64,000 nucleotides of DNA from Escarpia spicata (lineage: Eukaryota; Annelida; Polychaeta; Sabellida; Siboglinidae): contig OZ023214.1 in assembly GCA_963995525.1 (NCBI GenBank), forward strand, positions 33,190,887 to 33,254,886, in the 5' to 3' direction. The position numbers were made by a program, and so were the translations under genes. This document shows, piece after piece, positions 1 through 64,000 of this stretch. How positions within the stretch are numbered: the stretch's first letter is position 1; each line of letters opens with the position of its first letter. The notes below the pieces were generated by a model, which worked only from the letters and a program-made list of their open reading frames with translations, was not told the DNA's origin and searched no databases.

Positions 1-172
1 CATGTTTTCTCAACGTTCATATCTAACGTCCATTTGGTCAACAGTTCTTCTTTTGTAATTATTATGCTTACGTGATCTGGATAAGGTTTACCAAATAAAG
101 AGGTACTTGTTATTATTATCATTGTCCATCATTTCGTTACGATCAATCTGTAAACACAATCAGTCTCAGAAT
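1..172 (-). repeat. possible 3' LTR edge of Ty3/gypsy element A
   Basis: Read on the minus strand, this stretch follows the end of the pol remnant of element A. A purine-rich run that could be a polypurine tract lies at about 170-186, directly before a TG dinucleotide. This is the expected place for a 3' LTR, but the second LTR could not be found inside the window, so the call rests on position only. Confidence 0.25.
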
Positions 173-188
173 TTCCACTTTCCACTCA

Positions 189-1563
189 TTACTTGAAAAT
201 AAAGTCATTCAGGTACTGAGGCGGTCTTCTTTGACTGGGTTGTCTACGATCACCGATGTTCGGGTTGTCATGATCTGCAGCCTCGGGTTCTCTTCTTTCA
301 CGGGGTTGTCTACGATCACCAATGTTCAGTTTGGCATGATCGGCAGCCTCGGGTTGACCAACTTGTCTCACGAATGACACATTACTTGAAACAGAAAGAG
401 TCTGGAATATACTCCGACTCGGTGTCATTGTCTGTTTCATCTCGTGGAGTTATGTCTGGGGGAACATACTTCTTCACATGCGAACAGTTTCTCTTGTACT
501 GCACACCATCACGTGATTCAATCACTACCTGGTTACCGTGTTTACGCGTAACTGTGTACGGCACATGTTCGTATGCCGGGGTCAGTTTGTTCTGTTTCTT
601 CTGCTGTAGTAGAACTTTGTCACCCGGTTTAATGGTACTTTCCCGTGCACCTCTTCGGTCATCCGAATACTGTTTCCCTTCCATCTTCAATTTAGTGTCA
701 CGATCGCGTACACCCTCATCTGTCATGTTGCTGTTGGATTCGAAGGAAGGTAGTTTCGTGCGAATTTTTCGCCGGAACAACAATTCAGCCGGACTCACAC
801 CTGTAGTTGTGTGATTCGTGCTTCTGTAAGCGAGAAGATGTGTGTTGAGTTCTCTTCTCCAATCACGTCCTTCGACTTGTGCTGCTCTAACAGCCTTCAG
901 TAGAGTTCTGTTGGCACGCTCTACTTCTCCATTAGTCTGTGGCCATAGCGGAGTCACGGAACGATGCTTGATTCCATTGGTATGAAGAAATTCTTCAAAC
1001 TCTGCTGACACTGGGTTTGGCCCATTGTCAGTCGTCACGGACATAGGTAATCCGTGCGTCGCGAACATCGTTTCAAGACTCCCGATAAGCTTATCTGTCG
1101 TAGTAGACTTCAGTATCGCGACTTCCGGGTATCTACTGTAGTAATCAGTCACAACAAATATGTGTTCGCCATTTGGGAACGGTCCCATCAGATCAAGCGC
1201 CAAGTCTTGCCATGGACCATCTGGTAGTCTTGTAGGTTCTGGTTTTGACTGTGGTGTCACAACTTGACACGCATGACATGATCTTATGGCTCGTTCCACG
1301 GCCACATCAATTCCTGGCCGCCATACTTTTTCGCGTAGTCTACTCTTGATTTTTACTACTCTCTGATGTCCCTCATGTGCCAACTCTATGACACGTTTCC
1401 TCAGTGATTTGGGTATCACTATTCGTGTTTGACGTAGGACCATTTTCCCTACGACAGAAAGGTCATTTTTCATCCACTTGTAATCCCGGGGGCACGTTCG
1501 TGGGTCACCACTTTTCAGGAATTGTCTCACTGATTTCTGAATCAGCTGCTGATTCCCGTTCAA
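189..1563 (-). pseudogene. integrase and pol C-terminus of element A
   Basis: Integrase remnant of a Ty3/gypsy pol. Near the N-terminus a zinc-binding pattern is visible (H and H around AHEGH, then SCHAC). The catalytic core has D in LDLMGPFP, D in TTDNGPN and E in NGEVERAN, the usual D,D,35-E spacing. After the core the frame changes near position 382-440. The C-terminal tail then continues in another frame to 189, with two near-identical basic repeats (GDRRQP twice). This tail normally contacts DNA. Homology to gypsy integrases is clear. The frame change argues against function. Confidence 0.85.
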
Positions 1564-1689
1564 TTTCTCGCGCTATCAAAGCTTGAGGTACCGCGTTAGT
1601 TGCAACGACACCTTTGACACTTTGCATGGTTCATGTTTCACTTCGATAGGTAATTTGTTCACTTGTAGTCCCATGAAGCTACGGATTTC

Positions 1690-2370
1690 TTATGCATTTT
1701 CCGGTCGCTTTGCCTTCGTGATTGCTTCCACTTTGGAATCGTCTGGTGCAATTCCATGTCTCGACAGCACATGTCCCATGAACGTTAACTTGGACATGTA
1801 GAACTTTGATTTTTCTTTGTTCAGTGTGAGACCTCTCTTGCTTAGACGTTTGAGCACCGTTTCGAGTCTTCGTCGGTGTTCGGCTTCGTCCCTCCCATGG
1901 ATGATCAGATCATCAGAGATATTGTTGACTCCTTCACATCCTTGCAACACATGCTGGTGGTATCCTATTTTCAAGTCGATCTTGCTGAATACCGTGCTAT
2001 TGTTCATGTCCTCGAGGATTTCATCCACTGTTGGAATTGGATGTCGCTCTCGTTCTACTGCCGAATTTGCTTGTCTCATATCGACACATAGTCTGATCTC
2101 TCCCGACGGTTTTGGAACAACAACTATGGGAGACACCCAACGGGTTGGTCCAGTCGTTCGTTCGATTATGTCCATTTCCTCCAGCTCTCGGAGTTTGCTT
2201 TCCACTTTCTTCATCAACGCAAACGGGATTCTACGCGTTGGCTGTACAATCGGTTGTACATTCTCGTTTATGTGCAGATTCAACTGATAGTCTTTCAGTT
2301 TCCCGACTCCATCAAACAGCTTTTGGATATTTACGGAATATTTCCTCGGAACTTGTTTCGGTGTGACCAT
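1690..2370 (-). pseudogene. reverse transcriptase of element A, internally deleted
   Basis: Gypsy-type RT remnant. Early RT blocks are visible: WVSPIVVVPKPSGEIRLCVD, then PIPTVDEIL and FSKIDLKIGYHQ. The following block, which should carry the conserved phenylalanine-rich and template-contact region up to the catalytic aspartates, is missing. The frame resumes at NNISDDLIIHG, then FMGHVLSRHGI. About 35-40 residues seem lost without breaking the frame. RNase H does not follow. The product could not be an active polymerase. Confidence 0.8.
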
Positions 2371-2677
2371 CTACTTGATTCACTGTCTGGATCTTCACTA
2401 GGTCTAGTTCCGTTGCTGTCTGGTAGCTCAGAATGTTACCTGAATCGCCATGCACAACTAACACTGGTGCAGCTGTGTATTTGTGTCCAACTTCAATTTC
2501 GGCGATAAACTTCCCTCTTACATCTAATGCTTGCTTGCTTCCATATGCAAACACATTTGTCTTCTTTCTGGATAGCTTTGGACAACCAAGTTCTTGGTAC
2601 GTGTTTTCGTCTATGATATTTACACTCGCACCTGTATCGATCATGCAATGAACTGCTCTCTCATTCATGTCTTCCAC
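2371..2677 (-). pseudogene. retroviral-type aspartic protease of element A
   Basis: Single-domain protease of the pepsin/retropepsin clan, which would cleave Gag-Pol. The active-site motif is CMIDTGASVNII near the N-terminus. It runs on in the same frame into the spacer that precedes RT. It lies between the zinc-knuckle part of gag and RT, as expected for Ty3/gypsy. The domain itself shows no obvious break, but the element around it is dead. Confidence 0.75.
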
Positions 2678-3602
2678 ACTTTTGTTTCGTTTTGCACATC
2701 ACAGCAAAATTTCCTTTCATATTGCATTTTCGACATATTTCATTCTTTGCCGGGCAGTGAGGATCTCTAGCAAAATGATCAGGCTTCCCACATCTGTAGC
2801 ATGACGTAAAATGTTGATATCCACATTTTGACCTGCTTTGATATTTTGATCTGGTCCCTTTCTTCGTACCGTTGCCGTTCCTGCTATGGCAACCACCACT
2901 GCATGACACTTTGTTTACTTCTTGCGGCATCAGCACATTTCCCTTCTCCATTTTTCTGGCGTGCATATCTGCTGCTTCCTCTGCTCTAGCAATATCTTGA
3001 GCCTTTTGTAATGTCAGGTCTCTCTCGCAATAGTTTGTGACGCAAACGATGCGATTTGCACGATTCGATAAGTTGATCTCGTATCATGTTGTCTCCCTCG
3101 GATCCGAATTCACATGTTTTCGTCTGCTGTTTTAGCCTTGTTACGAACTGGTCTGTCGTTTCATTGTCTATCTGTCTGGCTTGACGGAACACGTGTCTTT
3201 CGACAGGAATGTTGACTATTGGCGTGAAATAAGTTGTCAATGTTGTTATTGCGTGTTCGTAGTCATCGTCACCACCAACCTTTTCCATCGTGAAGAAAAT
3301 CTCTTGGACTTCTGGTCCTGCATGATGTAACAGCATCACCCGCTTTTGTTTCATATCTGTTACCCCTTTCGCTGTCACGTACAGTTCAAAACTGCGACGC
3401 CACTGCGTCCATTTTATTCCGAGTTGGGTCGGATCGCTTTTTGTATCAAACATCGGAATACTTGCGATTTCCAGCATTTCTGCCATTCTCGTTTCATTTT
3501 ATCGTTCAACTGAGTGTTCATTTGTAGTTTTACTCGTCGCCAATGTAATGTATTCAATTGTATCGTATCTAAACGAGACGCACACAAACGAGTGCTTTCC
3601 AA
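2661..3602 (-). pseudogene. gag and zinc knuckles of element A
   Basis: Capsid-like part in 2986-3486, with a WTQWRRSFELY block typical of metazoan gypsy Gag and a later VERHVFRQARQ block. A frame change then leads to two CCHC knuckles. The first is intact in pattern (CYRCG, H, C). In the second the histidine is replaced by asparagine (CRKCNMKGNFAVMC), so it should not bind zinc normally. The N-terminus near 3,500-3,600 is unclear. Confidence 0.75.
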
Positions 3603-3642
3603 TTTTAACTCTTTATTTCTACTCCTCGCTTCCGCCCAGGGA

Positions 3643-3903
3643 TCAGGCCTTAATTACATGAGGAGGGGAGCGGTCTTTAACAGTAGACACCACAGGCACC
3701 AGTGTGACAAAGCAACTAAACAAGTAGAGATGAAACTTCTTCACTCCTTGTATTATCGCCAAGGCCTTCTGTTCGATCTGCGAGTAATTTTTCGCGGCTT
3801 TGCTCAGTGTTCGCGAAGCGAATGCTATGGGCTTCTCTGGTCCATCCTTCATTTTGTAGCTACTGACTGCGCCAATACCATACAGGCTCGCATTGGTAGC
3901 CAA
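3643..3903 (-). pseudogene. RNase H fragment of element B
   Basis: The fragment carries the typical gypsy RNase H start (NASLYGIGAV), then PIAFASRTLSKAAKNYSQIE and EQKALAII, with the conserved E. The first catalytic aspartate lies at or beyond the upstream break. The stretch from 3,904 to 4,218 between this and RT holds shifted pieces, including a second copy of a 45-base RT segment (see the local duplication entry). Confidence 0.75.
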
Positions 3904-4066
3904 TATTAGCTTTTTTCTCTGGTCGTAGTGCGTGAGGATGGTGCAACTAGACAGTACTTTTTTGTACTGAGTGAATGCTACCTCACATTCCTCATCCCAG
4001 GACCACTTGACCCCTGCCTGAAGACGTCCGAAGAGAGGCTACAGCATCGAGGACAAGTTGGCCATG

Positions 4067-4290
4067 AACTTCGCGTAATATTGGACTAGACCAAGGAAAC
4101 TCTACAACTCCGTCAAATTGGGTAGCCAAATCCAGCCCATTTTGGCTTTTTTTTACATGAAAACCCTTTGATCTTTGGATCATTTAGGTGATCCATCTTC
4201 ACACCTATACTACTGCCGTCATCGTAGGTACGCCAGTCGTTCAACTAGACCAAGGAAACTCTGTAACTCCATAAAATTGGGTGGCCTTGG
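4067..4290. repeat. local duplication inside element B
   Basis: A segment starting with ACTAGACCAAGGAAACTCT occurs at about 4,084 and again at about 4,244, with a few differences. Both copies lie in the RT-RNase H spacer of element B. It looks like a small tandem duplication that followed the death of the element. Confidence 0.6.
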
Positions 4291-4980
4291 TGCATTTCTG
4301 ATAGCTACAACCTTATCCTGCACAGGCTCAATGCCCTCAGCATTCACGATGTGGCCCAAGTACTGCACCTTCCACTTCAGAAACCTGCACTTAGCTTTGT
4401 TCAACTTCACCCTGTTTTGGTCTAGCACCAGATTCAGTGTTTTTAGATGATCGGCCTCATCTTCACCCACAACGAGAATGTCATTTATGAAGCAGATCAC
4501 ATTTTTAATGCCACTCAAGATTTTGTCCATAGTCGCTTGAAAAATGGACGGTGACGTCTTCACGCCATATTCTAGCCTGCGCATTCTGTCCAATCCCTTG
4601 TGGGTGTTGATTGTCAGCAGAGAAATCGACTCCTCGCACACTTCCATCTGACTGAAGGCCCACTCAAGTCAAGAACCGAAATACACCTTAGGCGTCTTGT
4701 TTGTCTGAGCCAATTTGTTGAACAAATCCTGCGTTGTAGGAAGCGGATATTTGGCATATTCGATTGCTGCGTTCAACAACTTGAAATCGCCACAAATCCG
4801 CATCGACATCTTGTCGTTTTTCATTTTTGGAACGTTGGCTGTGGGGCTTTAAATTGCCCATTCACTAGACTCAACACGATAGAGAACGCTCGAGTTCACT
4901 CTCCACGACTTCTCGCGTGGAATAAGGCACCGGACGCGCGTTCTGGAAAACTGGCCTTTGATCTGGTTTCACTTTAAGAG
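4219..4980 (-). pseudogene. reverse transcriptase of element B, catalytic site altered
   Basis: The 3' half is readable as one frame: YGVKTSPSIFQATMDKIL, then CFINDILVVGEDEADH, then YLGHIVNAEGI. Family members carry YxDD or FxDD at the catalytic position. Here it reads FIND, so one of the two aspartates is lost. The 5' half (about 4,650-4,980) is only recoverable in other frames. The copy is inactive. Confidence 0.75.
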
Positions 4981-5126
4981 CTGCAGTGTTACTTTACAGT
5001 AGCCCTTAATCCCCTCATATGACTCGTTCAACAAATTCCCGTAATCAATCAACAACTGGTCTACCTGTGTAGCGATCTGGGGATTGATACTGAAAATTGC
5101 ACCCCAGTCAACCAGTGGTATCTACT

Positions 5127-5393
5127 TTAACCAACCCCGTCCATCAATGCTGGTCGTGACCCTTTCGCCACAAACGTATGCAATGAATGTTTGTTACCAC
5201 GATATCTGACAGGCACACACACTTTATCTGCCAATGGGATTAGTTCTCCGGTGTATGACCTTAGCTTCAGACCGGTTTGTTCTAGTGGAAAGCTATGCAA
5301 GACATTTGTGCACACATTCTCCGGTAAAATAGACACCGCCGCCCCAGTATCGACAAGCATTAACACATTGTGTCCATTTAACTCCATGTCCAC
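5127..5393 (-). pseudogene. aspartic protease of element B
   Basis: The active-site motif MLVDTGAAVSILP is visible, followed by the LKLRSYTGELI block common in gypsy proteases of invertebrates. It lies between the gag zinc knuckle and RT on the minus strand. The domain is short but complete in its first half. Stops separate it from RT. Confidence 0.7.
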
Positions 5394-5539
5394 GTGTATG
5401 CCTCTCTTAAACTCGCTGTGTACACTCCATGTAGACCTAGGTCACTTTGACTGCTATAAACACCAGTGGCCTCATCAACATCATCATCAACATGAGAAAC
5501 TTCTCTGCCTGCACTGGCCTTTTGACTTGCACATGTTTG

Positions 5540-6350
5540 CTAGATGACCAATTTTACCACCCAAGTAACATTTTTTATTAATGAATTTGCATTTAGCAGC
5601 AGAGTGGTGTCTGCCGCATCGGAAGCACTCTCGGTCGGCCGGCCGGCACCATCGTCTGCTTCTGTCTTGATGTCCCCCGACTAGTCACGTGATGCACCGC
5701 TGCCGTCGCCGATTGGGTATCTTCGGGCTTTTCATTGAACTCGGCCGAGCTCTTCACGGCCATTTCCTCGGCGATCGCCGTCTGATAAGCCTCATTGAAG
5801 GTTAGCGAATTGTCTCTGAGCATTAACTTCGCTTGTACCGCCGTCAAGTTCAGGCCCTTTACGAACATGTTTCCCAGAGCCTCATCTTGATAATCACGTG
5901 GGTATTCACATTCACCGCATAACTGGAGCAACGCCAGCGCAAACTGCGCCACTGACTCTGAAGGCCTACGCAGTCTGTTCATGAATTGTTTTTCAGGCCT
6001 ATGATTGTTAGTTGCTGTTTGTAAACCGTGGTCGCCGCACAAATTACCGCATCGTAGTCCGCATTTGCCGGTGTCTCCAGCTTCAGTTGCATCTTCAACT
6101 TTGCGTAGCATTCAGCGCCAACGTTTGACAGGAAAATGCTTTTTCTTACATCTGCGGATACGCCGTTACTGATCACGAAGAACTCGTACCGTTCAACGGA
6201 GTTTTCGAACCCCTCCTTCTCTTCCACATACGGCTCGAAGCGGGCGTTCTTCCCCGGCTTGCTTAAGTTCGTTTCCTCGTCGCCAGTGTTATGTATTATG
6301 GAGTTTGCATGTTTAGGGAGACATATTACGATTAGTAAGTTAATCAACAA
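5540..6350 (-). pseudogene. gag of element B
   Basis: Two overlapping frames (5979-6350 and 5593-6111) together cover a gypsy Gag with the FMNRLRRPSESVAQFALAL block. A CCHC-like cysteine cluster follows at about 5,540-5,640 (CFRCGRHH, then KIGHLANMC). At least one frame change separates the capsid halves. The start is uncertain. Confidence 0.7.
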
Positions 6351-6354
6351 TTAG

Positions 6355-6837
6355 TTGGCGGTATCCCAGAGTGCCTCTGGTGTGTATTGCAGAAACGGTA
6401 CAAAACACGGACGGACACTTTCAGCTAGTAACGTCTACTAGGTACCCGTTACATCAATATACAATAACTTGCATCATAAACATGTGATGTACTTAACGTT
6501 TTGGTTATGGCTTTTCTGTTGTAGGATAACAAAGCGATGGGATTTGTGGGAAAACACATGTTGTTTGATGTCGAATTGCAGAAAGTAGTGTCTACGCATG
6601 GTTTTGCAGACTACATTTGGACTGGCAGACTTTTACAATCTTCTCATTGAATGCGCAACACCATTTGTGCAGATTTTAGCATAATATTTACATAATAAGT
6701 TGTTTTATAGCATATTATCCAGTTCTTAGAACTGCTCAAAGCATTTACACTTTACTCCCTGACAGACCTATTCAATCAAACACCATCTCAACGTATTTTG
6801 AAAGTATTCAGCCACGCTACAATTAATGTGTGAATAT
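6355..6837. other. intergenic, no gene seen
   Basis: AT-rich sequence upstream of element B. No coding signal, RNA gene or repeat was recognised. It could include the remnant 5' LTR of element B, but no second copy is present to prove it. Confidence 0.4.
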
Positions 6838-6995
6838 TATGTGTACACCAATATATATCCACCACTGTTTGTAGGTAGATACTCATTCATACAGCTGAGT
6901 GAACTGGACATGGCTGCACCGGATTCAATTCCGGGTTTTATTGATTTTGAGTCCAATTCTTGCGCCACTGGGCCCGTATTCTCGAAGAAACAGAT
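6838..6995 (-). mobile_element. SINE fragment, same family as the one at 60.5 kb
   Basis: Read on the minus strand it shares a block with the SINE at 60,536-60,872: a Pol III B-box-like GGAATTGAATCC, then CAGCTGTATGAATGAGTA, then CAGTGGTGGATAT. The opposite orientation and divergence indicate an independent old insertion. The 5' A box is not clear here. Confidence 0.65.
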
Positions 6996-7069
6996 TTCGT
7001 ACGTACGAAGCTGCGCAAATATGGAAGATGCAATTTTTTGGGAAAATTGAAAAACGTAATGACATCATA

Positions 7070-7220
7070 CAGTAAACCGTGGTTATAACGAATTGTTCGG
7101 CAGTTCGTCACATCTTAAATTCGTCACATCTGAAATGTACATTTTTTTAATGGGACCAATTCATTTATTCAATACAAGGGACATTCTTTTAAACGAATTT
7201 GTTATATCTTAAGTTTACTG
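7070..7220. mobile_element. short MITE with TA target duplication
   Basis: Terminal inverted repeats begin CAGTAAAC at the left and end GTTTACTG at the right, flanked on both sides by TA. The inner ends contain TTATAACGAA and TTTGTTATATCTT, a composition common in mariner/pogo-type non-autonomous elements of invertebrates. It has no coding capacity at 151 bp. Confidence 0.65.
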
Positions 7221-7330
7221 TATATGCACTCTTTTAACACCAAAAGTGTGTCAACAATATAGGTATACTCACATTATATTTATAAATGTAATTTTTTAGA
7301 CACAAAAGTAGCTGTAGTGAAACATGTACA

Positions 7331-7476
7331 TTATATATATATATATATACATATAATTATATATATACACATATACGTATACATATAATATGTGTATATA
7401 TGTATATAATATATACATATATATATATATATATACAGGGTGTATGTGTGTATATATATACATATATATATATATA

Positions 7477-7522
<46 letters not shown>
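7331..7522. repeat. AT dinucleotide microsatellite
   Basis: Long runs of TA interrupted by ATAC, ATGT and GTGT units. Apparent reading frames through it are low-complexity and not genes. Confidence 0.95.
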
Positions 7523-7525
<3 letters not shown>

Positions 7526-8138
7526 TGTTACATGTTCGTTTTTGATATAATTGTCAATGCTTGAATAAATGATGCAATAATCACGTGTTGTCGATATAAT
7601 ATCGGTGCATTCGATGTAACATTTCCGAAGCAGCACATCTCTGAAAGTGGGACCCAAGTTTAGATACCCATTAAGTTTTATGCAGATGTGGTGGAACAAC
7701 ATCATTTATATATGAAATTGGCAAAAACCACAATATATTTATTGTATTACTAGTTTGCAACTATCCGCACATCTGTTTCCCATGGTAATATTTATTGTAT
7801 TACTGTATCCAGGTTTAAAATATTTTTTTATCTAAATAAATAATGTCCTTTTCTTTTGGAATATACAGAGTGTCATGCCATCGTATTCACGTATGTAATA
7901 CTATGGTATTTTTTTTATATAAATGGTGGTTTCTAGTTTAGTTAAAAGTTAAAGATAAATAAATAATAATTGTATAGCACGCTGTCAATCTATAAATTAC
8001 TGCGGTGAATTACCAATCGGTTCCGCTTATTGCCTGGTCTCGCTTGTTTAATTTTTATTAAGGAATGTTGCCTTGATTAGCAGCGTGGGCGCGGCGGCCA
8101 CTTTCAAAGACGGTATTGATGTGATTACAGCAGTCAAT
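7523..8138. other. intergenic, no gene seen
   Basis: AT-rich sequence. Two short motifs of the form ATATTTATTGTATTACT recur at about 7,733 and 7,788. Nothing else was recognised. Confidence 0.4.
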
Positions 8139-8222
8139 AAAGGGAGGAGGGAGGCAGGGAGGCAGGGGGGCAGGGGGCAGAGGGACAGGTGGACAGGGGG
8201 CAGGGAAGCAGGGAGGCAGCAG
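8139..8222. repeat. G-rich GGCAGG minisatellite
   Basis: Imperfect repeats of GGGAGGCAGG and GGGCAGG. Runs of G on this strand could allow a G-quadruplex. Proline- and leucine-rich frames on the other strand are repeat artefacts. Confidence 0.8.
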
Positions 8223-8699
8223 AGACAGATTGCCAGTTGATTGGTTGTGGCTCCAGCTATCGTACCCGCATCTGGCCACTGACATAACAATATAATTGAG
8301 GTCTATGCAACTGCTTGCAAGAACCAAATCCGCCAGAATTACATAATATTCTATATAGGTAGTCTTACAGATCCTTTGTTGTGTCTAGATGTCAACCGGC
8401 CCAAACCACGAACGGATTTCCTGCCTTATCATTATTATTTATAAATTTACTACACCATAATTGTTTACTAATTTGCAAACATGTTGTTTCATTTTATTAC
8501 GTCATTACGTACAATTACCACCTTCATGAATTGCACACATGACTTGATTTTGACTAGTGACTTGTTTTGATTTGTTTGTTCTATTTGTTTCTACCAATAT
8601 TTTAAAAATATTAAATTTAATTACTGTGGAGTATACCAAAAATCTCAGATGTCATGAAGATTCCGGTAATTTGGGCCGCGAAAAAAATATTAAAAACAA

Positions 8700-9110
8700 C
8701 CCCTTCACCGTGTTCCGATGTCATCATCGTCAGTCAAGAGCCGAGACAAGACAGTGGCTGTAACCTGCAGTAGCTATACTGTAGACATGTTCATCGGTTT
8801 GACAGCATGGATAATTTTGACAGGTAGGAATGATACAAATGTATGTCAATATTATACCTACCAACTGTCCAGAAATATCCGGGAGTCTCCCTGTTTCGGG
8901 GTATATCTTCCGGAATACAAGCAAATCTTCCAGATTTTCGCTTCAAATCTCCCGTCTTCTGATGTCATCACCCGATCGAGACACCGCGACACCACGGGGA
9001 GCGTGCTGAGACGTGCTGAACTGCAGTTCCGGCGATAAATCTCCAACAGTACCCCCTACATCGTCTTCCGATAAGTCTGCGCGACACGGGAAACGTGCTG
9101 AGCCGCTGAT
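8700..9110. repeat. dispersed repeat family, several partial copies
   Basis: A block containing TTCCGATGTCATCA or TTCTGATGTCATCA, followed by a CGAGAC or GAGCCGAGAC stretch, occurs near 8,713, 8,958 and 9,063. It recurs near 13,070 and 13,165. No coding capacity is visible. It may be part of an unrecognised transposon or LTR. Confidence 0.5.
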
Positions 9111-9261
9111 GAATCTCCCGGAGTTAAAAATAAAGATGGCAGGTATACAATATCTTTCTAATGTGCAATAATTTTGTTAGTGAAATGCTATGAAAAAATG
9201 CTAATTAATCACAATAAAAACATCTTAACTGTGACAATGTGCACATTTTACGAGAGTCATT

Positions 9262-9580
9262 TGAGGCAAGAGACAACATCTTTTGTGAGAGTCAACACAT
9301 ACAAAACATAAATGAAACATACCGTGACCGTCAACAGAGTCAAAATACAACTTTTTTTAAAGTCAGCGGATACAAAGCATAACATTTTGTGAATATTAGC
9401 AGAAACAAAACAAATTTGTGTAAAAACAGACAAAACGTAACATTTTGTGACTGTCAGCAGAGACAAAACGTAACGTCTTTTGACAGTTACCAGAGACAAA
9501 ACATGACATTGTGACAGCTCGCAGCTCTAGACAACACATATTATTATGAAGTCAGCAGAGCCAACACGTAACTTCTGTTG
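9262..9580. repeat. degenerate minisatellite, about 45-bp unit
   Basis: Recurring ACAAAACGTAACATTTTGTG and GTCAGCAGAGAC blocks, spaced by about 40-48 bases, with many substitutions. Six to seven units can be made out. It is an old array judging by divergence. Confidence 0.6.
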
Positions 9581-9984
9581 TACATGACAAAAGCAGCATG
9601 ACAAAAGCAATGCATGATGCGACGCGATGCAACGTGCCTCTATGCGACGGTGATGCGACTCGTCTCGACCGCCAACCCGTCGGCTATCGACGTAAATCAA
9701 TCGTAGGCTACGTAAACGTTTGACAGTAATGTGACCTGCTCTTATGATTCCATGGACAACATGTTCCACGAGTTCCCCAAATAGACCCGGGTGCATAGCG
9801 ATGGAAATGTGCGCAGCTGTGCTTATTTTCGATCTTCTAAACAAGCAATCCAGATGTGGTAGTTCACTCCCCCTTGTAGAACGTTAAGGGAGATATGGGT
9901 CTATAAACGAACAGACAGACAGGTAGAGAATCGTGTTTAAAAAAATTAATATAGATATGATGTAAAAGTTCAAAGGTTACTCAC
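9581..9984. other. no gene recognised
   Basis: A minus-strand frame of about 105 residues (9,527-9,844) is open but matches nothing I recognise. It is rich in H and R, in keeping with GC-rich repeat DNA. Otherwise this is intron or intergenic sequence downstream of the GALC exon. Confidence 0.35.
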
Positions 9985-10102
9985 TCTGCCCCAGCAGCCC
10001 GTCCCAATGTTATCATTGAATGCACTGTAGTCTTCATACGACCAGAAGGTCTTGTTGGTTTGTACAGATGCATTGGTTGTTACAGTACCAGGATAGTCTA
10101 CT
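9985..10102 (-). CDS. GALC: galactocerebrosidase (GALC) exon with the active-site glutamate
   Basis: One exon of a GH59 galactosylceramidase, the lysosomal enzyme that removes galactose from galactosylceramide. The encoded run contains DYPGT, then FWSYEDYSAFND and GTGCWGR. In vertebrate GALC the equivalent region reads YPGT, LWSSEDFST and GAGCWGR, and the E of SED is the catalytic nucleophile. Here it is the E of YEDYS. The acceptor is TTTACATTTCAG and the donor AGA/GTGAGT. It enters in phase 2 and leaves in phase 0. No other GALC exon was found. Neighbouring sequence is LINE on the upstream side and repeats and Ty3/gypsy on the downstream side, so flanking exons must lie beyond the window or have been lost. 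Confidence 0.8.
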
Positions 10103-10131
10103 CTGAAATGTAAAATATTAACAATAATCAC

Positions 10132-10173
10132 ATGTGTGTGTGTGTGTGTGTGTGTGTGCGTGCGTGTGTTTGT

Positions 10174-10228
<55 letters not shown>

Positions 10229-10330
10229 TGTGCATGGGCGCATGTATACTCGTACACACCCATGTGTGTGCGTGCGTGCGCGAGTGCGTGTATGCGTGTG
10301 TGTGCGTTCTTACACATGTACGCACCCATT
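10132..10330. repeat. TG dinucleotide microsatellite
   Basis: A long TG run to about 10,230, then mixed TG/CG/CA sequence to about 10,330. Cysteine-valine and threonine-histidine frames through it are artefacts. It abuts the broken end of the LINE endonuclease. Confidence 0.95.
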
Positions 10331-10341
10331 CAAACACCAAC

Positions 10342-11940
10342 TCAAGTGGCAGTGTCAAGTGGTAGACTGTCGTTCAGTGCATCCTCCAGTACCTCTGTAA
10401 ACAGTGCTGTCTTTTCGGGATGTGTTGTCTTGCTCACATCAATGCGAGGTTTTGTTTCGCGTTTAGAGCGATATATCTTCTTCGGCTGCAACCTAATCCT
10501 GCAGCACATCAAGGAGTTGTCTGTGTCGCAGTCAGCGCTGTGGTAGGATCGGGTGATGAGAACATTCTGGAGGCAAGAGCGTCTAGTGATGATCAAGTCC
10601 AGCTGATGCCAGTGCTTTGATCGGGGGTATCTCCATGATGTATTGTGTTGGGGCTTCGTCTGATAGAAGGAGTTAGTGATGCAGAGGTCGAAGTAGGAAC
10701 ACAACTCAAGAAGTCGCTGTCCAGACTCATTTATCTTGCCGACTCCATGATGTTCCAGGCAGACTGGCCAGGCGACATGATCGGCTCCCACCCTTGCGTT
10801 GAAGTCACCCAACAGCAGCAGGTGTTCCTGTGGCAGTATCTGGCTGATGATGGATTCCAGGTTTCCATAAAACTCATCTTTGGCTTCTGGTGTTGAGTAC
10901 AGGGTTGGCGCATACACACTGATGATGTTGACAGGGCCGTCGCACGTTTGAAGACGGAGCGAGAGGAGTCTTTTAGATCCGTTTCCGTCAGGCTCTATCA
11001 TCCCTAGCAATTTGTTCTTGACTGCAAAGCCTACGCCGTGCACTCTTGTATTATCGAGTCCCTTGCCTTGCCAATAGAACGTGTGGTCCTTTTCCCTCAA
11101 AGACCCTGATTCGGCCAGGCGTTTTTGTTGGAGTGTGGCGATGTCGACATCAAGCCTTTTGAGCTCGTTGTTAATGACTGCATTTTTTTGGGCGTCACTG
11201 ATGTCTTGGAAGTCCTGTCAGATGTCGGTCGTCATGGTACGAATGTTCCAGCATCCCAACTTTATAATCGATTTCCTTTTCCGGTTCCGGTCCGTTTTCC
11301 TTTTCATTATCTGTTTTGTGCTCTGTCTTGTGTTGCTTGGTGCAGGAATTTCAGTCCACTCTTCAGGTTGCAAAACCCTAAGCCCCATGCATCCAGTGAG
11401 GCAGGTGAACCGTGGCGATCCAACATCATGCTGGCTGGGGGCTGCCCAGCTTGAGGCGGGCGGTAGCTATCCTGTGAGATCTGTAGATCTCTCCTACCGT
11501 CAGAAGCAACCCTTGGCGCCACACTCTACGCCAATCGAGCAGGAGACTTATAACCGGTAAACTGCTGCTTTCCGTGTTTTATCTACACCGTGAGGTGAAG
11601 CTGGACTGTCCTCTCCTGGCACAAGTCTGGGCAAGTTGATATGGAGGGCCAGTTATTGCCCATGCAGCAAGTCTCCCTCTCCACGTCACTGGTGGATCCA
11701 AAGGAACATCCAGAACTGATACAGTTGGGCACCAGTGCCGTCGCAGGAGCTGCCAGAAGGACGTTGAACATAACATCGGACCGCCTTAGGGACTCCGACT
11801 CCGGATTTACTGTCAGGGTGTTCTCCCTTAGCCTTTCCCGTGTGAGAGTATAGCCGCAAGGCAGCGGAGGTTTGGAATAAGAGTTTACCTTCTCCTAGAC
11901 ATGCGATCACTCAAGGTTAACAATCCCCATCTGCCCGAAG
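10342..11940 (-). mobile_element. LINE 5' half: leader and APE endonuclease
   Basis: A readable frame at 10,342-11,100 encodes an APE-type endonuclease of a non-LTR retrotransposon: GVGFAVKNKL, SVYAPT, LLLGDFNARVG (catalytic D and N), SWRYPRSKHWHQLDLII and RSYHSADCDTDNS (catalytic D and a DT/H region). Upstream, 11,100-11,300 reads LGCWNIRTM and TLQQKRLAESGSLREKD with one internal stop. Up to about 11,940 it resembles a LINE leader. The reverse transcriptase is absent and the element ends at a TG microsatellite. This is unusual, because LINE copies are normally truncated at the 5' end. Confidence 0.8.
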
Positions 11941-12439
11941 CGTCTAGTTTTAAGGCGCCATATATCCGTCTTTGCCCCTTCTTCTGTCAGTAAAGAACAA
12001 TTCCGCCACATGAAGACCAGGAGCTGGATTCAGCTATCAGGCTTTACGAGAGGGGCACTTAATATGTAGTGAGAGCTTATTCTCACACCCACCCCCGTTT
12101 AACAGTCTTGGAATCAGTAATGTGTAATTAGCCTATATATGTAAAATAATGTAATACCATAATACATTACAAATAGAGGTGTGCGTATTGTACCAACGAC
12201 CCATAGCGAACCCCTGTTAGCATTTAAAATCGAATACACACACATCAGAGCATATACATTTCGTTTATGCATGCCGCAGTTTCCGTAGTTTTCAACGCGC
12301 ACAAACGGAAATATAATTTTTTGAAAATAGTGCTGACATTAAAAAAAGTGTAAAAAACAATCTTTTTAAGCTCACCTCTTTGAATGTGTGTTTCGCGCTA
12401 CCGACCAATGTTTACTAGAGCTCATTTATGAGTTACTTA
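11941..12439. other. no gene seen
   Basis: AT-rich sequence without recognised coding, RNA or repeat features. Confidence 0.4.
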
Positions 12440-12538
12440 GTACCGCGTTTATGGCCCTATCGGCCTGCCATACACGTACCACATCAACGACGCCACACGG
12501 CGTATTATGGCTGGCCAATAGAGTCATAAACGCGGTAC
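12440..12538. repeat. inverted repeat, hairpin-forming
   Basis: Left arm GTACCGCGTTTATGGCCCTA (12,440-12,472) pairs with the right arm ending TCATAAACGCGGTAC (12,506-12,538), about 33 bases each with a few mismatches and a 33-base loop. A further partial copy of the inner arm (ATCGGCCTGCCATA) recurs at about 12,855. It could be the remains of a small foldback element. Confidence 0.7.
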
Positions 12539-12557
12539 ACTCAACGCGTTGAATAAG

Positions 12558-12715
12558 AAGTTAACGCGTTAACTTAGGAACCAATGAGAACGCGAAAAAC
12601 TTAACGCGTTAACTTAGCAACCAATGCGGACTCGAAGAAGTTAGTTCGTTAACATATCAACCAATAAGGATTCGGAGAAGTTAACGCGTTTACTTAGCAA
12701 CCAATAATGACTCAT
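12558..12715. repeat. 41-bp tandem repeat with a GTTAACGCGTTAAC palindrome
   Basis: Four units of about 41 bases, each with a variant of TTAACGCGTTAACTTAG followed by CAACCAAT. The palindromic core is best kept in the first two units. There is no coding capacity. Confidence 0.75.
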
Positions 12716-13456
12716 TTAGCTACGAATTATATATTGAACCAATGAATGCTAATCGTACTTATGCATTATGAACAAGAAAAGGCTGTTAATCTACAATACC
12801 ATTTATGAATTAATATAGCTAAATTTTGGCAACATCCTGCGCAATGCACATTATCGGCCTGCCATATTGTGGCGTATATTATTGTAGGCGCGGAAACGGG
12901 AAAGAAGCAGCTGCCCTACCTGGAATGCCCCACCCCGAGTCAATTTGAGCCTAAATGTGGTTTTTTGGCGAGCCTCAAAGGGTGCAATTGGAGGTTTGTG
13001 GTGAGCTTCGACAATTTAGAACGTCGCCATATAAAATATTCAACAGCACCACCAACCTGACCCCCCCCCCTCTTCTGATGCCATCAGTCGAGAGCTGAGA
13101 CAGCGGAGAAGCTGAAATTACAGCGGTGCGGCGGCGAAAACATTTCAACAGCACCCCCTCCCCGTCTTCCGATGTCATGATCCGGCAGCGGATCGAGCGG
13201 AGTGGTGCTGAAGCTCCGCTCCCCCAATATTAATTTTGTTCCTGCGCTAGTGCATATTATTACTGTATTAATTAATTAAGATACACTAAAATTGAATCAC
13301 CTGCTAAGACAACATAGGCCTAACTAACTAACGACATGGCGATTAGCGGCAAGCCGTCAATAAACTTATAGAGTTACCACACTGCCATTCCATAGTCGAG
13401 TTACGATATGTTACATGGTGTTTAGAAGTAGCTCTAAAATAATGTAAAAAGTTGTT
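12716..13456. repeat. non-coding, with two copies of the dispersed 8.7-kb repeat
   Basis: Copies of the TTCTGATGCCATCA and TTCCGATGTCATGATCC block occur near 13,070 and 13,165, with a poly-C run at 13,062. The rest is unrecognised. It could include the 5' LTR of element C, which begins its gag at about 13,713, but no matching 3' LTR was found. Confidence 0.45.
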
Positions 13457-13712
13457 TTAGAGACCGAGACTACGGGCTATAATGTGTAAGTTAACTCCAG
13501 GCATCGTCGGGCGTGAACGACGACGAAAACCAGCGGACCATTTGCCGAAAGATGACCCTATTCTACGTCGCGCGTCTCCAGCAACCTTGACCGCAGTTGA
13601 CCGGATGACCGGGGCGACTAGAATTACCGCAGACTCCGTGACGGTGCACGGCATCGATACGCAGTGAGTGGTTGGTTACCGCAGAACGATAAATTGTGAA
13701 ACGGGCTGCCAA

Positions 13713-13931
13713 CATGGCAAACGCCGGTGAAAAACCCTGCACGAATTGGCAATCGGCTAATCTAGACAAAGAAAGGCGGCGCTTCAAACAGCACTGCGAG
13801 TTTACGATCAAAGGCCCGCTTGCAACGAAACCTGAAACCTCATGACGTACATTGGCAACAAAGGATGCGAAATCTACAAGACCTTTACCTGGATGCCAGC
13901 GATGGGTGACGATCCGGCAGAAAACGCCACT
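13713..13931 (+). pseudogene. gag N-terminal part of element C
   Basis: An ATG at 13,713 opens a frame with RRRFKQHCEFTIKGPL, the typical start of an invertebrate gypsy Gag. After a stop it continues in another frame with YIGNKGCEIYKTFTW. It ends at the left TA of the DNA transposon. The continuation lies at 18,780. Confidence 0.75.
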
Positions 13932-13933
13932 TA

Positions 13934-14905
13934 GGCGAGCGGTAGAACCACCTAACAGACCGATTTAAATGCCCCCCCCCACACATCAAAATGTTATATC
14001 ATTGGAAAGCCCTGCGTCATAACTAGGCCTGTCGTATAGTTGCCAAGTGGTGCAGTAAGCGTGAATCCAAGGTCAAACAAGGTCACCATCAAACGATCAA
14101 TTTTAGAAATTGGGCGCTTCCGAAAACTTCTTAATATTACAATGGCTATCTAGCTACTTTATTTAAATATAAAATAGCCGTGTCATATATTCTTGGAACG
14201 CGTATTGTCTCACCTTTAATACAGTGTACGATATGATGCTGCATCCAGGATTGATAAGAGTGACGACAAGGTCAAACAAGGCCACCCATCAAATTACGAA
14301 TATTCGAAAGTTTACAATGCCGCGAACATCATAAAGTTACACCGACTGTGTTTCTACTTCACGACTACGGACATATCATACAAAGTATGAAAGGACAATT
14401 TCACCCCGTCACAATGCTGTGTGATATGGCGCTGTGAGATGAAGCAATTTCTGTGGAGCAGCGTTCAAACAGAGTCACCGTCAATTGATGAATGTTAGAA
14501 ATTGCGCCACCCCACAAGCTTTACAAAATCTTAATGGTTATTGAGCTATGTTACCTACTTACTGATGTCCATTTCATATACCTTTGGGAAGCTTACTGTC
14601 TTCCCGGTACAATGAGGTATAACGTACAGCTATTAAATGGAGCATTATGTGTGTAGTGAATGTCAAACAAGGTCACTACCAAATGATGACTGTTCAAAAT
14701 TGCACCATTCCACAATCGTTGTAGGCCTAGGTTTATAATGGTTGCGTATCTATTTGCCTACGTGCATAATGCCTCTTCACATACCACTGTAAACCTTATT
14801 GTATCTTCGTAAAAATGTGATATGACACGGAGCTATCAACTGGTGCTGTAAGTGTGGAGCAAATGTTGAACAAGGTCACCGTCAAATGATGAATTTTCGA
14901 AATTG
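13934..14905. repeat. left terminal inverted repeat with ~197-bp modules
   Basis: Cores similar to AAGGTCACCATCAAACGAT, followed by TTTAGAAATTG or TTTCGAAATTG, lie at about 14,080, 14,278, 14,472, 14,668 and 14,873. The spacing is close to 197 bases. Each module also carries an ATATCATTGGAAAG-like block. The modules are diverged from one another but pair with partners in the right repeat. Confidence 0.8.
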
Positions 14906-14966
14906 TGCTATTCTAGAAATGTTAAGACAAATTGTTCTAACGATTGCTTTGAAGTCAAACGATGAA

Positions 14967-15027
14967 AAGTATAATTATTTAAGTTTTAGAATATAAATAT
15001 ATATGTATATATATATATATATTCATA

Positions 15028-15069
<42 letters not shown>

Positions 15070-15128
15070 TATGAATATATATATATATATAAAGTATAAT
15101 TATTTAAGTTTTAGAATATCAATATATG

Positions 15129-15160
<32 letters not shown>

Positions 15161-15165
15161 CGCCA
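14967..15165. repeat. AT microsatellite flanked by a duplicated 29-base segment
   Basis: AAAGTATAATTATTTAAGTT occurs at about 14,967 and again at about 15,091, on both sides of TA runs. It lies between the left inverted repeat and the coding part of the DNA transposon. Confidence 0.85.
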
Positions 15166-15279
15166 TGTATATGTCAAAATTGCACATTCTACGAAACATA
15201 ATAAATACGAGCTGATCCACACAAACCAGAAACACCAAATGACACTGATTCTCAACAATCAGTATCACGTATACCTAGT

Positions 15280-17713
15280 ATGGCAGCGAGAAAGAGCACT
15301 GGTTCGACATATTGGTCTCTCTGTGTTGTATGTTCGAAGGATTCACACAGGAAAGACGATAGGTTGCATAAAATTGAAACATTTCAACGGGCAACCAACC
15401 TGAAGAAGGTTGCATGTCAAAGAGGAGGCGAAGAAATGACACGCACAATATCGGAGGAGGACTTGATAGCTAAGGATGCCGTGTACCACTCATCATGTTT
15501 TTCATCCTACCTGAGTAAAACAAATCTTAAAGCAAAGGCACCGTCGTCAACAGTTACAACACAGTGTCCTTATGACACTGCATTCTACAGTTTGATTCAA
15601 AATATAGTTTCAATGGGATCTCGAACGACATGGGCTCAGAGAATACAGTCATCAGAGACGCAAAGGGAAGCAGTAGTATAGGGCTGTCTAGAAAGAAGCC
15701 AGCACTCATCAGGTGGACATTGACGAGGCACGTCATGAGTGAATATGTTAAAGCAATGCGAGAAGGGAGTGGTTTGTCCACAAGTACTGAAGACAAGGAT
15801 CACAAAGAAGTACTGGCATTCACACTGAAGAGGGATGACGAGCATGCTGTTAACAACGTGACCAATCCGTTCGAGCCTGAATTTCACCCAGATGCACTCA
15901 CCAACTTATCCACGGGGCTGCATGCAACACTGGATGTGCAAAATTCGCTCCTCAACATCGTAGGTACTGGGGGGGGGGGGGGGGGGGGAGAAGCTGAAGA
16001 AATGTGTGCATGGCGCTCTTGAATCAGGTGAAACGTGCAGCTTCTACAGCCCCATCAACAAGTCAGGCCTGATAACATTTGCTGGCATGGCGAAAAAGGC
16101 CAAGTTGAAGTGTGGCAAGGGAGGCGTTGTAACAGCAGCTATTAGTCCAGAGATTGTGTTCCGCAGAGCCCTGCCGTTGGCGAGGTGCAGAGATGATGTT
16201 TCTATGGCCACCGTTCTCGACCACCCGATAGGGCCAGTGCCGATGGCCATTTTTCATGCTGATGGTACAATGCGGAAAACTAACAAAGCGGAACCGGACC
16301 ATCAACTAGAAGCTCAAGACGAGAGAGTATATGAACTACCATAAAGCACCACTGCAACCACAGTGTATATTAGGGATGCCATGGACGTCATTCAAATGAT
16401 GGCGAGGGACCAATTCAATTCATTTGATGCATTAACGTAGCATACTTCAGGCAACTTCTGACAGGATTTCAGAGAGCTGACACAGTTGTGGAAGCGTTTG
16501 ATAGATATGATGACGATAACTCTGTGAAAACTGCTGAAAAGGACCGCCGCGCAGGATCAACATCTGCTTGCAAGCAGTACCAGGTGATTGGTGGGCGCCC
16601 AGTACCTCCACGGAAAATGTTCCTCAATGTTCCACTCAACAAGCAATCACTAGTGAACTTTCTTTGTGAATATGTAGTTTGCCATGCATCATCCCAGTGG
16701 CTGGAAGCACACACAACGTGTACACTCCTGGTTGTTGGAGGCTTCGTCAATGGTGAGGTAGTGAAATTAATCAGTAGTCGAGGTGTAGAAGAAGACAGAC
16801 ACTTTGCCAGTACACAAGAAGAAGCTGACACCAGGATGCTTCTGCATGCTGGTTTTGCTGATTCAGACTTCGGAGCACGTGGTGTTCTAGGAACCGTAAT
16901 AATTAAGTCATCAGACACAGATGTTTTAGTGCTTGCTGCATACTGCTTTCCGAAAATGGCGAATACAGTCAACATGTGGATTGAAACTGGCACCTTCACC
17001 AGCACCACAGACAAGCGCTGATTTGTACCTGTGCATTCGATTTGTACTGCACTCGGTCCGCAGTTCTGCAACATACTTCCCGCCATGCATTCACTAACAG
17101 GGTGTGACTCAATTTCCTCCCTGTTTGGAATTGGGAAAAAACTGTTTTCATCGTTGTTATATAGAAGGGGGCAGGCCACTTCATGAATCTTGCCGACGTA
17201 GGAAACAGCGATAAAGAGGCTGCACCATCAGCAGCGCGGACATTCACAGCAGCCTTGTACAACCTAAGGGACACAGAGAAGAGTGCACACATCAAACTTA
17301 ACTGTTTGCGGCTAAGAATATCAACAAGAAGGACAAGTAGTTGGCGAAGCTTCCCCAAAATTGAAGTAAGTTTCGAGGAACATGCAAGGCGGGCACAGTG
17401 TCAAACGAAGACTTGGATGTCTTCACTTGTGGCCAAGCTAGATACAGGGTCCACACTGCAGCATGAAAGGGTGAGAAAGAATGGCAAACTTGTACCTGTC
17501 TTCTTCAAAGGTCCAATGGCGTCAGAGTTCCTGGAAGGACTCATATGTTCCTGCTCAAGTAGAGGTTGCTGCACAATCAATTGTTCATGCAGTCAGAACA
17601 GTTTGTGTTGCACAGAGCTTTGCACATGTCATGGGAATAAAAACTGTGGAAACCCACGTTCGACTGGCGACCAAGACATCCTACGTGACGATGATGACCA
17701 TGACAGTGAATAG
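15280..17713 (+). pseudogene. decayed multi-domain protein of the DNA transposon
   Basis: An ATG at 15,280 opens a frame with a Cys/His N-terminus (WSLCVVCSKDSH, then VYHSSCFSSYL). Successive frame changes near 15,660, 16,010, 16,350 and 17,020 split the rest. A G-run at 15,969-15,988 is one obvious slip site. Later blocks are QEEADTRMLLHAGFAD with SSDTDVLVLAAY (16,816-16,940). Around 17,090-17,150 a HSLTGCDSISSLFGIGKK block follows. The C-terminal cluster at about 17,545-17,660 is of CXC type (CSCSSRGC, CSCSQNSLCC). I recognise this architecture as a recurrent uncharacterised invertebrate protein family. A transposase role is inferred from its place inside the inverted repeats. Confidence 0.7.
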
Positions 17714-17849
17714 AAACTAAAGGTGGGTAGAATGTTTCTAGTAGCCTCGGAAAATTGACTCACCAATGTGCAATCCTTTGTGATGATTGAATAGTTTTGA
17801 AGATACAAAAAGATTTTTAAAGTGTTGTCAAACATAAATGGTAACTACA

Positions 17850-18777
17850 TCGATGTTGACCGTTCAACGTCCGCTTCACATAGTTGTAGCTCTGTTAAAC
17901 AGTCCCATGCAATACCTAATTTTGACGGGGGTACAATACGTTTTCCAATGGTATATGATGTTGCCTTGTGTACATTGGCAAATAGATTTTATTTTGAATA
18001 TTAAGAAGTTGATGTGGACTTTGTTTGACCTTCACTACACGCGTACTGCGTCACTCGATGGTTCGACTTTATATCTCCTTTTCACGGCGAGAAATTATGC
18101 TTTCCAGTGGTATATGACTTGGCCATGAGTATGTAGGTGACGTATATATACGTAACCAATGAAATTGTGTAACGTTTGCGGAATATCGCAATTTCTAACA
18201 TTCATCAATTGACGGTGATCCTGTTTGAACGCCGCTCCACACAAATTGCTTCACCTCACAGCGCCATGTCAAACCGCATTTTAACGGGGAGAAATTGTAC
18301 TTTCATACAGTGCATGACTTGCCATAGTCGTGAAGTAGAAACACAGTCAATGTAACTTTATGATGTTCGCGGCATTGTAAACTTTCGAATATTCGTCATT
18401 TGATGGGTGACCTTGTTTGACCTTGTCGTCACTCTTATCATTCCAGGATACAACATCATATCGTACACTGTCTTGAATGTGCGACTATTCGCTTTCCAAC
18501 AATATATGACTTGGCCATTTTTTAGTTAAATAAAGTAGCTAGATCGCCATTGTAATATTAAGAAGTTTTCGGAAGCGCCCAATTTCTAAAATTGGTCGTT
18601 TGATGGTGACCTTGTTTGACATTAGATTCACACTTACTGCACCTCTTGGCAACTCTACGACAGGTCTAAGTGTGACGCGGAGATGCAGGGCTTTCCAATG
18701 ATATAACATTTGGGTGTGTGTAGGGGGGCCATTTAAACTCCTAAAATAAAGCACTTTTGGGGGATTTGTCGCTCGCC
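17850..18777. repeat. right terminal inverted repeat
   Basis: Reverse complement of the left repeat, with module cores at about 18,595, 18,405, 18,215, 18,020 and a weak one near 17,855. Outer identity is highest in the last 250 bases. Confidence 0.8.
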
Positions 18778-18779
18778 TA

Positions 18780-19530
18780 ACTCTGCAAGGTGTGTACAAT
18801 AAATATGCGCAGCAGACCCCGGTCTATGTCCCACCGATGACAAACCAAATCCGCGCAACTGTCACTTTCATCCGACGTAAACAAGATCCAGGTGACAACT
18901 TTGACAACTTTGTCACGGATCTCCGAATTCTTGTGAAAGACTGTGGCTATGCTGAAGACGACCGCAAGCTCAGAGATGCAATTATCTTGAGATCATCGCA
19001 AGCCGCGATCCACGTGAAATATCTAGAGAAAGGAGACAAACTGACTCTAAACATGGCCATGAATATTGGTCAGAACTACGAGACGTCCCAGGAAAGCATG
19101 CACGCGATAAACGCCGATGAAGACCCCACAATTCATGCTGTGAACACTGGAGGTCGGAGAAAACCGAGGATAGCTGGACGTTTGAGGAACTGGTCACAGT
19201 CCAGATTCCACAAAGACCATGCTAAACAGAAAGCGAGATACAAGGATCAACGGATATGTCAGAAATGCGGGTACAAAATATCGCACGAACGTTGCCCCGC
19301 TAAGGACAGCAAGTGCCACTACTGTCATAAGAAGGGACATTTTGTGTCAATGTGCCGCAACAAGGCGAGCGCCCACATAGTTGAGGACATGTGTGGCTTT
19401 GAGCAATCAGATGATGACGGCGACGCACATCTGATCAATACCATCACCGATGCAGAAGGCGACTGGTGGGAACGCATAGGTGTAAACGGAACACACATCA
19501 AAATGCAGATAGACACCGGCGCTACGTAAT
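18780..19530 (+). pseudogene. gag C-terminal part, zinc knuckles and protease start of element C
   Basis: Gag resumes with VYNKYAQQTPVYVPPMTNQI and a FIRRKQDPGDNFDNFVTDLR block. Two zinc knuckles follow (CQKCG, H, C, then CHYCHKKGHFVSMC). The frame runs into the protease, whose active site MQIDTGAT is followed directly by a stop. In relatives the protease continues with a short serine-leucine block, and that continuation is visible just downstream in the same frame. Confidence 0.8.
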
Positions 19531-19636
19531 CTCTGATGCCGTACAACGTGTACAGAGATATGCACTGCAATCACCCAATTATAAAGACCGCTTGCAAGTT
19601 CAAATGGTACACTCATCACCCAATTAAGGTAGAAGG

Positions 19637-20347
19637 TTGTGTCATACTCCCAACTCGGTACAAAACAAATGCGTTAAGGCACAGTACTACATCGTACATG
19701 TAGACCAGAAACCATTGTTATCAGGGCATGCTAGCATGCAGCTAGGCTTGATCGAGAGAACACACACTGTCGCCAATGAGCTTGACAAGTACCTGAAGCA
19801 AACTACAGGTACGCACACAGGGACGTATTCCATCAAGATCGACCCTATTGTACCCGGACCAAGGCGTCAGCCAAAAGCATTATCTGCAAAGATACGTACG
19901 AAACTGAAAGAAATGGAAACTGATGGCCACATTACTAAAGTGACAGAACCCACTGACTGGGTTAATTCCATGGTCACTATGATCCGCAATGAAAAGTTGA
20001 GGATCTGCTCCGATCCCAAAGACGTCAACAAAGCCATTAGACGAGAGCACTACCCCATTCCGACAGTGGAAGAAGTGATAGCATCAATACCAGGTGCCAA
20101 AATGTTCTCCAAAATATACGCAAAGTCGGGATTCCTGCAGATCAAACTTGGCTATGAATCAAGTCTTCTAACGACTTTCAACACACCGATCGGAAGATAC
20201 AGGTGGTTACGCCTCCGGTTTGGCATAAAGTCGACTCCAGAGATTTACCAACGAATCATGGACGACATGCTGGAAGACATCGATGGCGCACGGGCCATCA
20301 TGGGCGATATCCTGGTCGCAGGCAAAACGCCACAGGAGCACGACTAG
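19637..20347 (+). pseudogene. reverse transcriptase of element C, catalytic site altered
   Basis: RT blocks are in order: EPTDWVNSMVTMI, LRICSDPKDVNKAI, PIPTVEEVIASI, FSKIYAKSGF and FGIKSTPEIYQRIMDDMLED. At the catalytic position the usual YxDD-type motif reads IMGDILV, so the first aspartate is a glycine. A stop follows soon after (EHD then stop). The thumb region continues at 20,348-20,640 in other frames (RRFLGFVQYLSKFIP). Confidence 0.8.
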
Positions 20348-20640
20348 CTCATCAGGAAAGTCGTAGATAGAGCGACAGAATGGAACCTGAAGCTCAGCTT
20401 TGACAAGTGTCAAGTAAAACAGCCACAGGTGAATTATGTTGGACACTTGGGGACAGACCAGGGCTTGCAACCAGATCCAGAGAAAGTACGTGCAGTACAC
20501 AAAATGCTAGTTCCCAAAGCAAGGAAGACGTGCGCAGATTTCTTGGATTTGTCCAATATCTGTCGAAATTCATCCCAAACATGAGTACAGTGGACGCTCC
20601 ACTTCGGGATGTGATGAAACGAGACGTCGATTTTCACTGA

Positions 20641-21200
20641 GGCAAGCCACAACAGAGAAGCTTCGAAGAGCTGAAGGAACTTTGTTGCAGTGCGCCAGTG
20701 TTGGCGTATTACGATGTGACAAAAGATGTCACAATACAGTGTGATGCGAGTAGCAACGGACTAGGAGGAGTCATCCTACAAGACGGTCGTCCAGTAGCCT
20801 ACACGTCGAGAACGCTCACACCAACCCAACAGAGATGAGGGAAATGGAAAAGGAAATGTTAGCTACCGTGCATAGCTGCAAGAAATTCAATTACCACATC
20901 TTTGGAAAAACTACAACGGTTGAGAGCAATCACAAACCACTTCAGGCTATATGCGCAAAGCCACTGCTATCAGCGCCCATGAGGCTACAAGCAATGTTGC
21001 TAAGACTGCAACAGTACGGCTTGAACGTGACGTACAAGTCAAGCAAGGAAATCCTTGTCATGGTCAATATGATCAACTTCATCACCGTAACACATACACG
21101 ATACAAGCAGTTTCAGGAATGCACAACCAATTACCTGAACGAGCTACACACTATGATCCTCAAGGGCTGGCCAGATACATAGCAGGAAACATCGCACACA
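20641..21200 (+). pseudogene. RNase H of element C
   Basis: After a stop the frame reads SFEELKELCC, then the RNase H start IQCDASSNGLGGVILQ with its catalytic D, then YTSRTLTPTQQR and a stop. The rest (MEKEMLATVHSCKKF and HKPLQAI) lies in a different frame. The domain is non-functional. Confidence 0.75.
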
Positions 21201-21206
21201 ATCAGA

Positions 21207-22260
21207 ATGTACTGGACAATACGTGACGAACTCTCCGTATCTGACGGTGTAGTGTACAAAGGTATGAAAATCGTGGTGCCGCCATGCACGAGGCCAAACA
21301 TGCTTGCACAAATACACGAGTCGCGCATGAGCATAACGAAATGCAAGCAACGAGCACGAGAAGCACTATACAGGCCAGGGATGACGCAACAAATCGAAAA
21401 TCTCGTTAATGATTGCGCTGCGTGTAATACGCACCAGAATAAGTAACGAACCGAAACGCTCAAGCCAACGAAAACACCCGATCTGCCTTGGATTAAGGTA
21501 GCTGCGGACATTTTCGAGTAGTAACGAAATAACGACTTGGTCACTGTGGATTACTATTCCAAGTACATAGAAGTCAACAAACTCGAGAATTTGAGCAGCG
21601 CAGCGACAATTGATTCCCTCAAGGCAAGTCACCGATGAGTCTGCACGGTATTGCAGAACAATTTAGATCTGACAATGCGACTCAGTTCTCGTCTCGCGAA
21701 TTTGCGCTATTCTGCAAAGACTACCAGTTCGAACACTGCACGTCATCTCCTGCCTTCTCACAGTCGAACGGTGAGGCAGAAAGAGCGGTACAGATTGTGA
21801 ACGACTTTGGCGAAAGTGTACAGACAAACACTTGGCCTTGCTAGATTACCGCATTACGCCGCTGGAAAGCTGTAATGTGTCACCAGCCCAGCTATGCATG
21901 AGTCGCAGGCCTAGAAACTAAAGCTAACTGCCTACGACGTGACAAAAGTAAGACGCAGCCTGGACCGGGACAAAGAGAACAAGCGTTACTATCAGGACCG
22001 GAAAGTCGACGGGGATCTCCCTGTACTTCTGCCAGGAAATCCAATGAGGATGGCTCCATTTCCGAACTCCAAGAAATAGCTACACGCCAAAGTTGTAAGC
22101 CAACATCAAGCTCCTCGATCGCATGTCGTTGAATGGAACGGAAAAAGCACAGGAGCAGCAGAATACACCTGCGACTGTCAACGGTCGGAGCGGAACGGGT
22201 ATACCCCAGAGTCAGGACAGAAATATGCCGTGAGCGAGCTTCACGTCTAGCTGTTTGTTC
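21207..22260 (+). pseudogene. integrase of element C
   Basis: The N-terminal zinc part is readable (IHESRMSITKCKQ, then DCAACNTH). Core pieces follow in shifted frames: VDYYSKYIEV with the first part of the active site, FRSDNATQFSS with the second D, and SNGEAERAV with E. Many stops lie between 21,446 and 21,640 and after 21,844. C-terminal DNA-binding sequence is only faintly visible up to about 22,260. Confidence 0.75.
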
Positions 22261-22680
22261 CTGGCGGAAACTCAATTACAGCCGTTGATTTGTTGAGAGC
22301 GGCAATACTGTCAGTCACACGGTCCAATACACAAGTGTGTAATTATTACAGCGGGGCCAGCAGGCACGAATAAACAGTCAGTGCAAAGGTGGCTCACTTC
22401 AAGACGTACGTAACAGCCCAATTTCAATTTGCCAACACCAATTACGAGAACCAGGGAGCAATGTCTGGTTTGTTGTAATAGTGTGTTATCTACATATAAG
22501 GGCCTACTATCTCACTTCACTCATGTCGGTCACTCGGGTCAAACTCTCTTTCCAAACACTAGTCTTCTTCATATCCCCACGCTGTCCTTTGTTCCCGTGG
22601 TTCCAACCCCACATTCCCTTTAGCGAGTCGATAAATGTATAATCTGGTCTGACTTGTTCTTCCATGTGTTTGCTGCAACG
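22261..22680. other. no gene recognised, possible LTR C
   Basis: This position downstream of the integrase could hold the 3' LTR of element C. No duplicate was found upstream, so this is not established. Confidence 0.3.
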
Positions 22681-22688
22681 GGATGGGC

Positions 22689-22985
22689 TTAATTGGGTGC
22701 AATCATTATTTCATATTTATGTCTACAACAGTGTCCAGCAAATCTCACCCTTATTTCATGGATCTTCTGAGTAATTCCGTTTGTATCTCTATACAAGTGA
22801 CACGTGTTTTCCCCGTTAATGTTGAATATGGCTTGCAACATACTTGTAAAACACCCATCTAGTTGCGTTCTGGGAGTCTTTGTTAATGTCCATGACTCGC
22901 ATCCGTGCAGCAGCACAGACTCCACCGTTACAACGAACCGCCGTTGCTTGATCTTGCATGAAAGTATAGGCCAATATTTCAAAAC
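22689..22985 (-). pseudogene. LINE C-terminal fragment
   Basis: An open stretch with SVLLHGCESWTLTKT, LDGCFTSMLQAI and VRFAGHCCRH. This is the conserved tail of a non-LTR reverse transcriptase polyprotein (after the RT domain). No RT core is present. It is a decayed fragment in opposite orientation to the LINE tail that follows. Confidence 0.75.
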
Positions 22986-22999
22986 AAGTGTTCTTAGTT

Positions 23000-23365
23000 C
23001 GTTTTCATGTTACTGCCTTCCTGATCTGGATATATTTAGTTGCAAAGATGGCTCAAGTGCCCGAGGTAGGAATGCGCTACTGGCTCACATTCGTGAAGCA
23101 AAAACATTGAACACTCTCAAGAGGCTGCTAAAAACACATTTGTTCCTGGCCCATTTTGGTGCTTAACTCTTTCTAGTCAGTTTTTATTACATTTTTAAAC
23201 AGTATATATATATTCATCTTATTATATCCAACCTTCTGAAAATTTTCATTTTTTATCATGCTATCGTTTTTATGCTTTGTTTTTTCTGTCCATGATTATT
23301 CTATTGATTGTGTACAGCGCTTTTGAGCAGGCTTTTATGTATGAAAATGAATGGAATGAACTTTC
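23000..23365 (+). mobile_element. LINE 3' end with short tail repeats
   Basis: The coding end reads RNALLAHIREAKTL and LKRLLKTHLFLAHF, typical of the very end of LINE ORF2. The 3' UTR contains TGTACAGCGCTTTTGAGC (about 23,310), and the copy ends in ATGAAAATGAATGAA-type repeats. The GCGCTTxxGAGC block resembles the SINE 3' end at 60.8 kb (GTAAAGCGCTTGGAGC), which suggests that the SINE uses a related LINE machinery. Confidence 0.7.
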
Positions 23366-23499
23366 TTACGTTTCATCCCAGTTCAGCAGATCTGAGACGG
23401 CTGTCCGTGAACTGCTAGTAGCAGTGGTGGCATCTGTTGGAACTACAAGCATTTTCTTCTAGTTTTGGTTAAGCAAGCCCCGTGATGACGTGATCTGCC

Positions 23500-23665
23500 A
23501 AGAAAATCGGTGCTTTCGCCAGGAAGAGCCTCCGACGGTGGGCCAATATCAGCAATAACACGATCATGGAACGTACCGGTCAGAAGCATGCATCAATACT
23601 CATCACCCAGCGACGCCTTCGGTGGTTCGGCCACCTGCAATGTATGGCACCAAACTACCCTCACA
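23500..23665 (+). pseudogene. LINE C-terminal fragment
   Basis: Contains ITQRRLRWFGHLQCM, the conserved end block of many LINE polyproteins, preceded by a MERTGQKH stretch. It runs straight into the 62-bp minisatellite. No RT core is seen. Confidence 0.7.
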
Positions 23666-24540
23666 ATGACGCACTGTCTATTGCGTCATCGTCCACAATC
23701 TCTGTCTCCTCCCTGCCTCTCCTCCACATGACGACCTGTCTATTGCGTCCTCCTCCACAATCCGTGTGACCTTCATATCTCTCCTGACCATGACACCCTG
23801 TCTATTGCGTCCTCTTCCACAACATATCTCACCTCCATGTCTCTCCTGACCATGACGCCCTGTCTATTGTGTCCTCCTCCATAACATCTGTCACCTCCAT
23901 GTATCTCCGCACCACGACGCCCTGTCCATTGCGTCCTCCTCCACAACATCTGTCATATCCATGTCTCTTCTCACCTCGACGCCCTGTCGATTGCGTCCTC
24001 CTCCACAACCTCTGTCACCTCCGTGTCTCTCCTCACCACGACTCCCTGTCCATTCCTTCCTCCTCCACAACTTCTCTCACCTCCATGTCTCTCCTCATCA
24101 CGACGCCCTGTCCATTACGTCCTTCTCTACAACCTCTGTCACCTCCATGTCTCTCCTGACCATAACGCCCTGTTTATTGCGTCCTCCTTCACAACGTCTG
24201 TCACCTCCATGTCTCTCCTCACCATGACGCCCTGTCTATTGCGTCATCCTTCACAAAATATGTCACCTCCATGTCTCTCCTCACCATGATGCCCTGTCTA
24301 TTGCGTCCTCCTCCACAATCTCTGTCACCTCCATGTCTCTCCTGGCCACGACGCCCTGTCTATTGCGTCATCCTCCACAACATTTGTCACCTCCATGTCT
24401 CTCCTCACCATGACGCCCTGTCTATTGCGTCATCCTTCACAGCATATGTCACCTCCATGCCTCTCCTCACCATGACGCCTTCTCTATTGCGTCATCCTCC
24501 ACAACATATGTCACCTCCATGTCTCTTCTCACCACGGAAA
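23664..24540. repeat. minisatellite, about 62-bp unit, ~14 copies
   Basis: Units contain TGACGCCCTGTCTATTGCGT, then CCTCCACAAC and CACCTCCATGTCTCTCCTC. Copies differ by 5-15 percent. It begins inside or at the end of the preceding LINE fragment. Open frames through it (MSLLTMTPCLLRPP type) are repeat artefacts. Confidence 0.9.
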
Positions 24541-24659
24541 CACCTTACATAAGGAAACTGAAAATGCAATGCTGCCATCTGGCGAATTGTGTGCTTACTA
24601 TGTATTTGTGTCACAACTGGCGCAATGTCGAGTCATCTTTACAAGGACAGATTGTGGGG

Positions 24660-25185
24660 AATGGAAGAAGGGTGAGTGGGGAGAGAGTCCGGGACAATAC
24701 GAAGAGAATGGTAGGGTTGGGAGGAGGGGTGTAATGGAGGGGAGACTGGAGGAAGGAGTGAATGAGTTGTATCTGACTCTGACATGTGACAGGGTTGGGA
24801 GGAGGGGTTTAGAGGAATGGAGAATGGAGGAAGGTGTGAATGAATTGTATCTGACCCTGACATGTGACAGGATTAGGAGGAGGGACTAGAGGAAGGGAGA
24901 CTGGAGGAAGGGGTGAATGAGTTGTATCTGACTCTGACAGGGTTGGAAGGATGGACTAGAGGAAGGTAGACTGGAGGAAGGGGTGAATGAGTTGTATCTC
25001 ACTCTAACATGTGGTAGGGTTGGGAGGAGTGTAGAGAAAGGTAGACTGGAGGAAGGGGTGAATGAGTTGTATCTCACCCTAACCTGTGATATGGTTGGGA
25101 GGAGGGGGTGTAGAGGAAGGGAGACTGGAGGAAGGGGTGAATGAATTGCACTTGACACTGACATGTGAGAGGGTTGGGAGAACTA
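24660..25185. repeat. minisatellite, about 72-bp unit, ~6 copies
   Basis: Units contain GGGTGAATGAGTTGTATCTG, then ACTCTGACATGTGACAGG and GTTGGGAGGAGG. Purine-rich on the plus strand. There is no gene. Confidence 0.85.
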
Positions 25186-27876
25186 TTGGAAATAGCACAG
25201 CAAATTAGCATGCCACATATAACATGGCAATGGCAGCTAGGTAGGAAGAAACTTCAGAAGGCTAAGCAATGACTCAGTCGTAGAAACAGGGGTGGAAGAC
25301 AAACAACCCAAGTGGGATAACAATTTAGGAATTTGTACAGAGTATTTTTAATTCACAGAGAAAACACATAAACAAGGAAGTATTTCAACCTTCACCCCCA
25401 ACATCACCCAGTTGTATATATATCATAGCACACCAACATGTGATGCAAATGTTGTCTATGTGCTATGTAGTAAACAGATGGCTGGAGGAAAGGAGCCAAC
25501 TTGCAAGGTTTCTACAGAGACATCAATAGGCTAATGTTCGACAACTAAAACTGTACTCTAGTATGAGCGACTATACTGCCGATACATATATTTTCTGGGG
25601 TGTTTGCCAAGGATGGGTGCTACTGTAATGCAAGTTAATTTTGACAATTTTAAATGTAGTGTTTGCAAAACTTTGGATAATACCATACTGTTTTTACCAG
25701 GTACTTTTATTTTTTGTGCAATTTTAACTGACATGCTTCATACAGTATAGATGTTAATCACTAATGTATTTTTCTGGATTTTGACAGAAATTAATCGTGC
25801 ATATTGCAAGGTATATTATTTCTAGAATACCAGGGTTCCACAATATCATATGAACACTTGCCATAACAAGATAAAATTTTTGTAACAAATTTATTGACAC
25901 ATCTGTGACCATGTACCCACATGCTGAGTAATGCTAGGCATTGGTAATCAGTATGACAACAATATTTTCAGACAAACATGTGTATTAAAACAGGCAATTC
26001 TCTTTTACTTTGTCCCATGATCGAGTAGTGTTTTTGTTTTCACTTATCTGGATTTATTTTAAAGTATGAATCGGCTTGCTCTTTGCTTAACTAACGTAAT
26101 GCCAGTTCTTGATGTGTTGATCATAAAGGTGTATTATATTCAACTATACATGTTAGTAACGTATCTACTGTTATTGCGACCTTGACTTTTTAAATAAGTT
26201 TGAAGAGACAGTGTTAATGAATGTCAAATATTTCAAAGACGTTCAAGTTAGGGATTAACAAAATAAGTGTCTTCTTGTGTTCCTTTATATAAAAATAACT
26301 AATACACAAGTTACTACTGATAGTATACATACTTGAATCGTGTGAAGTTTGCTTATTACCCCCAATATTAACAAAAACCCAACATTACCCAGCTAAATGT
26401 AGGTCTACACACCATAAACTGTGTTCATCTTGGAACCAATGAGCATCCAGTTTTCACCAGGTCAGATATCCACAGCTAGACGAGCATGTCGATAAATCTT
26501 TAAATAATTTACTACAAAAACCTAACATTTTCATTATAACATACTGGCATCTAAAATATAAGGCAACAATGTTGTATTTTGAACATAGATATCAGTAAAC
26601 CACACATGGTTCATCCAACTCTACAAAAAAGCTGGCATGGGACATGTGAAATGTTGCACATTCTAATGAAATGCATCACAAGATTTCTTTCCTCTACAAA
26701 TCAATTTCTGTGTGAAAAATATTCAGTAAGTATTTGGCATATTTGGCATTTGCGCCCAATAAATACTTTGTATCTGACCATGACTTCTGTCGGCATGATC
26801 TAGTGGTATGATTGCACATAATTACCTTCTCTCCATCATATTAACATCTTTTTGTGAATCTGTCCTTCAACATTCAAGGACATTTTACTTCTAGAAAATG
26901 TGAACAAATAAAGTAAAATTACAAAGAATTCATATCTACAGGCTAGTGGTACAATTCATTGAGACAATAGTTAACCTCCTATTTCGCATATATCTAATCT
27001 ACACATTTCATATCACTGAAGCTACACACAAGTTTACAGTGTCTAGATTCTGTTGGCAACATTGAAAATACATTGTTTGTTTCAACCCAAATGACAAAGT
27101 TAGATGTTAGCTATAGTGTTCGAAAAGCCAACAACTGTTGATACTAGATAGATTTCCAACAAGTTTAGTTTGATTGTGTTATTTTCTGTAGTTTCATAGA
27201 TGCCGACATTTGATTGGCAAGAATGCTATTGACCGGTTACCTAGAGATAAACATGTTACGGATTTATAGTTTCAAGTCAACAATAAAGGATCTCTTACCA
27301 AGAAAATGTGGCAAGTCTGTTTAAAATAAGTGGCTCCTATCAGCTATATGTAAACAATTGTGAAACACTCACAAACATGTCCTGATAACATAACAACAAA
27401 CATATTATTACTGACTATACTGAATCATTTGTAAATAAAACATGCTATACCAAATCATTTGTAAATATCCATTTCAGTGTTAAAAATAACACGATAGAAA
27501 AAATGTGCATTTGTTTCTATTGAATATCAAAAAATCAATGTCATTAATCTAAATTTTACATTTGCTGGTTAATCATAATTATGTACATATAACAGTGAAA
27601 CAGTTCTGTTGGGAGTGTGCCAACAGCCACGCTGCATTAACAGACAACGGCAGGAAACAACGAAATGATGGCATCATGATAAGGAGCCACCGTTAACATT
27701 AATGTCATCTTGCATCTATAAAGCATACAAGTGCAGACATAGAACACAACAGCATTGCTGACATGCAGTACAACTGTGTGTTACGTGCCTGCAGTGAGAT
27801 CTAGGGTGTGATTTGAGTGAGGTCGCTTGTCAGTATCTGTCGTCGTCTTGTTTTCCCATTCCATCTGATGTGTCCA
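25186..27876. other. AT-rich stretch, possible 3' UTR of the Cys-rich gene
   Basis: No coding signal, RNA gene or tandem array was seen. The stop codon of the Cys-rich gene lies at 27,877-27,879 on the minus strand, so at least the upper part could be its 3' UTR. Many AATAAA-like signals occur on the minus strand, so the end cannot be placed. Confidence 0.4.
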
Positions 27877-28026
27877 TTACAGCAGCAGCAGCAGGCTGAC
27901 AGAGTACATGATAAGCGATGCTATCGCAATATTCACTTTTACCCAGAATCCACCATGCAGGAACCCAGAGGCTGAATTCAAGTTATCGGCGTTGCATTTG
28001 TTGGTGATGTAGCATCTTTTGCATTC
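27877..28026 (-). CDS. last exon of a Cys-rich, probably GPI-anchored protein
   Basis: Enters in phase 0 after TTTGTAG and reads ECKRCYITNKCNADN, then a small-residue stretch (SASGFLHGG), then a hydrophobic end (IAIASLIMYSVSLLLLL) directly before the stop. This is the layout of a GPI-attachment signal: omega-site-like small residues, spacer, hydrophobic tail. The CxxC..CN pattern recalls the end of Ly6/three-finger proteins but also fits other Cys-rich ectodomains. I do not assign a family. Confidence 0.65.
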   Translation of the reverse strand, partial: ECKRCYITNKCNADNLNSASGFLHGGFWVKVNIAIASLIMYSVSLLLLL

Positions 28027-28129
28027 CTACAAAGTGAACGAATCAGTATAAGTTTAATATGAAAAACAAATATGTACACATGCAATACTGGGTGGGAGGA
28101 AATGCAGGAGTGAAAAAAGAGCTTTAGGA

Positions 28130-28330
28130 GGACACTAATGAGGAGTCAGTTAACATTGGCTAGACACATGGAACGAATGGAAGGGAACGGTCAACGGAGA
28201 GAGTAGATGATAGGAGAAGAGGAAGATGGGAGGACTGTATGAAGACAGACTTTGTTGGATTGGGAGGAAGTGGAGATCAAGGGACCGGGGAGTGGAGATG
28301 GGTGGTGGAGACGTTAGCAGTGTAATAAGT
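28130..28330 (+). pseudogene. LINE tail fragment inside an intron
   Basis: Broken frames show LARHMERMEGN, then GRREDGR and a WEEVEIKGPGS-like end, resembling the final GHV-RM..GRP..RW..D block of LINE polyproteins. It lies between two exons of the Cys-rich gene on the opposite strand. Confidence 0.5.
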
Positions 28331-28976
28331 AAAACTAAATAATTGAGGACTCATATCGATGCCAGCCTCATCCCGGCTTTTAGGGACAGAGGGGAGAGCA
28401 ACAATACAGAATAACAGTACATGTGATAATGGGAATATTCTGTTACCCAGTTGCATTGGCAACATGACACTAGTCTGGCGTTTTTTGATTGATGTGTCTA
28501 AGTTGTCAAGTTTAACCGAGATGCTGGAATTTAAAAACTGGTCTGTTTATATATGCTATTTAATTGTTTTATCACCTAAGGTTACAACAACATACTTCAA
28601 TGCACTTATGTGCAATATTTCCTATATATCCTATCAACTACCAAACACACACTACTGCAAATGTCACCTCTGAACACACTGCAAACAACCAACAGGCAGG
28701 ACTCTGAACAGGATCAACAACCAGAAAACATCTGATCTCAGTTCCATAATTTGTTGTAACATCAATGGGCTACTACTAGTGATTAGTGCTGTTAGATATT
28801 GTTAGGGAATGTGAACGTATTGTTATATGTGTAAACCATCTGGACAGGTTATTATGAAAGAAAAGCAAGATGCGTGTACAATAAATCATGCTTCGTGCAA
28901 TAACTAATGTCAACACATTAAACAAAATTAATGTACAACCAACGGGTGACAGCTATAGGCAAAGCACTGTTCTTAC

Positions 28977-29073
28977 TCTTGCACATCTTGCTTTTGTCCT
29001 TAATGTAGTTTGATTGACAGATGTCACATGTGATGACGCTTCCTGACTGTGAACACTTGTCGCACTTGGCAAA
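28977..29073 (-). CDS. Cys-rich protein exon, CxxC pairs
   Basis: Reads FAKCDKCSQSGSVITCDICQ, then SNYIKDKSKMCK, with paired CxxC. The acceptor is ATCTGGCCAG and the donor A/GTAAGA. It starts in phase 0 and ends in phase 1, which does not fit the phase-0 start of the last exon. A small exon is therefore missing or another donor is used. Confidence 0.5.
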
Positions 29074-29099
29074 CTGGCCAGATAAAGCATTACCATATA

Positions 29100-30631
29100 A
29101 TTATTACAACTTCTGAAACTCTGTGCACATGAGTAACACAAATGACTTTCACAATGTAACATGAGTAACACAAATGATTTCCACAAAGTAACATGAGTAA
29201 CACGAATGACTTGCCATAAGAGGGAGATGGGTCTTATGTTCTGAAAGGATGGCGATAACCAAGACAGCCGTGAGATGGAACCCCAAGGGAAATAAAAAGA
29301 GAAAGACCCAAAACAACCTGAAGATCTGTGAAGGAGGAAGTCTGAGATGTCTCGTCTCTGCCTTAATTATGCGACAGTAGGCACAAAGTAAATTAAATAA
29401 GTATGTCATTTTACTACTTGATTCTGTTGACATGATTGTGATATCTACATGAGCACATTGACCGATTTGTAATCTACTTGATTAAGAATGTTACTATATA
29501 AGTGGTATTAATGTTTGTAACATATACATGTGTAAACAGTGCACGTATAGTATTTTTATTTTCCCAATTAGATTAGCTGGAATATTACAAAAATCACAAC
29601 TTTTTTAATCTTGGAAATGTTCAAATTCCTTTAAATAGTATCTTTGTCACAACAAACACATTAAATGTAAGCCAGGTTTCACACGCCGTTGTTTAATGCA
29701 ATCATGCTCTAAAGATAGGGCTAGAGGAATGAAGTGACGATAGTAAAGGAACATTGCAGAATATATATATATAAGAAAGTATTCAATCCGAGAGCATATA
29801 AATTAAAGGAACACATTATCTGCTGGTTGTGTAAATGCTGGCTGTGTGAACAGGTTTCCATACTAAACTGAGAAATATCTCAGAAGGGTAAGTTACACAT
29901 AGAAATGTTGGTTTCTCGGTAAATTACAGGTTTCATAGTTCACTTGCAATCTGATGTTTTAGCTCTATCTCTTATTTACGTGTTAGCTTTTATTTATCTA
30001 TTACATTGGGTCGCGACACAGTCTAAACTGTATGATATTTGTCAATGTTATTCTATTTATGTGCGTGCGTGTGTAGTATTAATATGAGAATACAGTTGTA
30101 GTATCTTAACTACAATCATACCTACATAAACTTGAATATACTTGACTGATACAGCTTCATGGAAGATGTTTGCGAGGCAGTGTCGTGTCTAAGATGACAA
30201 TATTCTCTTGTTAAGCATCTATCACTTATCTGCTGTTTATATTTGGTTCAAGATTCCACTGCGAAAAGTGCTTAGTTAACTATAACACAATGGGTTGAAA
30301 TACCGACTACTTTTACATTATAGGCATTATGGATTAAGCATAAGTAAAATTATATTAAAATATATATAGAGTATGCATGAAAAGGACAGCAAACAATTAA
30401 TCGAATGTTAAATAAAAAAAGATTAAATAAATATACTTGTGTCTTGCAACCAAAGTACAGATAAACAAATAAAATATTCACACATTATGCATTAAAAGTG
30501 TACAGTTGATTAATCCAACAGTTATTCATTGAACTTGCATAAGGTAAAATATTTGTTATACATATAGTACACAAAATTAATTTATCAGCTAAGAATTAAC
30601 ACGTTGTTCTGCCTACATGTATCGCATTCAC
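29100..30631. other. intron, no other feature seen
   Basis: AT-rich intron of the Cys-rich gene. A further small exon may be hidden here, because the phases of the flanking exons do not join directly. I could not identify it. Confidence 0.4.
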
Positions 30632-30754
30632 CTGTGCATTTTCCAGAATCGGCACTGGACCACACATAGCCAACTGCGCAGTCGCCTTCAGGGCAGTAGG
30701 TTGTTGAGCCATCAGTAGTTTTGATCATCATCATTAGGCAACCAGCAGCCGCAG
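30632..30754 (-). CDS. Cys-rich protein exon
   Basis: Reads AAAGCLMMMIKTTDGSTTYC, then PEGDCAVGYVWSSADSGKCT. The acceptor is GCTTGTAG and the donor ACAG/GTGAAT. It starts in phase 1, matching the upstream exon, and ends in phase 1. Reading past this donor the frame continues GECDTCRQNN up to a weaker AAC/GTGTTA site, which would join the next exon in phase. The pattern of cysteines suggests a secreted or surface domain. Confidence 0.6.
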
Positions 30755-31220
30755 CTACAAGCAAACCCGCAGTCGTCACATGACACACAGTAACACAGAA
30801 ATGTGCAGTCAACAAACATGACGCAATGTCGTAACTAAGTGTTACATATTATTGACAGTCTTCAGACTGACCTCTTGAATTAACGTAACTTGAAATGTCA
30901 ATGAATCATAACACACAGAAACTACTAATGTACTAATGACACATGCCTTGCAATTGAACCAGAGAGGGATAAGAACAACTGGTGGTTCAATACTTTACAT
31001 GGAGCAAAGAGAAATAAATAAGGAAGTCCACTAAAAGCACCAACAAATATATTCCAACACGAGCACCACAAGGTGGGCTGAAACAAAATGAAGGATTGCT
31101 GAACCAAATGGGGTGACAAATAACTACAGAATGAATGAACGCTTGGATCACTCCATTTTTGGTTCGTTACAAATGTTAGTTGTAATCTTCACTATCGGGT
31201 TACCTGGTTAAGATACTCAC

Positions 31221-31339
31221 TTGCACAAGAAGCGTCTGATTTCATCTGGATGCCCTTGCAGTCTGTTTCTGTAGATGATACAACAAATGCGTGTTCACAC
31301 AATGCAAACGGCAGACAACTTATAATGTTTCTATATGGA
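31221..31339 (-). CDS. Cys-rich protein exon at the edge of a junction array
   Basis: Reads PYRNIISCLPFALCEHAF, then VVSSTETDCKGIQMK and SDASCA. The acceptor is TTCTTGCAG and the donor CAA/GTGAGT. It enters in phase 2 and leaves in phase 1, which fits the next exon. The upstream exon with the signal peptide is not found. The acceptor and first bases (TTGCAGTCCATATAGAA) are the repeat unit of the 1.27-kb array that adjoins it. Confidence 0.6.
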
Positions 31340-32612
31340 CTGCAAGAAGTGAGATTAAAGTTCTATATGGACTGCAAGCAGTGAGACTGGAGTTCTATAT
31401 GGACTGCAAGAAGTGATACTGGAGTTCTATATGGACTGCAAGCAGTGAGACTGGAGTTCTATATGGACTGCAAGCAGTGAGACTGAAGTTCTATATGGAC
31501 TGCAAGAAGTGAGACTGGAGTTCTATATGGACTGCAAACAGTGAGACTGGAGTTCTATATGGACATCAAGCAGTGAGACTGAAGTTCTATATGGACTGCA
31601 AGCAGTGAGACTGGAGTTCTATATGGACTGCAAGCAGTGAGACTGAAGTTCTATATTGGCTGCAAGCAGTGAGACTGGAGTTCTACATGAACTGCAAACA
31701 GTGAGACTGGAGTTCTATATGGACTGCAAGAAGTTCTATATGGACTGTAAGAAGTGAGACTGGAGTTCTATATGGACTGCAAGAAGCGAGACTGAAGTTC
31801 TATATGGACTGCAAGCAGTGAGACTGGAGTTCTATATGGACTGCAAGCAGTGAGGCTGAAGTTCTATATGAACTGCAAGCAGTGATACTGGAGTTCTATA
31901 TGGACTGCAAGCAGTGAGATTGAAGTTCTATATGGACTGCAAGCAGTGAGACTGGAGTTCTAGTCTCACTGCTAGTGAGCAGTGAGACTGAAGTTCTATA
32001 TGGACTTCTAGCTGTGAGACTGGAGTTTTATACAAACTGCTAGCTGTGAGACTGGAGTTCTATAAGACTGCTAGCTGTAAGACTGGAGTTCTACACAGAC
32101 TGCTAGCTGTGAGACTGGAGTTTTATATAGACTGCTAGCTGTGAGACTGGAGTTCTACACGGACTGCTAGTTGTGTGTCTGGAGTTCTTTACAGACTGCT
32201 AGCTGTAAGACTAGAGTTCTACACAGACTGCTAGCTGTGAGACTGGAATTCTATACAGACTGCTAGCTGTAAGACTGGAGTTCTACACAGACTGCTAGCT
32301 GTGAGACTGGAGTTCTATACAGACTGCTAGCTGTGAGACTGGAATTCTATACAGACTGCTAGCTGTAAGACTGGAGTTCTACTCAGACTGCTAGCTGTGA
32401 GACTGGAGTTCTATATAGATTGCTATCTGTGAGACTGGTGTTCTACACAGACTGTTAGTTGTGTGTCTGGAGTTCTATACAGACTGCTAGCTGTGAGACT
32501 GGAGTTCTACATGGACTGCTAGTTGTGTGTCTGGAGTTCTATACAGACTGCTAGCTGTGAGACTGGAGTTCTAGACAGACTGCTAGTTGTGAGACTTTAG
32601 TTGAATCGTCTA
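31340..32612. repeat. minisatellite, ~32-bp unit, derived from the acceptor of the Cys-rich exon
   Basis: On the minus strand the unit is CTTGCAGTCCATATAGAAC followed by TCCAGTCTCACTG. The last unit becomes the true 3' splice site and exon start at 31,339. Two subtypes meet near 31,975: units with CTTGCAG toward the Cys-rich exon and units with GCTAGCAG toward NUP155. About 38-40 units fill the whole space between the last visible NUP155 exon and the first visible Cys-rich exon. Confidence 0.9.
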
Positions 32613-32617
32613 CTCAC

Positions 32618-32731
32618 GGAGGTGATGTTGACCAACTCAGCATTCAGCTGGGCAAGAGCATCACTCAACTCAGAACTCTTGGCTGACTGCTTTGACAACA
32701 ACTCAAAGTTCTGCAGCTGGATCGCTGCCAC
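32618..32731 (-). CDS. NUP155: NUP155 exon 20 (last visible)
   Basis: Reads [20 protein letters not shown], then [17 protein letters not shown], aligned with the VARIQLQ...SQLDSELMDIT region of vertebrate NUP155. 38 codons, phase 0 to 0, acceptor GATGTTGTAG, donor TCC/GTGAGT. The next expected block (YADPFKL..CKLAI) is not found downstream. Confidence 0.88.
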
Positions 32732-35700
32732 CTACAACATCAATGAAAGATCTACAATTGGGTCACTGGCCCCCCTACACCTTCAACAAAGATTTATAAT
32801 AGTATTGCTGCCACATACAACATCAAACAAAGATCTACAATTAGGTCACTGCTCCCTACCCCATCAACAAAGATTTACAACGGCATTGCTGCTACATATA
32901 TCAAAGATCTACAATTGGGTCGCTGCCCCCTACATCATCAACAAAGATTTACAACGGGATTGCTGCCATATCCAACATCAAACACATCTCTGCAGCTAGC
33001 CAGCTGCAATTTACAATGCAAAGACAATTCATATTGAAGTATATTTAATTGATTAATATTAAATTGTCACAGACGTTCAAATTATAGGGTGAAATCTCAC
33101 TATCATTGCAGCCTCAGGACGGGGCCAAAATTACCTACTAATACCCTATACTTTACGTTTACAGAAGTCATGTGTGACTGTCCCAGGGTGACCATAATTG
33201 TAAGGTGGCTGTATTACTGAGGTAACCATAATTGTAAGGTGGCTCTATTACTGAGGTGACCCTAATTGTATGGTGGTTGTATTACTGAGGTAACCATAAT
33301 TGTAAGGTGGTTGTATTACTGAGGTGACCATAATTGTAAGGCGGCTCTATTACTGAGGTGACCATAATTGTAAGGTGGTTTTATTACTGAGGTGACCATA
33401 CTTGTAAGGTGGTTGTATTACTGGGGTGACCATAATTGTAAGGTGGTTGTATTGCTGAGGTGATCATAACTGTAAGGTGGTTGTATTACTGAGGTGACCA
33501 TAATTGTAAGGTGGTTGTATTACTGAGATGACCATAATTGTAAGGTGGTTGTATTACTGAGATGACCATAATTGTAAGGTGGTTGTATTACTGAGGTGAC
33601 TATAATTGTAAGGTGGTTGTATTACTGAGATGACCATAATTGTAAGGTGGTTGTATTGCTGAGGTGATCATAATTGTAAGGTGGTTGTATTACTGAGATG
33701 ACCATAATTGTAAGGTGGTTGTATTACTGAGGTGATTATAATTGTAAGGTGGTTGTATTACTGAGATGACCATAATTGTAAGGTGGTTGTATTGCTGTGG
33801 TGATCATAACTGTAAGGTGGTTGTATTACTGAGTTGACCATAATTGTAAGGTGGTTGTATTACTGAGATGACCATAATTGTAAGGTGGTTGTATTACTGA
33901 GATGACCATAATTGTAAGGTGGTTGTATTACTGAGGTGACTATAATTGTAAGGTGGTTGTATTACTGAGATGACCATAATTGTAAGGTGGTTGTATTACT
34001 GAGGTGACTATAATTGTAAGGTGGTTGTATTACTGAGATGACCATAATTGTAAGGTGGTTGTATTACTGAGGTGACTATAATTGTAAGGTGGTTGTATTA
34101 CTGAGATGACCATAATTGTAAGGTGGTTGTATTACTGAGGTGACTATAATTGTAAGGTGGTTGTATTACTGAGATGACCATAATTGTAAGGTGGTTGTAT
34201 TACCTTAGCTTTTTATTGTCTATAAAGTGTCGCAGTTACGAATTATGGATGATACAGTTTTCTTTTTGTATCACATCTTTCCATAAAACTGTGACATACT
34301 TTAAAATTCTAATATTTGAAGTATATTTCAAAACAGGTATCTTTCACTATGAAAGTCATCACAGTGTATATATATAATGGTGTCATAATACTGTATTCGT
34401 TCTATTAAGTGTACATGCCGTAATTAGCGTACACCCCCTTTTAGCAGCATCCAACGCCGTGGCAGTGATCTCAATGCCAACCTTGACTGTTGAATCCATC
34501 ATTGTGTTTACATTTTTACCAATATCATACTATATTCAAAGCGTGGTGATGAAACAACATTGAAAAGTCCACTTAAACTATCAGATGTTTACAGTGTTCT
34601 GGTAGCCTGTTGCTCGTATGTGAGATGCATAAATCACTTGCCAAGTCATGTCTGCTGAGATGGCAGAACTCAGGAACCACAGAAACCAAAGAAAATGGGT
34701 GCACACCCCTGTAAGTTCATGATTTCCTACAAAACCTACCTCCATTTTCTTTTCAAGTTCATGAAGAAATTCGCCTTCTACTGCTGAAGTTGTGCGTAAC
34801 GTTGAACTTTTAGCACACATGGCTGCCCGCGAGAGATATTCAATACGCTGCCCAAGGTTGACATCCATGCTGCAAGGCCACCATTCTTACATGAAAGTTT
34901 TATAACACTTTAATCAAACCAAATCGTTTCTGATAACCAGGAAAACTGGAAATTTATTCAAACCAGTTTTAGCTTACCTTCCTCATTCAGTTTTATAAAC
35001 AAAATAATGTCTGCCAATAAGAAGCATTTCACAAATTCTCCCAAGAGATATTTAAACAAATTGATTTTAGTTGGCAGGAAAATCTTGGGCTTGGATCATT
35101 GTGGATATTGGTGCAGAAATTTTCGAAAATATTTGGAAGGATTCAAGAGACAAGTATTGTCATTTTATAAATATTATTCATAAACTATCCATAGACATAT
35201 ATTAAGAAACAGCTGTAGATAAACGGTAGTCAGAGAAAGTGTATTTGAGGAAGTTAGTCGCAGGCCAAAGCCGGTGCTTTGGTGGGTGATAATCGAGGGG
35301 AAATCGAATTTGTTTATGTGGTTAGTGTCCCGCATGTTCGCTAGGGTGCGTTATACCAAACATAAACAAGGCAATCTAGCGTAAAGTGTAAAATTTGTGA
35401 CAAACACATACCAGTACCTATGAGTCAAGTAACTTGGTGGCAATGTATGACACCGGTCGTGACATGTACCTGTCTCTCAGGTAACTTGGTGACAATGTAT
35501 TACACCTGTCATGACACGTACCTGTGTCTCAGGTAACTTGGAGACAATGTATGACACCTGTCATGACACATACCTGTGTCTCAGGTAACTCGGAGGCACA
35601 ATGTATGACACCTGTCATAACAAGTACCTGTATGTCAGCTAACTTGGAGACAATGTATGACACCTGTCACAACACATACCTGTGTGTCAGGTAATTTGGT

Positions 35701-38700
35701 GACAATGTATGACACCTGTCATAACACATACCTGTGAGTCGGGTAACTTGGTGACAATGTATGACAGCTGTCATGACACGTACCTGTGTCTCAGGTAACT
35801 TGGTGACAATTATGACAACTGTCACGCCACGTACCTGCGTCTCTCAGCCAGCTTTGCGAGGATGCTTGCAGCAGCTGAGTAGTTCTTGGACTTCTCATAG
35901 TAGCGCCACAGCAGGTCGAGCATAGCCAGGTTGTTGGGGTGTAGGGACGCAGCACGCTTCAGGTAGTCCTCCAGGTAGGGCGACTGGGTCTGTGACAAAC
36001 ACCCTTCACATCACACAGATGGCTATTTGTTACACGTACAAATGCATGTATACATCTGATGTCAATCTTGTCAACAGAACTTAAACTTCACCCTAGCCTT
36101 CAACCAAACACTATCCCTAAAACTAACCCTTTTGGCACATCAGACCAACCATAAAAGATCATTTGTACATGGAGTAGCACAAAACTCCCCCCCCCCCGTG
36201 CCCTTTGTTGTGCGTCAGTCCAAAGGGCTGTTTCACTACTAAGGCTCATAATCAACCGGTAAACAGAATCCCTTAATAAATTTAGGAGCCTATTCCATTA
36301 TGAAAAAGCCACCGCTGCATCACTGAGGACAATATTTCCATGATGCACCAGCTAAAATGTTCCGGTGCAGCGTCCTGGTGTTGAAAATGTTCAGTACACA
36401 AGAAATCAATTTTAAAGAGAAAATCGGGTTTATGCGCTCATGATGAATGATCAGACACATAGTCTATGCTTATATCACTGGATGATTAGGTCTTATGTGC
36501 TGATGATGAGTCATCAGGCACATAGTCTATGCTTATATCACTGGATGATTGGGTCTTATGAGCTGATGATGAGTCATAAGGCACAGAGTCTATGCTTACA
36601 GCACTGGATGATTGGGTCTTATGAGCTGATGATGAGTCATAAGGCACAGAGTCTATGCTTACAACACTGGATGATTGGGTCTTATGAGCTGATGATGAGT
36701 CATCAGACACATAGTGTATGCTTACAACACTGGATGATTAGATCTTATGAGCTGATGATGAGTCATCAGGCACATAGTCTATGCTTATAACACTGGATGA
36801 TTGGGTCTTATGAGCTGATGATGAGTCATCAGGCACAGTCTATGCTTGCAACACAGGATGATTGGGTCTTATGAGCTGATGATGAGTCATCAGACACATA
36901 GTGTATGCTTACAACACTGGATGATTAGATCTTATGAGCTGATGATGAGTCATCAGGCACATAGTCTATGCTTATAACACTGGATGATTGTGTCTTATGA
37001 GCTGATGATGAGTCATCAGGCACAGTCTATGCTTGCAACGCTGGATGATTGGGTCTTATGAGCTGATGATGAGTCATAAGGCACAGAGTCTATGCTTACA
37101 ACACTGGATGATTGGGTTTTATGAGCTGATGATGAGTCATCAGACACAGTCTATGCTTACAACACTGGATGATTGGGTCTTTTTCTAAACCTGCACTGGT
37201 ATATAAACTCCAGTCTTGCTAAACTGCAATTGAAAACATTCTTAATTTTATTATTAGATTTGTCAAAATGGTTTATTTGACAAACAAATTAAGACAGTAT
37301 GAAAGAAGTACTAATGGGAATATCTGAAAATGAATTCACCTCAAGTAACTTCTCAGAGACTCTTGTTCATATCTGAAAGTGAACTCACCTCAAGTAACTT
37401 CTCAGAGAGTCTTGTTGATATCTGAAAGTGAACTAACATCAAGTAACTTCTCAGAGACTTGTTGATATCTGAAAGTGAACTCACCTCAAGTAACTTCTCA
37501 AAGACTCTTGTTGATATCTGAAAGTGCACTCACCTCAAGTAACTTCTCAGAGACTCTTGTTGATATCTGAAAGTGAACTCACCTAAAATAACTTCTCAGA
37601 CTGTTGTTGGTATCGTAAAGTGAACTCACTTCAAGTAACTTCTCAGAGAGATTCTTGTTGATGAGCAAGTCGTAGAGGGCCACGTGGAAGAGCTCGTCAT
37701 CAGACCTCAACGAGAGGCGGAATACTTCCTCTGACTAAACACAACAGAAATGTTTCATGCAACTCAATGCACATACGGGTGAAGATGTTCTACAAAACAA
37801 GAGAAGAGTTACTAAGCACAAGGACGGAAACAGAAAGTGGGTCTTGCAAAGAGTACTGGGCAAGGTAGAGTAGAAAACGAGACAATAACCAGGGCTGATC
37901 GTGTGTATGCCCCTCTATCTTGGCATCAAAAGGGATGCACTTGGAGGTTTTGTTGAACCTTAGGAGGATGCAGTTTGGTGTTTTGTTAAGCCTCAGGGGT
38001 GTAAGTGGAGGTTTTGTTGGGCCCCAAAGGGGTGAAGCTGGATGTTTTTGGTAAGACTCAAGGGTGACTGGACCACACATTCGTGAAGTCCTCAAACTGT
38101 TGGCCAGTCTGTTGGGATCGTCAGTGACCTGCAGTGGACCGGGCAGCTTGGGTACGCTGGGGGCGTGGGGGTGGGACTGACTGGCTGACAGCAGGTAGTT
38201 GAGGGTCTCCGTGATACACTTGTAGCAGTCCATTCTGTCAACAAACACATCTCTTCTTCACCTCGGCAATACTGTAGGTAAAATGTGGTCATATGCCTTG
38301 TGAGAGGATTAAGGTTACTTCACCTGTTGCTGAAGGCAATGAGGCCCTGGGAGTGAGAGGGTTAAGGTTACTTCACCTGTTGCTGAAGGCACTGAGGCCC
38401 TGGGAGTGAGAGGGTTAAGGTAACTTCACCTGTTGGTGTAGACAATGAGGCCCTGGGAGTGAAAGGGTTAAGGTTACTTCACCTGTTGCTGTAGACAATG
38501 ATGCCCTGAGTATGAGAGGGTTAAGGTTAGTTCACCTGTTGCTGTAGGCAATGAAGCCCTGGGAGTGAGAGGGTTAAGGTTAGGTCACCTGTTGCTGTAG
38601 GCAATGAAGCCCTGGGAGTGAGAGGGTTAAGGTTAGTTCCCCTGTTGCTGTAGGCAATGAGGCCCTGGGAGTGAGAGGCTTAAGGTTAGTTCACCTGTTG

Positions 38701-41700
38701 CTGTAGGCAATGAGGCCCTGGGAGTCAGAGGGTGGCTCCCCATTCTTGTAGAAGTGCAGGCCCCAACACTGCAGGTCTCTCTTCTTTGATGCAGTCAATG
38801 TCAATTCCACGATGCCAGAGTAGAAGCCAACCGCCGCGAACTGGTTACACACAGTCGGCAGGTCTAACTCGGCTGCAACGTCTTTGAACAACTACAAGAC
38901 AAAATCACAATGACTATGAATAACTACAAAACAAAATCACAATGACTATGAACAATTACAAAACAAAGTCACAATGACCATGAACAGCTACACCTATAAA
39001 GTCACAATGACCATGAACAACTACAACACAAAGTCACAATGACCATGAACAACTACAACACAAAGTCACAATGACCATGAACAACTATTGATTGATTTAT
39101 TCCATATAAAGTGTCAGCTTGTACACATAAAATATAAATACAGGTTACATTAAATATAAAGGATGACACAAGAAAGTGCAGCACTTGTCTCCATTGTGGT
39201 CCTTGGACAGACACAGACAAATACATGAGACATATATTAATAGAATATGACAAAATAACAGACTAAAACAACAATAATAAACAAATACTAGTTACTGTTC
39301 AGATGTCAAAAGACATTGATAATTGTAATATTAAGGGAGGGAGATTACCTCCTGATTATAAGCATTATTAAGTCATTTGAAAAACCGACTCATGTACTAC
39401 AAATACATACCAGTTTTTAAATTAAAAACTTTACAAAAGATGCGTAATCAATAAAAAATGAAACATAAAATACATGTCCCTAAAAAATACGATGAATTAA
39501 AAGTAAACAACTGTGCTGGCTTAATGATCATTAAGGTAATTGAACAAAAACTGTTTGACTAAATGTTTAAATTGGTTCTTGTTCGTAGCACCTTGTATGT
39601 TATATGGCAATTCATTCCATGTCTGTGTAGTAAAAAGAAGTTTGACCGAAAGATTTAACATACGTCACATGAAGAGACAAAGTACTAAATCTTGTATTTA
39701 TACCATGCTGCTTGCGTGTTACGTTGAAAGAATCGGACAAATAAATCGGTGCTCTGTCATTGACAATATTATAGACAAGGTTCAATTTTAGTTGCTTAAC
39801 CCGTAGATCCACTGGTAACATGTTGACCTGTCTAAACTCTGTTGATCCAATGTGGGTTCTGGCTGGTGCATTAAGAAGGAAACGGATTACCTTGTTCTGG
39901 GTGCACTGTAGTCTAGTTTTATATTTCTTGGTTAAACCCGAGAACCATGATGAACAGGCATAGTCAAAATGACATTGTATTAAGATAAGAAGGTAAGAAG
40001 TGTTTTTGTTTTCATGTTGACATTTCTTGTTTGCCTGTACAAGAATGTTAACTTAGCATTTGATTTACAAATTATCTTCTCAGCCACTCCTCCAGTTAGT
40101 GACTGATCTAACTCTACACCGAGGTACTTAACATTAAAGGTATTTAACATGCGTCTGACACGTCAATGTGTTGCCAGCACATTTCACCTGGATGGAGTTG
40201 CATGTGTGCAGTTTACGTTTTGATCCAAAAAGAATTGATTCAGTTTTGCCTAAATGGAGGGACAGTTTGTTATTTATCAGCCATTCTCTGGCTGCCTCAA
40301 GCTCCGAAGAGACACTTTCTTGGATGTGTTGGGTGTTCTTACCCGAAACTATGAGGGCCAAATTGTCAGCGTACAAAAGAAGTTTGAAGCGAACAGCCGA
40401 TGAAATATCATTAATATATATTAGAAACAGTAAGGGTCCGAGAATTAACCCTTGAGGTACACCACATGTGACAGTCATCGGTTTCAATAAGGTACCACCA
40501 ATTTCAACTGATTGAAGGTCAAAAAGCACCATATCTATAGAATTACATTTATCTTACTCCAGTTTTAAGAAGTCTATGAGAAGTATTAAACATGTTTCGG
40601 TAGAATAGAAGGATCTAGAATGAGACTGATGCTGATATAGGATCTGATGTTGCTGATATAGGAGCTGATGTTGCTCATATAGGAGCTGATGTTGCTCATA
40701 TAGGAGCTGATGTTGCTCATATAGGATCTGATGTTACTCATATAGGAGCTGGTGTTGCTGATATAGGAGCTGATGTTGCTGATATAGGAACTGATGTTGC
40801 TCAAATAGGAGCTGATGTTGCTCATATAGGAGCTGGTGTTGCTCATATAAGAGCTGGTGTTGCTGATATAGGAGCTGATGTTGCTGATATAGGATCTGAT
40901 GTTGCTCATATAGGATCTGATGTTGCTCATATAGGAGCTGATGTTGCTCATATAGGAGCTGATGTTGCTCATATAGGAGCTGATGTTGCTCATATAGGAG
41001 TTGATGTTGCTCATATAGGAGCTGATGTTGCTCATATAGGAGCTGATGTTGCTCATATAGGAGCTGATATGCTTTGAGATACTCGTCCAGCTGTTGATAC
41101 ACGATCCTCTCAAATAATTTCGAGATCATATTTAGAATCGAGATCGGCCTGTAATCACCATTGGGCAACACCTTGCTGATTTAAGATCTTCTGGAATTTC
41201 GCCAGTGGACAAAGATAAATTTAAAATGTGTCAAAGAAGACGCAATGAGCCTGGCACCATCCTTAATAAATCTGGGTGACAATAGATCCAGACCAGTTGC
41301 CTTGTTTGAGTTTAGTTTGCTAAGAATACGTAGTACTTTGTTCTCATTGACTTCACTAAACAGAAACTATTACAGGTGACACCCAGTGACCTGTAGAAGT
41401 CTTGGATGTGTTGCCATTCATATTTACCATTACAGTCTACTTGGTTAGTAAAATAATTGTTAAAATGCTCAGATACCATTGACTTATCAAAAAAAATGTT
41501 GTTATTGATATCGAGTCCTATACTCCCTGGCTTAGTTTTATGCTGAGACAAAGTTCCGAGGCTTTTCAGCATTTGCCATAACTTCTTTGGTTATAGTTTG
41601 AAATCGTCAGCCTTGTTAGCAGTGAAGTCTGATTTGGTCTGTTTCTTCTTATATTGAACCTGATTCTGAAGATAACTGTATTTTCCATGCCAACTGATGT

Positions 41701-44700
41701 CTTTTGGTCTTTTTGACAAAGTCACAACATCCTTGAACATGACACTACATGACAGAGTCACAATGATCATGAACAACAACAAAATAAAGTCACAATGATC
41801 ATGAATACCTACAAAGTCACAATGACCATGAACAACTACATGACAAAGTCACAACATCCATGAACAACTACAAGACAAAGTCACAGTGACCATGAACAAC
41901 TACATGACAAAGTCATAATGATCAAAAATAATTTAATGACAAAGTCAAAATGTCATTGAACAAATATAAGACAAAGTCATACCATTGTTGAACAACTACA
42001 AGACAGTCAAACTATCGTAGAAAAACCACAAGACAAAGTCACAACATTCTTGAACGAACATACAACAAAGCCGCAATGTACTGAAACATCTACTAGACAA
42101 AGTCACAACACCCTTGAACAACTACATAAGAACTCACATCATTACTGAACTACTACAAGAAAAAGTCACACCATCCATGAACCACTAATAAACAGTCACA
42201 TTTTTGAACACCTAGACAAAGTCACACAATAAAAAATGCACAACTCTGGATACGGCAAGAAAAGTATGTTACAGTAAAATTTTATTTACACTTACAAGTT
42301 TGAAAATATTTACGTAAACTGTAACTGCAGTGACTCATGTTCCTAAAAATAAAGCTATAAAACAAATAGAACCTGCAGTTACTAAAACGTTTTGCTTTCG
42401 CATTTCAAATTAAGTATTTTTAACTACGTTGACTGACGACAGACAAAGTATACTCCTGACTGTTGAATGACCTACTTGACCACAACACTAACCACTGGCT
42501 ACTAGAACTGACCTGTAGAGCTTCCTGCAAGGCCTTGTTGCGGTCAGCGGGCTGCTGGGCAGTCCGGGCAATCTGCATCTTCTCATTGCCCTGAAAGCAC
42601 CAGTGTCCACTCTTAAAGCTCAGCTGGAACAGGTGCTCCACACCGGAGCTGACAGGTGCTCAACACCGGAGCTGACAGGTGCTCAACACCGGAGCTGACA
42701 GGTGCTCAACACCGCAGCTGATAGGTGCTCCAAACCGGAGCTGACAGGTGCTCAACACCAGAGCTGACAGGTGTTCCACACCGGAGCTGACAGGTGCACA
42801 ACACCGGAGCTGACAGGTGCTCAACACTGGAGCTGACAGGTGCTCCACACCAGAGCTGACAGAAGGAGAAAAAGGAGACGAAGGAGAAGACGGAGAAGAA
42901 GAAGGAGAAGAAGAAGGAGAAGAAGAAGGGGAAGAAGAAGAAGGAGAAGAAGAAGGAGAAGAAGGAGACAAAGGAGAAGGAGTAGAAGGAGAAGACAGAG
43001 ACAAAGAAGGAGAAGAAGGAGAAGAAGAAGGGGAAGAAGAAGGGGAAGAAGAAGGGGAAGAAGAAGGGGAAGAAGAAGCAGAAGAAGAAGAAGGGGAAGA
43101 AGAAATTTAAGAAGAAGGAGAAGAAGGAAGAGAAGAAGAAGGAAAAGAAGGAGATGAAGAAGAAAGAGAAGAAGGAAAAGAAGGAGAAGAAGAAGAAAGA
43201 GAAAAGAAGAAGGAGAAGAAGTAGAAGAAGAAGGAGAAGAATGAGACGAAGAAGAAGGAGACGAAAGAGAAGGAAAAGAAGAAGGAGAAGAAGGAGAAGA
43301 AGGGGAAGAAGAAGAAGGAAGAGAAGAAGGAGAAGTAGAAGACAAAGAAGGTGAAGGAGAAGAAAGAGGAGAAGAAGAAGAAGGGGAAGAAGAAGGAGAA
43401 TAAGTCGTAAAAGAAGGAAAAGAAGGAGAAGAATGAGAAGGAGAAGGAGAAAAAGGAGGGGAAGAAGAACGAGAAGAAGAACGAGAAGAAGAAGAACGAG
43501 AAGAAGAACGAGAAGAAGAAGAAGGAGAAGAAGGAACAGAAGAAGAAGATGAAGAAGGAGGAGAAGAAGGGAGTCTATGTGTATCCCTACCTTGGAGCAG
43601 ATGGCGTCCTCTGGGCTGTACAGCGTAGGACAGACCTCTCGCAGACGGTGGCTGATGGCGTCTGTCGCTGCGTTGTCATCCAGGTACATTTTGATGAGAC
43701 TGTGGATGAGCACCCGACTGATCTGTAACAATGTCACAAGTCACACAATGTCACAAGTCACATGTGTCACACAATGTCTCATATCACACAATGTCACAAA
43801 AATTAACAAATCAAACATTGTTACTAGTCACACAATGTCACATATCATGGTGCCATAAGTCACACAGTGTCACAAACCATACAATGTCACAAATCATACA
43901 ATGACACAATGTCACAAGTTTCAAATTGTCACTAGTCACACAATGTCAAGTCTCACAAAGTCACACAATATCACAGTGTCACAAGTCACACAGTGTCACA
44001 CAGTGTTACAAGTTACACAATGTCACAAGTCACACAGTGTTACAAGTCACACAGTGTTACAAGTCACACAGTGTTACAAGTTACACAATGTCACAAGTCA
44101 CACAGTGTTACAAGTTACACAATATCACGAGTCACACAATGTTACATATAGTTTTACAACCAAGCTTGTAGATATTTCAACAAATGTTACTAAATCACTG
44201 GAATGGTATCATGTCTGCGTGGTATACCTCTGTGTAATTAATGTATTCAATACGTCACGGTTTGCCCAAGTCACAATCGAATATTTGTGCATGACCTCCG
44301 TCAACCTAGTGCGTGACCTCCGCCAATCTAGTGCGTGACCTCCGCCAACCTAGTGCGTGACCTCCGTCAACCTAGTGCGTGACCTCCGCCAACCTAGTGC
44401 ATGACCTCCGTCAACCTAGTGCGTGACCTCCGTCAACCTAGTGCGTGACCTCCGCCAACCTAGTGCGTGACCTCCGCCAACCTAGTGCGTGACCTCCGCC
44501 AACCTAGTGCGTGACCTCCGCCAACCTAGTGCGTGACCTCCGCCAACCAGTGTGTGACCACCGCCAACCAGTGCGTGACCTCCACCAACCCAGTATGTGA
44601 CCTCCGTCAACCTAGTGCGTGACCTCCGTCAACCTAGTGCGTGACCTCCGCCAACCAGTGTGTGACCACCGTCAACCAGTACGTGACCTCCGTCAACCCA

Positions 44701-47700
44701 GTACGTGACCCCCGTCAACCTAGTGTGTGACCTCCGTCAACCTAGTGCGTGACCTCCGTCAACCTAGTGCGGGACCCCCGTCAACATAGTGTGTGACCTC
44801 CGGCAACCTAGTGCGTGACCTCCGTCAACCTAGTACGTGACCTCCGTCAACCTAGTGCGTGACCTCCGTCAACCTATGCCAACAATGTTGATAATGAATT
44901 ACATTACTATTGTTGTATGATATCTCATCAATCAAACCTTCCTGCATACAGTCGTCACTTTAAAAACTTTTCCTCATGTGTTTGTCATAAAGAAACACGT
45001 TTGTGGCCAGAATTTCAACAAAATATACAATGGAATGTCCGAACACGCCACATGTTTTCAGATGGCTTGATGGAGGTTTTGCTAGGTAAAAGGTGACGTG
45101 ATGGATAGGTTAATTATGTTGACACTTGTTATTTTCTGTAACAAAACTGTACGTGAGGAGTAATGATGGACTACGGTTTAAGAATGTCATAAAGGTCATG
45201 TTTTTATCTTGCTCTTTAATGACAGTGCTGTCTCCAAGGCACAAATCTAAGTCAACAAGTAACTGAAGGCAAGAGTTGCCTACCTCGCGTCCCATGATGA
45301 CAAAGTTACGGAATGTCATCCCGCGCAATGTGTTCTGTTGATCCTACAATGGAGAGAAGTAAGACCAACGCATAAATACTTCATTTAATAATGTTTATTG
45401 TATTATATCACAAAAGATAAAGTATCTAATGTTTCAAAACAAAAACTCAAAATATTTATAAGAGGATTCCACTCATGGAAACTGAAAGTTTACTTTATAA
45501 GCACGAAAATTTATGTTTATACAATTACAATGTATTCCACCGTAACAACACCCCATATCGTGACCATAATAAAAACACCCCCCGTATCGTGACCATAGTA
45601 AAAACACCCTGTATCGTGACCATAGTAACAACACCCTTGTATCATGACCATAGTAACAACACCATGTATCATGACCATTATAAAAACACCCCTGTATCAT
45701 GACCATCATAACAACACCCCTGTAGCATGACCATTGTAACAACACCCCGTATCATGACCACTGTAAAGAACACCCCTGTATCATGACCATCTCAAAATGG
45801 GATTAATGTGAGTTTTAGTATATAAATTTTGTAGTTGTCAAGATGACTTATGCGTATATTTTTATGGTTCTGAAGCAGAACCACAAAAATGATGCACAAG
45901 TTACGCACAAATCTTAATGCAAATCTGCAATGTTATTTCCAGCTGTACAGTAAACAAAGCTGATTTATACCATGATCAGGTTTCCACTAAGCTGATATAT
46001 TGATAAAAAGTATCGATCTTATATAGCACAATTAGCATGATACACATAAAAGTACACAGCACAGCAAACACAACCAATATATAAGTACACAGCACAGCAA
46101 ACACAACCAATATATAAGTACACAGCACAGCAAACACAACCAATATATAAGTACACAGCACAGCAAACACAACCAATATATAAGTACACAGCACAGCAAA
46201 CACAACCAATATATAAGTACACAGCACAGCATAACACAATCAATATATAAGTACACAGCACAGCACAACACAATCAATATATAAGTACACAGCACAAGAA
46301 ACACAACCAATATATCAGTGGTACAAGTAAATTATATTTAAATACAGAAATAAAATAATGAAGCTGTAAAAATGTCAGTAGATTACGCCTAGTAAAAATG
46401 TTGAAATGAATTGAAATAAAGTTACCAACCGCGCTGAGTGCAGCACAAATGACATGGAACTGGTGGTCACAGAGGATCTTCCAGAGGGCGAGAGACTCAC
46501 ACATCCGCGCCACCAGCACATGCAGCTGCTTCAGAGACTGACTCTCTTGGTTGTCTGCCTCTGCTACAAAAACATGGAAACCTCGCTTAACCAGTGTTTT
46601 TCTCATCCTAATTCAAGTTCATTCGGTTGTGAAATTAGTTTTATGTAATTTGGATGAAACTAGTAGCTTATTTAAAGTATTACTATCTTATTTAATGTTG
46701 GACACAACACCAACTGAGGTGACTCTCGCAACCAGAATCCTCACATGAATTTGCGAGACAATTGTGAATATGCCTGTGTTGATGGTTACTTTCCTTCCTC
46801 TAAGACCAACTTTAATGACATAACATTATCCTGTGCCTTTCCACACGTGCCATCAGTAAATATAAATAAACTACATAGGTTAAGGTGGAGCAATAAATAG
46901 GTCTACTGAATCATATATTAGCTGCTGGCATCTGACAAGACTTACCTTGATACTTTCGTCTGACTTGTTCGTCAGCGAGGGTATCGCCTCGGTACCCGCC
47001 GGCCCTCTGGTGGTGCAAACCATGGACACTACAAAACACAGCAAGAGACGTCGAATCATCACAGACACTCATCAGTGCATCTAGCACACACTTACACAGC
47101 AAATAAAATACAGTGCAACACGCTTATAACGAACTACTTTGCAGGTAGCTAACGAGTTCATTATATCAGTGAATTCATTATATACGTCTACGCATTTACC
47201 CACTAGGAGGCAGTGTTGCATGTGACAGTTTTTAAACTATTCGCCAGGTATCTATCAAACGCAATGATATTTTTGCAACATTTATTTAGATGGCACATCA
47301 AACAGTTACAAATGTTACTATTAAGTGTAGTTATAGTATAAGATAGCAGTCAGTCTGTAAAAAACTCACGAAATACAGTATGATGTAAACACATGGCGAG
47401 CATGTCGCATTCAAGCACTCTAAAACATGAACTGTGGCAGGACGGAGCCAAGGTAACTACTACTTCTTGTACAACACAAACAGAATGACACCAGTTAATC
47501 TGCTTTGAAGAAGTCCTCGATTGACGCTTGTTTGCTGTTGGCTAGGGCACCAGACAAAAGGAAATCCTCAAGCCAGTCGCAGTGCACTGCAGCGTTGTTT
47601 CACTGCCTAGCCCTGTTACAAGTGATTTCCCTCATTTACACTGTGCTCTGCGCGTCCATGGCATGGCTTCCAGGTCACGGGCGGGTAGTATTTGCGAATA

Positions 47701-50700
47701 ACCGGGCGTTTTTCAGTTGGACAGAAATTTTTTATACTGCGAAATTTTTTCAGGAAAAGGTGTTCGTAATAACTGTGAATTCGTTATACCCGTGTTCATA
47801 ATATGGCTTATAATGGAGGATAGGGAAAAAACCCGCACGTAAGAAATTGTTTCGTTATATCTGTCAATTCGTTGTATCCGTGTTCAATATAAGCGTGTTG
47901 CACTGTGTTCTAAAATACGAATATGCAGGAAGTATGTGACAGAACCTCTTGGACAACTTCTCTTGCATGATCACAATACTAAGCACAGATACACTGAACT
48001 ACTGATGCACAATAATAATTGATGTGATGTATCATTGATAGTGCACTGAACTATCACTAGTTATCATTAATAGTGCACTGAACTATCACAGTAAACTTAT
48101 GCCCATTAGTCACCCCATCAATACCTTTCCATGGGGATAGGAGAACTGAACTGAGTTTCTGTTCATGAACTCGTGCATGGCATTCAACTTGACCAGGATC
48201 CAGCAGAGTTGTTCACCGTAGAATCGACTCATCAGCTGTGGACAGAAAACACTCATGAGTTGGTGACAGAAAGAACTCATGAGTTGGTGACAGAAAGAAC
48301 TCGTTGGTTGGTGACAGAAAGAACTCATTAGTTGGTGACAGAAAGAACTCACCAGTTGATGACAGAAAAAACCCATGAGTTGGTGACAGAAATAACTCAT
48401 TGGTTGGTGACAGAAAGCAGAAAGAACCCATTAGTTGGCGACAGAAAGAACTTATTGGTTGGTGACATAAAGAACTCATTAGTTGGTGACAAAGAGGATC
48501 CATGAGTTGGTAACAGGAATAACTCATAAGTTGGTGACAGGAAGAACTCATGAGTTGGTGACAGAAAGGATCCATGAGTTGGTGACAGAAAGAACTCATT
48601 GGTTGGTGACAGGAAGAACTCATTAGTTGGTGACAAAAAGGATCCATGGGTTGGTGACAGAAAGAACTCATCAGTTGGTGACAGAAAGGATCCATGAGTT
48701 GGTGACAGAAAGAACACATTGGTTGGTGACAGGAAGAACTCATCAGTAGATGACAGAAAGGATCCATGAGTTGGTGACAGAAAGAACTCATTGGTTGGTG
48801 ACAGGAAGAACTCATCAGTTAGTGACAGAAAGAATCCAAGAGTTGGTGACAGAAAGAACTCATTGGTTGGTGACAGGAAGAACTCATTAGTTGGTGACAG
48901 AAAGAACTCATCAGTTAGTGACAGAAAGAATCCATGAGTTGGTGACAGAAAGAACTAATTAGTTGGTAACAGTTATTTCTATCCTATGCTGATGAGTTCT
49001 TTTTGTCACCAACCAATGAGATATTTCTGTCACCAACTCATGGATTCATTATGTCACCAAGTAATGAGTTGGTGACAGAAATAACTCATTAGTTGATGAC
49101 AAAAAGAACTCATCAGCTGAGGATAGAAATAACCCATTAGTTGGTGACAGGAAGAACTCATCAGTTGGTGACAGAAATAATCCATTATTTGGTGACAGAA
49201 AGAACTCATTAGTTTGTGAGAGAAAGAACTCATTAGGTGGTGACAGAAAGAATTCATGAGTTTGTGACAGAAAGAACTAATTAGTTGGTAACAGTTATTT
49301 CTATCCTATGCTGATGAGTTCTTTTTGTCACCAACCAATGAGATATTTCTGTCACCAACTCATGGATTCATTATGTCACCAAGTAATGAGTTGGTGACAG
49401 AAATAACTCATTAGTTGATGACAAAAAGAACTCATCAGCTGAGGATAGAAATAACCCATTAGTTGGCGACAGAAAGAACCTGTCAGTTGGTGACAAAAAG
49501 AATTCATGAGTTGGTGACAGAAAGAACTCATTAGTTTGTGAGAGAAAGAACTCATTAGGTGGTGACAGAAAGAATTCATGAGTTTGTGACAGAAAGAACT
49601 CATTATTTGGTGACAGAAAGAATCCATGAGTTTGTGACAGAAATAACTCATTGGTTGATGACAGAAAGAACTCAGTAATTGGTGACAGAAAGAACTCATT
49701 ATTTGGTGACAGAAAGAATCCATGAGTTTGTGACAGAAATAACTCATTGGTTGATGACAGAAAGAACTCATTAGTTGGTGACGGAAAGAACTCATCAGTT
49801 GGTGACATGAAGAACTCATTAGTTAGTGACAGAAAGAACTCATTAGTTGGTGACAGAAAGATCTCATCAGTTGGTGACAGGAAGAACTCATTAGTTGATG
49901 ACAGAAAAAAACTTATCAGCTGAGGACATAAAAAACGCATTATCTGAAGATATGGTGCTTATCCATAAAACATATTATAGTGCAGTATAATAAATTTAAT
50001 AGTTGAAACCTTTCATAAAATAACGGCGCTGAAACGACCAATATTCGTCCATACTAGTCGCATCGATAACAATACCACTTTGTCAGCGATGCAATTTCAG
50101 CGAATTTGTTTTCAAAATGCCGCCAGTGCGATCAAATTGTCCCGCTGAAGCCCCCTAGCTAAAGCGGTAAGGCAGCCGAAGCTTCCTAAATGCAAAAACT
50201 AAAAACGAGTGGCGCTGCAGTCATATTTCGTTTTTCATTCTGATGCAGTGAAAACGAAAAATTGTTTTATCGTTTTTTGTTTTTCTAACCTGTATTAGGA
50301 ATACCACGAATAGTAGTTTGTATTAATTTTTCGTACACATCAAATATGAAAACGAAAAATTAACATTGTTTGCTTTTTCCTTTTTCATTCGCTAATTTCA
50401 AAATGAAAAAGGAAAAGACGGTATATACACAGACCATCTTTGCAAAGTTGTGCCCACAAATGTCAACAAAACATTCCTATTGTAAACAGCTGTTATTAGC
50501 AGTATTACAGAGGCAGGTATGACTAACCACATTTGTCCTTTGATGTGCGGTGCGTTCACTTGGTTCTCCTACACTCAACACCTAATTCTGCTAACTACCC
50601 GGCTTTATCCTGAAGAACGTTCATTGCACTTACATATTTCTTTTGTTCAGATGGCGCAGGCATTTCCTTGACCATACCACATCCCCACAGTGGCCTGGCA

Positions 50701-53700
50701 ACAACAAGTACAGTCAGGATAGAACACACCCGCACAGTGGCCTGGCAACAACAAGTACAGTCAGGACAGAACTCACCTCACTGTGGCCTAACAACAGCAA
50801 TTACAGTCAGGACATAACACACCCCCACAGTGACCTGGCAACAACAAGTACAGTCAGGACAGAACACACCCCCACAGTGACCTGGCAACAACAATTACAG
50901 TCATGACAGAACACACCCCCACAGTGGCTTGACAACAACAAGTACAGTCATGACAGAACACACCCCCACAGTGGCCTGGCAACAACAAGTACAGTCAGGG
51001 CAGAAATACACCCCACAGTGACCTGGCAACAACAAGTACAGTCAGGAAAGAACACACCCCCACAGTGGCTTGACAACAACAAATACAGTCAGGACAGAAC
51101 ACCCCCCACAGTGGTCTGGCAACAACAAGTACAGTCAGGACAGAACACCCCCCCACAGTGGCTTGACAACAACAAATAGTCAGGACAGAACACACCTCCA
51201 CAGTGGCCTGGCAACAATAAGTACAGTCAGCACAGAACACACCCCACAGTGACCTGGCAACAACAAGTACAGTCAGGACAGAACACACATCACTAGCTTA
51301 ACAACAGCAATTACAATGAGGACAGAACACACCCCCACAGTGGCCTGGCAACAACAACAACAAGTACAGTCAGGGCAGAACACACCCCCACAGTGGCTTG
51401 ACAACAACAAATACAGCCAGGACAGAACATACCCCCACAGTGGCCTGGCAACAACAATTACAGCCAGGATAGAACTCACACCCATAGTGGCCCTGCAACA
51501 ACAAGTACAGTCAGGACAGAACACACCTCCACAGTGGCCTGGCAACAACACATACAGTCAGGACAGAACACACCCCATAGTGGCCTGGCAACAACAAGTA
51601 CAGTCAGAACAGAGCACACCCCACAGTGGTCTGGCAACAACAAGTACAGTCAGGACAGAACACCCCCCACAGTGGTTTGACAACAACAAATAGTCAGGAC
51701 AGAACACAACTCCACAGTGGCCTGGCAACAATAAGTACAGTCAGCACAGAACACACCCCACAGTGACCTGGCAACAACAAGTACAGTCAGGACAGAACAC
51801 ACATCACTGTAGCTTAACAACAGCAATTACAATGAGGACAGAACACACCCCCACAGTGGCCTGGCAACAACAACAACAAGTACAGTCAGGGCAGAACACC
51901 CCCCCACAGTGGCTTGACAACAACAAATACAGCCAGGACAGAACATACCCCCACAGTGGCCTGGCAACAACAATTACAGCCAGGATAGAACTCACACCCA
52001 TAGTGGCCCTGCAACAACAAGTACAGTCAGGACAGAACACACCTCCACAGTGGCCTGGCAACAACACATACAGTCAGGACAGAACACACCCCATAGTGGC
52101 CTGGCAACAACAAGTACAGTCAGAACAGAACACACCCCACAGCGGCCTGGCAACAACAAGTACTGTCAGGACAGAACACACCCACAGTGGCCTGGCAACT
52201 ACAAATACAGTCAGGACAGAACACACCCCCACAATGGCCTGGCAACAACAAGTACAGTCAGGACAGAACACACGCCCATAGTGGCCCTGCAACAACAAGT
52301 ACAGTCAGGACAGAACACACCTCCACAGTGGCCTGGCAACAACACGTACAGTCAGGACAGAACACACCCCATAGTGGCCTGGCAACAACAAGTACAGTCA
52401 GGACAGAACACACCCACAGTGGCCTGGCAAAAACAAATACAGTCAGGACAGAACACACCCCCACAGTGGCCTGGCAACAACAAGTATAGCCAGGACAGAA
52501 CACACCCCCACAGTGGCCTGGCAACAACAAGTACAGTCAGGACAGAACACATCCACAGTGGCCTGGCAACAACAAGTACAGTCAGGACAGAACATACTCC
52601 CACAGTGGCCTGGCAACAACAAGTACAGTCAGGACAGAACACACCCCACAGTGGCCTGGCAACAACAAGTACAGTCAGGACAGAACACACCCCGCAGTGG
52701 CCTGGCAACAACAAATACAGTCAGGACAGAACACACCCCCACAGTGGCTTGGCAACAACAAGTACGGCCAGGAGAGAACACACCCCCACAGTGGCCTGGC
52801 AACAACAAGTACAGTCAGGACAGAACACACACCACAGTGGCCTGGCAACAACGAGTACAGTCAGGACCGAACACACCCCACAGTGGCCTGGCAACAACAA
52901 GTACAGTCAGGATAGAACACACCCCCACAGTGGCCTGGCAACAAGTACAGTCAGGACAGAACACACCCCACAGTGGCCTGGCAACAACAAGTACAGTCAG
53001 GACAGAACACACCCCCACAGTGGCCTGGCAACAAGTACAGTCAGGACAGAACACACCCCACCGTGGCCTGGTAACAACAAGTACAGTCAGGACAGAACAC
53101 ACCCCACAGTGGCCTGACAAAAACAAGTACAGTCAGGACAGAACACACCCCACAGTGGCCTGGCAACAACAAATACAGTCAGGACAGAAAACTCCCCACA
53201 GTGGCCTCGCAACAACAAGTACAGTCAGGACAGAACACACCCCACAGTGGCCTGACAAAAACAAGTACAGTCAGGACAGAACACACTCCACAGTGGCCTG
53301 GCAACAACAAATACAGTCAGGACAGAAAACACCCCACAGTGGCCTGGCAACAACAAATACAGTCAGGACAGAACACACCCCACAGTGGCCTGACAAAAAC
53401 AAATACAGTCAGGACAGAACACACCCCACAGTGGCCTGGCAACAACAAATACAGTCAGGACAGAACACACCCCACAGTGGCCTGGCAACAACAAGTACAG
53501 TCAGGACAGAAAACACCCCCACAGTGGCACATGAGAATGCATGAGACAAATGTACAGTACTTAACACACCTGAGAATGCGAGAGACCCAGAGATACTTAA
53601 CACACCTGAGAATGCGAGAGACCCAGAGATATTTAACACACCTGAGAATGCGAGAGACCCAGAGATACTTAACACACCTGAGAATGCGAGAGACACAGAG

Positions 53701-56700
53701 ATACTTAACACACCTGAGAATGCGAGAGACCCAGAGATACTTAACACACCTGAAAATGCGAGAGACACAGAGATATTTAACACACCTGAGAATGCGAGAG
53801 ACACAGAGATACTTAACACACCTGAGAATGCGAGAGACCCAGATATACTTAACACACCTGAGAATGCGAGAGACACAGAGATACTTAACACACCTGAGAA
53901 TGCGAGAGACCCAGATATACTTAACACACCTGAGAATGCGAGAGAGCCAGATATACTTAACACACCTGAGAATGCGAGAGAGGTAGAGACAGAGGCCATT
54001 GTGTTTGCCGGAGTAGATGACCTCCGGGGAGCCTGGAGCGAAGGCGCTGGATGATGGACTCTGGAACTGCAGCTGCTGCGTGACGTTGGGGAATGGAGTG
54101 GACGTCTGGGGAAACTCACCTAGACACACCGGTCAAACATATCATATGACCTACACACACATTGGTCAAACATGTCTCATGACCTACAGACACACACTGG
54201 TCAAACATGTCACATAACCTACAGACACACATGACCTACAGACACACACCGGTCAAACATGTCACGTGACCTACAGACACACACCGATCAAACATGTCAC
54301 ATGATCCACAGACACACATGACCTACAGACACACACCGATCAAACATGTCACATAACCTACAGATACACATGACCTACAGACACACACTGGTCATACATG
54401 TCACATGATCCACAGACACACATGACCTACAGACACACACCGATCAAACATGTCACATAACCTACAGACACACATGACCTACAGACACACACTGGTCATA
54501 CATGTCACATAACCTACAGACACACACCGATCAAACATGTCACATGATCCACAGACACACTTGACCTACAGACACACACAGGTCAAACATGTCACAAGAC
54601 CTACAGACACACCGGTCAAACATGTCACATGACTTACAGACACATCGGTCAAACAAGTCACATGACCTGCAAGTCGTATTTCAAAATAAATGTTGAATTC
54701 ACCTCCTCTCCTTGGTGTACCGAATCCACTGGCTCCACTCAGGAAAGACTGCGGCCCATCTGCAAGTCAGAGTTATTCTGTGAGTTCATCTAGTAGTCTC
54801 ACAACTTCATTCACAAGACTGTTTTATTTAGCAGCATCAGCAGGTAAAGTATAGCAGCAAACTTACAATTTGTTTCCCACAAGAAACAATCATCTATGAA
54901 ATATCTTTCTGCATTACAGCATGGAAACTGATATAATTAAGAGCCATCACAGACATGAATAGAATTTCACAGAGCTAAAATCAGTATTTACCCTTGAATA
55001 GTTATACCACACTACGCAATTACATGAAGATTAACGTGGAATAAAATAATGACACTGAAGAATGCTCTGGGGACCATCTCACTAACATTTTTATCAGCTC
55101 ATAAGAATGCTCTGGGGACCATCTCACTAACATTTTTATCAGCTCATAAGAATGCTCTGGGGACCATCTCACTAACATTTTTATCAGCTCATAAGAATGC
55201 TCTGGGGACCATCTCACTAACATTTTTATCAGCTCATAAGAATGCTCTGGGGACCATCTCACTAACATTTTTATCAGCTCATAAGAATGCTCTGGGGAAC
55301 ATCTCACTAACATTTTTATCAGCTCATAAGAATGCTCTGGGGAACATCTCACTAACATTTTTATCAGCTCATAAGAATGCTCTGGGGAACATCTCACTAA
55401 CATTTTTATCAGCTCATAAGAATGCTCTGGGGACCATCTCACTAACATTTTTATCAGCTCATAAGAATGCTCTGGGGACCATCTCACTAACATTTTTATC
55501 AGCTCATAAGAATGCTCTGGGACCATCTCACTAACATTTTTATCAGCTCATAAGAATGCTCTGGGGACCATCTCACTAACATTTTTATCAGCTCATAAGA
55601 ATGCTCTGGGGACCATCTCACTAACATTTTTATCAGCTCATAAGAATGCTCTGGGGAACATCTCACTAACATTTTTATCAGCTCATAAGAATCCTCTGGG
55701 GAACATCTCACTAACATTTTTATCAGCTCATAAGAATGCTCTGGGGACCGTCTCACTAATGTTCTTATCAGCTCATAAGAATGCTCTGGGGACCAACTCA
55801 CTAACGTTCTTATCAGCTCATAAGCTCAAATCTGCTCTTAAAAGTTGATTTTGTTCTGTAACAGTGATGTTGCATATTGAGAAATGATGACCAGGGTGCG
55901 CCACCAGGACAATTGTTGATGTCTCAAGAATAGTGTCCTGGTGACACATGTCACTCACTATACATGGTGTTGACTCCCCCTGCAGACACAGCAAAGTTAC
56001 ATTCCGGCTCTCCCCCATACAGGAAGTAAGCCCGGGTCGCTTCCTCCACCACCTGTGAACAACCACAAACAAGTCACGTCTCGATGTCGCTATGACGACA
56101 CTAAATTTGAATAAGACAATTTCAGCACTAAGTTTCTCGTTCTATTTGTCTTTAGTTGCGTAACTTAACAGCCGATCACATGTTAGTCAGGTGTTCCCTA
56201 TCAGTGTCACAGTCTGAGGAGGTAAACGTAAATACCGGAAATTTCCGTGTATAATACGCATTTGTTTCCTTCACTTTTTACTCAAAAGTTGGGGTGCATA
56301 TTATACATGGTGCTAAGGCTAAACTAAATTTCTCTGATCAATTTATCAATGTTTGTAGACCAGGATAACACTGCTAGAAAACTAGTAATATTATCACGAA
56401 AGGCAAGAATCGCACTCCCGTAACTGCCTCTCTAGCCCTAAACTAGCAGCGAGAAATGACAAAGACGAGAGCCCATATGTCTGACTTCGCGAATAACACC
56501 AATGAGTGGGAAGCGTACGAGGCCAGGAAGCGTCCCGCTATGATTATGATTGGCATTCTTGAATCACGTGAATGATGCCCGCATCAAGGGTCGAGTGTCT
56601 ACAAGTGTGACTCCATGTTTAAAATTGTGAATGCAAATGTTGTGAATGTAAATAAAGACGAATGTAGTGCATGTGTGCTTCGCAGTTGAAAGTACCAGGT

Positions 56701-59700
56701 TTATATGTAGCATTTCAGAATAGAACTTGGTGTTAATTTAAAAGTGAAATCAGAACGACACAATGTAAGTTCTAGCACGCACTGATTTAATCAGTTGCGC
56801 AATCGTCAAGCTACACCACAAGTTACGTAGTGCGTACACATTAGTCACTAGCAAGTGACAAGCCGGCAGCAATGCCATAACTTGTGTAGGTGACATGTTT
56901 ACGATTCTCAGATGGATTCAAGCAAAATATTATAAGCGGGAAAATCGGGTTTTTATCTCAAAAGTCGGGGTGCATATTATACATGATATAGAAATTCTAT
57001 CAAAAGTTAGCAAAAGTCAGGGTCATATTATACATGGGGGCGTATTATACACGTAAATTGATGGTAAGGGTAGAAGAGCATTCATTAATGAGTACTCTCA
57101 TATGTTTGTTGACATTATTTCACAGCAGTCAGGCTGAAGTGTTGCAGATGTGTAATGTTGATATCTATGAACAATGAAGACACTGGTAATGACCATGACC
57201 CCAACTGGTGAACATCAGCCAGGCATGACGATGGTGAACATCAGCCAGGCATGACGATGGTGAACATCAATCAGGCATGACGATGGTGAACATCAATCAG
57301 GCATGACGATGGTGAACATCAATCAGGCATGACGATGGTGAACATCAGTTAGGCATGACGATGTGGACGACAAAGAAACACATGGCGCTGGACGGGTGTT
57401 TGGTAGCGCATCATACACATCAAAACAGCGATGTTTTAAGTCTGCCAAGTTTAACATTATTCAGCTCTACAGTGTACAGAAATGGTACAAAGTTGCGGAA
57501 TGCAGAAAAACGCTGTTTTCTACACATTGCTAATATATTAAATTATTTTAAAGATTTTTATACTGAATATCAAGTTTTAAAAAAATATAGTTGAAAAGCC
57601 TATTCATACATCTAGCAAATTCTACAAGAAACTTCAACGACTACTGAATACCTTGCAAGATAGTTAACTTAGAGCTACACAGGAGCTGTGAAGGTCACAC
57701 GAAGGTGATGTCATCTACAAGACCCACCTCTTTGTCGACCGCCCGAGTACTACAAGCCAGGATTAGACAGGTGGCACACGCTTGTTCCTACAAACACACA
57801 CATCAATCAACACCCAGCTACTACTTTAACCCAGCTAGCCTATGTAGCATGGAGGTGTGGAGGCATGGAGGGGTGGAGGCGTGGAGGCATGGAGGTGTGG
57901 AGGCATGGAGGTGTGGAGGCATGGAGGTGTGGAGGCGGGTCAATGTTTACTCCTAGATGCGTTGCTTTTTAGATGCCAAACCTTCAGCGATTACACAACC
58001 GAAGAAAAGTAACTTTTTTTGTGAAATTCCCCATTGGTTAAGGATTATTACCGGGTTTTGGATTCGTACAGTACGTCAGATGAACGTAAATCACTTGTTC
58101 ATGATGCTATGCACAGTTCCTGAAGTTGTCCTCAAGTGATGAGGACCGTTGATGAGGACCATTGATGAGGACCGTTGATTGTGATGGGGACGTGGCACGT
58201 AATGTGTATTAATGCAACACATTGTTTCATTAATAATAACCAGGGGTTTAATGGAATCATTAAAATAAATTGTAGCTTTGCCATAAGTATTGCCCATGAA
58301 TTATCCAAGATCATAGAAGCTGTTTATAGGATACATATCACAAATGTAACGTTTTATATTATATAATGGTGTCAGCAGTTCCAATGTTGTGGACTACGGT
58401 GTGGATGAGGGAGAGGGTGTGGATGAGGGAGAGGGTGTGGATAGGGAGAGGGTGTGGATGAGGGAGAGGGTGTGGATGAGGGAGGGTGTGGATGAGGGAG
58501 AGGGTGTGGATGAGGGAGAGGGTGTGGATGAGGGAGAGGGTGTGGATGAGGGAGAGGGTGTGGATGAGGGAGAGGGTGTGGATGAGGGAGAGGGTGTGGA
58601 TGAGGGAGAGGGTGTGGATGAGGGAGAGGGTGTGGATGAGGGTGTGGATGAGGGTGTGGATGAGGGAGAGGGTGTGGTTGAGGGAGAATGTGTGGATGAG
58701 GGAGAGTGTGTGGATGAGGGAGAGGGTGTGGTTGAGGGAGAGTGTGTGGATGAGGGAGAGGGTGTGGATGAGGGAGAGGGTGTGGATGAGGGTGTGGATG
58801 AGGGAGAGGGTGTGGTTGAGGGAGAATGTGTGGATGAGGGAGAGTGTGTGGATGAGGGAGAGGGAGAGGGTGTGGTTGAGGGAGTGTGTGGATGAGGGAG
58901 AGTGTGTGGATGAGGGAGAGGGTGTGGTTGAGGGAGAGTGTGTGGATTAGGGCGAGGGTATGGATGAGGGAGAGGGTGTGCATGAGGGTGTGGTTGAGGG
59001 AGTGTGTGGATGAGGGAGAGAGTATGGATGAGGGAGAGGGTGTGCATGAGGGTGTGGTTGAGGGAGAGTGTGTGGATGAGGGAAAGCGTGTGGATGAGGG
59101 AGAGTGTGAGGACGAGGGAGAGGGTGTGGTTGAGGGAGAGGGTGTGGATGAGGGATAGGGTGTGGATGAGGGAGGGTGTGGTTGAGGGAGAGGGTGTGGA
59201 TGAGGGATAGGGTGTGGTTGAGGGAGAGGGTGTGGATGAGGGAGAGGGTGTGGATGAGGGAGAGGGTGTGGATGAGGGAGAGGGTGTGTATGAGGGAGAG
59301 GGTGTGGATGAGGGAGAGGTTTTGGTTGAGGGATAGGGTGTGGATGAGGGAGAGGGTGTGGATGAGGGAGAAGGTGTGGATGAGGGAGAGGGTGTGGATG
59401 ACCAACCCGGTGGAGTTTGAAGAATGCCTTCACTTGCTCCGAGTCAGGGGATGCATTCAGCAGCAGCTGTCGCAGCTGGTCTACTGGCTGCTGCTTCGTC
59501 ATGAGGTAGCATTCCTGCAGAGGCAAAGGTATACATTAGAGCTGCCCACAGACCACTCTTTAACAATTATCAACATGCACAATGCAGTGTCACTCTTCCA
59601 CTGTCAAATGTTGCATTTGGATTCTGATATGGAAAAATACAAAATAATTTGATAAATAATACTAATGTTTAACTGTGTTTGATGACGATTACCAAGACTC

Positions 59701-62700
59701 CGTCCCCTGTGATTTAAGGAAAATGATCCCCTCACCTGTGAGTTAAGGACAATGATCCCCTTGTATGAGTTAAGGACAATGATCCCCTAACCTATGAGTT
59801 AAGGACATTGATCCCCTCACCTGAGTTAGGGACAATGATCCCTCACATGTGAGTTAAGGACAATGATCCCCTCACCTGTGAATTAAGGACAATGATCCCC
59901 AAACCTATGAGTTAAGGACAATGATCCCCTCACCTGTGAGTTAAGGACAATGACCCCTCACCTGTGAGTTAAGGACAATGATCTCTCACCTATGAGTTAA
60001 GGACAATGATCCCCTCACCTATAAGTTAAGGAAAATGATCCCTCACATGTGAGTTACGGACAATGATCCCCTCACATGTGAGTTAAGGATAATGATCCCC
60101 TCACCTGTGAGTTAAGGACAATGATCCCTCACCTGTGAGTTAAGGACAATGATCCCTCACCTATGAGTTAAGGACAATGATCCCCTCACCTGTGTGTTAA
60201 GGACAATGACCCCTCACCTGTGAGTTAAGGACAATGATCTCCTCACCTGAGTTAAAGACAATGATCCTCACACCTGTGAATTCAGGACAATGATCACTAC
60301 GTGTGAGTTAAGGACAATGATCCCACACCTGTGAGTTAAGGACAATGATCCCCTCACCTGTGAGTTGATGAGGACAAACTTCCTGGGTGGGTCAAGGTGT
60401 TGGGTGACGACGGCTGGGGGGTCTGCCTTTCCCGTCTCCTCCATTAGACAAATCTCTCCCAGGTCAGCGCTCCAGGACGGCATCTCCGAGATTGCCCACG
60501 CCCGACCCTGGATTGGCATCACTTCCTACAAGCCACAGCAGGGGCACAGTAGCACAGCTGTAAGAGCCTCTGACCCTGGATTGGCATCACTTCCTACAAG
60601 ACACAGCAGGGGCGCAGTAGCACAGCTGTAAGAGCCTCTGACTCTCGACTGAGAGAATGCGGGTTCAAATCCTGTGCGTGGGGTCGAACCTTGGGCAAGT
60701 TTGTTTACTCTACATTGCTTCAATTCACTTAGCTGTATGAATGAGTACCTGGCTAGAGACAGTGGTGGATATTTGTGTACAAATAGTCTTCGCGCATTTA
60801 TTGCAGTGTGGCTCAATGCTTCCCAGAGACGTCAAGATGGTGATCGATTGAACAGGTCAGCCAGGAAGTAAAGTGTAAAGCGCTTGGAGCCAGACTCTGA
60901 CCTGGACCACTTCCTACATACAAGAAACATCCAGACTCTGACCTGGACCTCTTCCTACACACAAGACACATCCAGACTCTAACCTGGACCTCTTCCTACA
61001 CACAAGACACATCCAGACTCTGACCTGGACCTCTTCCTACACACAAGAAACATCCAGACTCTGACCTGGACCTCTTCCTACACACAAGACACATCCAGAC
61101 TCTGACCTGGACCTCTTCCTACACACAAGAAACATCCAGACTCTGACCTGGACCTCTTCCTACACACAAGACACATCCAGACTCTGACCTAGATCTCTTC
61201 CTACACACAAGACACATCCAGACTCTGACCTGGACCTCTTCCTACACACAAGACACATCCAGACTCTGACCTGGACCTCTTCCTACACACAAGAAACATC
61301 CAGACTCTGACCTGGACCTCTTCCTACACACAAGACACATCCAGACTCTGACCTGGACCTCTTCCTACACACAAGACACATCCAGACTCTGACCTGGACC
61401 TCTTCCTGCACACAAGACACATCCAGACTCTGACCTGGACCTCTTCCTGCACACAAGACACATCCAGACTCTGACCTGGACCTCTTCCTACACACAAGAC
61501 ACATCCAGACTCTGACCTGGACCTCTTCCTGCACACAAGACACATCCAGACTCTGACCTGGACCTCTTCCTGCATACAAGACACATACAGACTCTGACCT
61601 GGATCTCTTCCTACATACAAGACACATCCAGACTCTGACTTGGACCTCTTCCTACATACAAGACACATCCAGACTCTGACTTGGATCTCTTCCTACATAC
61701 AAGAAACATCCAGACTCTGACTTACACCTCTTCCTACATACAAGACACATCCAGTCTCTGACCTGTACCTCTTCCTGCATACAAGACACATCCAGACTCT
61801 GACCTGGACCGCTTCCTACATACAAGACACATCCAGACTCTGACCTGGATCTGTTCCTACATACAAGACACATCCAGACTCTGACCTGGACCTCTTCCTA
61901 CATACAAGACACATCCAGACTCTGACCTGGATCTCTTCCTACATACAAGAAACATCCAGACTTTGACCTGGATCTCTTCCTACATACAAGACACATCCTG
62001 GATCTCTTCCTACATACAGTGAAGTTCAGTGGCCTCATACATACAACATATTAACCATTCCCGCATATAATGTTCTCGCTTAGGCAAATTTGCCCTTTTT
62101 GCCAAGAAAAAGTTGGGGCTAGAATTCCCACGAAAAATACAATGTCTGGCAGCTTTACATTTATGGCAACATTTTTGAAAGACCTGGTTGCTAGGCAACA
62201 TGTGACATAACGGACAGATTAATTATTTCACCCTTTTGTAGCCATTGTCATCTTCAGTGGACAAGACAAAAGCCATTAAAACAGCAACATAACATTTATA
62301 AGATGACATTTTAATGTGCAATGTTCATCAACAAAGTAACATCAAATAAGAAAACAAAATGTCACCACATAGATCTTTAACATTTCACAATGATATTATC
62401 ATTCCACAGCAAAAATACCAAGACAACTACTTGGATCTTATTCTCTCTGCTTCAGACTGCCATGGCCAGTTGACACTGCTGTATGCCAAAACTTAAACTG
62501 CAGTTCATGATTTAATAAATTTATACAGCAACTTCCATCAGCTGCACAGACTCAGATGGCTCCCTCGTGACTGACCATAAAACGTTACCCCGCCAATGGC
62601 AATGGAACATGTTGTGTGTCACTCTTATAAAGCACAACATGCGCAGGTGGAGTTGGAAGGGGAAACTGTCAGCAGTCGTCGTCCACAACACGTCCCCATC

Positions 62701-62732
62701 CTCTGCAGTGGCTGCTGCCAGCAACAGGGTCC
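32618..62732 (-). CDS. NUP155: NUP155 nuclear pore scaffold, 20 exons, both ends missing
   Basis: Nup155 is an inner-ring scaffold nucleoporin: an N-terminal beta-propeller followed by a long alpha-solenoid. Twenty minus-strand exons align in order with vertebrate NUP155, from about residue 440 to 1150 of about 1390. Diagnostic blocks include [113 protein letters not shown] and [14 protein letters not shown]. All exon phases join without a stop (about 770 codons). The N-terminal propeller part must lie beyond 64 kb. The C-terminal 200 or so residues are not in the window although 32 kb follow. The introns are dominated by minisatellites, many of them copies of the splice junctions. Confidence 0.93.
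32732..32995. repeat. acceptor-derived repeat of NUP155 exon 20, ~5 units
   Basis: On the minus strand units read GATGTTGTATGTGGCAGCAAT and similar, alternating with a GATCTTTG block, copying the true junction GATGTTGTAG/GTGGCAGCGATC. They are diverged and several copies have lost the AG, so this is an older array. Confidence 0.75.
33188..34203. repeat. minisatellite, 34-35-bp unit, ~29 copies
   Basis: The unit is ACCATAATTGTAAGGTGGTT plus GTATTACTGAGATG. Copies are nearly identical, with two-unit periodicity (GAGATGACC alternating with GAGGTGACT) around 33,900-34,190. It sits mid-intron, not adjacent to an exon. Confidence 0.95.
34740..34869 (-). CDS. NUP155: NUP155 exon 19
   Basis: Reads [20 protein letters not shown], then [11 protein letters not shown] and [14 protein letters not shown]. 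It corresponds to the very conserved [30 protein letters not shown] block. Enters in phase 2, leaves in phase 0. Acceptor GCCTTGCAG, donor GAG/GTAGGT. The exon itself is not flanked by a junction array. Confidence 0.95.
34870..35400. other. NUP155 intron, unique part
   Basis: No repeat or coding feature was recognised between exon 19 and the donor array of exon 18. Confidence 0.5.
35403..35834. repeat. donor array of NUP155 exon 18, ~53-bp unit, ~8 extra donors
   Basis: On the minus strand each unit contains CTGAGACACAG/GTACGTGTC or a close variant, copying the true exon end GAGACGCAG/GTACGTGGC and the following intron. Most copies keep CAG/GTACGT or CAG/GTATGT, an excellent 5' splice site consensus. 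Confidence 0.9.
35835..35989 (-). CDS. NUP155: NUP155 exon 18
   Basis: Reads [20 protein letters not shown], then [18 protein letters not shown] and [13 protein letters not shown]. It matches the SPFLE...[12 protein letters not shown] region. Phase 0 to 2. Acceptor TTTGTCACAG, donor CAG/GTACGT. Confidence 0.95.
36440..37185. repeat. minisatellite, 60-bp unit, ~12 copies
   Basis: The unit contains GAGCTGATGATGAGTCATCA, CACATAGTCTATGCTTA and ACTGGATGATTGGGTCTTAT. A few copies are shorter. It lies mid-intron. The 20-residue repeat frame through it is an artefact of the 60-base period. Confidence 0.95.
37325..37629. repeat. donor array of NUP155 exon 17, ~50-bp unit, ~6 extra donors
   Basis: On the minus strand units read CAAGAGTCTCTGAGAAGTTA, then CTTGAG/GTGAGTTC, copying the last 30 bases of the exon (AATCTCTCTGAGAAGTTACT) and its donor GAA/GTGAGTTC. 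Several copies have a better donor (GAG/GTGAGT) than the true one. One copy has lost it. Confidence 0.9.
37630..37730 (-). CDS. NUP155: NUP155 exon 17
   Basis: Reads [20 protein letters not shown], then [13 protein letters not shown], matching [20 protein letters not shown]. The end is phase 0 at GAA/GTGAGT. Two starts are phase-compatible: after TAGTCAG (37,730) if exon 16 ends at 38,098, or after TGTTTAG (37,734) if it ends at 38,129. Confidence 0.9.
38098..38234 (-). CDS. NUP155: NUP155 exon 16
   Basis: Reads [20 protein letters not shown], then [10 protein letters not shown] and TDDPNRLAN, matching YKCITDTL..SPSVPKKPGP..SDPNMLSN. Acceptor GTTGACAG. The end is uncertain: ACA/GTTTGAG (38,098) keeps the DPN block, while CAG/GTCACT (38,129) is a better donor but drops it. 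Enters in phase 2. Confidence 0.88.
38300..38694. repeat. donor array of NUP155 exon 15, 53-bp unit, 7 extra copies
   Basis: Copies of the exon end lie at about 38,321, 38,374, 38,427, 38,480, 38,533, 38,586 and 38,639, with the true one at 38,692. On the minus strand each reads CCCAGGGCCTCATTGCC, then AGCAACAG/GTGAA. About 35 exonic bases are included in every unit. The copy at 38,639 has lost the GT. Confidence 0.93.
38695..38891 (-). CDS. NUP155: NUP155 exon 15
   Basis: Reads [20 protein letters not shown], then [19 protein letters not shown] and [11 protein letters not shown], matching [20 protein letters not shown] and GLHFYKHGEP. Phase 0 to 2. Both sides carry junction arrays: donor copies below, acceptor copies above. 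Confidence 0.95.
38892..39085. repeat. acceptor-derived array of NUP155 exon 15, part 1
   Basis: On the minus strand units read TTTGTCTTGTAG/TTGTTCATGG and similar, about 33-36 bases, copying the true junction TTTTGTCTTGTAG/TTGTTCAAAG. The array is cut by a LINE and resumes at 41,750. Confidence 0.85.
40134..40532 (-). pseudogene. LINE reverse transcriptase, catalytic part
   Basis: Contains [20 protein letters not shown], then [14 protein letters not shown], then [20 protein letters not shown]. One catalytic aspartate is N. Fingers and palm upstream of this are missing or replaced by the 21-bp array. Confidence 0.85.
40620..41066. repeat. 21-bp minisatellite grown from LINE RT codons
   Basis: Minus-strand unit CAGCTCCTATATGAGCAACAT, 21 bases, about 21 copies. 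It encodes QLLYEQH and stays in frame with the preceding RT block LDEYLKAY. In intact LINEs this block continues with a single LLY.HQSGFR-like sequence, so the array is an expansion of that codon run. Confidence 0.92.
41750..42235. repeat. acceptor-derived array of NUP155 exon 15, part 2
   Basis: Continuation of the array at 38,892-39,085: units with TGAACAACTACAAGACAAAG, TCACAATGACCA and variants. They become more diverged toward 42,235, farther from the exon. Confidence 0.8.
42513..42590 (-). CDS. NUP155: NUP155 exon 14
   Basis: Reads [20 protein letters not shown], then LQEALQ, matching the NELLQRSRQV..KERMLRESL region. 26 codons, phase 0 to 0. Acceptor GTGCTTTCAG, donor CAG/GTCAGT. Confidence 0.85.
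42625..42865. repeat. minisatellite, ~24-bp unit, ~10 copies
   Basis: The unit is GGAGCTGACAGGTGCTCAAC, then ACC. On the minus strand each unit contains CACCTGTCAG, acceptor-like. The array starts about 35 bases upstream of the acceptor of exon 14 and shares GGAGCACCTGT with its flank. Confidence 0.85.
42866..43575. repeat. polypurine GAAGAAGGAG array
   Basis: About 700 bases almost free of pyrimidines on the plus strand (GAAGAAGGAGAAG). In the NUP155 pre-mRNA it is pure CU. It starts some 15 bases after the donor of exon 13. The Glu- or Leu-rich frames are artefacts. Confidence 0.95.
43591..43722 (-). CDS. NUP155: NUP155 exon 13
   Basis: Reads [20 protein letters not shown], then [20 protein letters not shown] and ICSK, matching [20 protein letters not shown] and CPLLYSTDDAICSK. 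44 codons, phase 0 to 0. Acceptor TTGTTACAG, donor AAG/GTAGGG. Confidence 0.95.
43735..44155. repeat. minisatellite, 15-17-bp unit next to exon 13 acceptor
   Basis: The unit is TCACAAGTCACACAATG or TTACAAGTCACACAGTG. On the minus strand it resembles the pyrimidine-side of the acceptor (CTTGTGACATTGTTACAG) but lacks the AG in most copies. It is only a partial junction copy. Confidence 0.85.
44285..44875. repeat. 22-bp minisatellite, ~27 copies
   Basis: The unit is GTGACCTCCGTCAACCTAGT, then GC. Very homogeneous, mid-intron. Confidence 0.95.
45284..45343 (-). CDS. NUP155: NUP155 exon 12
   Basis: Reads [20 protein letters not shown], matching LQEQLKITTFKDLVIRDKE. 20 codons, phase 0 to 0. Acceptor CATTGTAG, donor GAG/GTAGGC. 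Confidence 0.9.
45536..45795. repeat. minisatellite, ~26-bp unit, ~10 copies
   Basis: The unit is ACACCCCGTATCATGACCAT, then AGTAACA. It lies mid-intron, 200 bases from exon 12. Confidence 0.9.
46046..46318. repeat. 33-bp minisatellite, ~8 copies
   Basis: The unit is AAGTACACAGCACAGCAAAC, then ACAACCAATATAT. Five consecutive copies are identical, which suggests recent expansion. Confidence 0.95.
46430..46563 (-). CDS. NUP155: NUP155 exon 11
   Basis: Reads [20 protein letters not shown], then [20 protein letters not shown], matching [20 protein letters not shown] and KLLCEHQF. Phase 1 to 0. Acceptor TTTTTGTAG, donor GCG/GTTGGT (weak at +4). Confidence 0.93.
46946..47006 (-). CDS. NUP155: NUP155 exon 10
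   Basis: Reads [20 protein letters not shown], with the end matching ELQRKFHEA. The start after CACCACCAG is chosen because it is the only one that joins the flanking exons in frame. The acceptor TTTTGTAG 22 bases upstream has a better pyrimidine tract but would give a stop. Phase 0 to 1, donor AAG/GTAAGT. Confidence 0.7.
47111..47905. mobile_element. non-autonomous DNA transposon with CAGTGCAACACGC ends
   Basis: The left end CAGTGCAACACGCTTATAAC and the right end ATAAGCGTGTTGCACTG are inverted copies. Subterminal TTCGTTATA motifs repeat inside both ends. About 795 bp. No transposase frame is present. The left flank is TA, the right flank TG, so the target duplication is not intact. It lies in the intron between exons 9 and 10. 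Confidence 0.75.
48125..48235 (-). CDS. NUP155: NUP155 exon 9
   Basis: Reads [20 protein letters not shown], then [17 protein letters not shown], matching [20 protein letters not shown] and NSQF. 37 codons, phase 0 to 0. Acceptor TTTTCTGTCCACAG, donor AAG/GTATTG. Confidence 0.85.
48236..49950. repeat. acceptor-derived array of NUP155 exon 9, ~24-30-bp unit, ~60 copies
   Basis: On the minus strand units read TTCTTTCTGTCACCAACTGA, then TGAG. The closest ones (TCTATCCTCAG/CTGATGAGTT) match the true junction TCTGTCCACAG/CTGATGAGTC. A block near 48,965-49,060 is in inverted orientation. About 190 bases around it are repeated at 49,265-49,460 (higher-order duplication). Confidence 0.9.
49951..50633. 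other. NUP155 intron, unique part
   Basis: Contains several GAAAACGAAAAA-type blocks near 50,240-50,420. No gene or clear element was recognised. Confidence 0.4.
50634..50694 (-). CDS. NUP155: NUP155 exon 8
   Basis: Reads [20 protein letters not shown] after a split R codon, matching the (R)xxWD.SLV.E segment that follows SRI in NUP155. 61 bases, phase 2 to 0. Acceptor TTGTTGTTGCCAG, donor TAT/GTAAGT. The acceptor and first 13 bases are the repeat unit of the array that follows. Confidence 0.85.
50695..53525. repeat. acceptor array of NUP155 exon 8, ~46-bp unit, ~60 copies
   Basis: On the minus strand each unit carries TTGTTGTTGCCAG/GCCACTG, the true acceptor and exon start. Copies are over 90 percent alike. 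A higher-order duplication of about 0.5 kb is visible: the rare variant ACATCACT..AGCTTAACAACAG at 51,287 recurs at 51,801. Long frames ([14 protein letters not shown] type) are artefacts. Confidence 0.95.
53530..53965. repeat. donor array of NUP155 exon 7, 36-bp unit, 12 donors in frame
   Basis: On the minus strand each unit reads CTCTCGCATTCTCAG/GTGTG, identical to the true exon end and donor at 53,966. Eleven further donors follow at exact 36-base steps down to about 53,570. The exon frame stays open through the whole array, adding 12 residues per unit ([12 protein letters not shown]). Confidence 0.95.
53966..54119 (-). CDS. NUP155: NUP155 exon 7
   Basis: Reads [20 protein letters not shown], then [20 protein letters not shown], matching [20 protein letters not shown]. 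Phase 1 to 2. Acceptor GTGTGTCTAG, donor CAG/GTGTGT. Confidence 0.96.
54120..54665. repeat. acceptor-derived array of NUP155 exon 7, ~35-bp unit
   Basis: On the minus strand units read ATGTTTGACCGGTGTGTGTC, then TGTAG/GTCATGTGA, copying the true site ACCGGTGTGTCTAG/GTGAG. About 16 imperfect units, many keeping the AG. Confidence 0.85.
54703..54759 (-). CDS. NUP155: NUP155 exon 6
   Basis: Reads [19 protein letters not shown], in the Ser/Gly/Pro-rich linker of NUP155 (SFLGTPSHG in vertebrates). 57 bases, phase 1 to 1. Acceptor GACTTGCAG, donor GAG/GTGAAT. Confidence 0.85.
55065..55830. repeat. 45-bp minisatellite, 17 copies, almost identical
   Basis: The unit is GCTCTGGGGACCATCTCACT, then AACATTTTTATCAGCTCATAAGAAT in the continuing 25 bases. 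Most copies differ at only one site (GACC or GAAC). It is open in frames on both strands because 45 is a multiple of three. It sits 130 bases from exon 5 and is not a junction copy. Confidence 0.95.
55959..56052 (-). CDS. NUP155: NUP155 exon 5
   Basis: Reads [20 protein letters not shown], then [11 protein letters not shown], matching WATRAFFRYGGEAQMRF. Phase 0 to 1. Acceptor GTTCACAG, donor ATA/GTGAGT. Confidence 0.93.
56240..57062. mobile_element. non-autonomous DNA element with GTGTATAATACGC ends
   Basis: The left end TTTCCGTGTATAATACGCAT and the right end GGGGGCGTATTATACACGTA are inverted. Internal copies of GGGTGCATATTATACATG lie near both ends. About 820 bp, no transposase. It lies in the intron between exons 4 and 5. 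Confidence 0.7.
57206..57362. repeat. 26-bp minisatellite, ~6 copies
   Basis: The unit is GGCATGACGATGGTGAACAT, then CAATCA. Mid-intron. Confidence 0.9.
57728..57787 (-). CDS. NUP155: NUP155 exon 4
   Basis: Reads [20 protein letters not shown], matching [20 protein letters not shown]. 20 codons, phase 0 to 0. Acceptor TTTGTAG, donor GAG/GTGGGT. Confidence 0.96.
57850..57945. repeat. GGAGGCATGGAGGTGT short tandem repeat
   Basis: Units of about 9-15 bases built from GTGGAGGCATGGAG, some 60 bases upstream of exon 4. Confidence 0.9.
58394..59405. repeat. GA-rich minisatellite next to the donor of exon 3, open in frame with the exon
   Basis: The unit is GGTGTGGATGAGGGAGA, 17-18 bases, with 6- and 12-base variants, about 57 copies. 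It begins within ten bases after the donor of exon 3. On the minus strand the exon frame reads on through the array to a stop at 58,372, giving His/Pro/Leu repeats. The unit does not copy the splice site itself. Confidence 0.95.
59407..59514 (-). CDS. NUP155: NUP155 exon 3
   Basis: Reads [20 protein letters not shown], then [12 protein letters not shown], matching HKLRPVDQLRHLLV and IERFFKLH. 36 codons, phase 0 to 0. Acceptor GCCTCTGCAG, donor CGG/GTTGGT. Confidence 0.96.
59730..60357. repeat. donor array of NUP155 exon 2, ~29-bp unit, ~21 copies
   Basis: On the minus strand units read TTAACTCACAG/GTGAGGGG, then ATCATTGTCC, copying the true exon end ATCAACTCACAG/GTGAGGGG. Many copies keep a perfect CAG/GTGAGG donor. 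Unit length 28 or 29. Confidence 0.93.
60358..60525 (-). CDS. NUP155: NUP155 exon 2
   Basis: Reads [20 protein letters not shown], then [20 protein letters not shown], matching GHSWALSAIDE and VVQQHMLPPKKFVLLSAQ. 56 codons, phase 0 to 0. Acceptor GGCTTGTAG, donor CAG/GTGAGG. Junction arrays lie on both sides. Confidence 0.95.
60500..60642. repeat. 72-bp tandem duplication of exon 2 acceptor plus SINE head
   Basis: A segment running from CCCTGGATTGGCATCACTTC through CCTACAAG and AGCAGGGG to GCACAGCTGTAAGAGCCTCT occurs twice in direct tandem. Each copy includes the first bases of exon 2, its acceptor and the A-box side of the SINE. The second acceptor lies about 72 bases upstream of the true one on the minus strand. 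Confidence 0.85.
60536..60872 (+). mobile_element. tRNA-derived SINE
   Basis: Pol III promoter boxes are visible: A box TAGCACAGCTGT at 60,618 and B box GGTTCAAATCC at 60,662. The body shares CAGCTGTATGAATGAGTA with the copy at 6.8 kb. The 3' end GTAAAGCGCTTGGAGC resembles LINE 3' ends. The SINE lies between exon 2 and the acceptor-derived array of the same exon. Confidence 0.85.
60885..62015. repeat. acceptor-derived array of NUP155 exon 2, ~41-bp unit, ~28 copies
   Basis: On the minus strand units read TGTCTTGTGTGTAG/GAAGAG, then GTCCAGGTCAGAGT, resembling the true junction TGGCTTGTAG/GAAGTGATGC and CAATCCAGGGTC. Now separated from the exon by the SINE. Copies are highly alike except near the 62-kb end. 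Confidence 0.85.
62527..62732 (-). CDS. NUP155: NUP155 exon 1 in this window
   Basis: Reads [20 protein letters not shown], then DSFPFQ, matching GILLMAASENEDNDILW and TFPFQ. It ends SVQLMEVA. Enters in phase 1 after GTGTCACCAG and leaves in phase 0 at GCT/GTATAA. Between FPFQ and the end about 35 codons are extra relative to vertebrate NUP155, so either a lineage-specific insertion or a small unspliced intron is present. Confidence 0.85.
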
Positions 62733-63078
62733 CTGGTGACACAGGCTACAGAGTCACCACCAACAACATGGTCTCTGGTGACACAGGCTACAGAGTCACC
62801 AACAACATGGTCCCTGGTGACACAGGCTACACAATCACCACCAACATGTTTCCTGTTGACACAGGCTACACAATCACCACCAACATGTTTCCTGTTGACA
62901 CAGGCTACACAATCACCACCAACATGTTTCCTGTTGACACAGGCTTCACAATCACCACCAAGTGACACAGGCTACACAATCACCACCAAGTGACACAGGC
63001 TACACAATCACCACCAAGTGACACAGGCTACACAATCACCACCAAGTGACACAGGCTACAGAGTCACCACCAAGTGAC
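62733..63078. repeat. acceptor-derived array of the first visible exon, ~39-bp unit, ~9 copies
   Basis: On the minus strand units read TGTGTCACCAGGGACCATGT, then TGTTGGTGACTC, copying the true junction GTGTCACCAG/GGACCCTGTTGCTGG. Farther units shorten to about 26 bases (ACTTGGTGGTGATTGTGTAG). Confidence 0.9.
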
Positions 63079-63080
63079 AC

Positions 63081-63195
63081 CAGGGTTGGCACGTTTTTCC
63101 CACCCTGGTAAACACCGGGTGGAAAATACCGGTAAATGCTGTCTTGGGAAAAACCCTCAACAAGTGGTAAAAACCAGGATAATGGGAAAAACATT
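63081..63195. mobile_element. possible hAT-type terminus
   Basis: Starts CAGGGTTGGCACGTTTTTCC, similar in form to hAT ends (CAGGGxTG), with internal inverted copies of CCGGTAAA and ACCGGGTGG. The other end was not found. Low confidence. Confidence 0.35.
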
Positions 63196-64000
63196 TAAAA
63201 GTATTAAATTTGGAGCTGTATTGCAATAAAGCTACTGTACCATCACCAGAATGATTCTGGACAAACATAATGTAGTTTGACTGAAAACTGCAACAAATAA
63301 ATAAAGTTGCCTTATCAGCTTATATTGCATAACCCATGGAACTGCTGTTGGCTACAGTTGCCCACTGACCCTGGTAACCTTTGTTCATCAGTAGCCACCC
63401 TCCCCACTCTGGCAGGGGAGCACTTCTGCTGCCCATCAGCATATATTGCACAACAGTTGCCCATGGTCCCATGGACCCTTTCTATGATGCAGGGCTTCCT
63501 GTTCTTTCAAATTTATCTTCCATGACCACTTAAATTGACATGGCTGTTACTATGTGTTACTGATTAGCATTTTCATGTCACTCCATCTTTTGTTGACCAG
63601 CTGTGGGTTGCAGTCAATAGTCTGGCACCAGTTCATTCTCTATTAAAATGCCTTGAATTTGGTATCTGTCATTGTGTATGGACCCTGATACATACCTGCC
63701 AATGTCCAAAGCTCAACATTTCTTTGTTCTTTAAACAGATTGCAAACTGACACCTGACAATATGAGACAGCACTAGTACAGGCTATATGACTTCATCACC
63801 ATACTTCTTTAGAAGAAGACCCAGACAGCAGAATTGAGCACTGTCCTTTATGAAAGTAACAATGACATTTATTTACTAACTGAATATTTTACTCTTTCAT
63901 GTCATGGATTTCCTGGCAAACACAAACAAGGATTAGGCCTGGACTGGTAACAAGTATTTGCTCTCGATATTAATTATCTTTCCAGCTGGACTAGGTTTAG
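63196..64000. other. no gene recognised
   Basis: Probably intron upstream of the first visible NUP155 exon. No exon of the propeller part could be found here. A GCATATATTGCACAAC motif occurs twice in related form (near 63,320 and 63,440). Confidence 0.4.

Follow-up and report, generated by a model that had tools for sequence, protein, structure and literature searches.

The DNA that we analysed, hereafter the window, is a stretch of 64,000 nucleotides from the tubeworm Escarpia spicata. Its right half holds a minus-strand gene whose translated exons match human and frog Nup155 (phmmer, E ~1e-155). The closest protein relatives of this gene are the Nup155 proteins of the tubeworms Ridgeia piscesae (84% identity) and Lamellibrachia satsuma (83%), which are themselves 85% identical to each other. 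Phmmer with human Nup155 and tblastn with human and Ridgeia Nup155 together recognised 20 exons of a truncated gene copy between positions 32,618 and 62,732 on the minus strand; exon borders were set by the tblastn homology plus the GT/AG dinucleotides, and the N-terminal exons continue rightward beyond the window.

What the window holds is not a working Nup155 gene but one truncated member, with deletions, of a segment present in many copies. The assembly that we searched totals 1.06 billion bases, and in it the last 205 Nup155 residues match only at C4:253,428-272,550 (2 matches, 3 candidates). Because this is the unique site of those residues, it marks the native gene. By tblastn, neither the window nor the 20 kb left of it has a match to the last 200 residues. 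A 301-base probe (35,700-36,000) is present full-length at 98-100% identity in at least 40 places, the window and the native gene included (40 of 53 candidates were scored), and a probe from the N-terminal exons in the right flank gave 98-100% identity at 34/34 scored places, again including both. The window copy has also lost coding sequence. The exon at 38,098-38,234 (minus strand) lacks its 3' end and donor, a loss of ~105 bp that are present in the native gene at C4:283,392-283,497, and the exon at 48,124-48,235 has a 2-nt gap relative to the native gene. Otherwise the two are nearly identical: of the 18 exons that could be compared (two of the 20 lie outside the native pieces fetched), 17 are 98-100% identical and the gapped exon is 95.6% identical. 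Since the native gene has the same arrays as those described below, they are in the first place features of the native gene, duplicated together with it. Most likely, most of Nup155, arrays included, was amplified later to dozens of copies, and the window copy lost pieces of exons.

The amplified segment that carries most of Nup155 runs from window position ~15,755 to 64,000 and through the right flank to window coordinate ~101,300 (C11:33,206,600-33,292,200). Its copies are spread over many chromosomes and unplaced contigs, with scaffolding errors possible. Part of the segment may be tandem, since the N-terminal probe matches contig C132 at sites 102 kb apart that share one orientation. Contigs C299, C562 and C381 begin with 400 bases that match window coordinates 15,755, 18,326 and 100,938, respectively, at 97.6-100%. 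Towards the right end, C11:33,291,886-33,292,186 (window coordinate ~101,000; L014:7000-7300) is a very frequent repeat, with 664 candidates and 40/40 scored at 100% (rounded), and the 10-kb piece that contains it (L014) has a single reading frame of at least 150 residues (156 residues). The copy on C1 is circularly permuted, which was considered as a sign of a circular element and dropped because the joint coincides with a run of 200 N. Retrotransposon remains occupy window positions 1-6,300, 10,345-11,100 and 15,280-19,500, of which the first has integrase domains at 385-1,563 and the second matches an endonuclease-reverse transcriptase; a reading frame at 15,280-15,678 has as its sole match LIM, under its cut-off.

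Tandem Repeats Finder (TRF) returned 90 rows for the window. The 20 exons have 40 borders, of which 37 were testable; three donor borders were left out because they could not be fixed at that point. At 11/37 testable borders, five donors and six acceptors, a tandem array enters the exon by 7-39 nt. At 3 further borders the array stops within 6 bp, outside the exon, so that 14/37 borders are entered or approached. The majority of the Nup155 arrays (18/29) lie off borders.

All of the border arrays belong to minus-strand exons. Of the five donor arrays, that at 35,414-35,843 (unit 52, 8.2 copies, native 10.2) enters the exon starting at 35,835 by 9 nt and keeps GT in 8/8 motif copies. The exon that starts at 37,630 is overlapped for 33 nt by an array at 37,320-37,662 (unit 49), and the one that starts at 38,695 for 39 nt by an array at 38,300-38,733 (unit 53, 8.2 copies, native 10.2). 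The arrays at 53,558-53,981 (unit 36) and 59,706-60,366 (unit 29, 23 copies, native 16) overlap the exons starting at 53,966 and 60,358 by 16 and 9 nt, respectively. The acceptor arrays begin with 32,704-32,981 (unit 40, 7.0 copies), which shares 28 nt with the exon ending at 32,731 and has AG in 3/5 motif copies (native 3/4). Next are 38,885-39,087 (unit 32, 6.3 copies, native 13.3) and 48,227-49,907 (unit 24, ~60-70 copies), which overlap the exons ending at 38,891 and 48,235 by 7 and 9 nt, respectively. The array at 50,678-53,528 (unit 46, 61 copies, native 50), with AG in 49/60 copies (native 49/50), shares 17 nt with the exon ending at 50,694, that at 60,504-60,642 (unit 68) goes 22 nt into the exon ending at 60,525, and that at 62,718-63,080 (units 39 and 28) goes 15 nt into the exon ending at 62,732.

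A sequence-only reading of this DNA had proposed 13 arrays whose units carry the border of the exon that they touch. Eleven of these hold; two do not. The array at the acceptor 54,119 (54,124-54,668, minus strand) abuts the exon on the intron side only, beginning 5 bp off, and was therefore not counted as a border array; AG is present in 4/15 of its motif copies. The acceptor proposed at 31,339 does not belong to a Nup155 exon: neither human nor Ridgeia Nup155 has a match left of 32,603 in the window, and homology between the window and the native pieces fetched starts at 31,329, which is the left end of an intronic array (31,329-32,596, minus strand, TRF) lying 21 bp from the donor at 32,618. 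The supposed exon at 31,221-31,339 is non-Nup155 sequence joined inside an array. The same reading called the border copies exact or near-exact, and at 48,235 only the latter applies, with AG missing in 57/60 motif copies. Its range of unit lengths, 24-60, becomes 24-68 for the confirmed borders. Its view that each array arose separately stands: the window arrays that we compared are mutually unrelated, the sole similar pair being 38,885-39,087 and 41,715-42,187 (minus strand). These two are one acceptor array, of which the distal part is more decayed (AG in 9/14 copies), split by an element at about 39,090-41,715 that has a reverse-transcriptase match (PF00078, E 4e-12). The element splits the array in both the native gene and the window copy, and it contains a 21-base array of its own, with 21 copies in the window and 56 in the native gene.

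Outside the window, 8 exons (16 borders) of the right flank were read by eye and yielded two more donor arrays. One, at L011:5,184-5,964, includes 9 nt of the exon at L011:5,956. The other, with 63-base units, extends from L011:9,755 to L012:266 and includes ~40 nt of the exon at L012:224.

Minisatellites are dense throughout the gene. They cover 49-74% of four native 10-kb pieces, 50-85% of two native 3-kb pieces and 54% of the gene in the window; the exon-bearing flank pieces L011 and L012 are covered to 52% and 15%. Pieces of at least 5 kb without Nup155 exons range from 0 to 39%. The far greater cover in Nup155 suggests that something in the gene or its region favours the birth of arrays. 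The maximum among the pieces without Nup155 exons, 39%, is in the 10 kb immediately left of the window (C11:33,180,887-33,190,886; L010), well above most of the others.

The native gene on C4 has the same border arrays as the window, in differing copy numbers: 13.0 in the native gene against 7.0 in the window at 37,630, 15.0 against 2.0 at 60,525, and 3.8 against 11.8 at 53,966. The array at 35,835 numbers 7-8 units at the eight loci that were fetched, namely the window and seven further copies, as well as in the copy on C1, and 10 units in the native gene, where a looser cut gives 10 motif copies rather than 9, with GT in 9. These comparisons bear on the worry that errors of assembly produced the arrays. 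The assembly does include debris-like contigs, round lengths and N runs, yet the same units sit at the same borders of the native gene in other numbers, and the 35,835 array is found in seven other copies and the C1 copy. The worry, which the sequence-only reading had raised, is thereby largely answered, and we regard an artefact as hardly credible. One native array behaves differently: at C4:272,001-272,429 (L029:1-429), the end of a 56-base array coincides with the donor of the following exon (about C4:272,430-272,550), and no part of that exon is included.

The units of the border arrays consist of coding sequence from the end of the exon together with the splice site or a decayed form of it. 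Where the overlap is longer, the exon part encodes residues shared with Ridgeia (SRIL at 53,966, IAYSN at 38,695, LSEKLLE at 37,630), which indicates that the exon is the source of the repeat and not its product. At those native borders where both sides were matched, the predicted Ridgeia protein continues across without inserts (tblastn). An opposite history, in which the arrays are older and exon borders moved into them later, might be read from the 14/37 borders at which an array enters the exon or ends within 6 bp. In the longer overlaps, however, the exon part is coding sequence common to Ridgeia and partly to human Nup155, a test that is weak for overlaps of 7-9 nt, and we consider this history highly improbable.

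Comparable structures are in print from amphioxus, as the sequence-only reading had noted for Adh. Minisatellite-like duplications of exon-intron borders were described in amphioxus globin genes under the name mirages, which had earlier been given for Adh3 (PMC3087553), and PGBD5 and TnC were later added (PMC3902484). The amphioxus mirages (Adh3, BflGb6, BflGb9, TnC and PGBD5) share with the tubeworm arrays tandem duplication across donor or acceptor borders (PMC3087553, PMC3902484). As in the tubeworm, their units measure tens to ~160 bp, many but not all copies carry AG or GT, and copy number varies. Nup155 shows the features by which mirages are recognised: border-spanning units that include exon sequence, both types of border, partial retention of AG and GT, and instability of length. 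It differs in being from an annelid, in having 11 such borders in a single copy of the gene (13 when the right flank is included) and in having up to ~60 copies per array. The amphioxus mirages were also reported not to disturb splicing, whereas the tubeworm case was studied in DNA. Two other systems are related in part. Intron gain through tandem duplication of AGGT (PMC4974935; model in PMC3087553) likewise involves tandem duplication carrying splice motifs, but in the tubeworm existing borders are multiplied and no new intron is shown. Earthworm metallothionein genes (PMC12783039) are annelid genes with minisatellites in their introns; border-spanning units are not described in the available text of that paper. 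Among the titles listed in our searches of the open-access literature, no earlier report of border-spanning minisatellites in annelids or tubeworms was found, and the available text of the Ridgeia genome paper contains no mention of border-spanning repeats.

We compared the number of border-spanning arrays in Nup155 with chance in several ways. In a collapsed-seed null, each of the 29 arrays was reduced to one unit and placed at random, never purely within an exon. This gave a mean of 2.0 border-spanning units against 11 observed; none of 20,000 trials reached 11, and the maximum was 9. A first seed null (expected 1.14) rested on uncollapsed length and was too favourable, so that the collapsed value of 2.0 is relied on. 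When whole arrays were placed freely with up to 40 nt of exon allowed, the mean was 3.5 and 11 was reached in 2/1,500 trials. A plain count of borders inside arrays was rejected as a null because arrays cover 55% of the tested region, which would predict 20/37 borders if exons were irrelevant; arrays clearly avoid exon interiors. The sequence-only reading had held that chance placement could not explain the pattern. With 11/37 borders against 2.0 expected (0/20,000), or against 3.5 (2/1,500), that holds for this gene, but Nup155 was picked because of its border arrays, so these probabilities are optimistic.

Duplications could start preferentially at splice borders, through AG|GT-like microhomology or through breaks tied to co-transcriptional splicing. 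This would explain the 11 arrays where 2.0 are expected, and it would fit the two additional donor arrays among the 16 borders of the 8 right-flank exons (a count without a null) and the unit ends in one chaperonin gene, which from our reading of the sequence look joined at a shared ACAG. Against this reading, Nup155 was selected after the fact, and most of its arrays (18/29) are off borders.

A sample of exons taken blind to repeats also bears on this reading. The sample comprised 49 exons, 40 from chaperonin genes (PF00118, 46 matches) and 9 of 124 kinesin matches. Chaperonin exons were taken with ~300 bases on each side where neighbours allowed, omitting three long uninterrupted matches and the three weakest, and kinesin exons with 140 bases on each side. 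Three border arrays were found; given the 21 arrays detected in these pieces, ~2.2 would be expected (P = 0.38), a figure that assumes 98 borders, two per exon and not each verified, and a rough figure for exon length. The difference between Nup155 (11/37) and the sample (3/98) gives a Fisher P of 4e-5, subject to the same post hoc choice of the gene. All three cases are in chaperonin genes: a donor array in L067 (unit 78, 6 copies seen, GTAAGT in 6/6), an acceptor array in L072 (unit 54, 6 copies seen, AG in 6/6) and an acceptor array in L079 (unit 54, 2-3 copies). Thus, there are clear multi-copy mirages in chaperonin genes on C2 and C13 and an extra case of 2-3 copies at the C2 locus; L067 and L079 lie 21 kb apart on C2 and are probably in the same gene. 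The 9 kinesin exon pieces contained no border array, and a candidate at the kinesin exon L097 was rejected because the array sits 28 nt inside the intron. Mirages are therefore present in further genes of this genome, and it is in Nup155 alone that a border excess is shown. A mechanism targeting splice borders, as suggested in the sequence-only reading, is so far unsupported, with 3 border arrays against ~2.2 expected in the repeat-blind exons and Nup155 picked afterwards, and we judge it unlikely. In L067 (C2:27,725,844-27,726,713), the 78-base units have an acceptor-like ACAG and the donor GTAAGT flanking a short coding stretch, and these may be intronic mini-exons.

The array copies other than the one nearest the exon can be regarded as decoy splice sites, and their state bears on whether selection maintains them. 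Counting motif copies with the exon-nearest one included, the native gene has GT in 47/51 copies of the five donor arrays and AG in 86/89 copies of five acceptor arrays, with AG in 4/55 at 48,235 and 3/18 at 54,119. The corresponding window counts are GT 55/57, AG 65/79, 3/60 at 48,235 and 4/15 at 54,119. An initial case for selection on decoy sites, drawn from conservation within the unit, was set aside because the first count included the exon-nearest copy and copies had been picked partly by the site itself. In a recount limited to decoys, with the exon-nearest copy left out and copies chosen blind to the splice site, GT or AG was retained in 124/132 native copies over ten arrays and in 3/54 in the eleventh (48,235). 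When the splice dinucleotide was ranked against neighbouring pairs, its mean percentile was 0.59 over the 11 native arrays and 0.58 in the window copy, where 0.5 means no difference. The recount thus showed no clear effect: the dinucleotide is retained among decoys hardly better, and not clearly better, than the surrounding bases, except at the donor 60,358, where it has the top percentile among neighbouring pairs in both the native gene and the window.

Selection might nevertheless retain the arrays for useful spare splice sites, whether for redundancy or for regulated splicing. The retention of GT or AG in 124/132 native decoys is what this would predict, as is the site at 60,358 outlasting every neighbouring pair, and before the decoys-only check site conservation exceeded the mean of other positions in 8/10 native arrays. 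These figures must be set against the mean percentile of merely 0.59 (0.58 in the window copy), the near absence of AG from the decoys at 48,235, the right-flank donor array L011:5184-5964, whose consensus unit has GC and not GT, and copy numbers that differ up to ~sevenfold between the native gene and the window. Selection for working sites, the other explanation offered by the sequence-only reading, is thus unneeded, given the AG count at 48,235 and the mean percentile, and we regard it as very unlikely that the arrays are retained for the use of spare sites. Part of the GT retention, for example at 60,358, could come from selection.

Taken together, we think it probable that these mirages are minisatellites founded by a duplication that chanced to cross an exon-intron border, and that they have been tolerated without targeting and without selection on the decoys. 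Nup155 would sit in a genome that makes minisatellites freely. A duplication within an exon would break the protein and be removed, and one within an intron would be neutral. A duplication across a border would also be neutral, as it would create two identical borders, of which the exon-nearest would restore the old mRNA. Where short exons alternate with long introns, exon definition would bring the closest sites together. Nup155, whose exons are short and introns long, is probably spliced in this way, the nearest donor and acceptor being paired and farther decoys ignored, and we infer that splicing uses the exon-nearest site. At 37,630 the decoys that score above the real donor number 4/6 in the window and 8/11 in the native gene (by a rough frequency matrix); an exon-nearest donor weaker than most decoys fits badly with free choice of the strongest site. 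Unequal exchange would then lengthen and shorten the arrays, whose decoy sites could persist or decay without effect. This neutral account is a better match to the 49-exon sample than to Nup155, where the ~fivefold excess (11 against 2.0) exceeds what neutrality and random seeding provide.

These observations extend splice-border minisatellites from amphioxus to annelids and show how dense their load can be in one essential gene. The arrays provide a natural test of how the spliceosome chooses among up to dozens of similar sites, and of how far arrays contribute to exon and intron gain. With a native gene and dozens of its copies in one genome, the same arrays can be compared with and without selection. 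A bolder reading is that siboglinid tubeworms have a recurrent duplication process at splice borders, by which at least a quarter of the borders in some genes become mirages. We consider this rather unlikely. If it were true, units with both an acceptor-like and a donor site, of the type seen in L067, would be ready-made exons, and genes of this kind would be nurseries for exons and introns.
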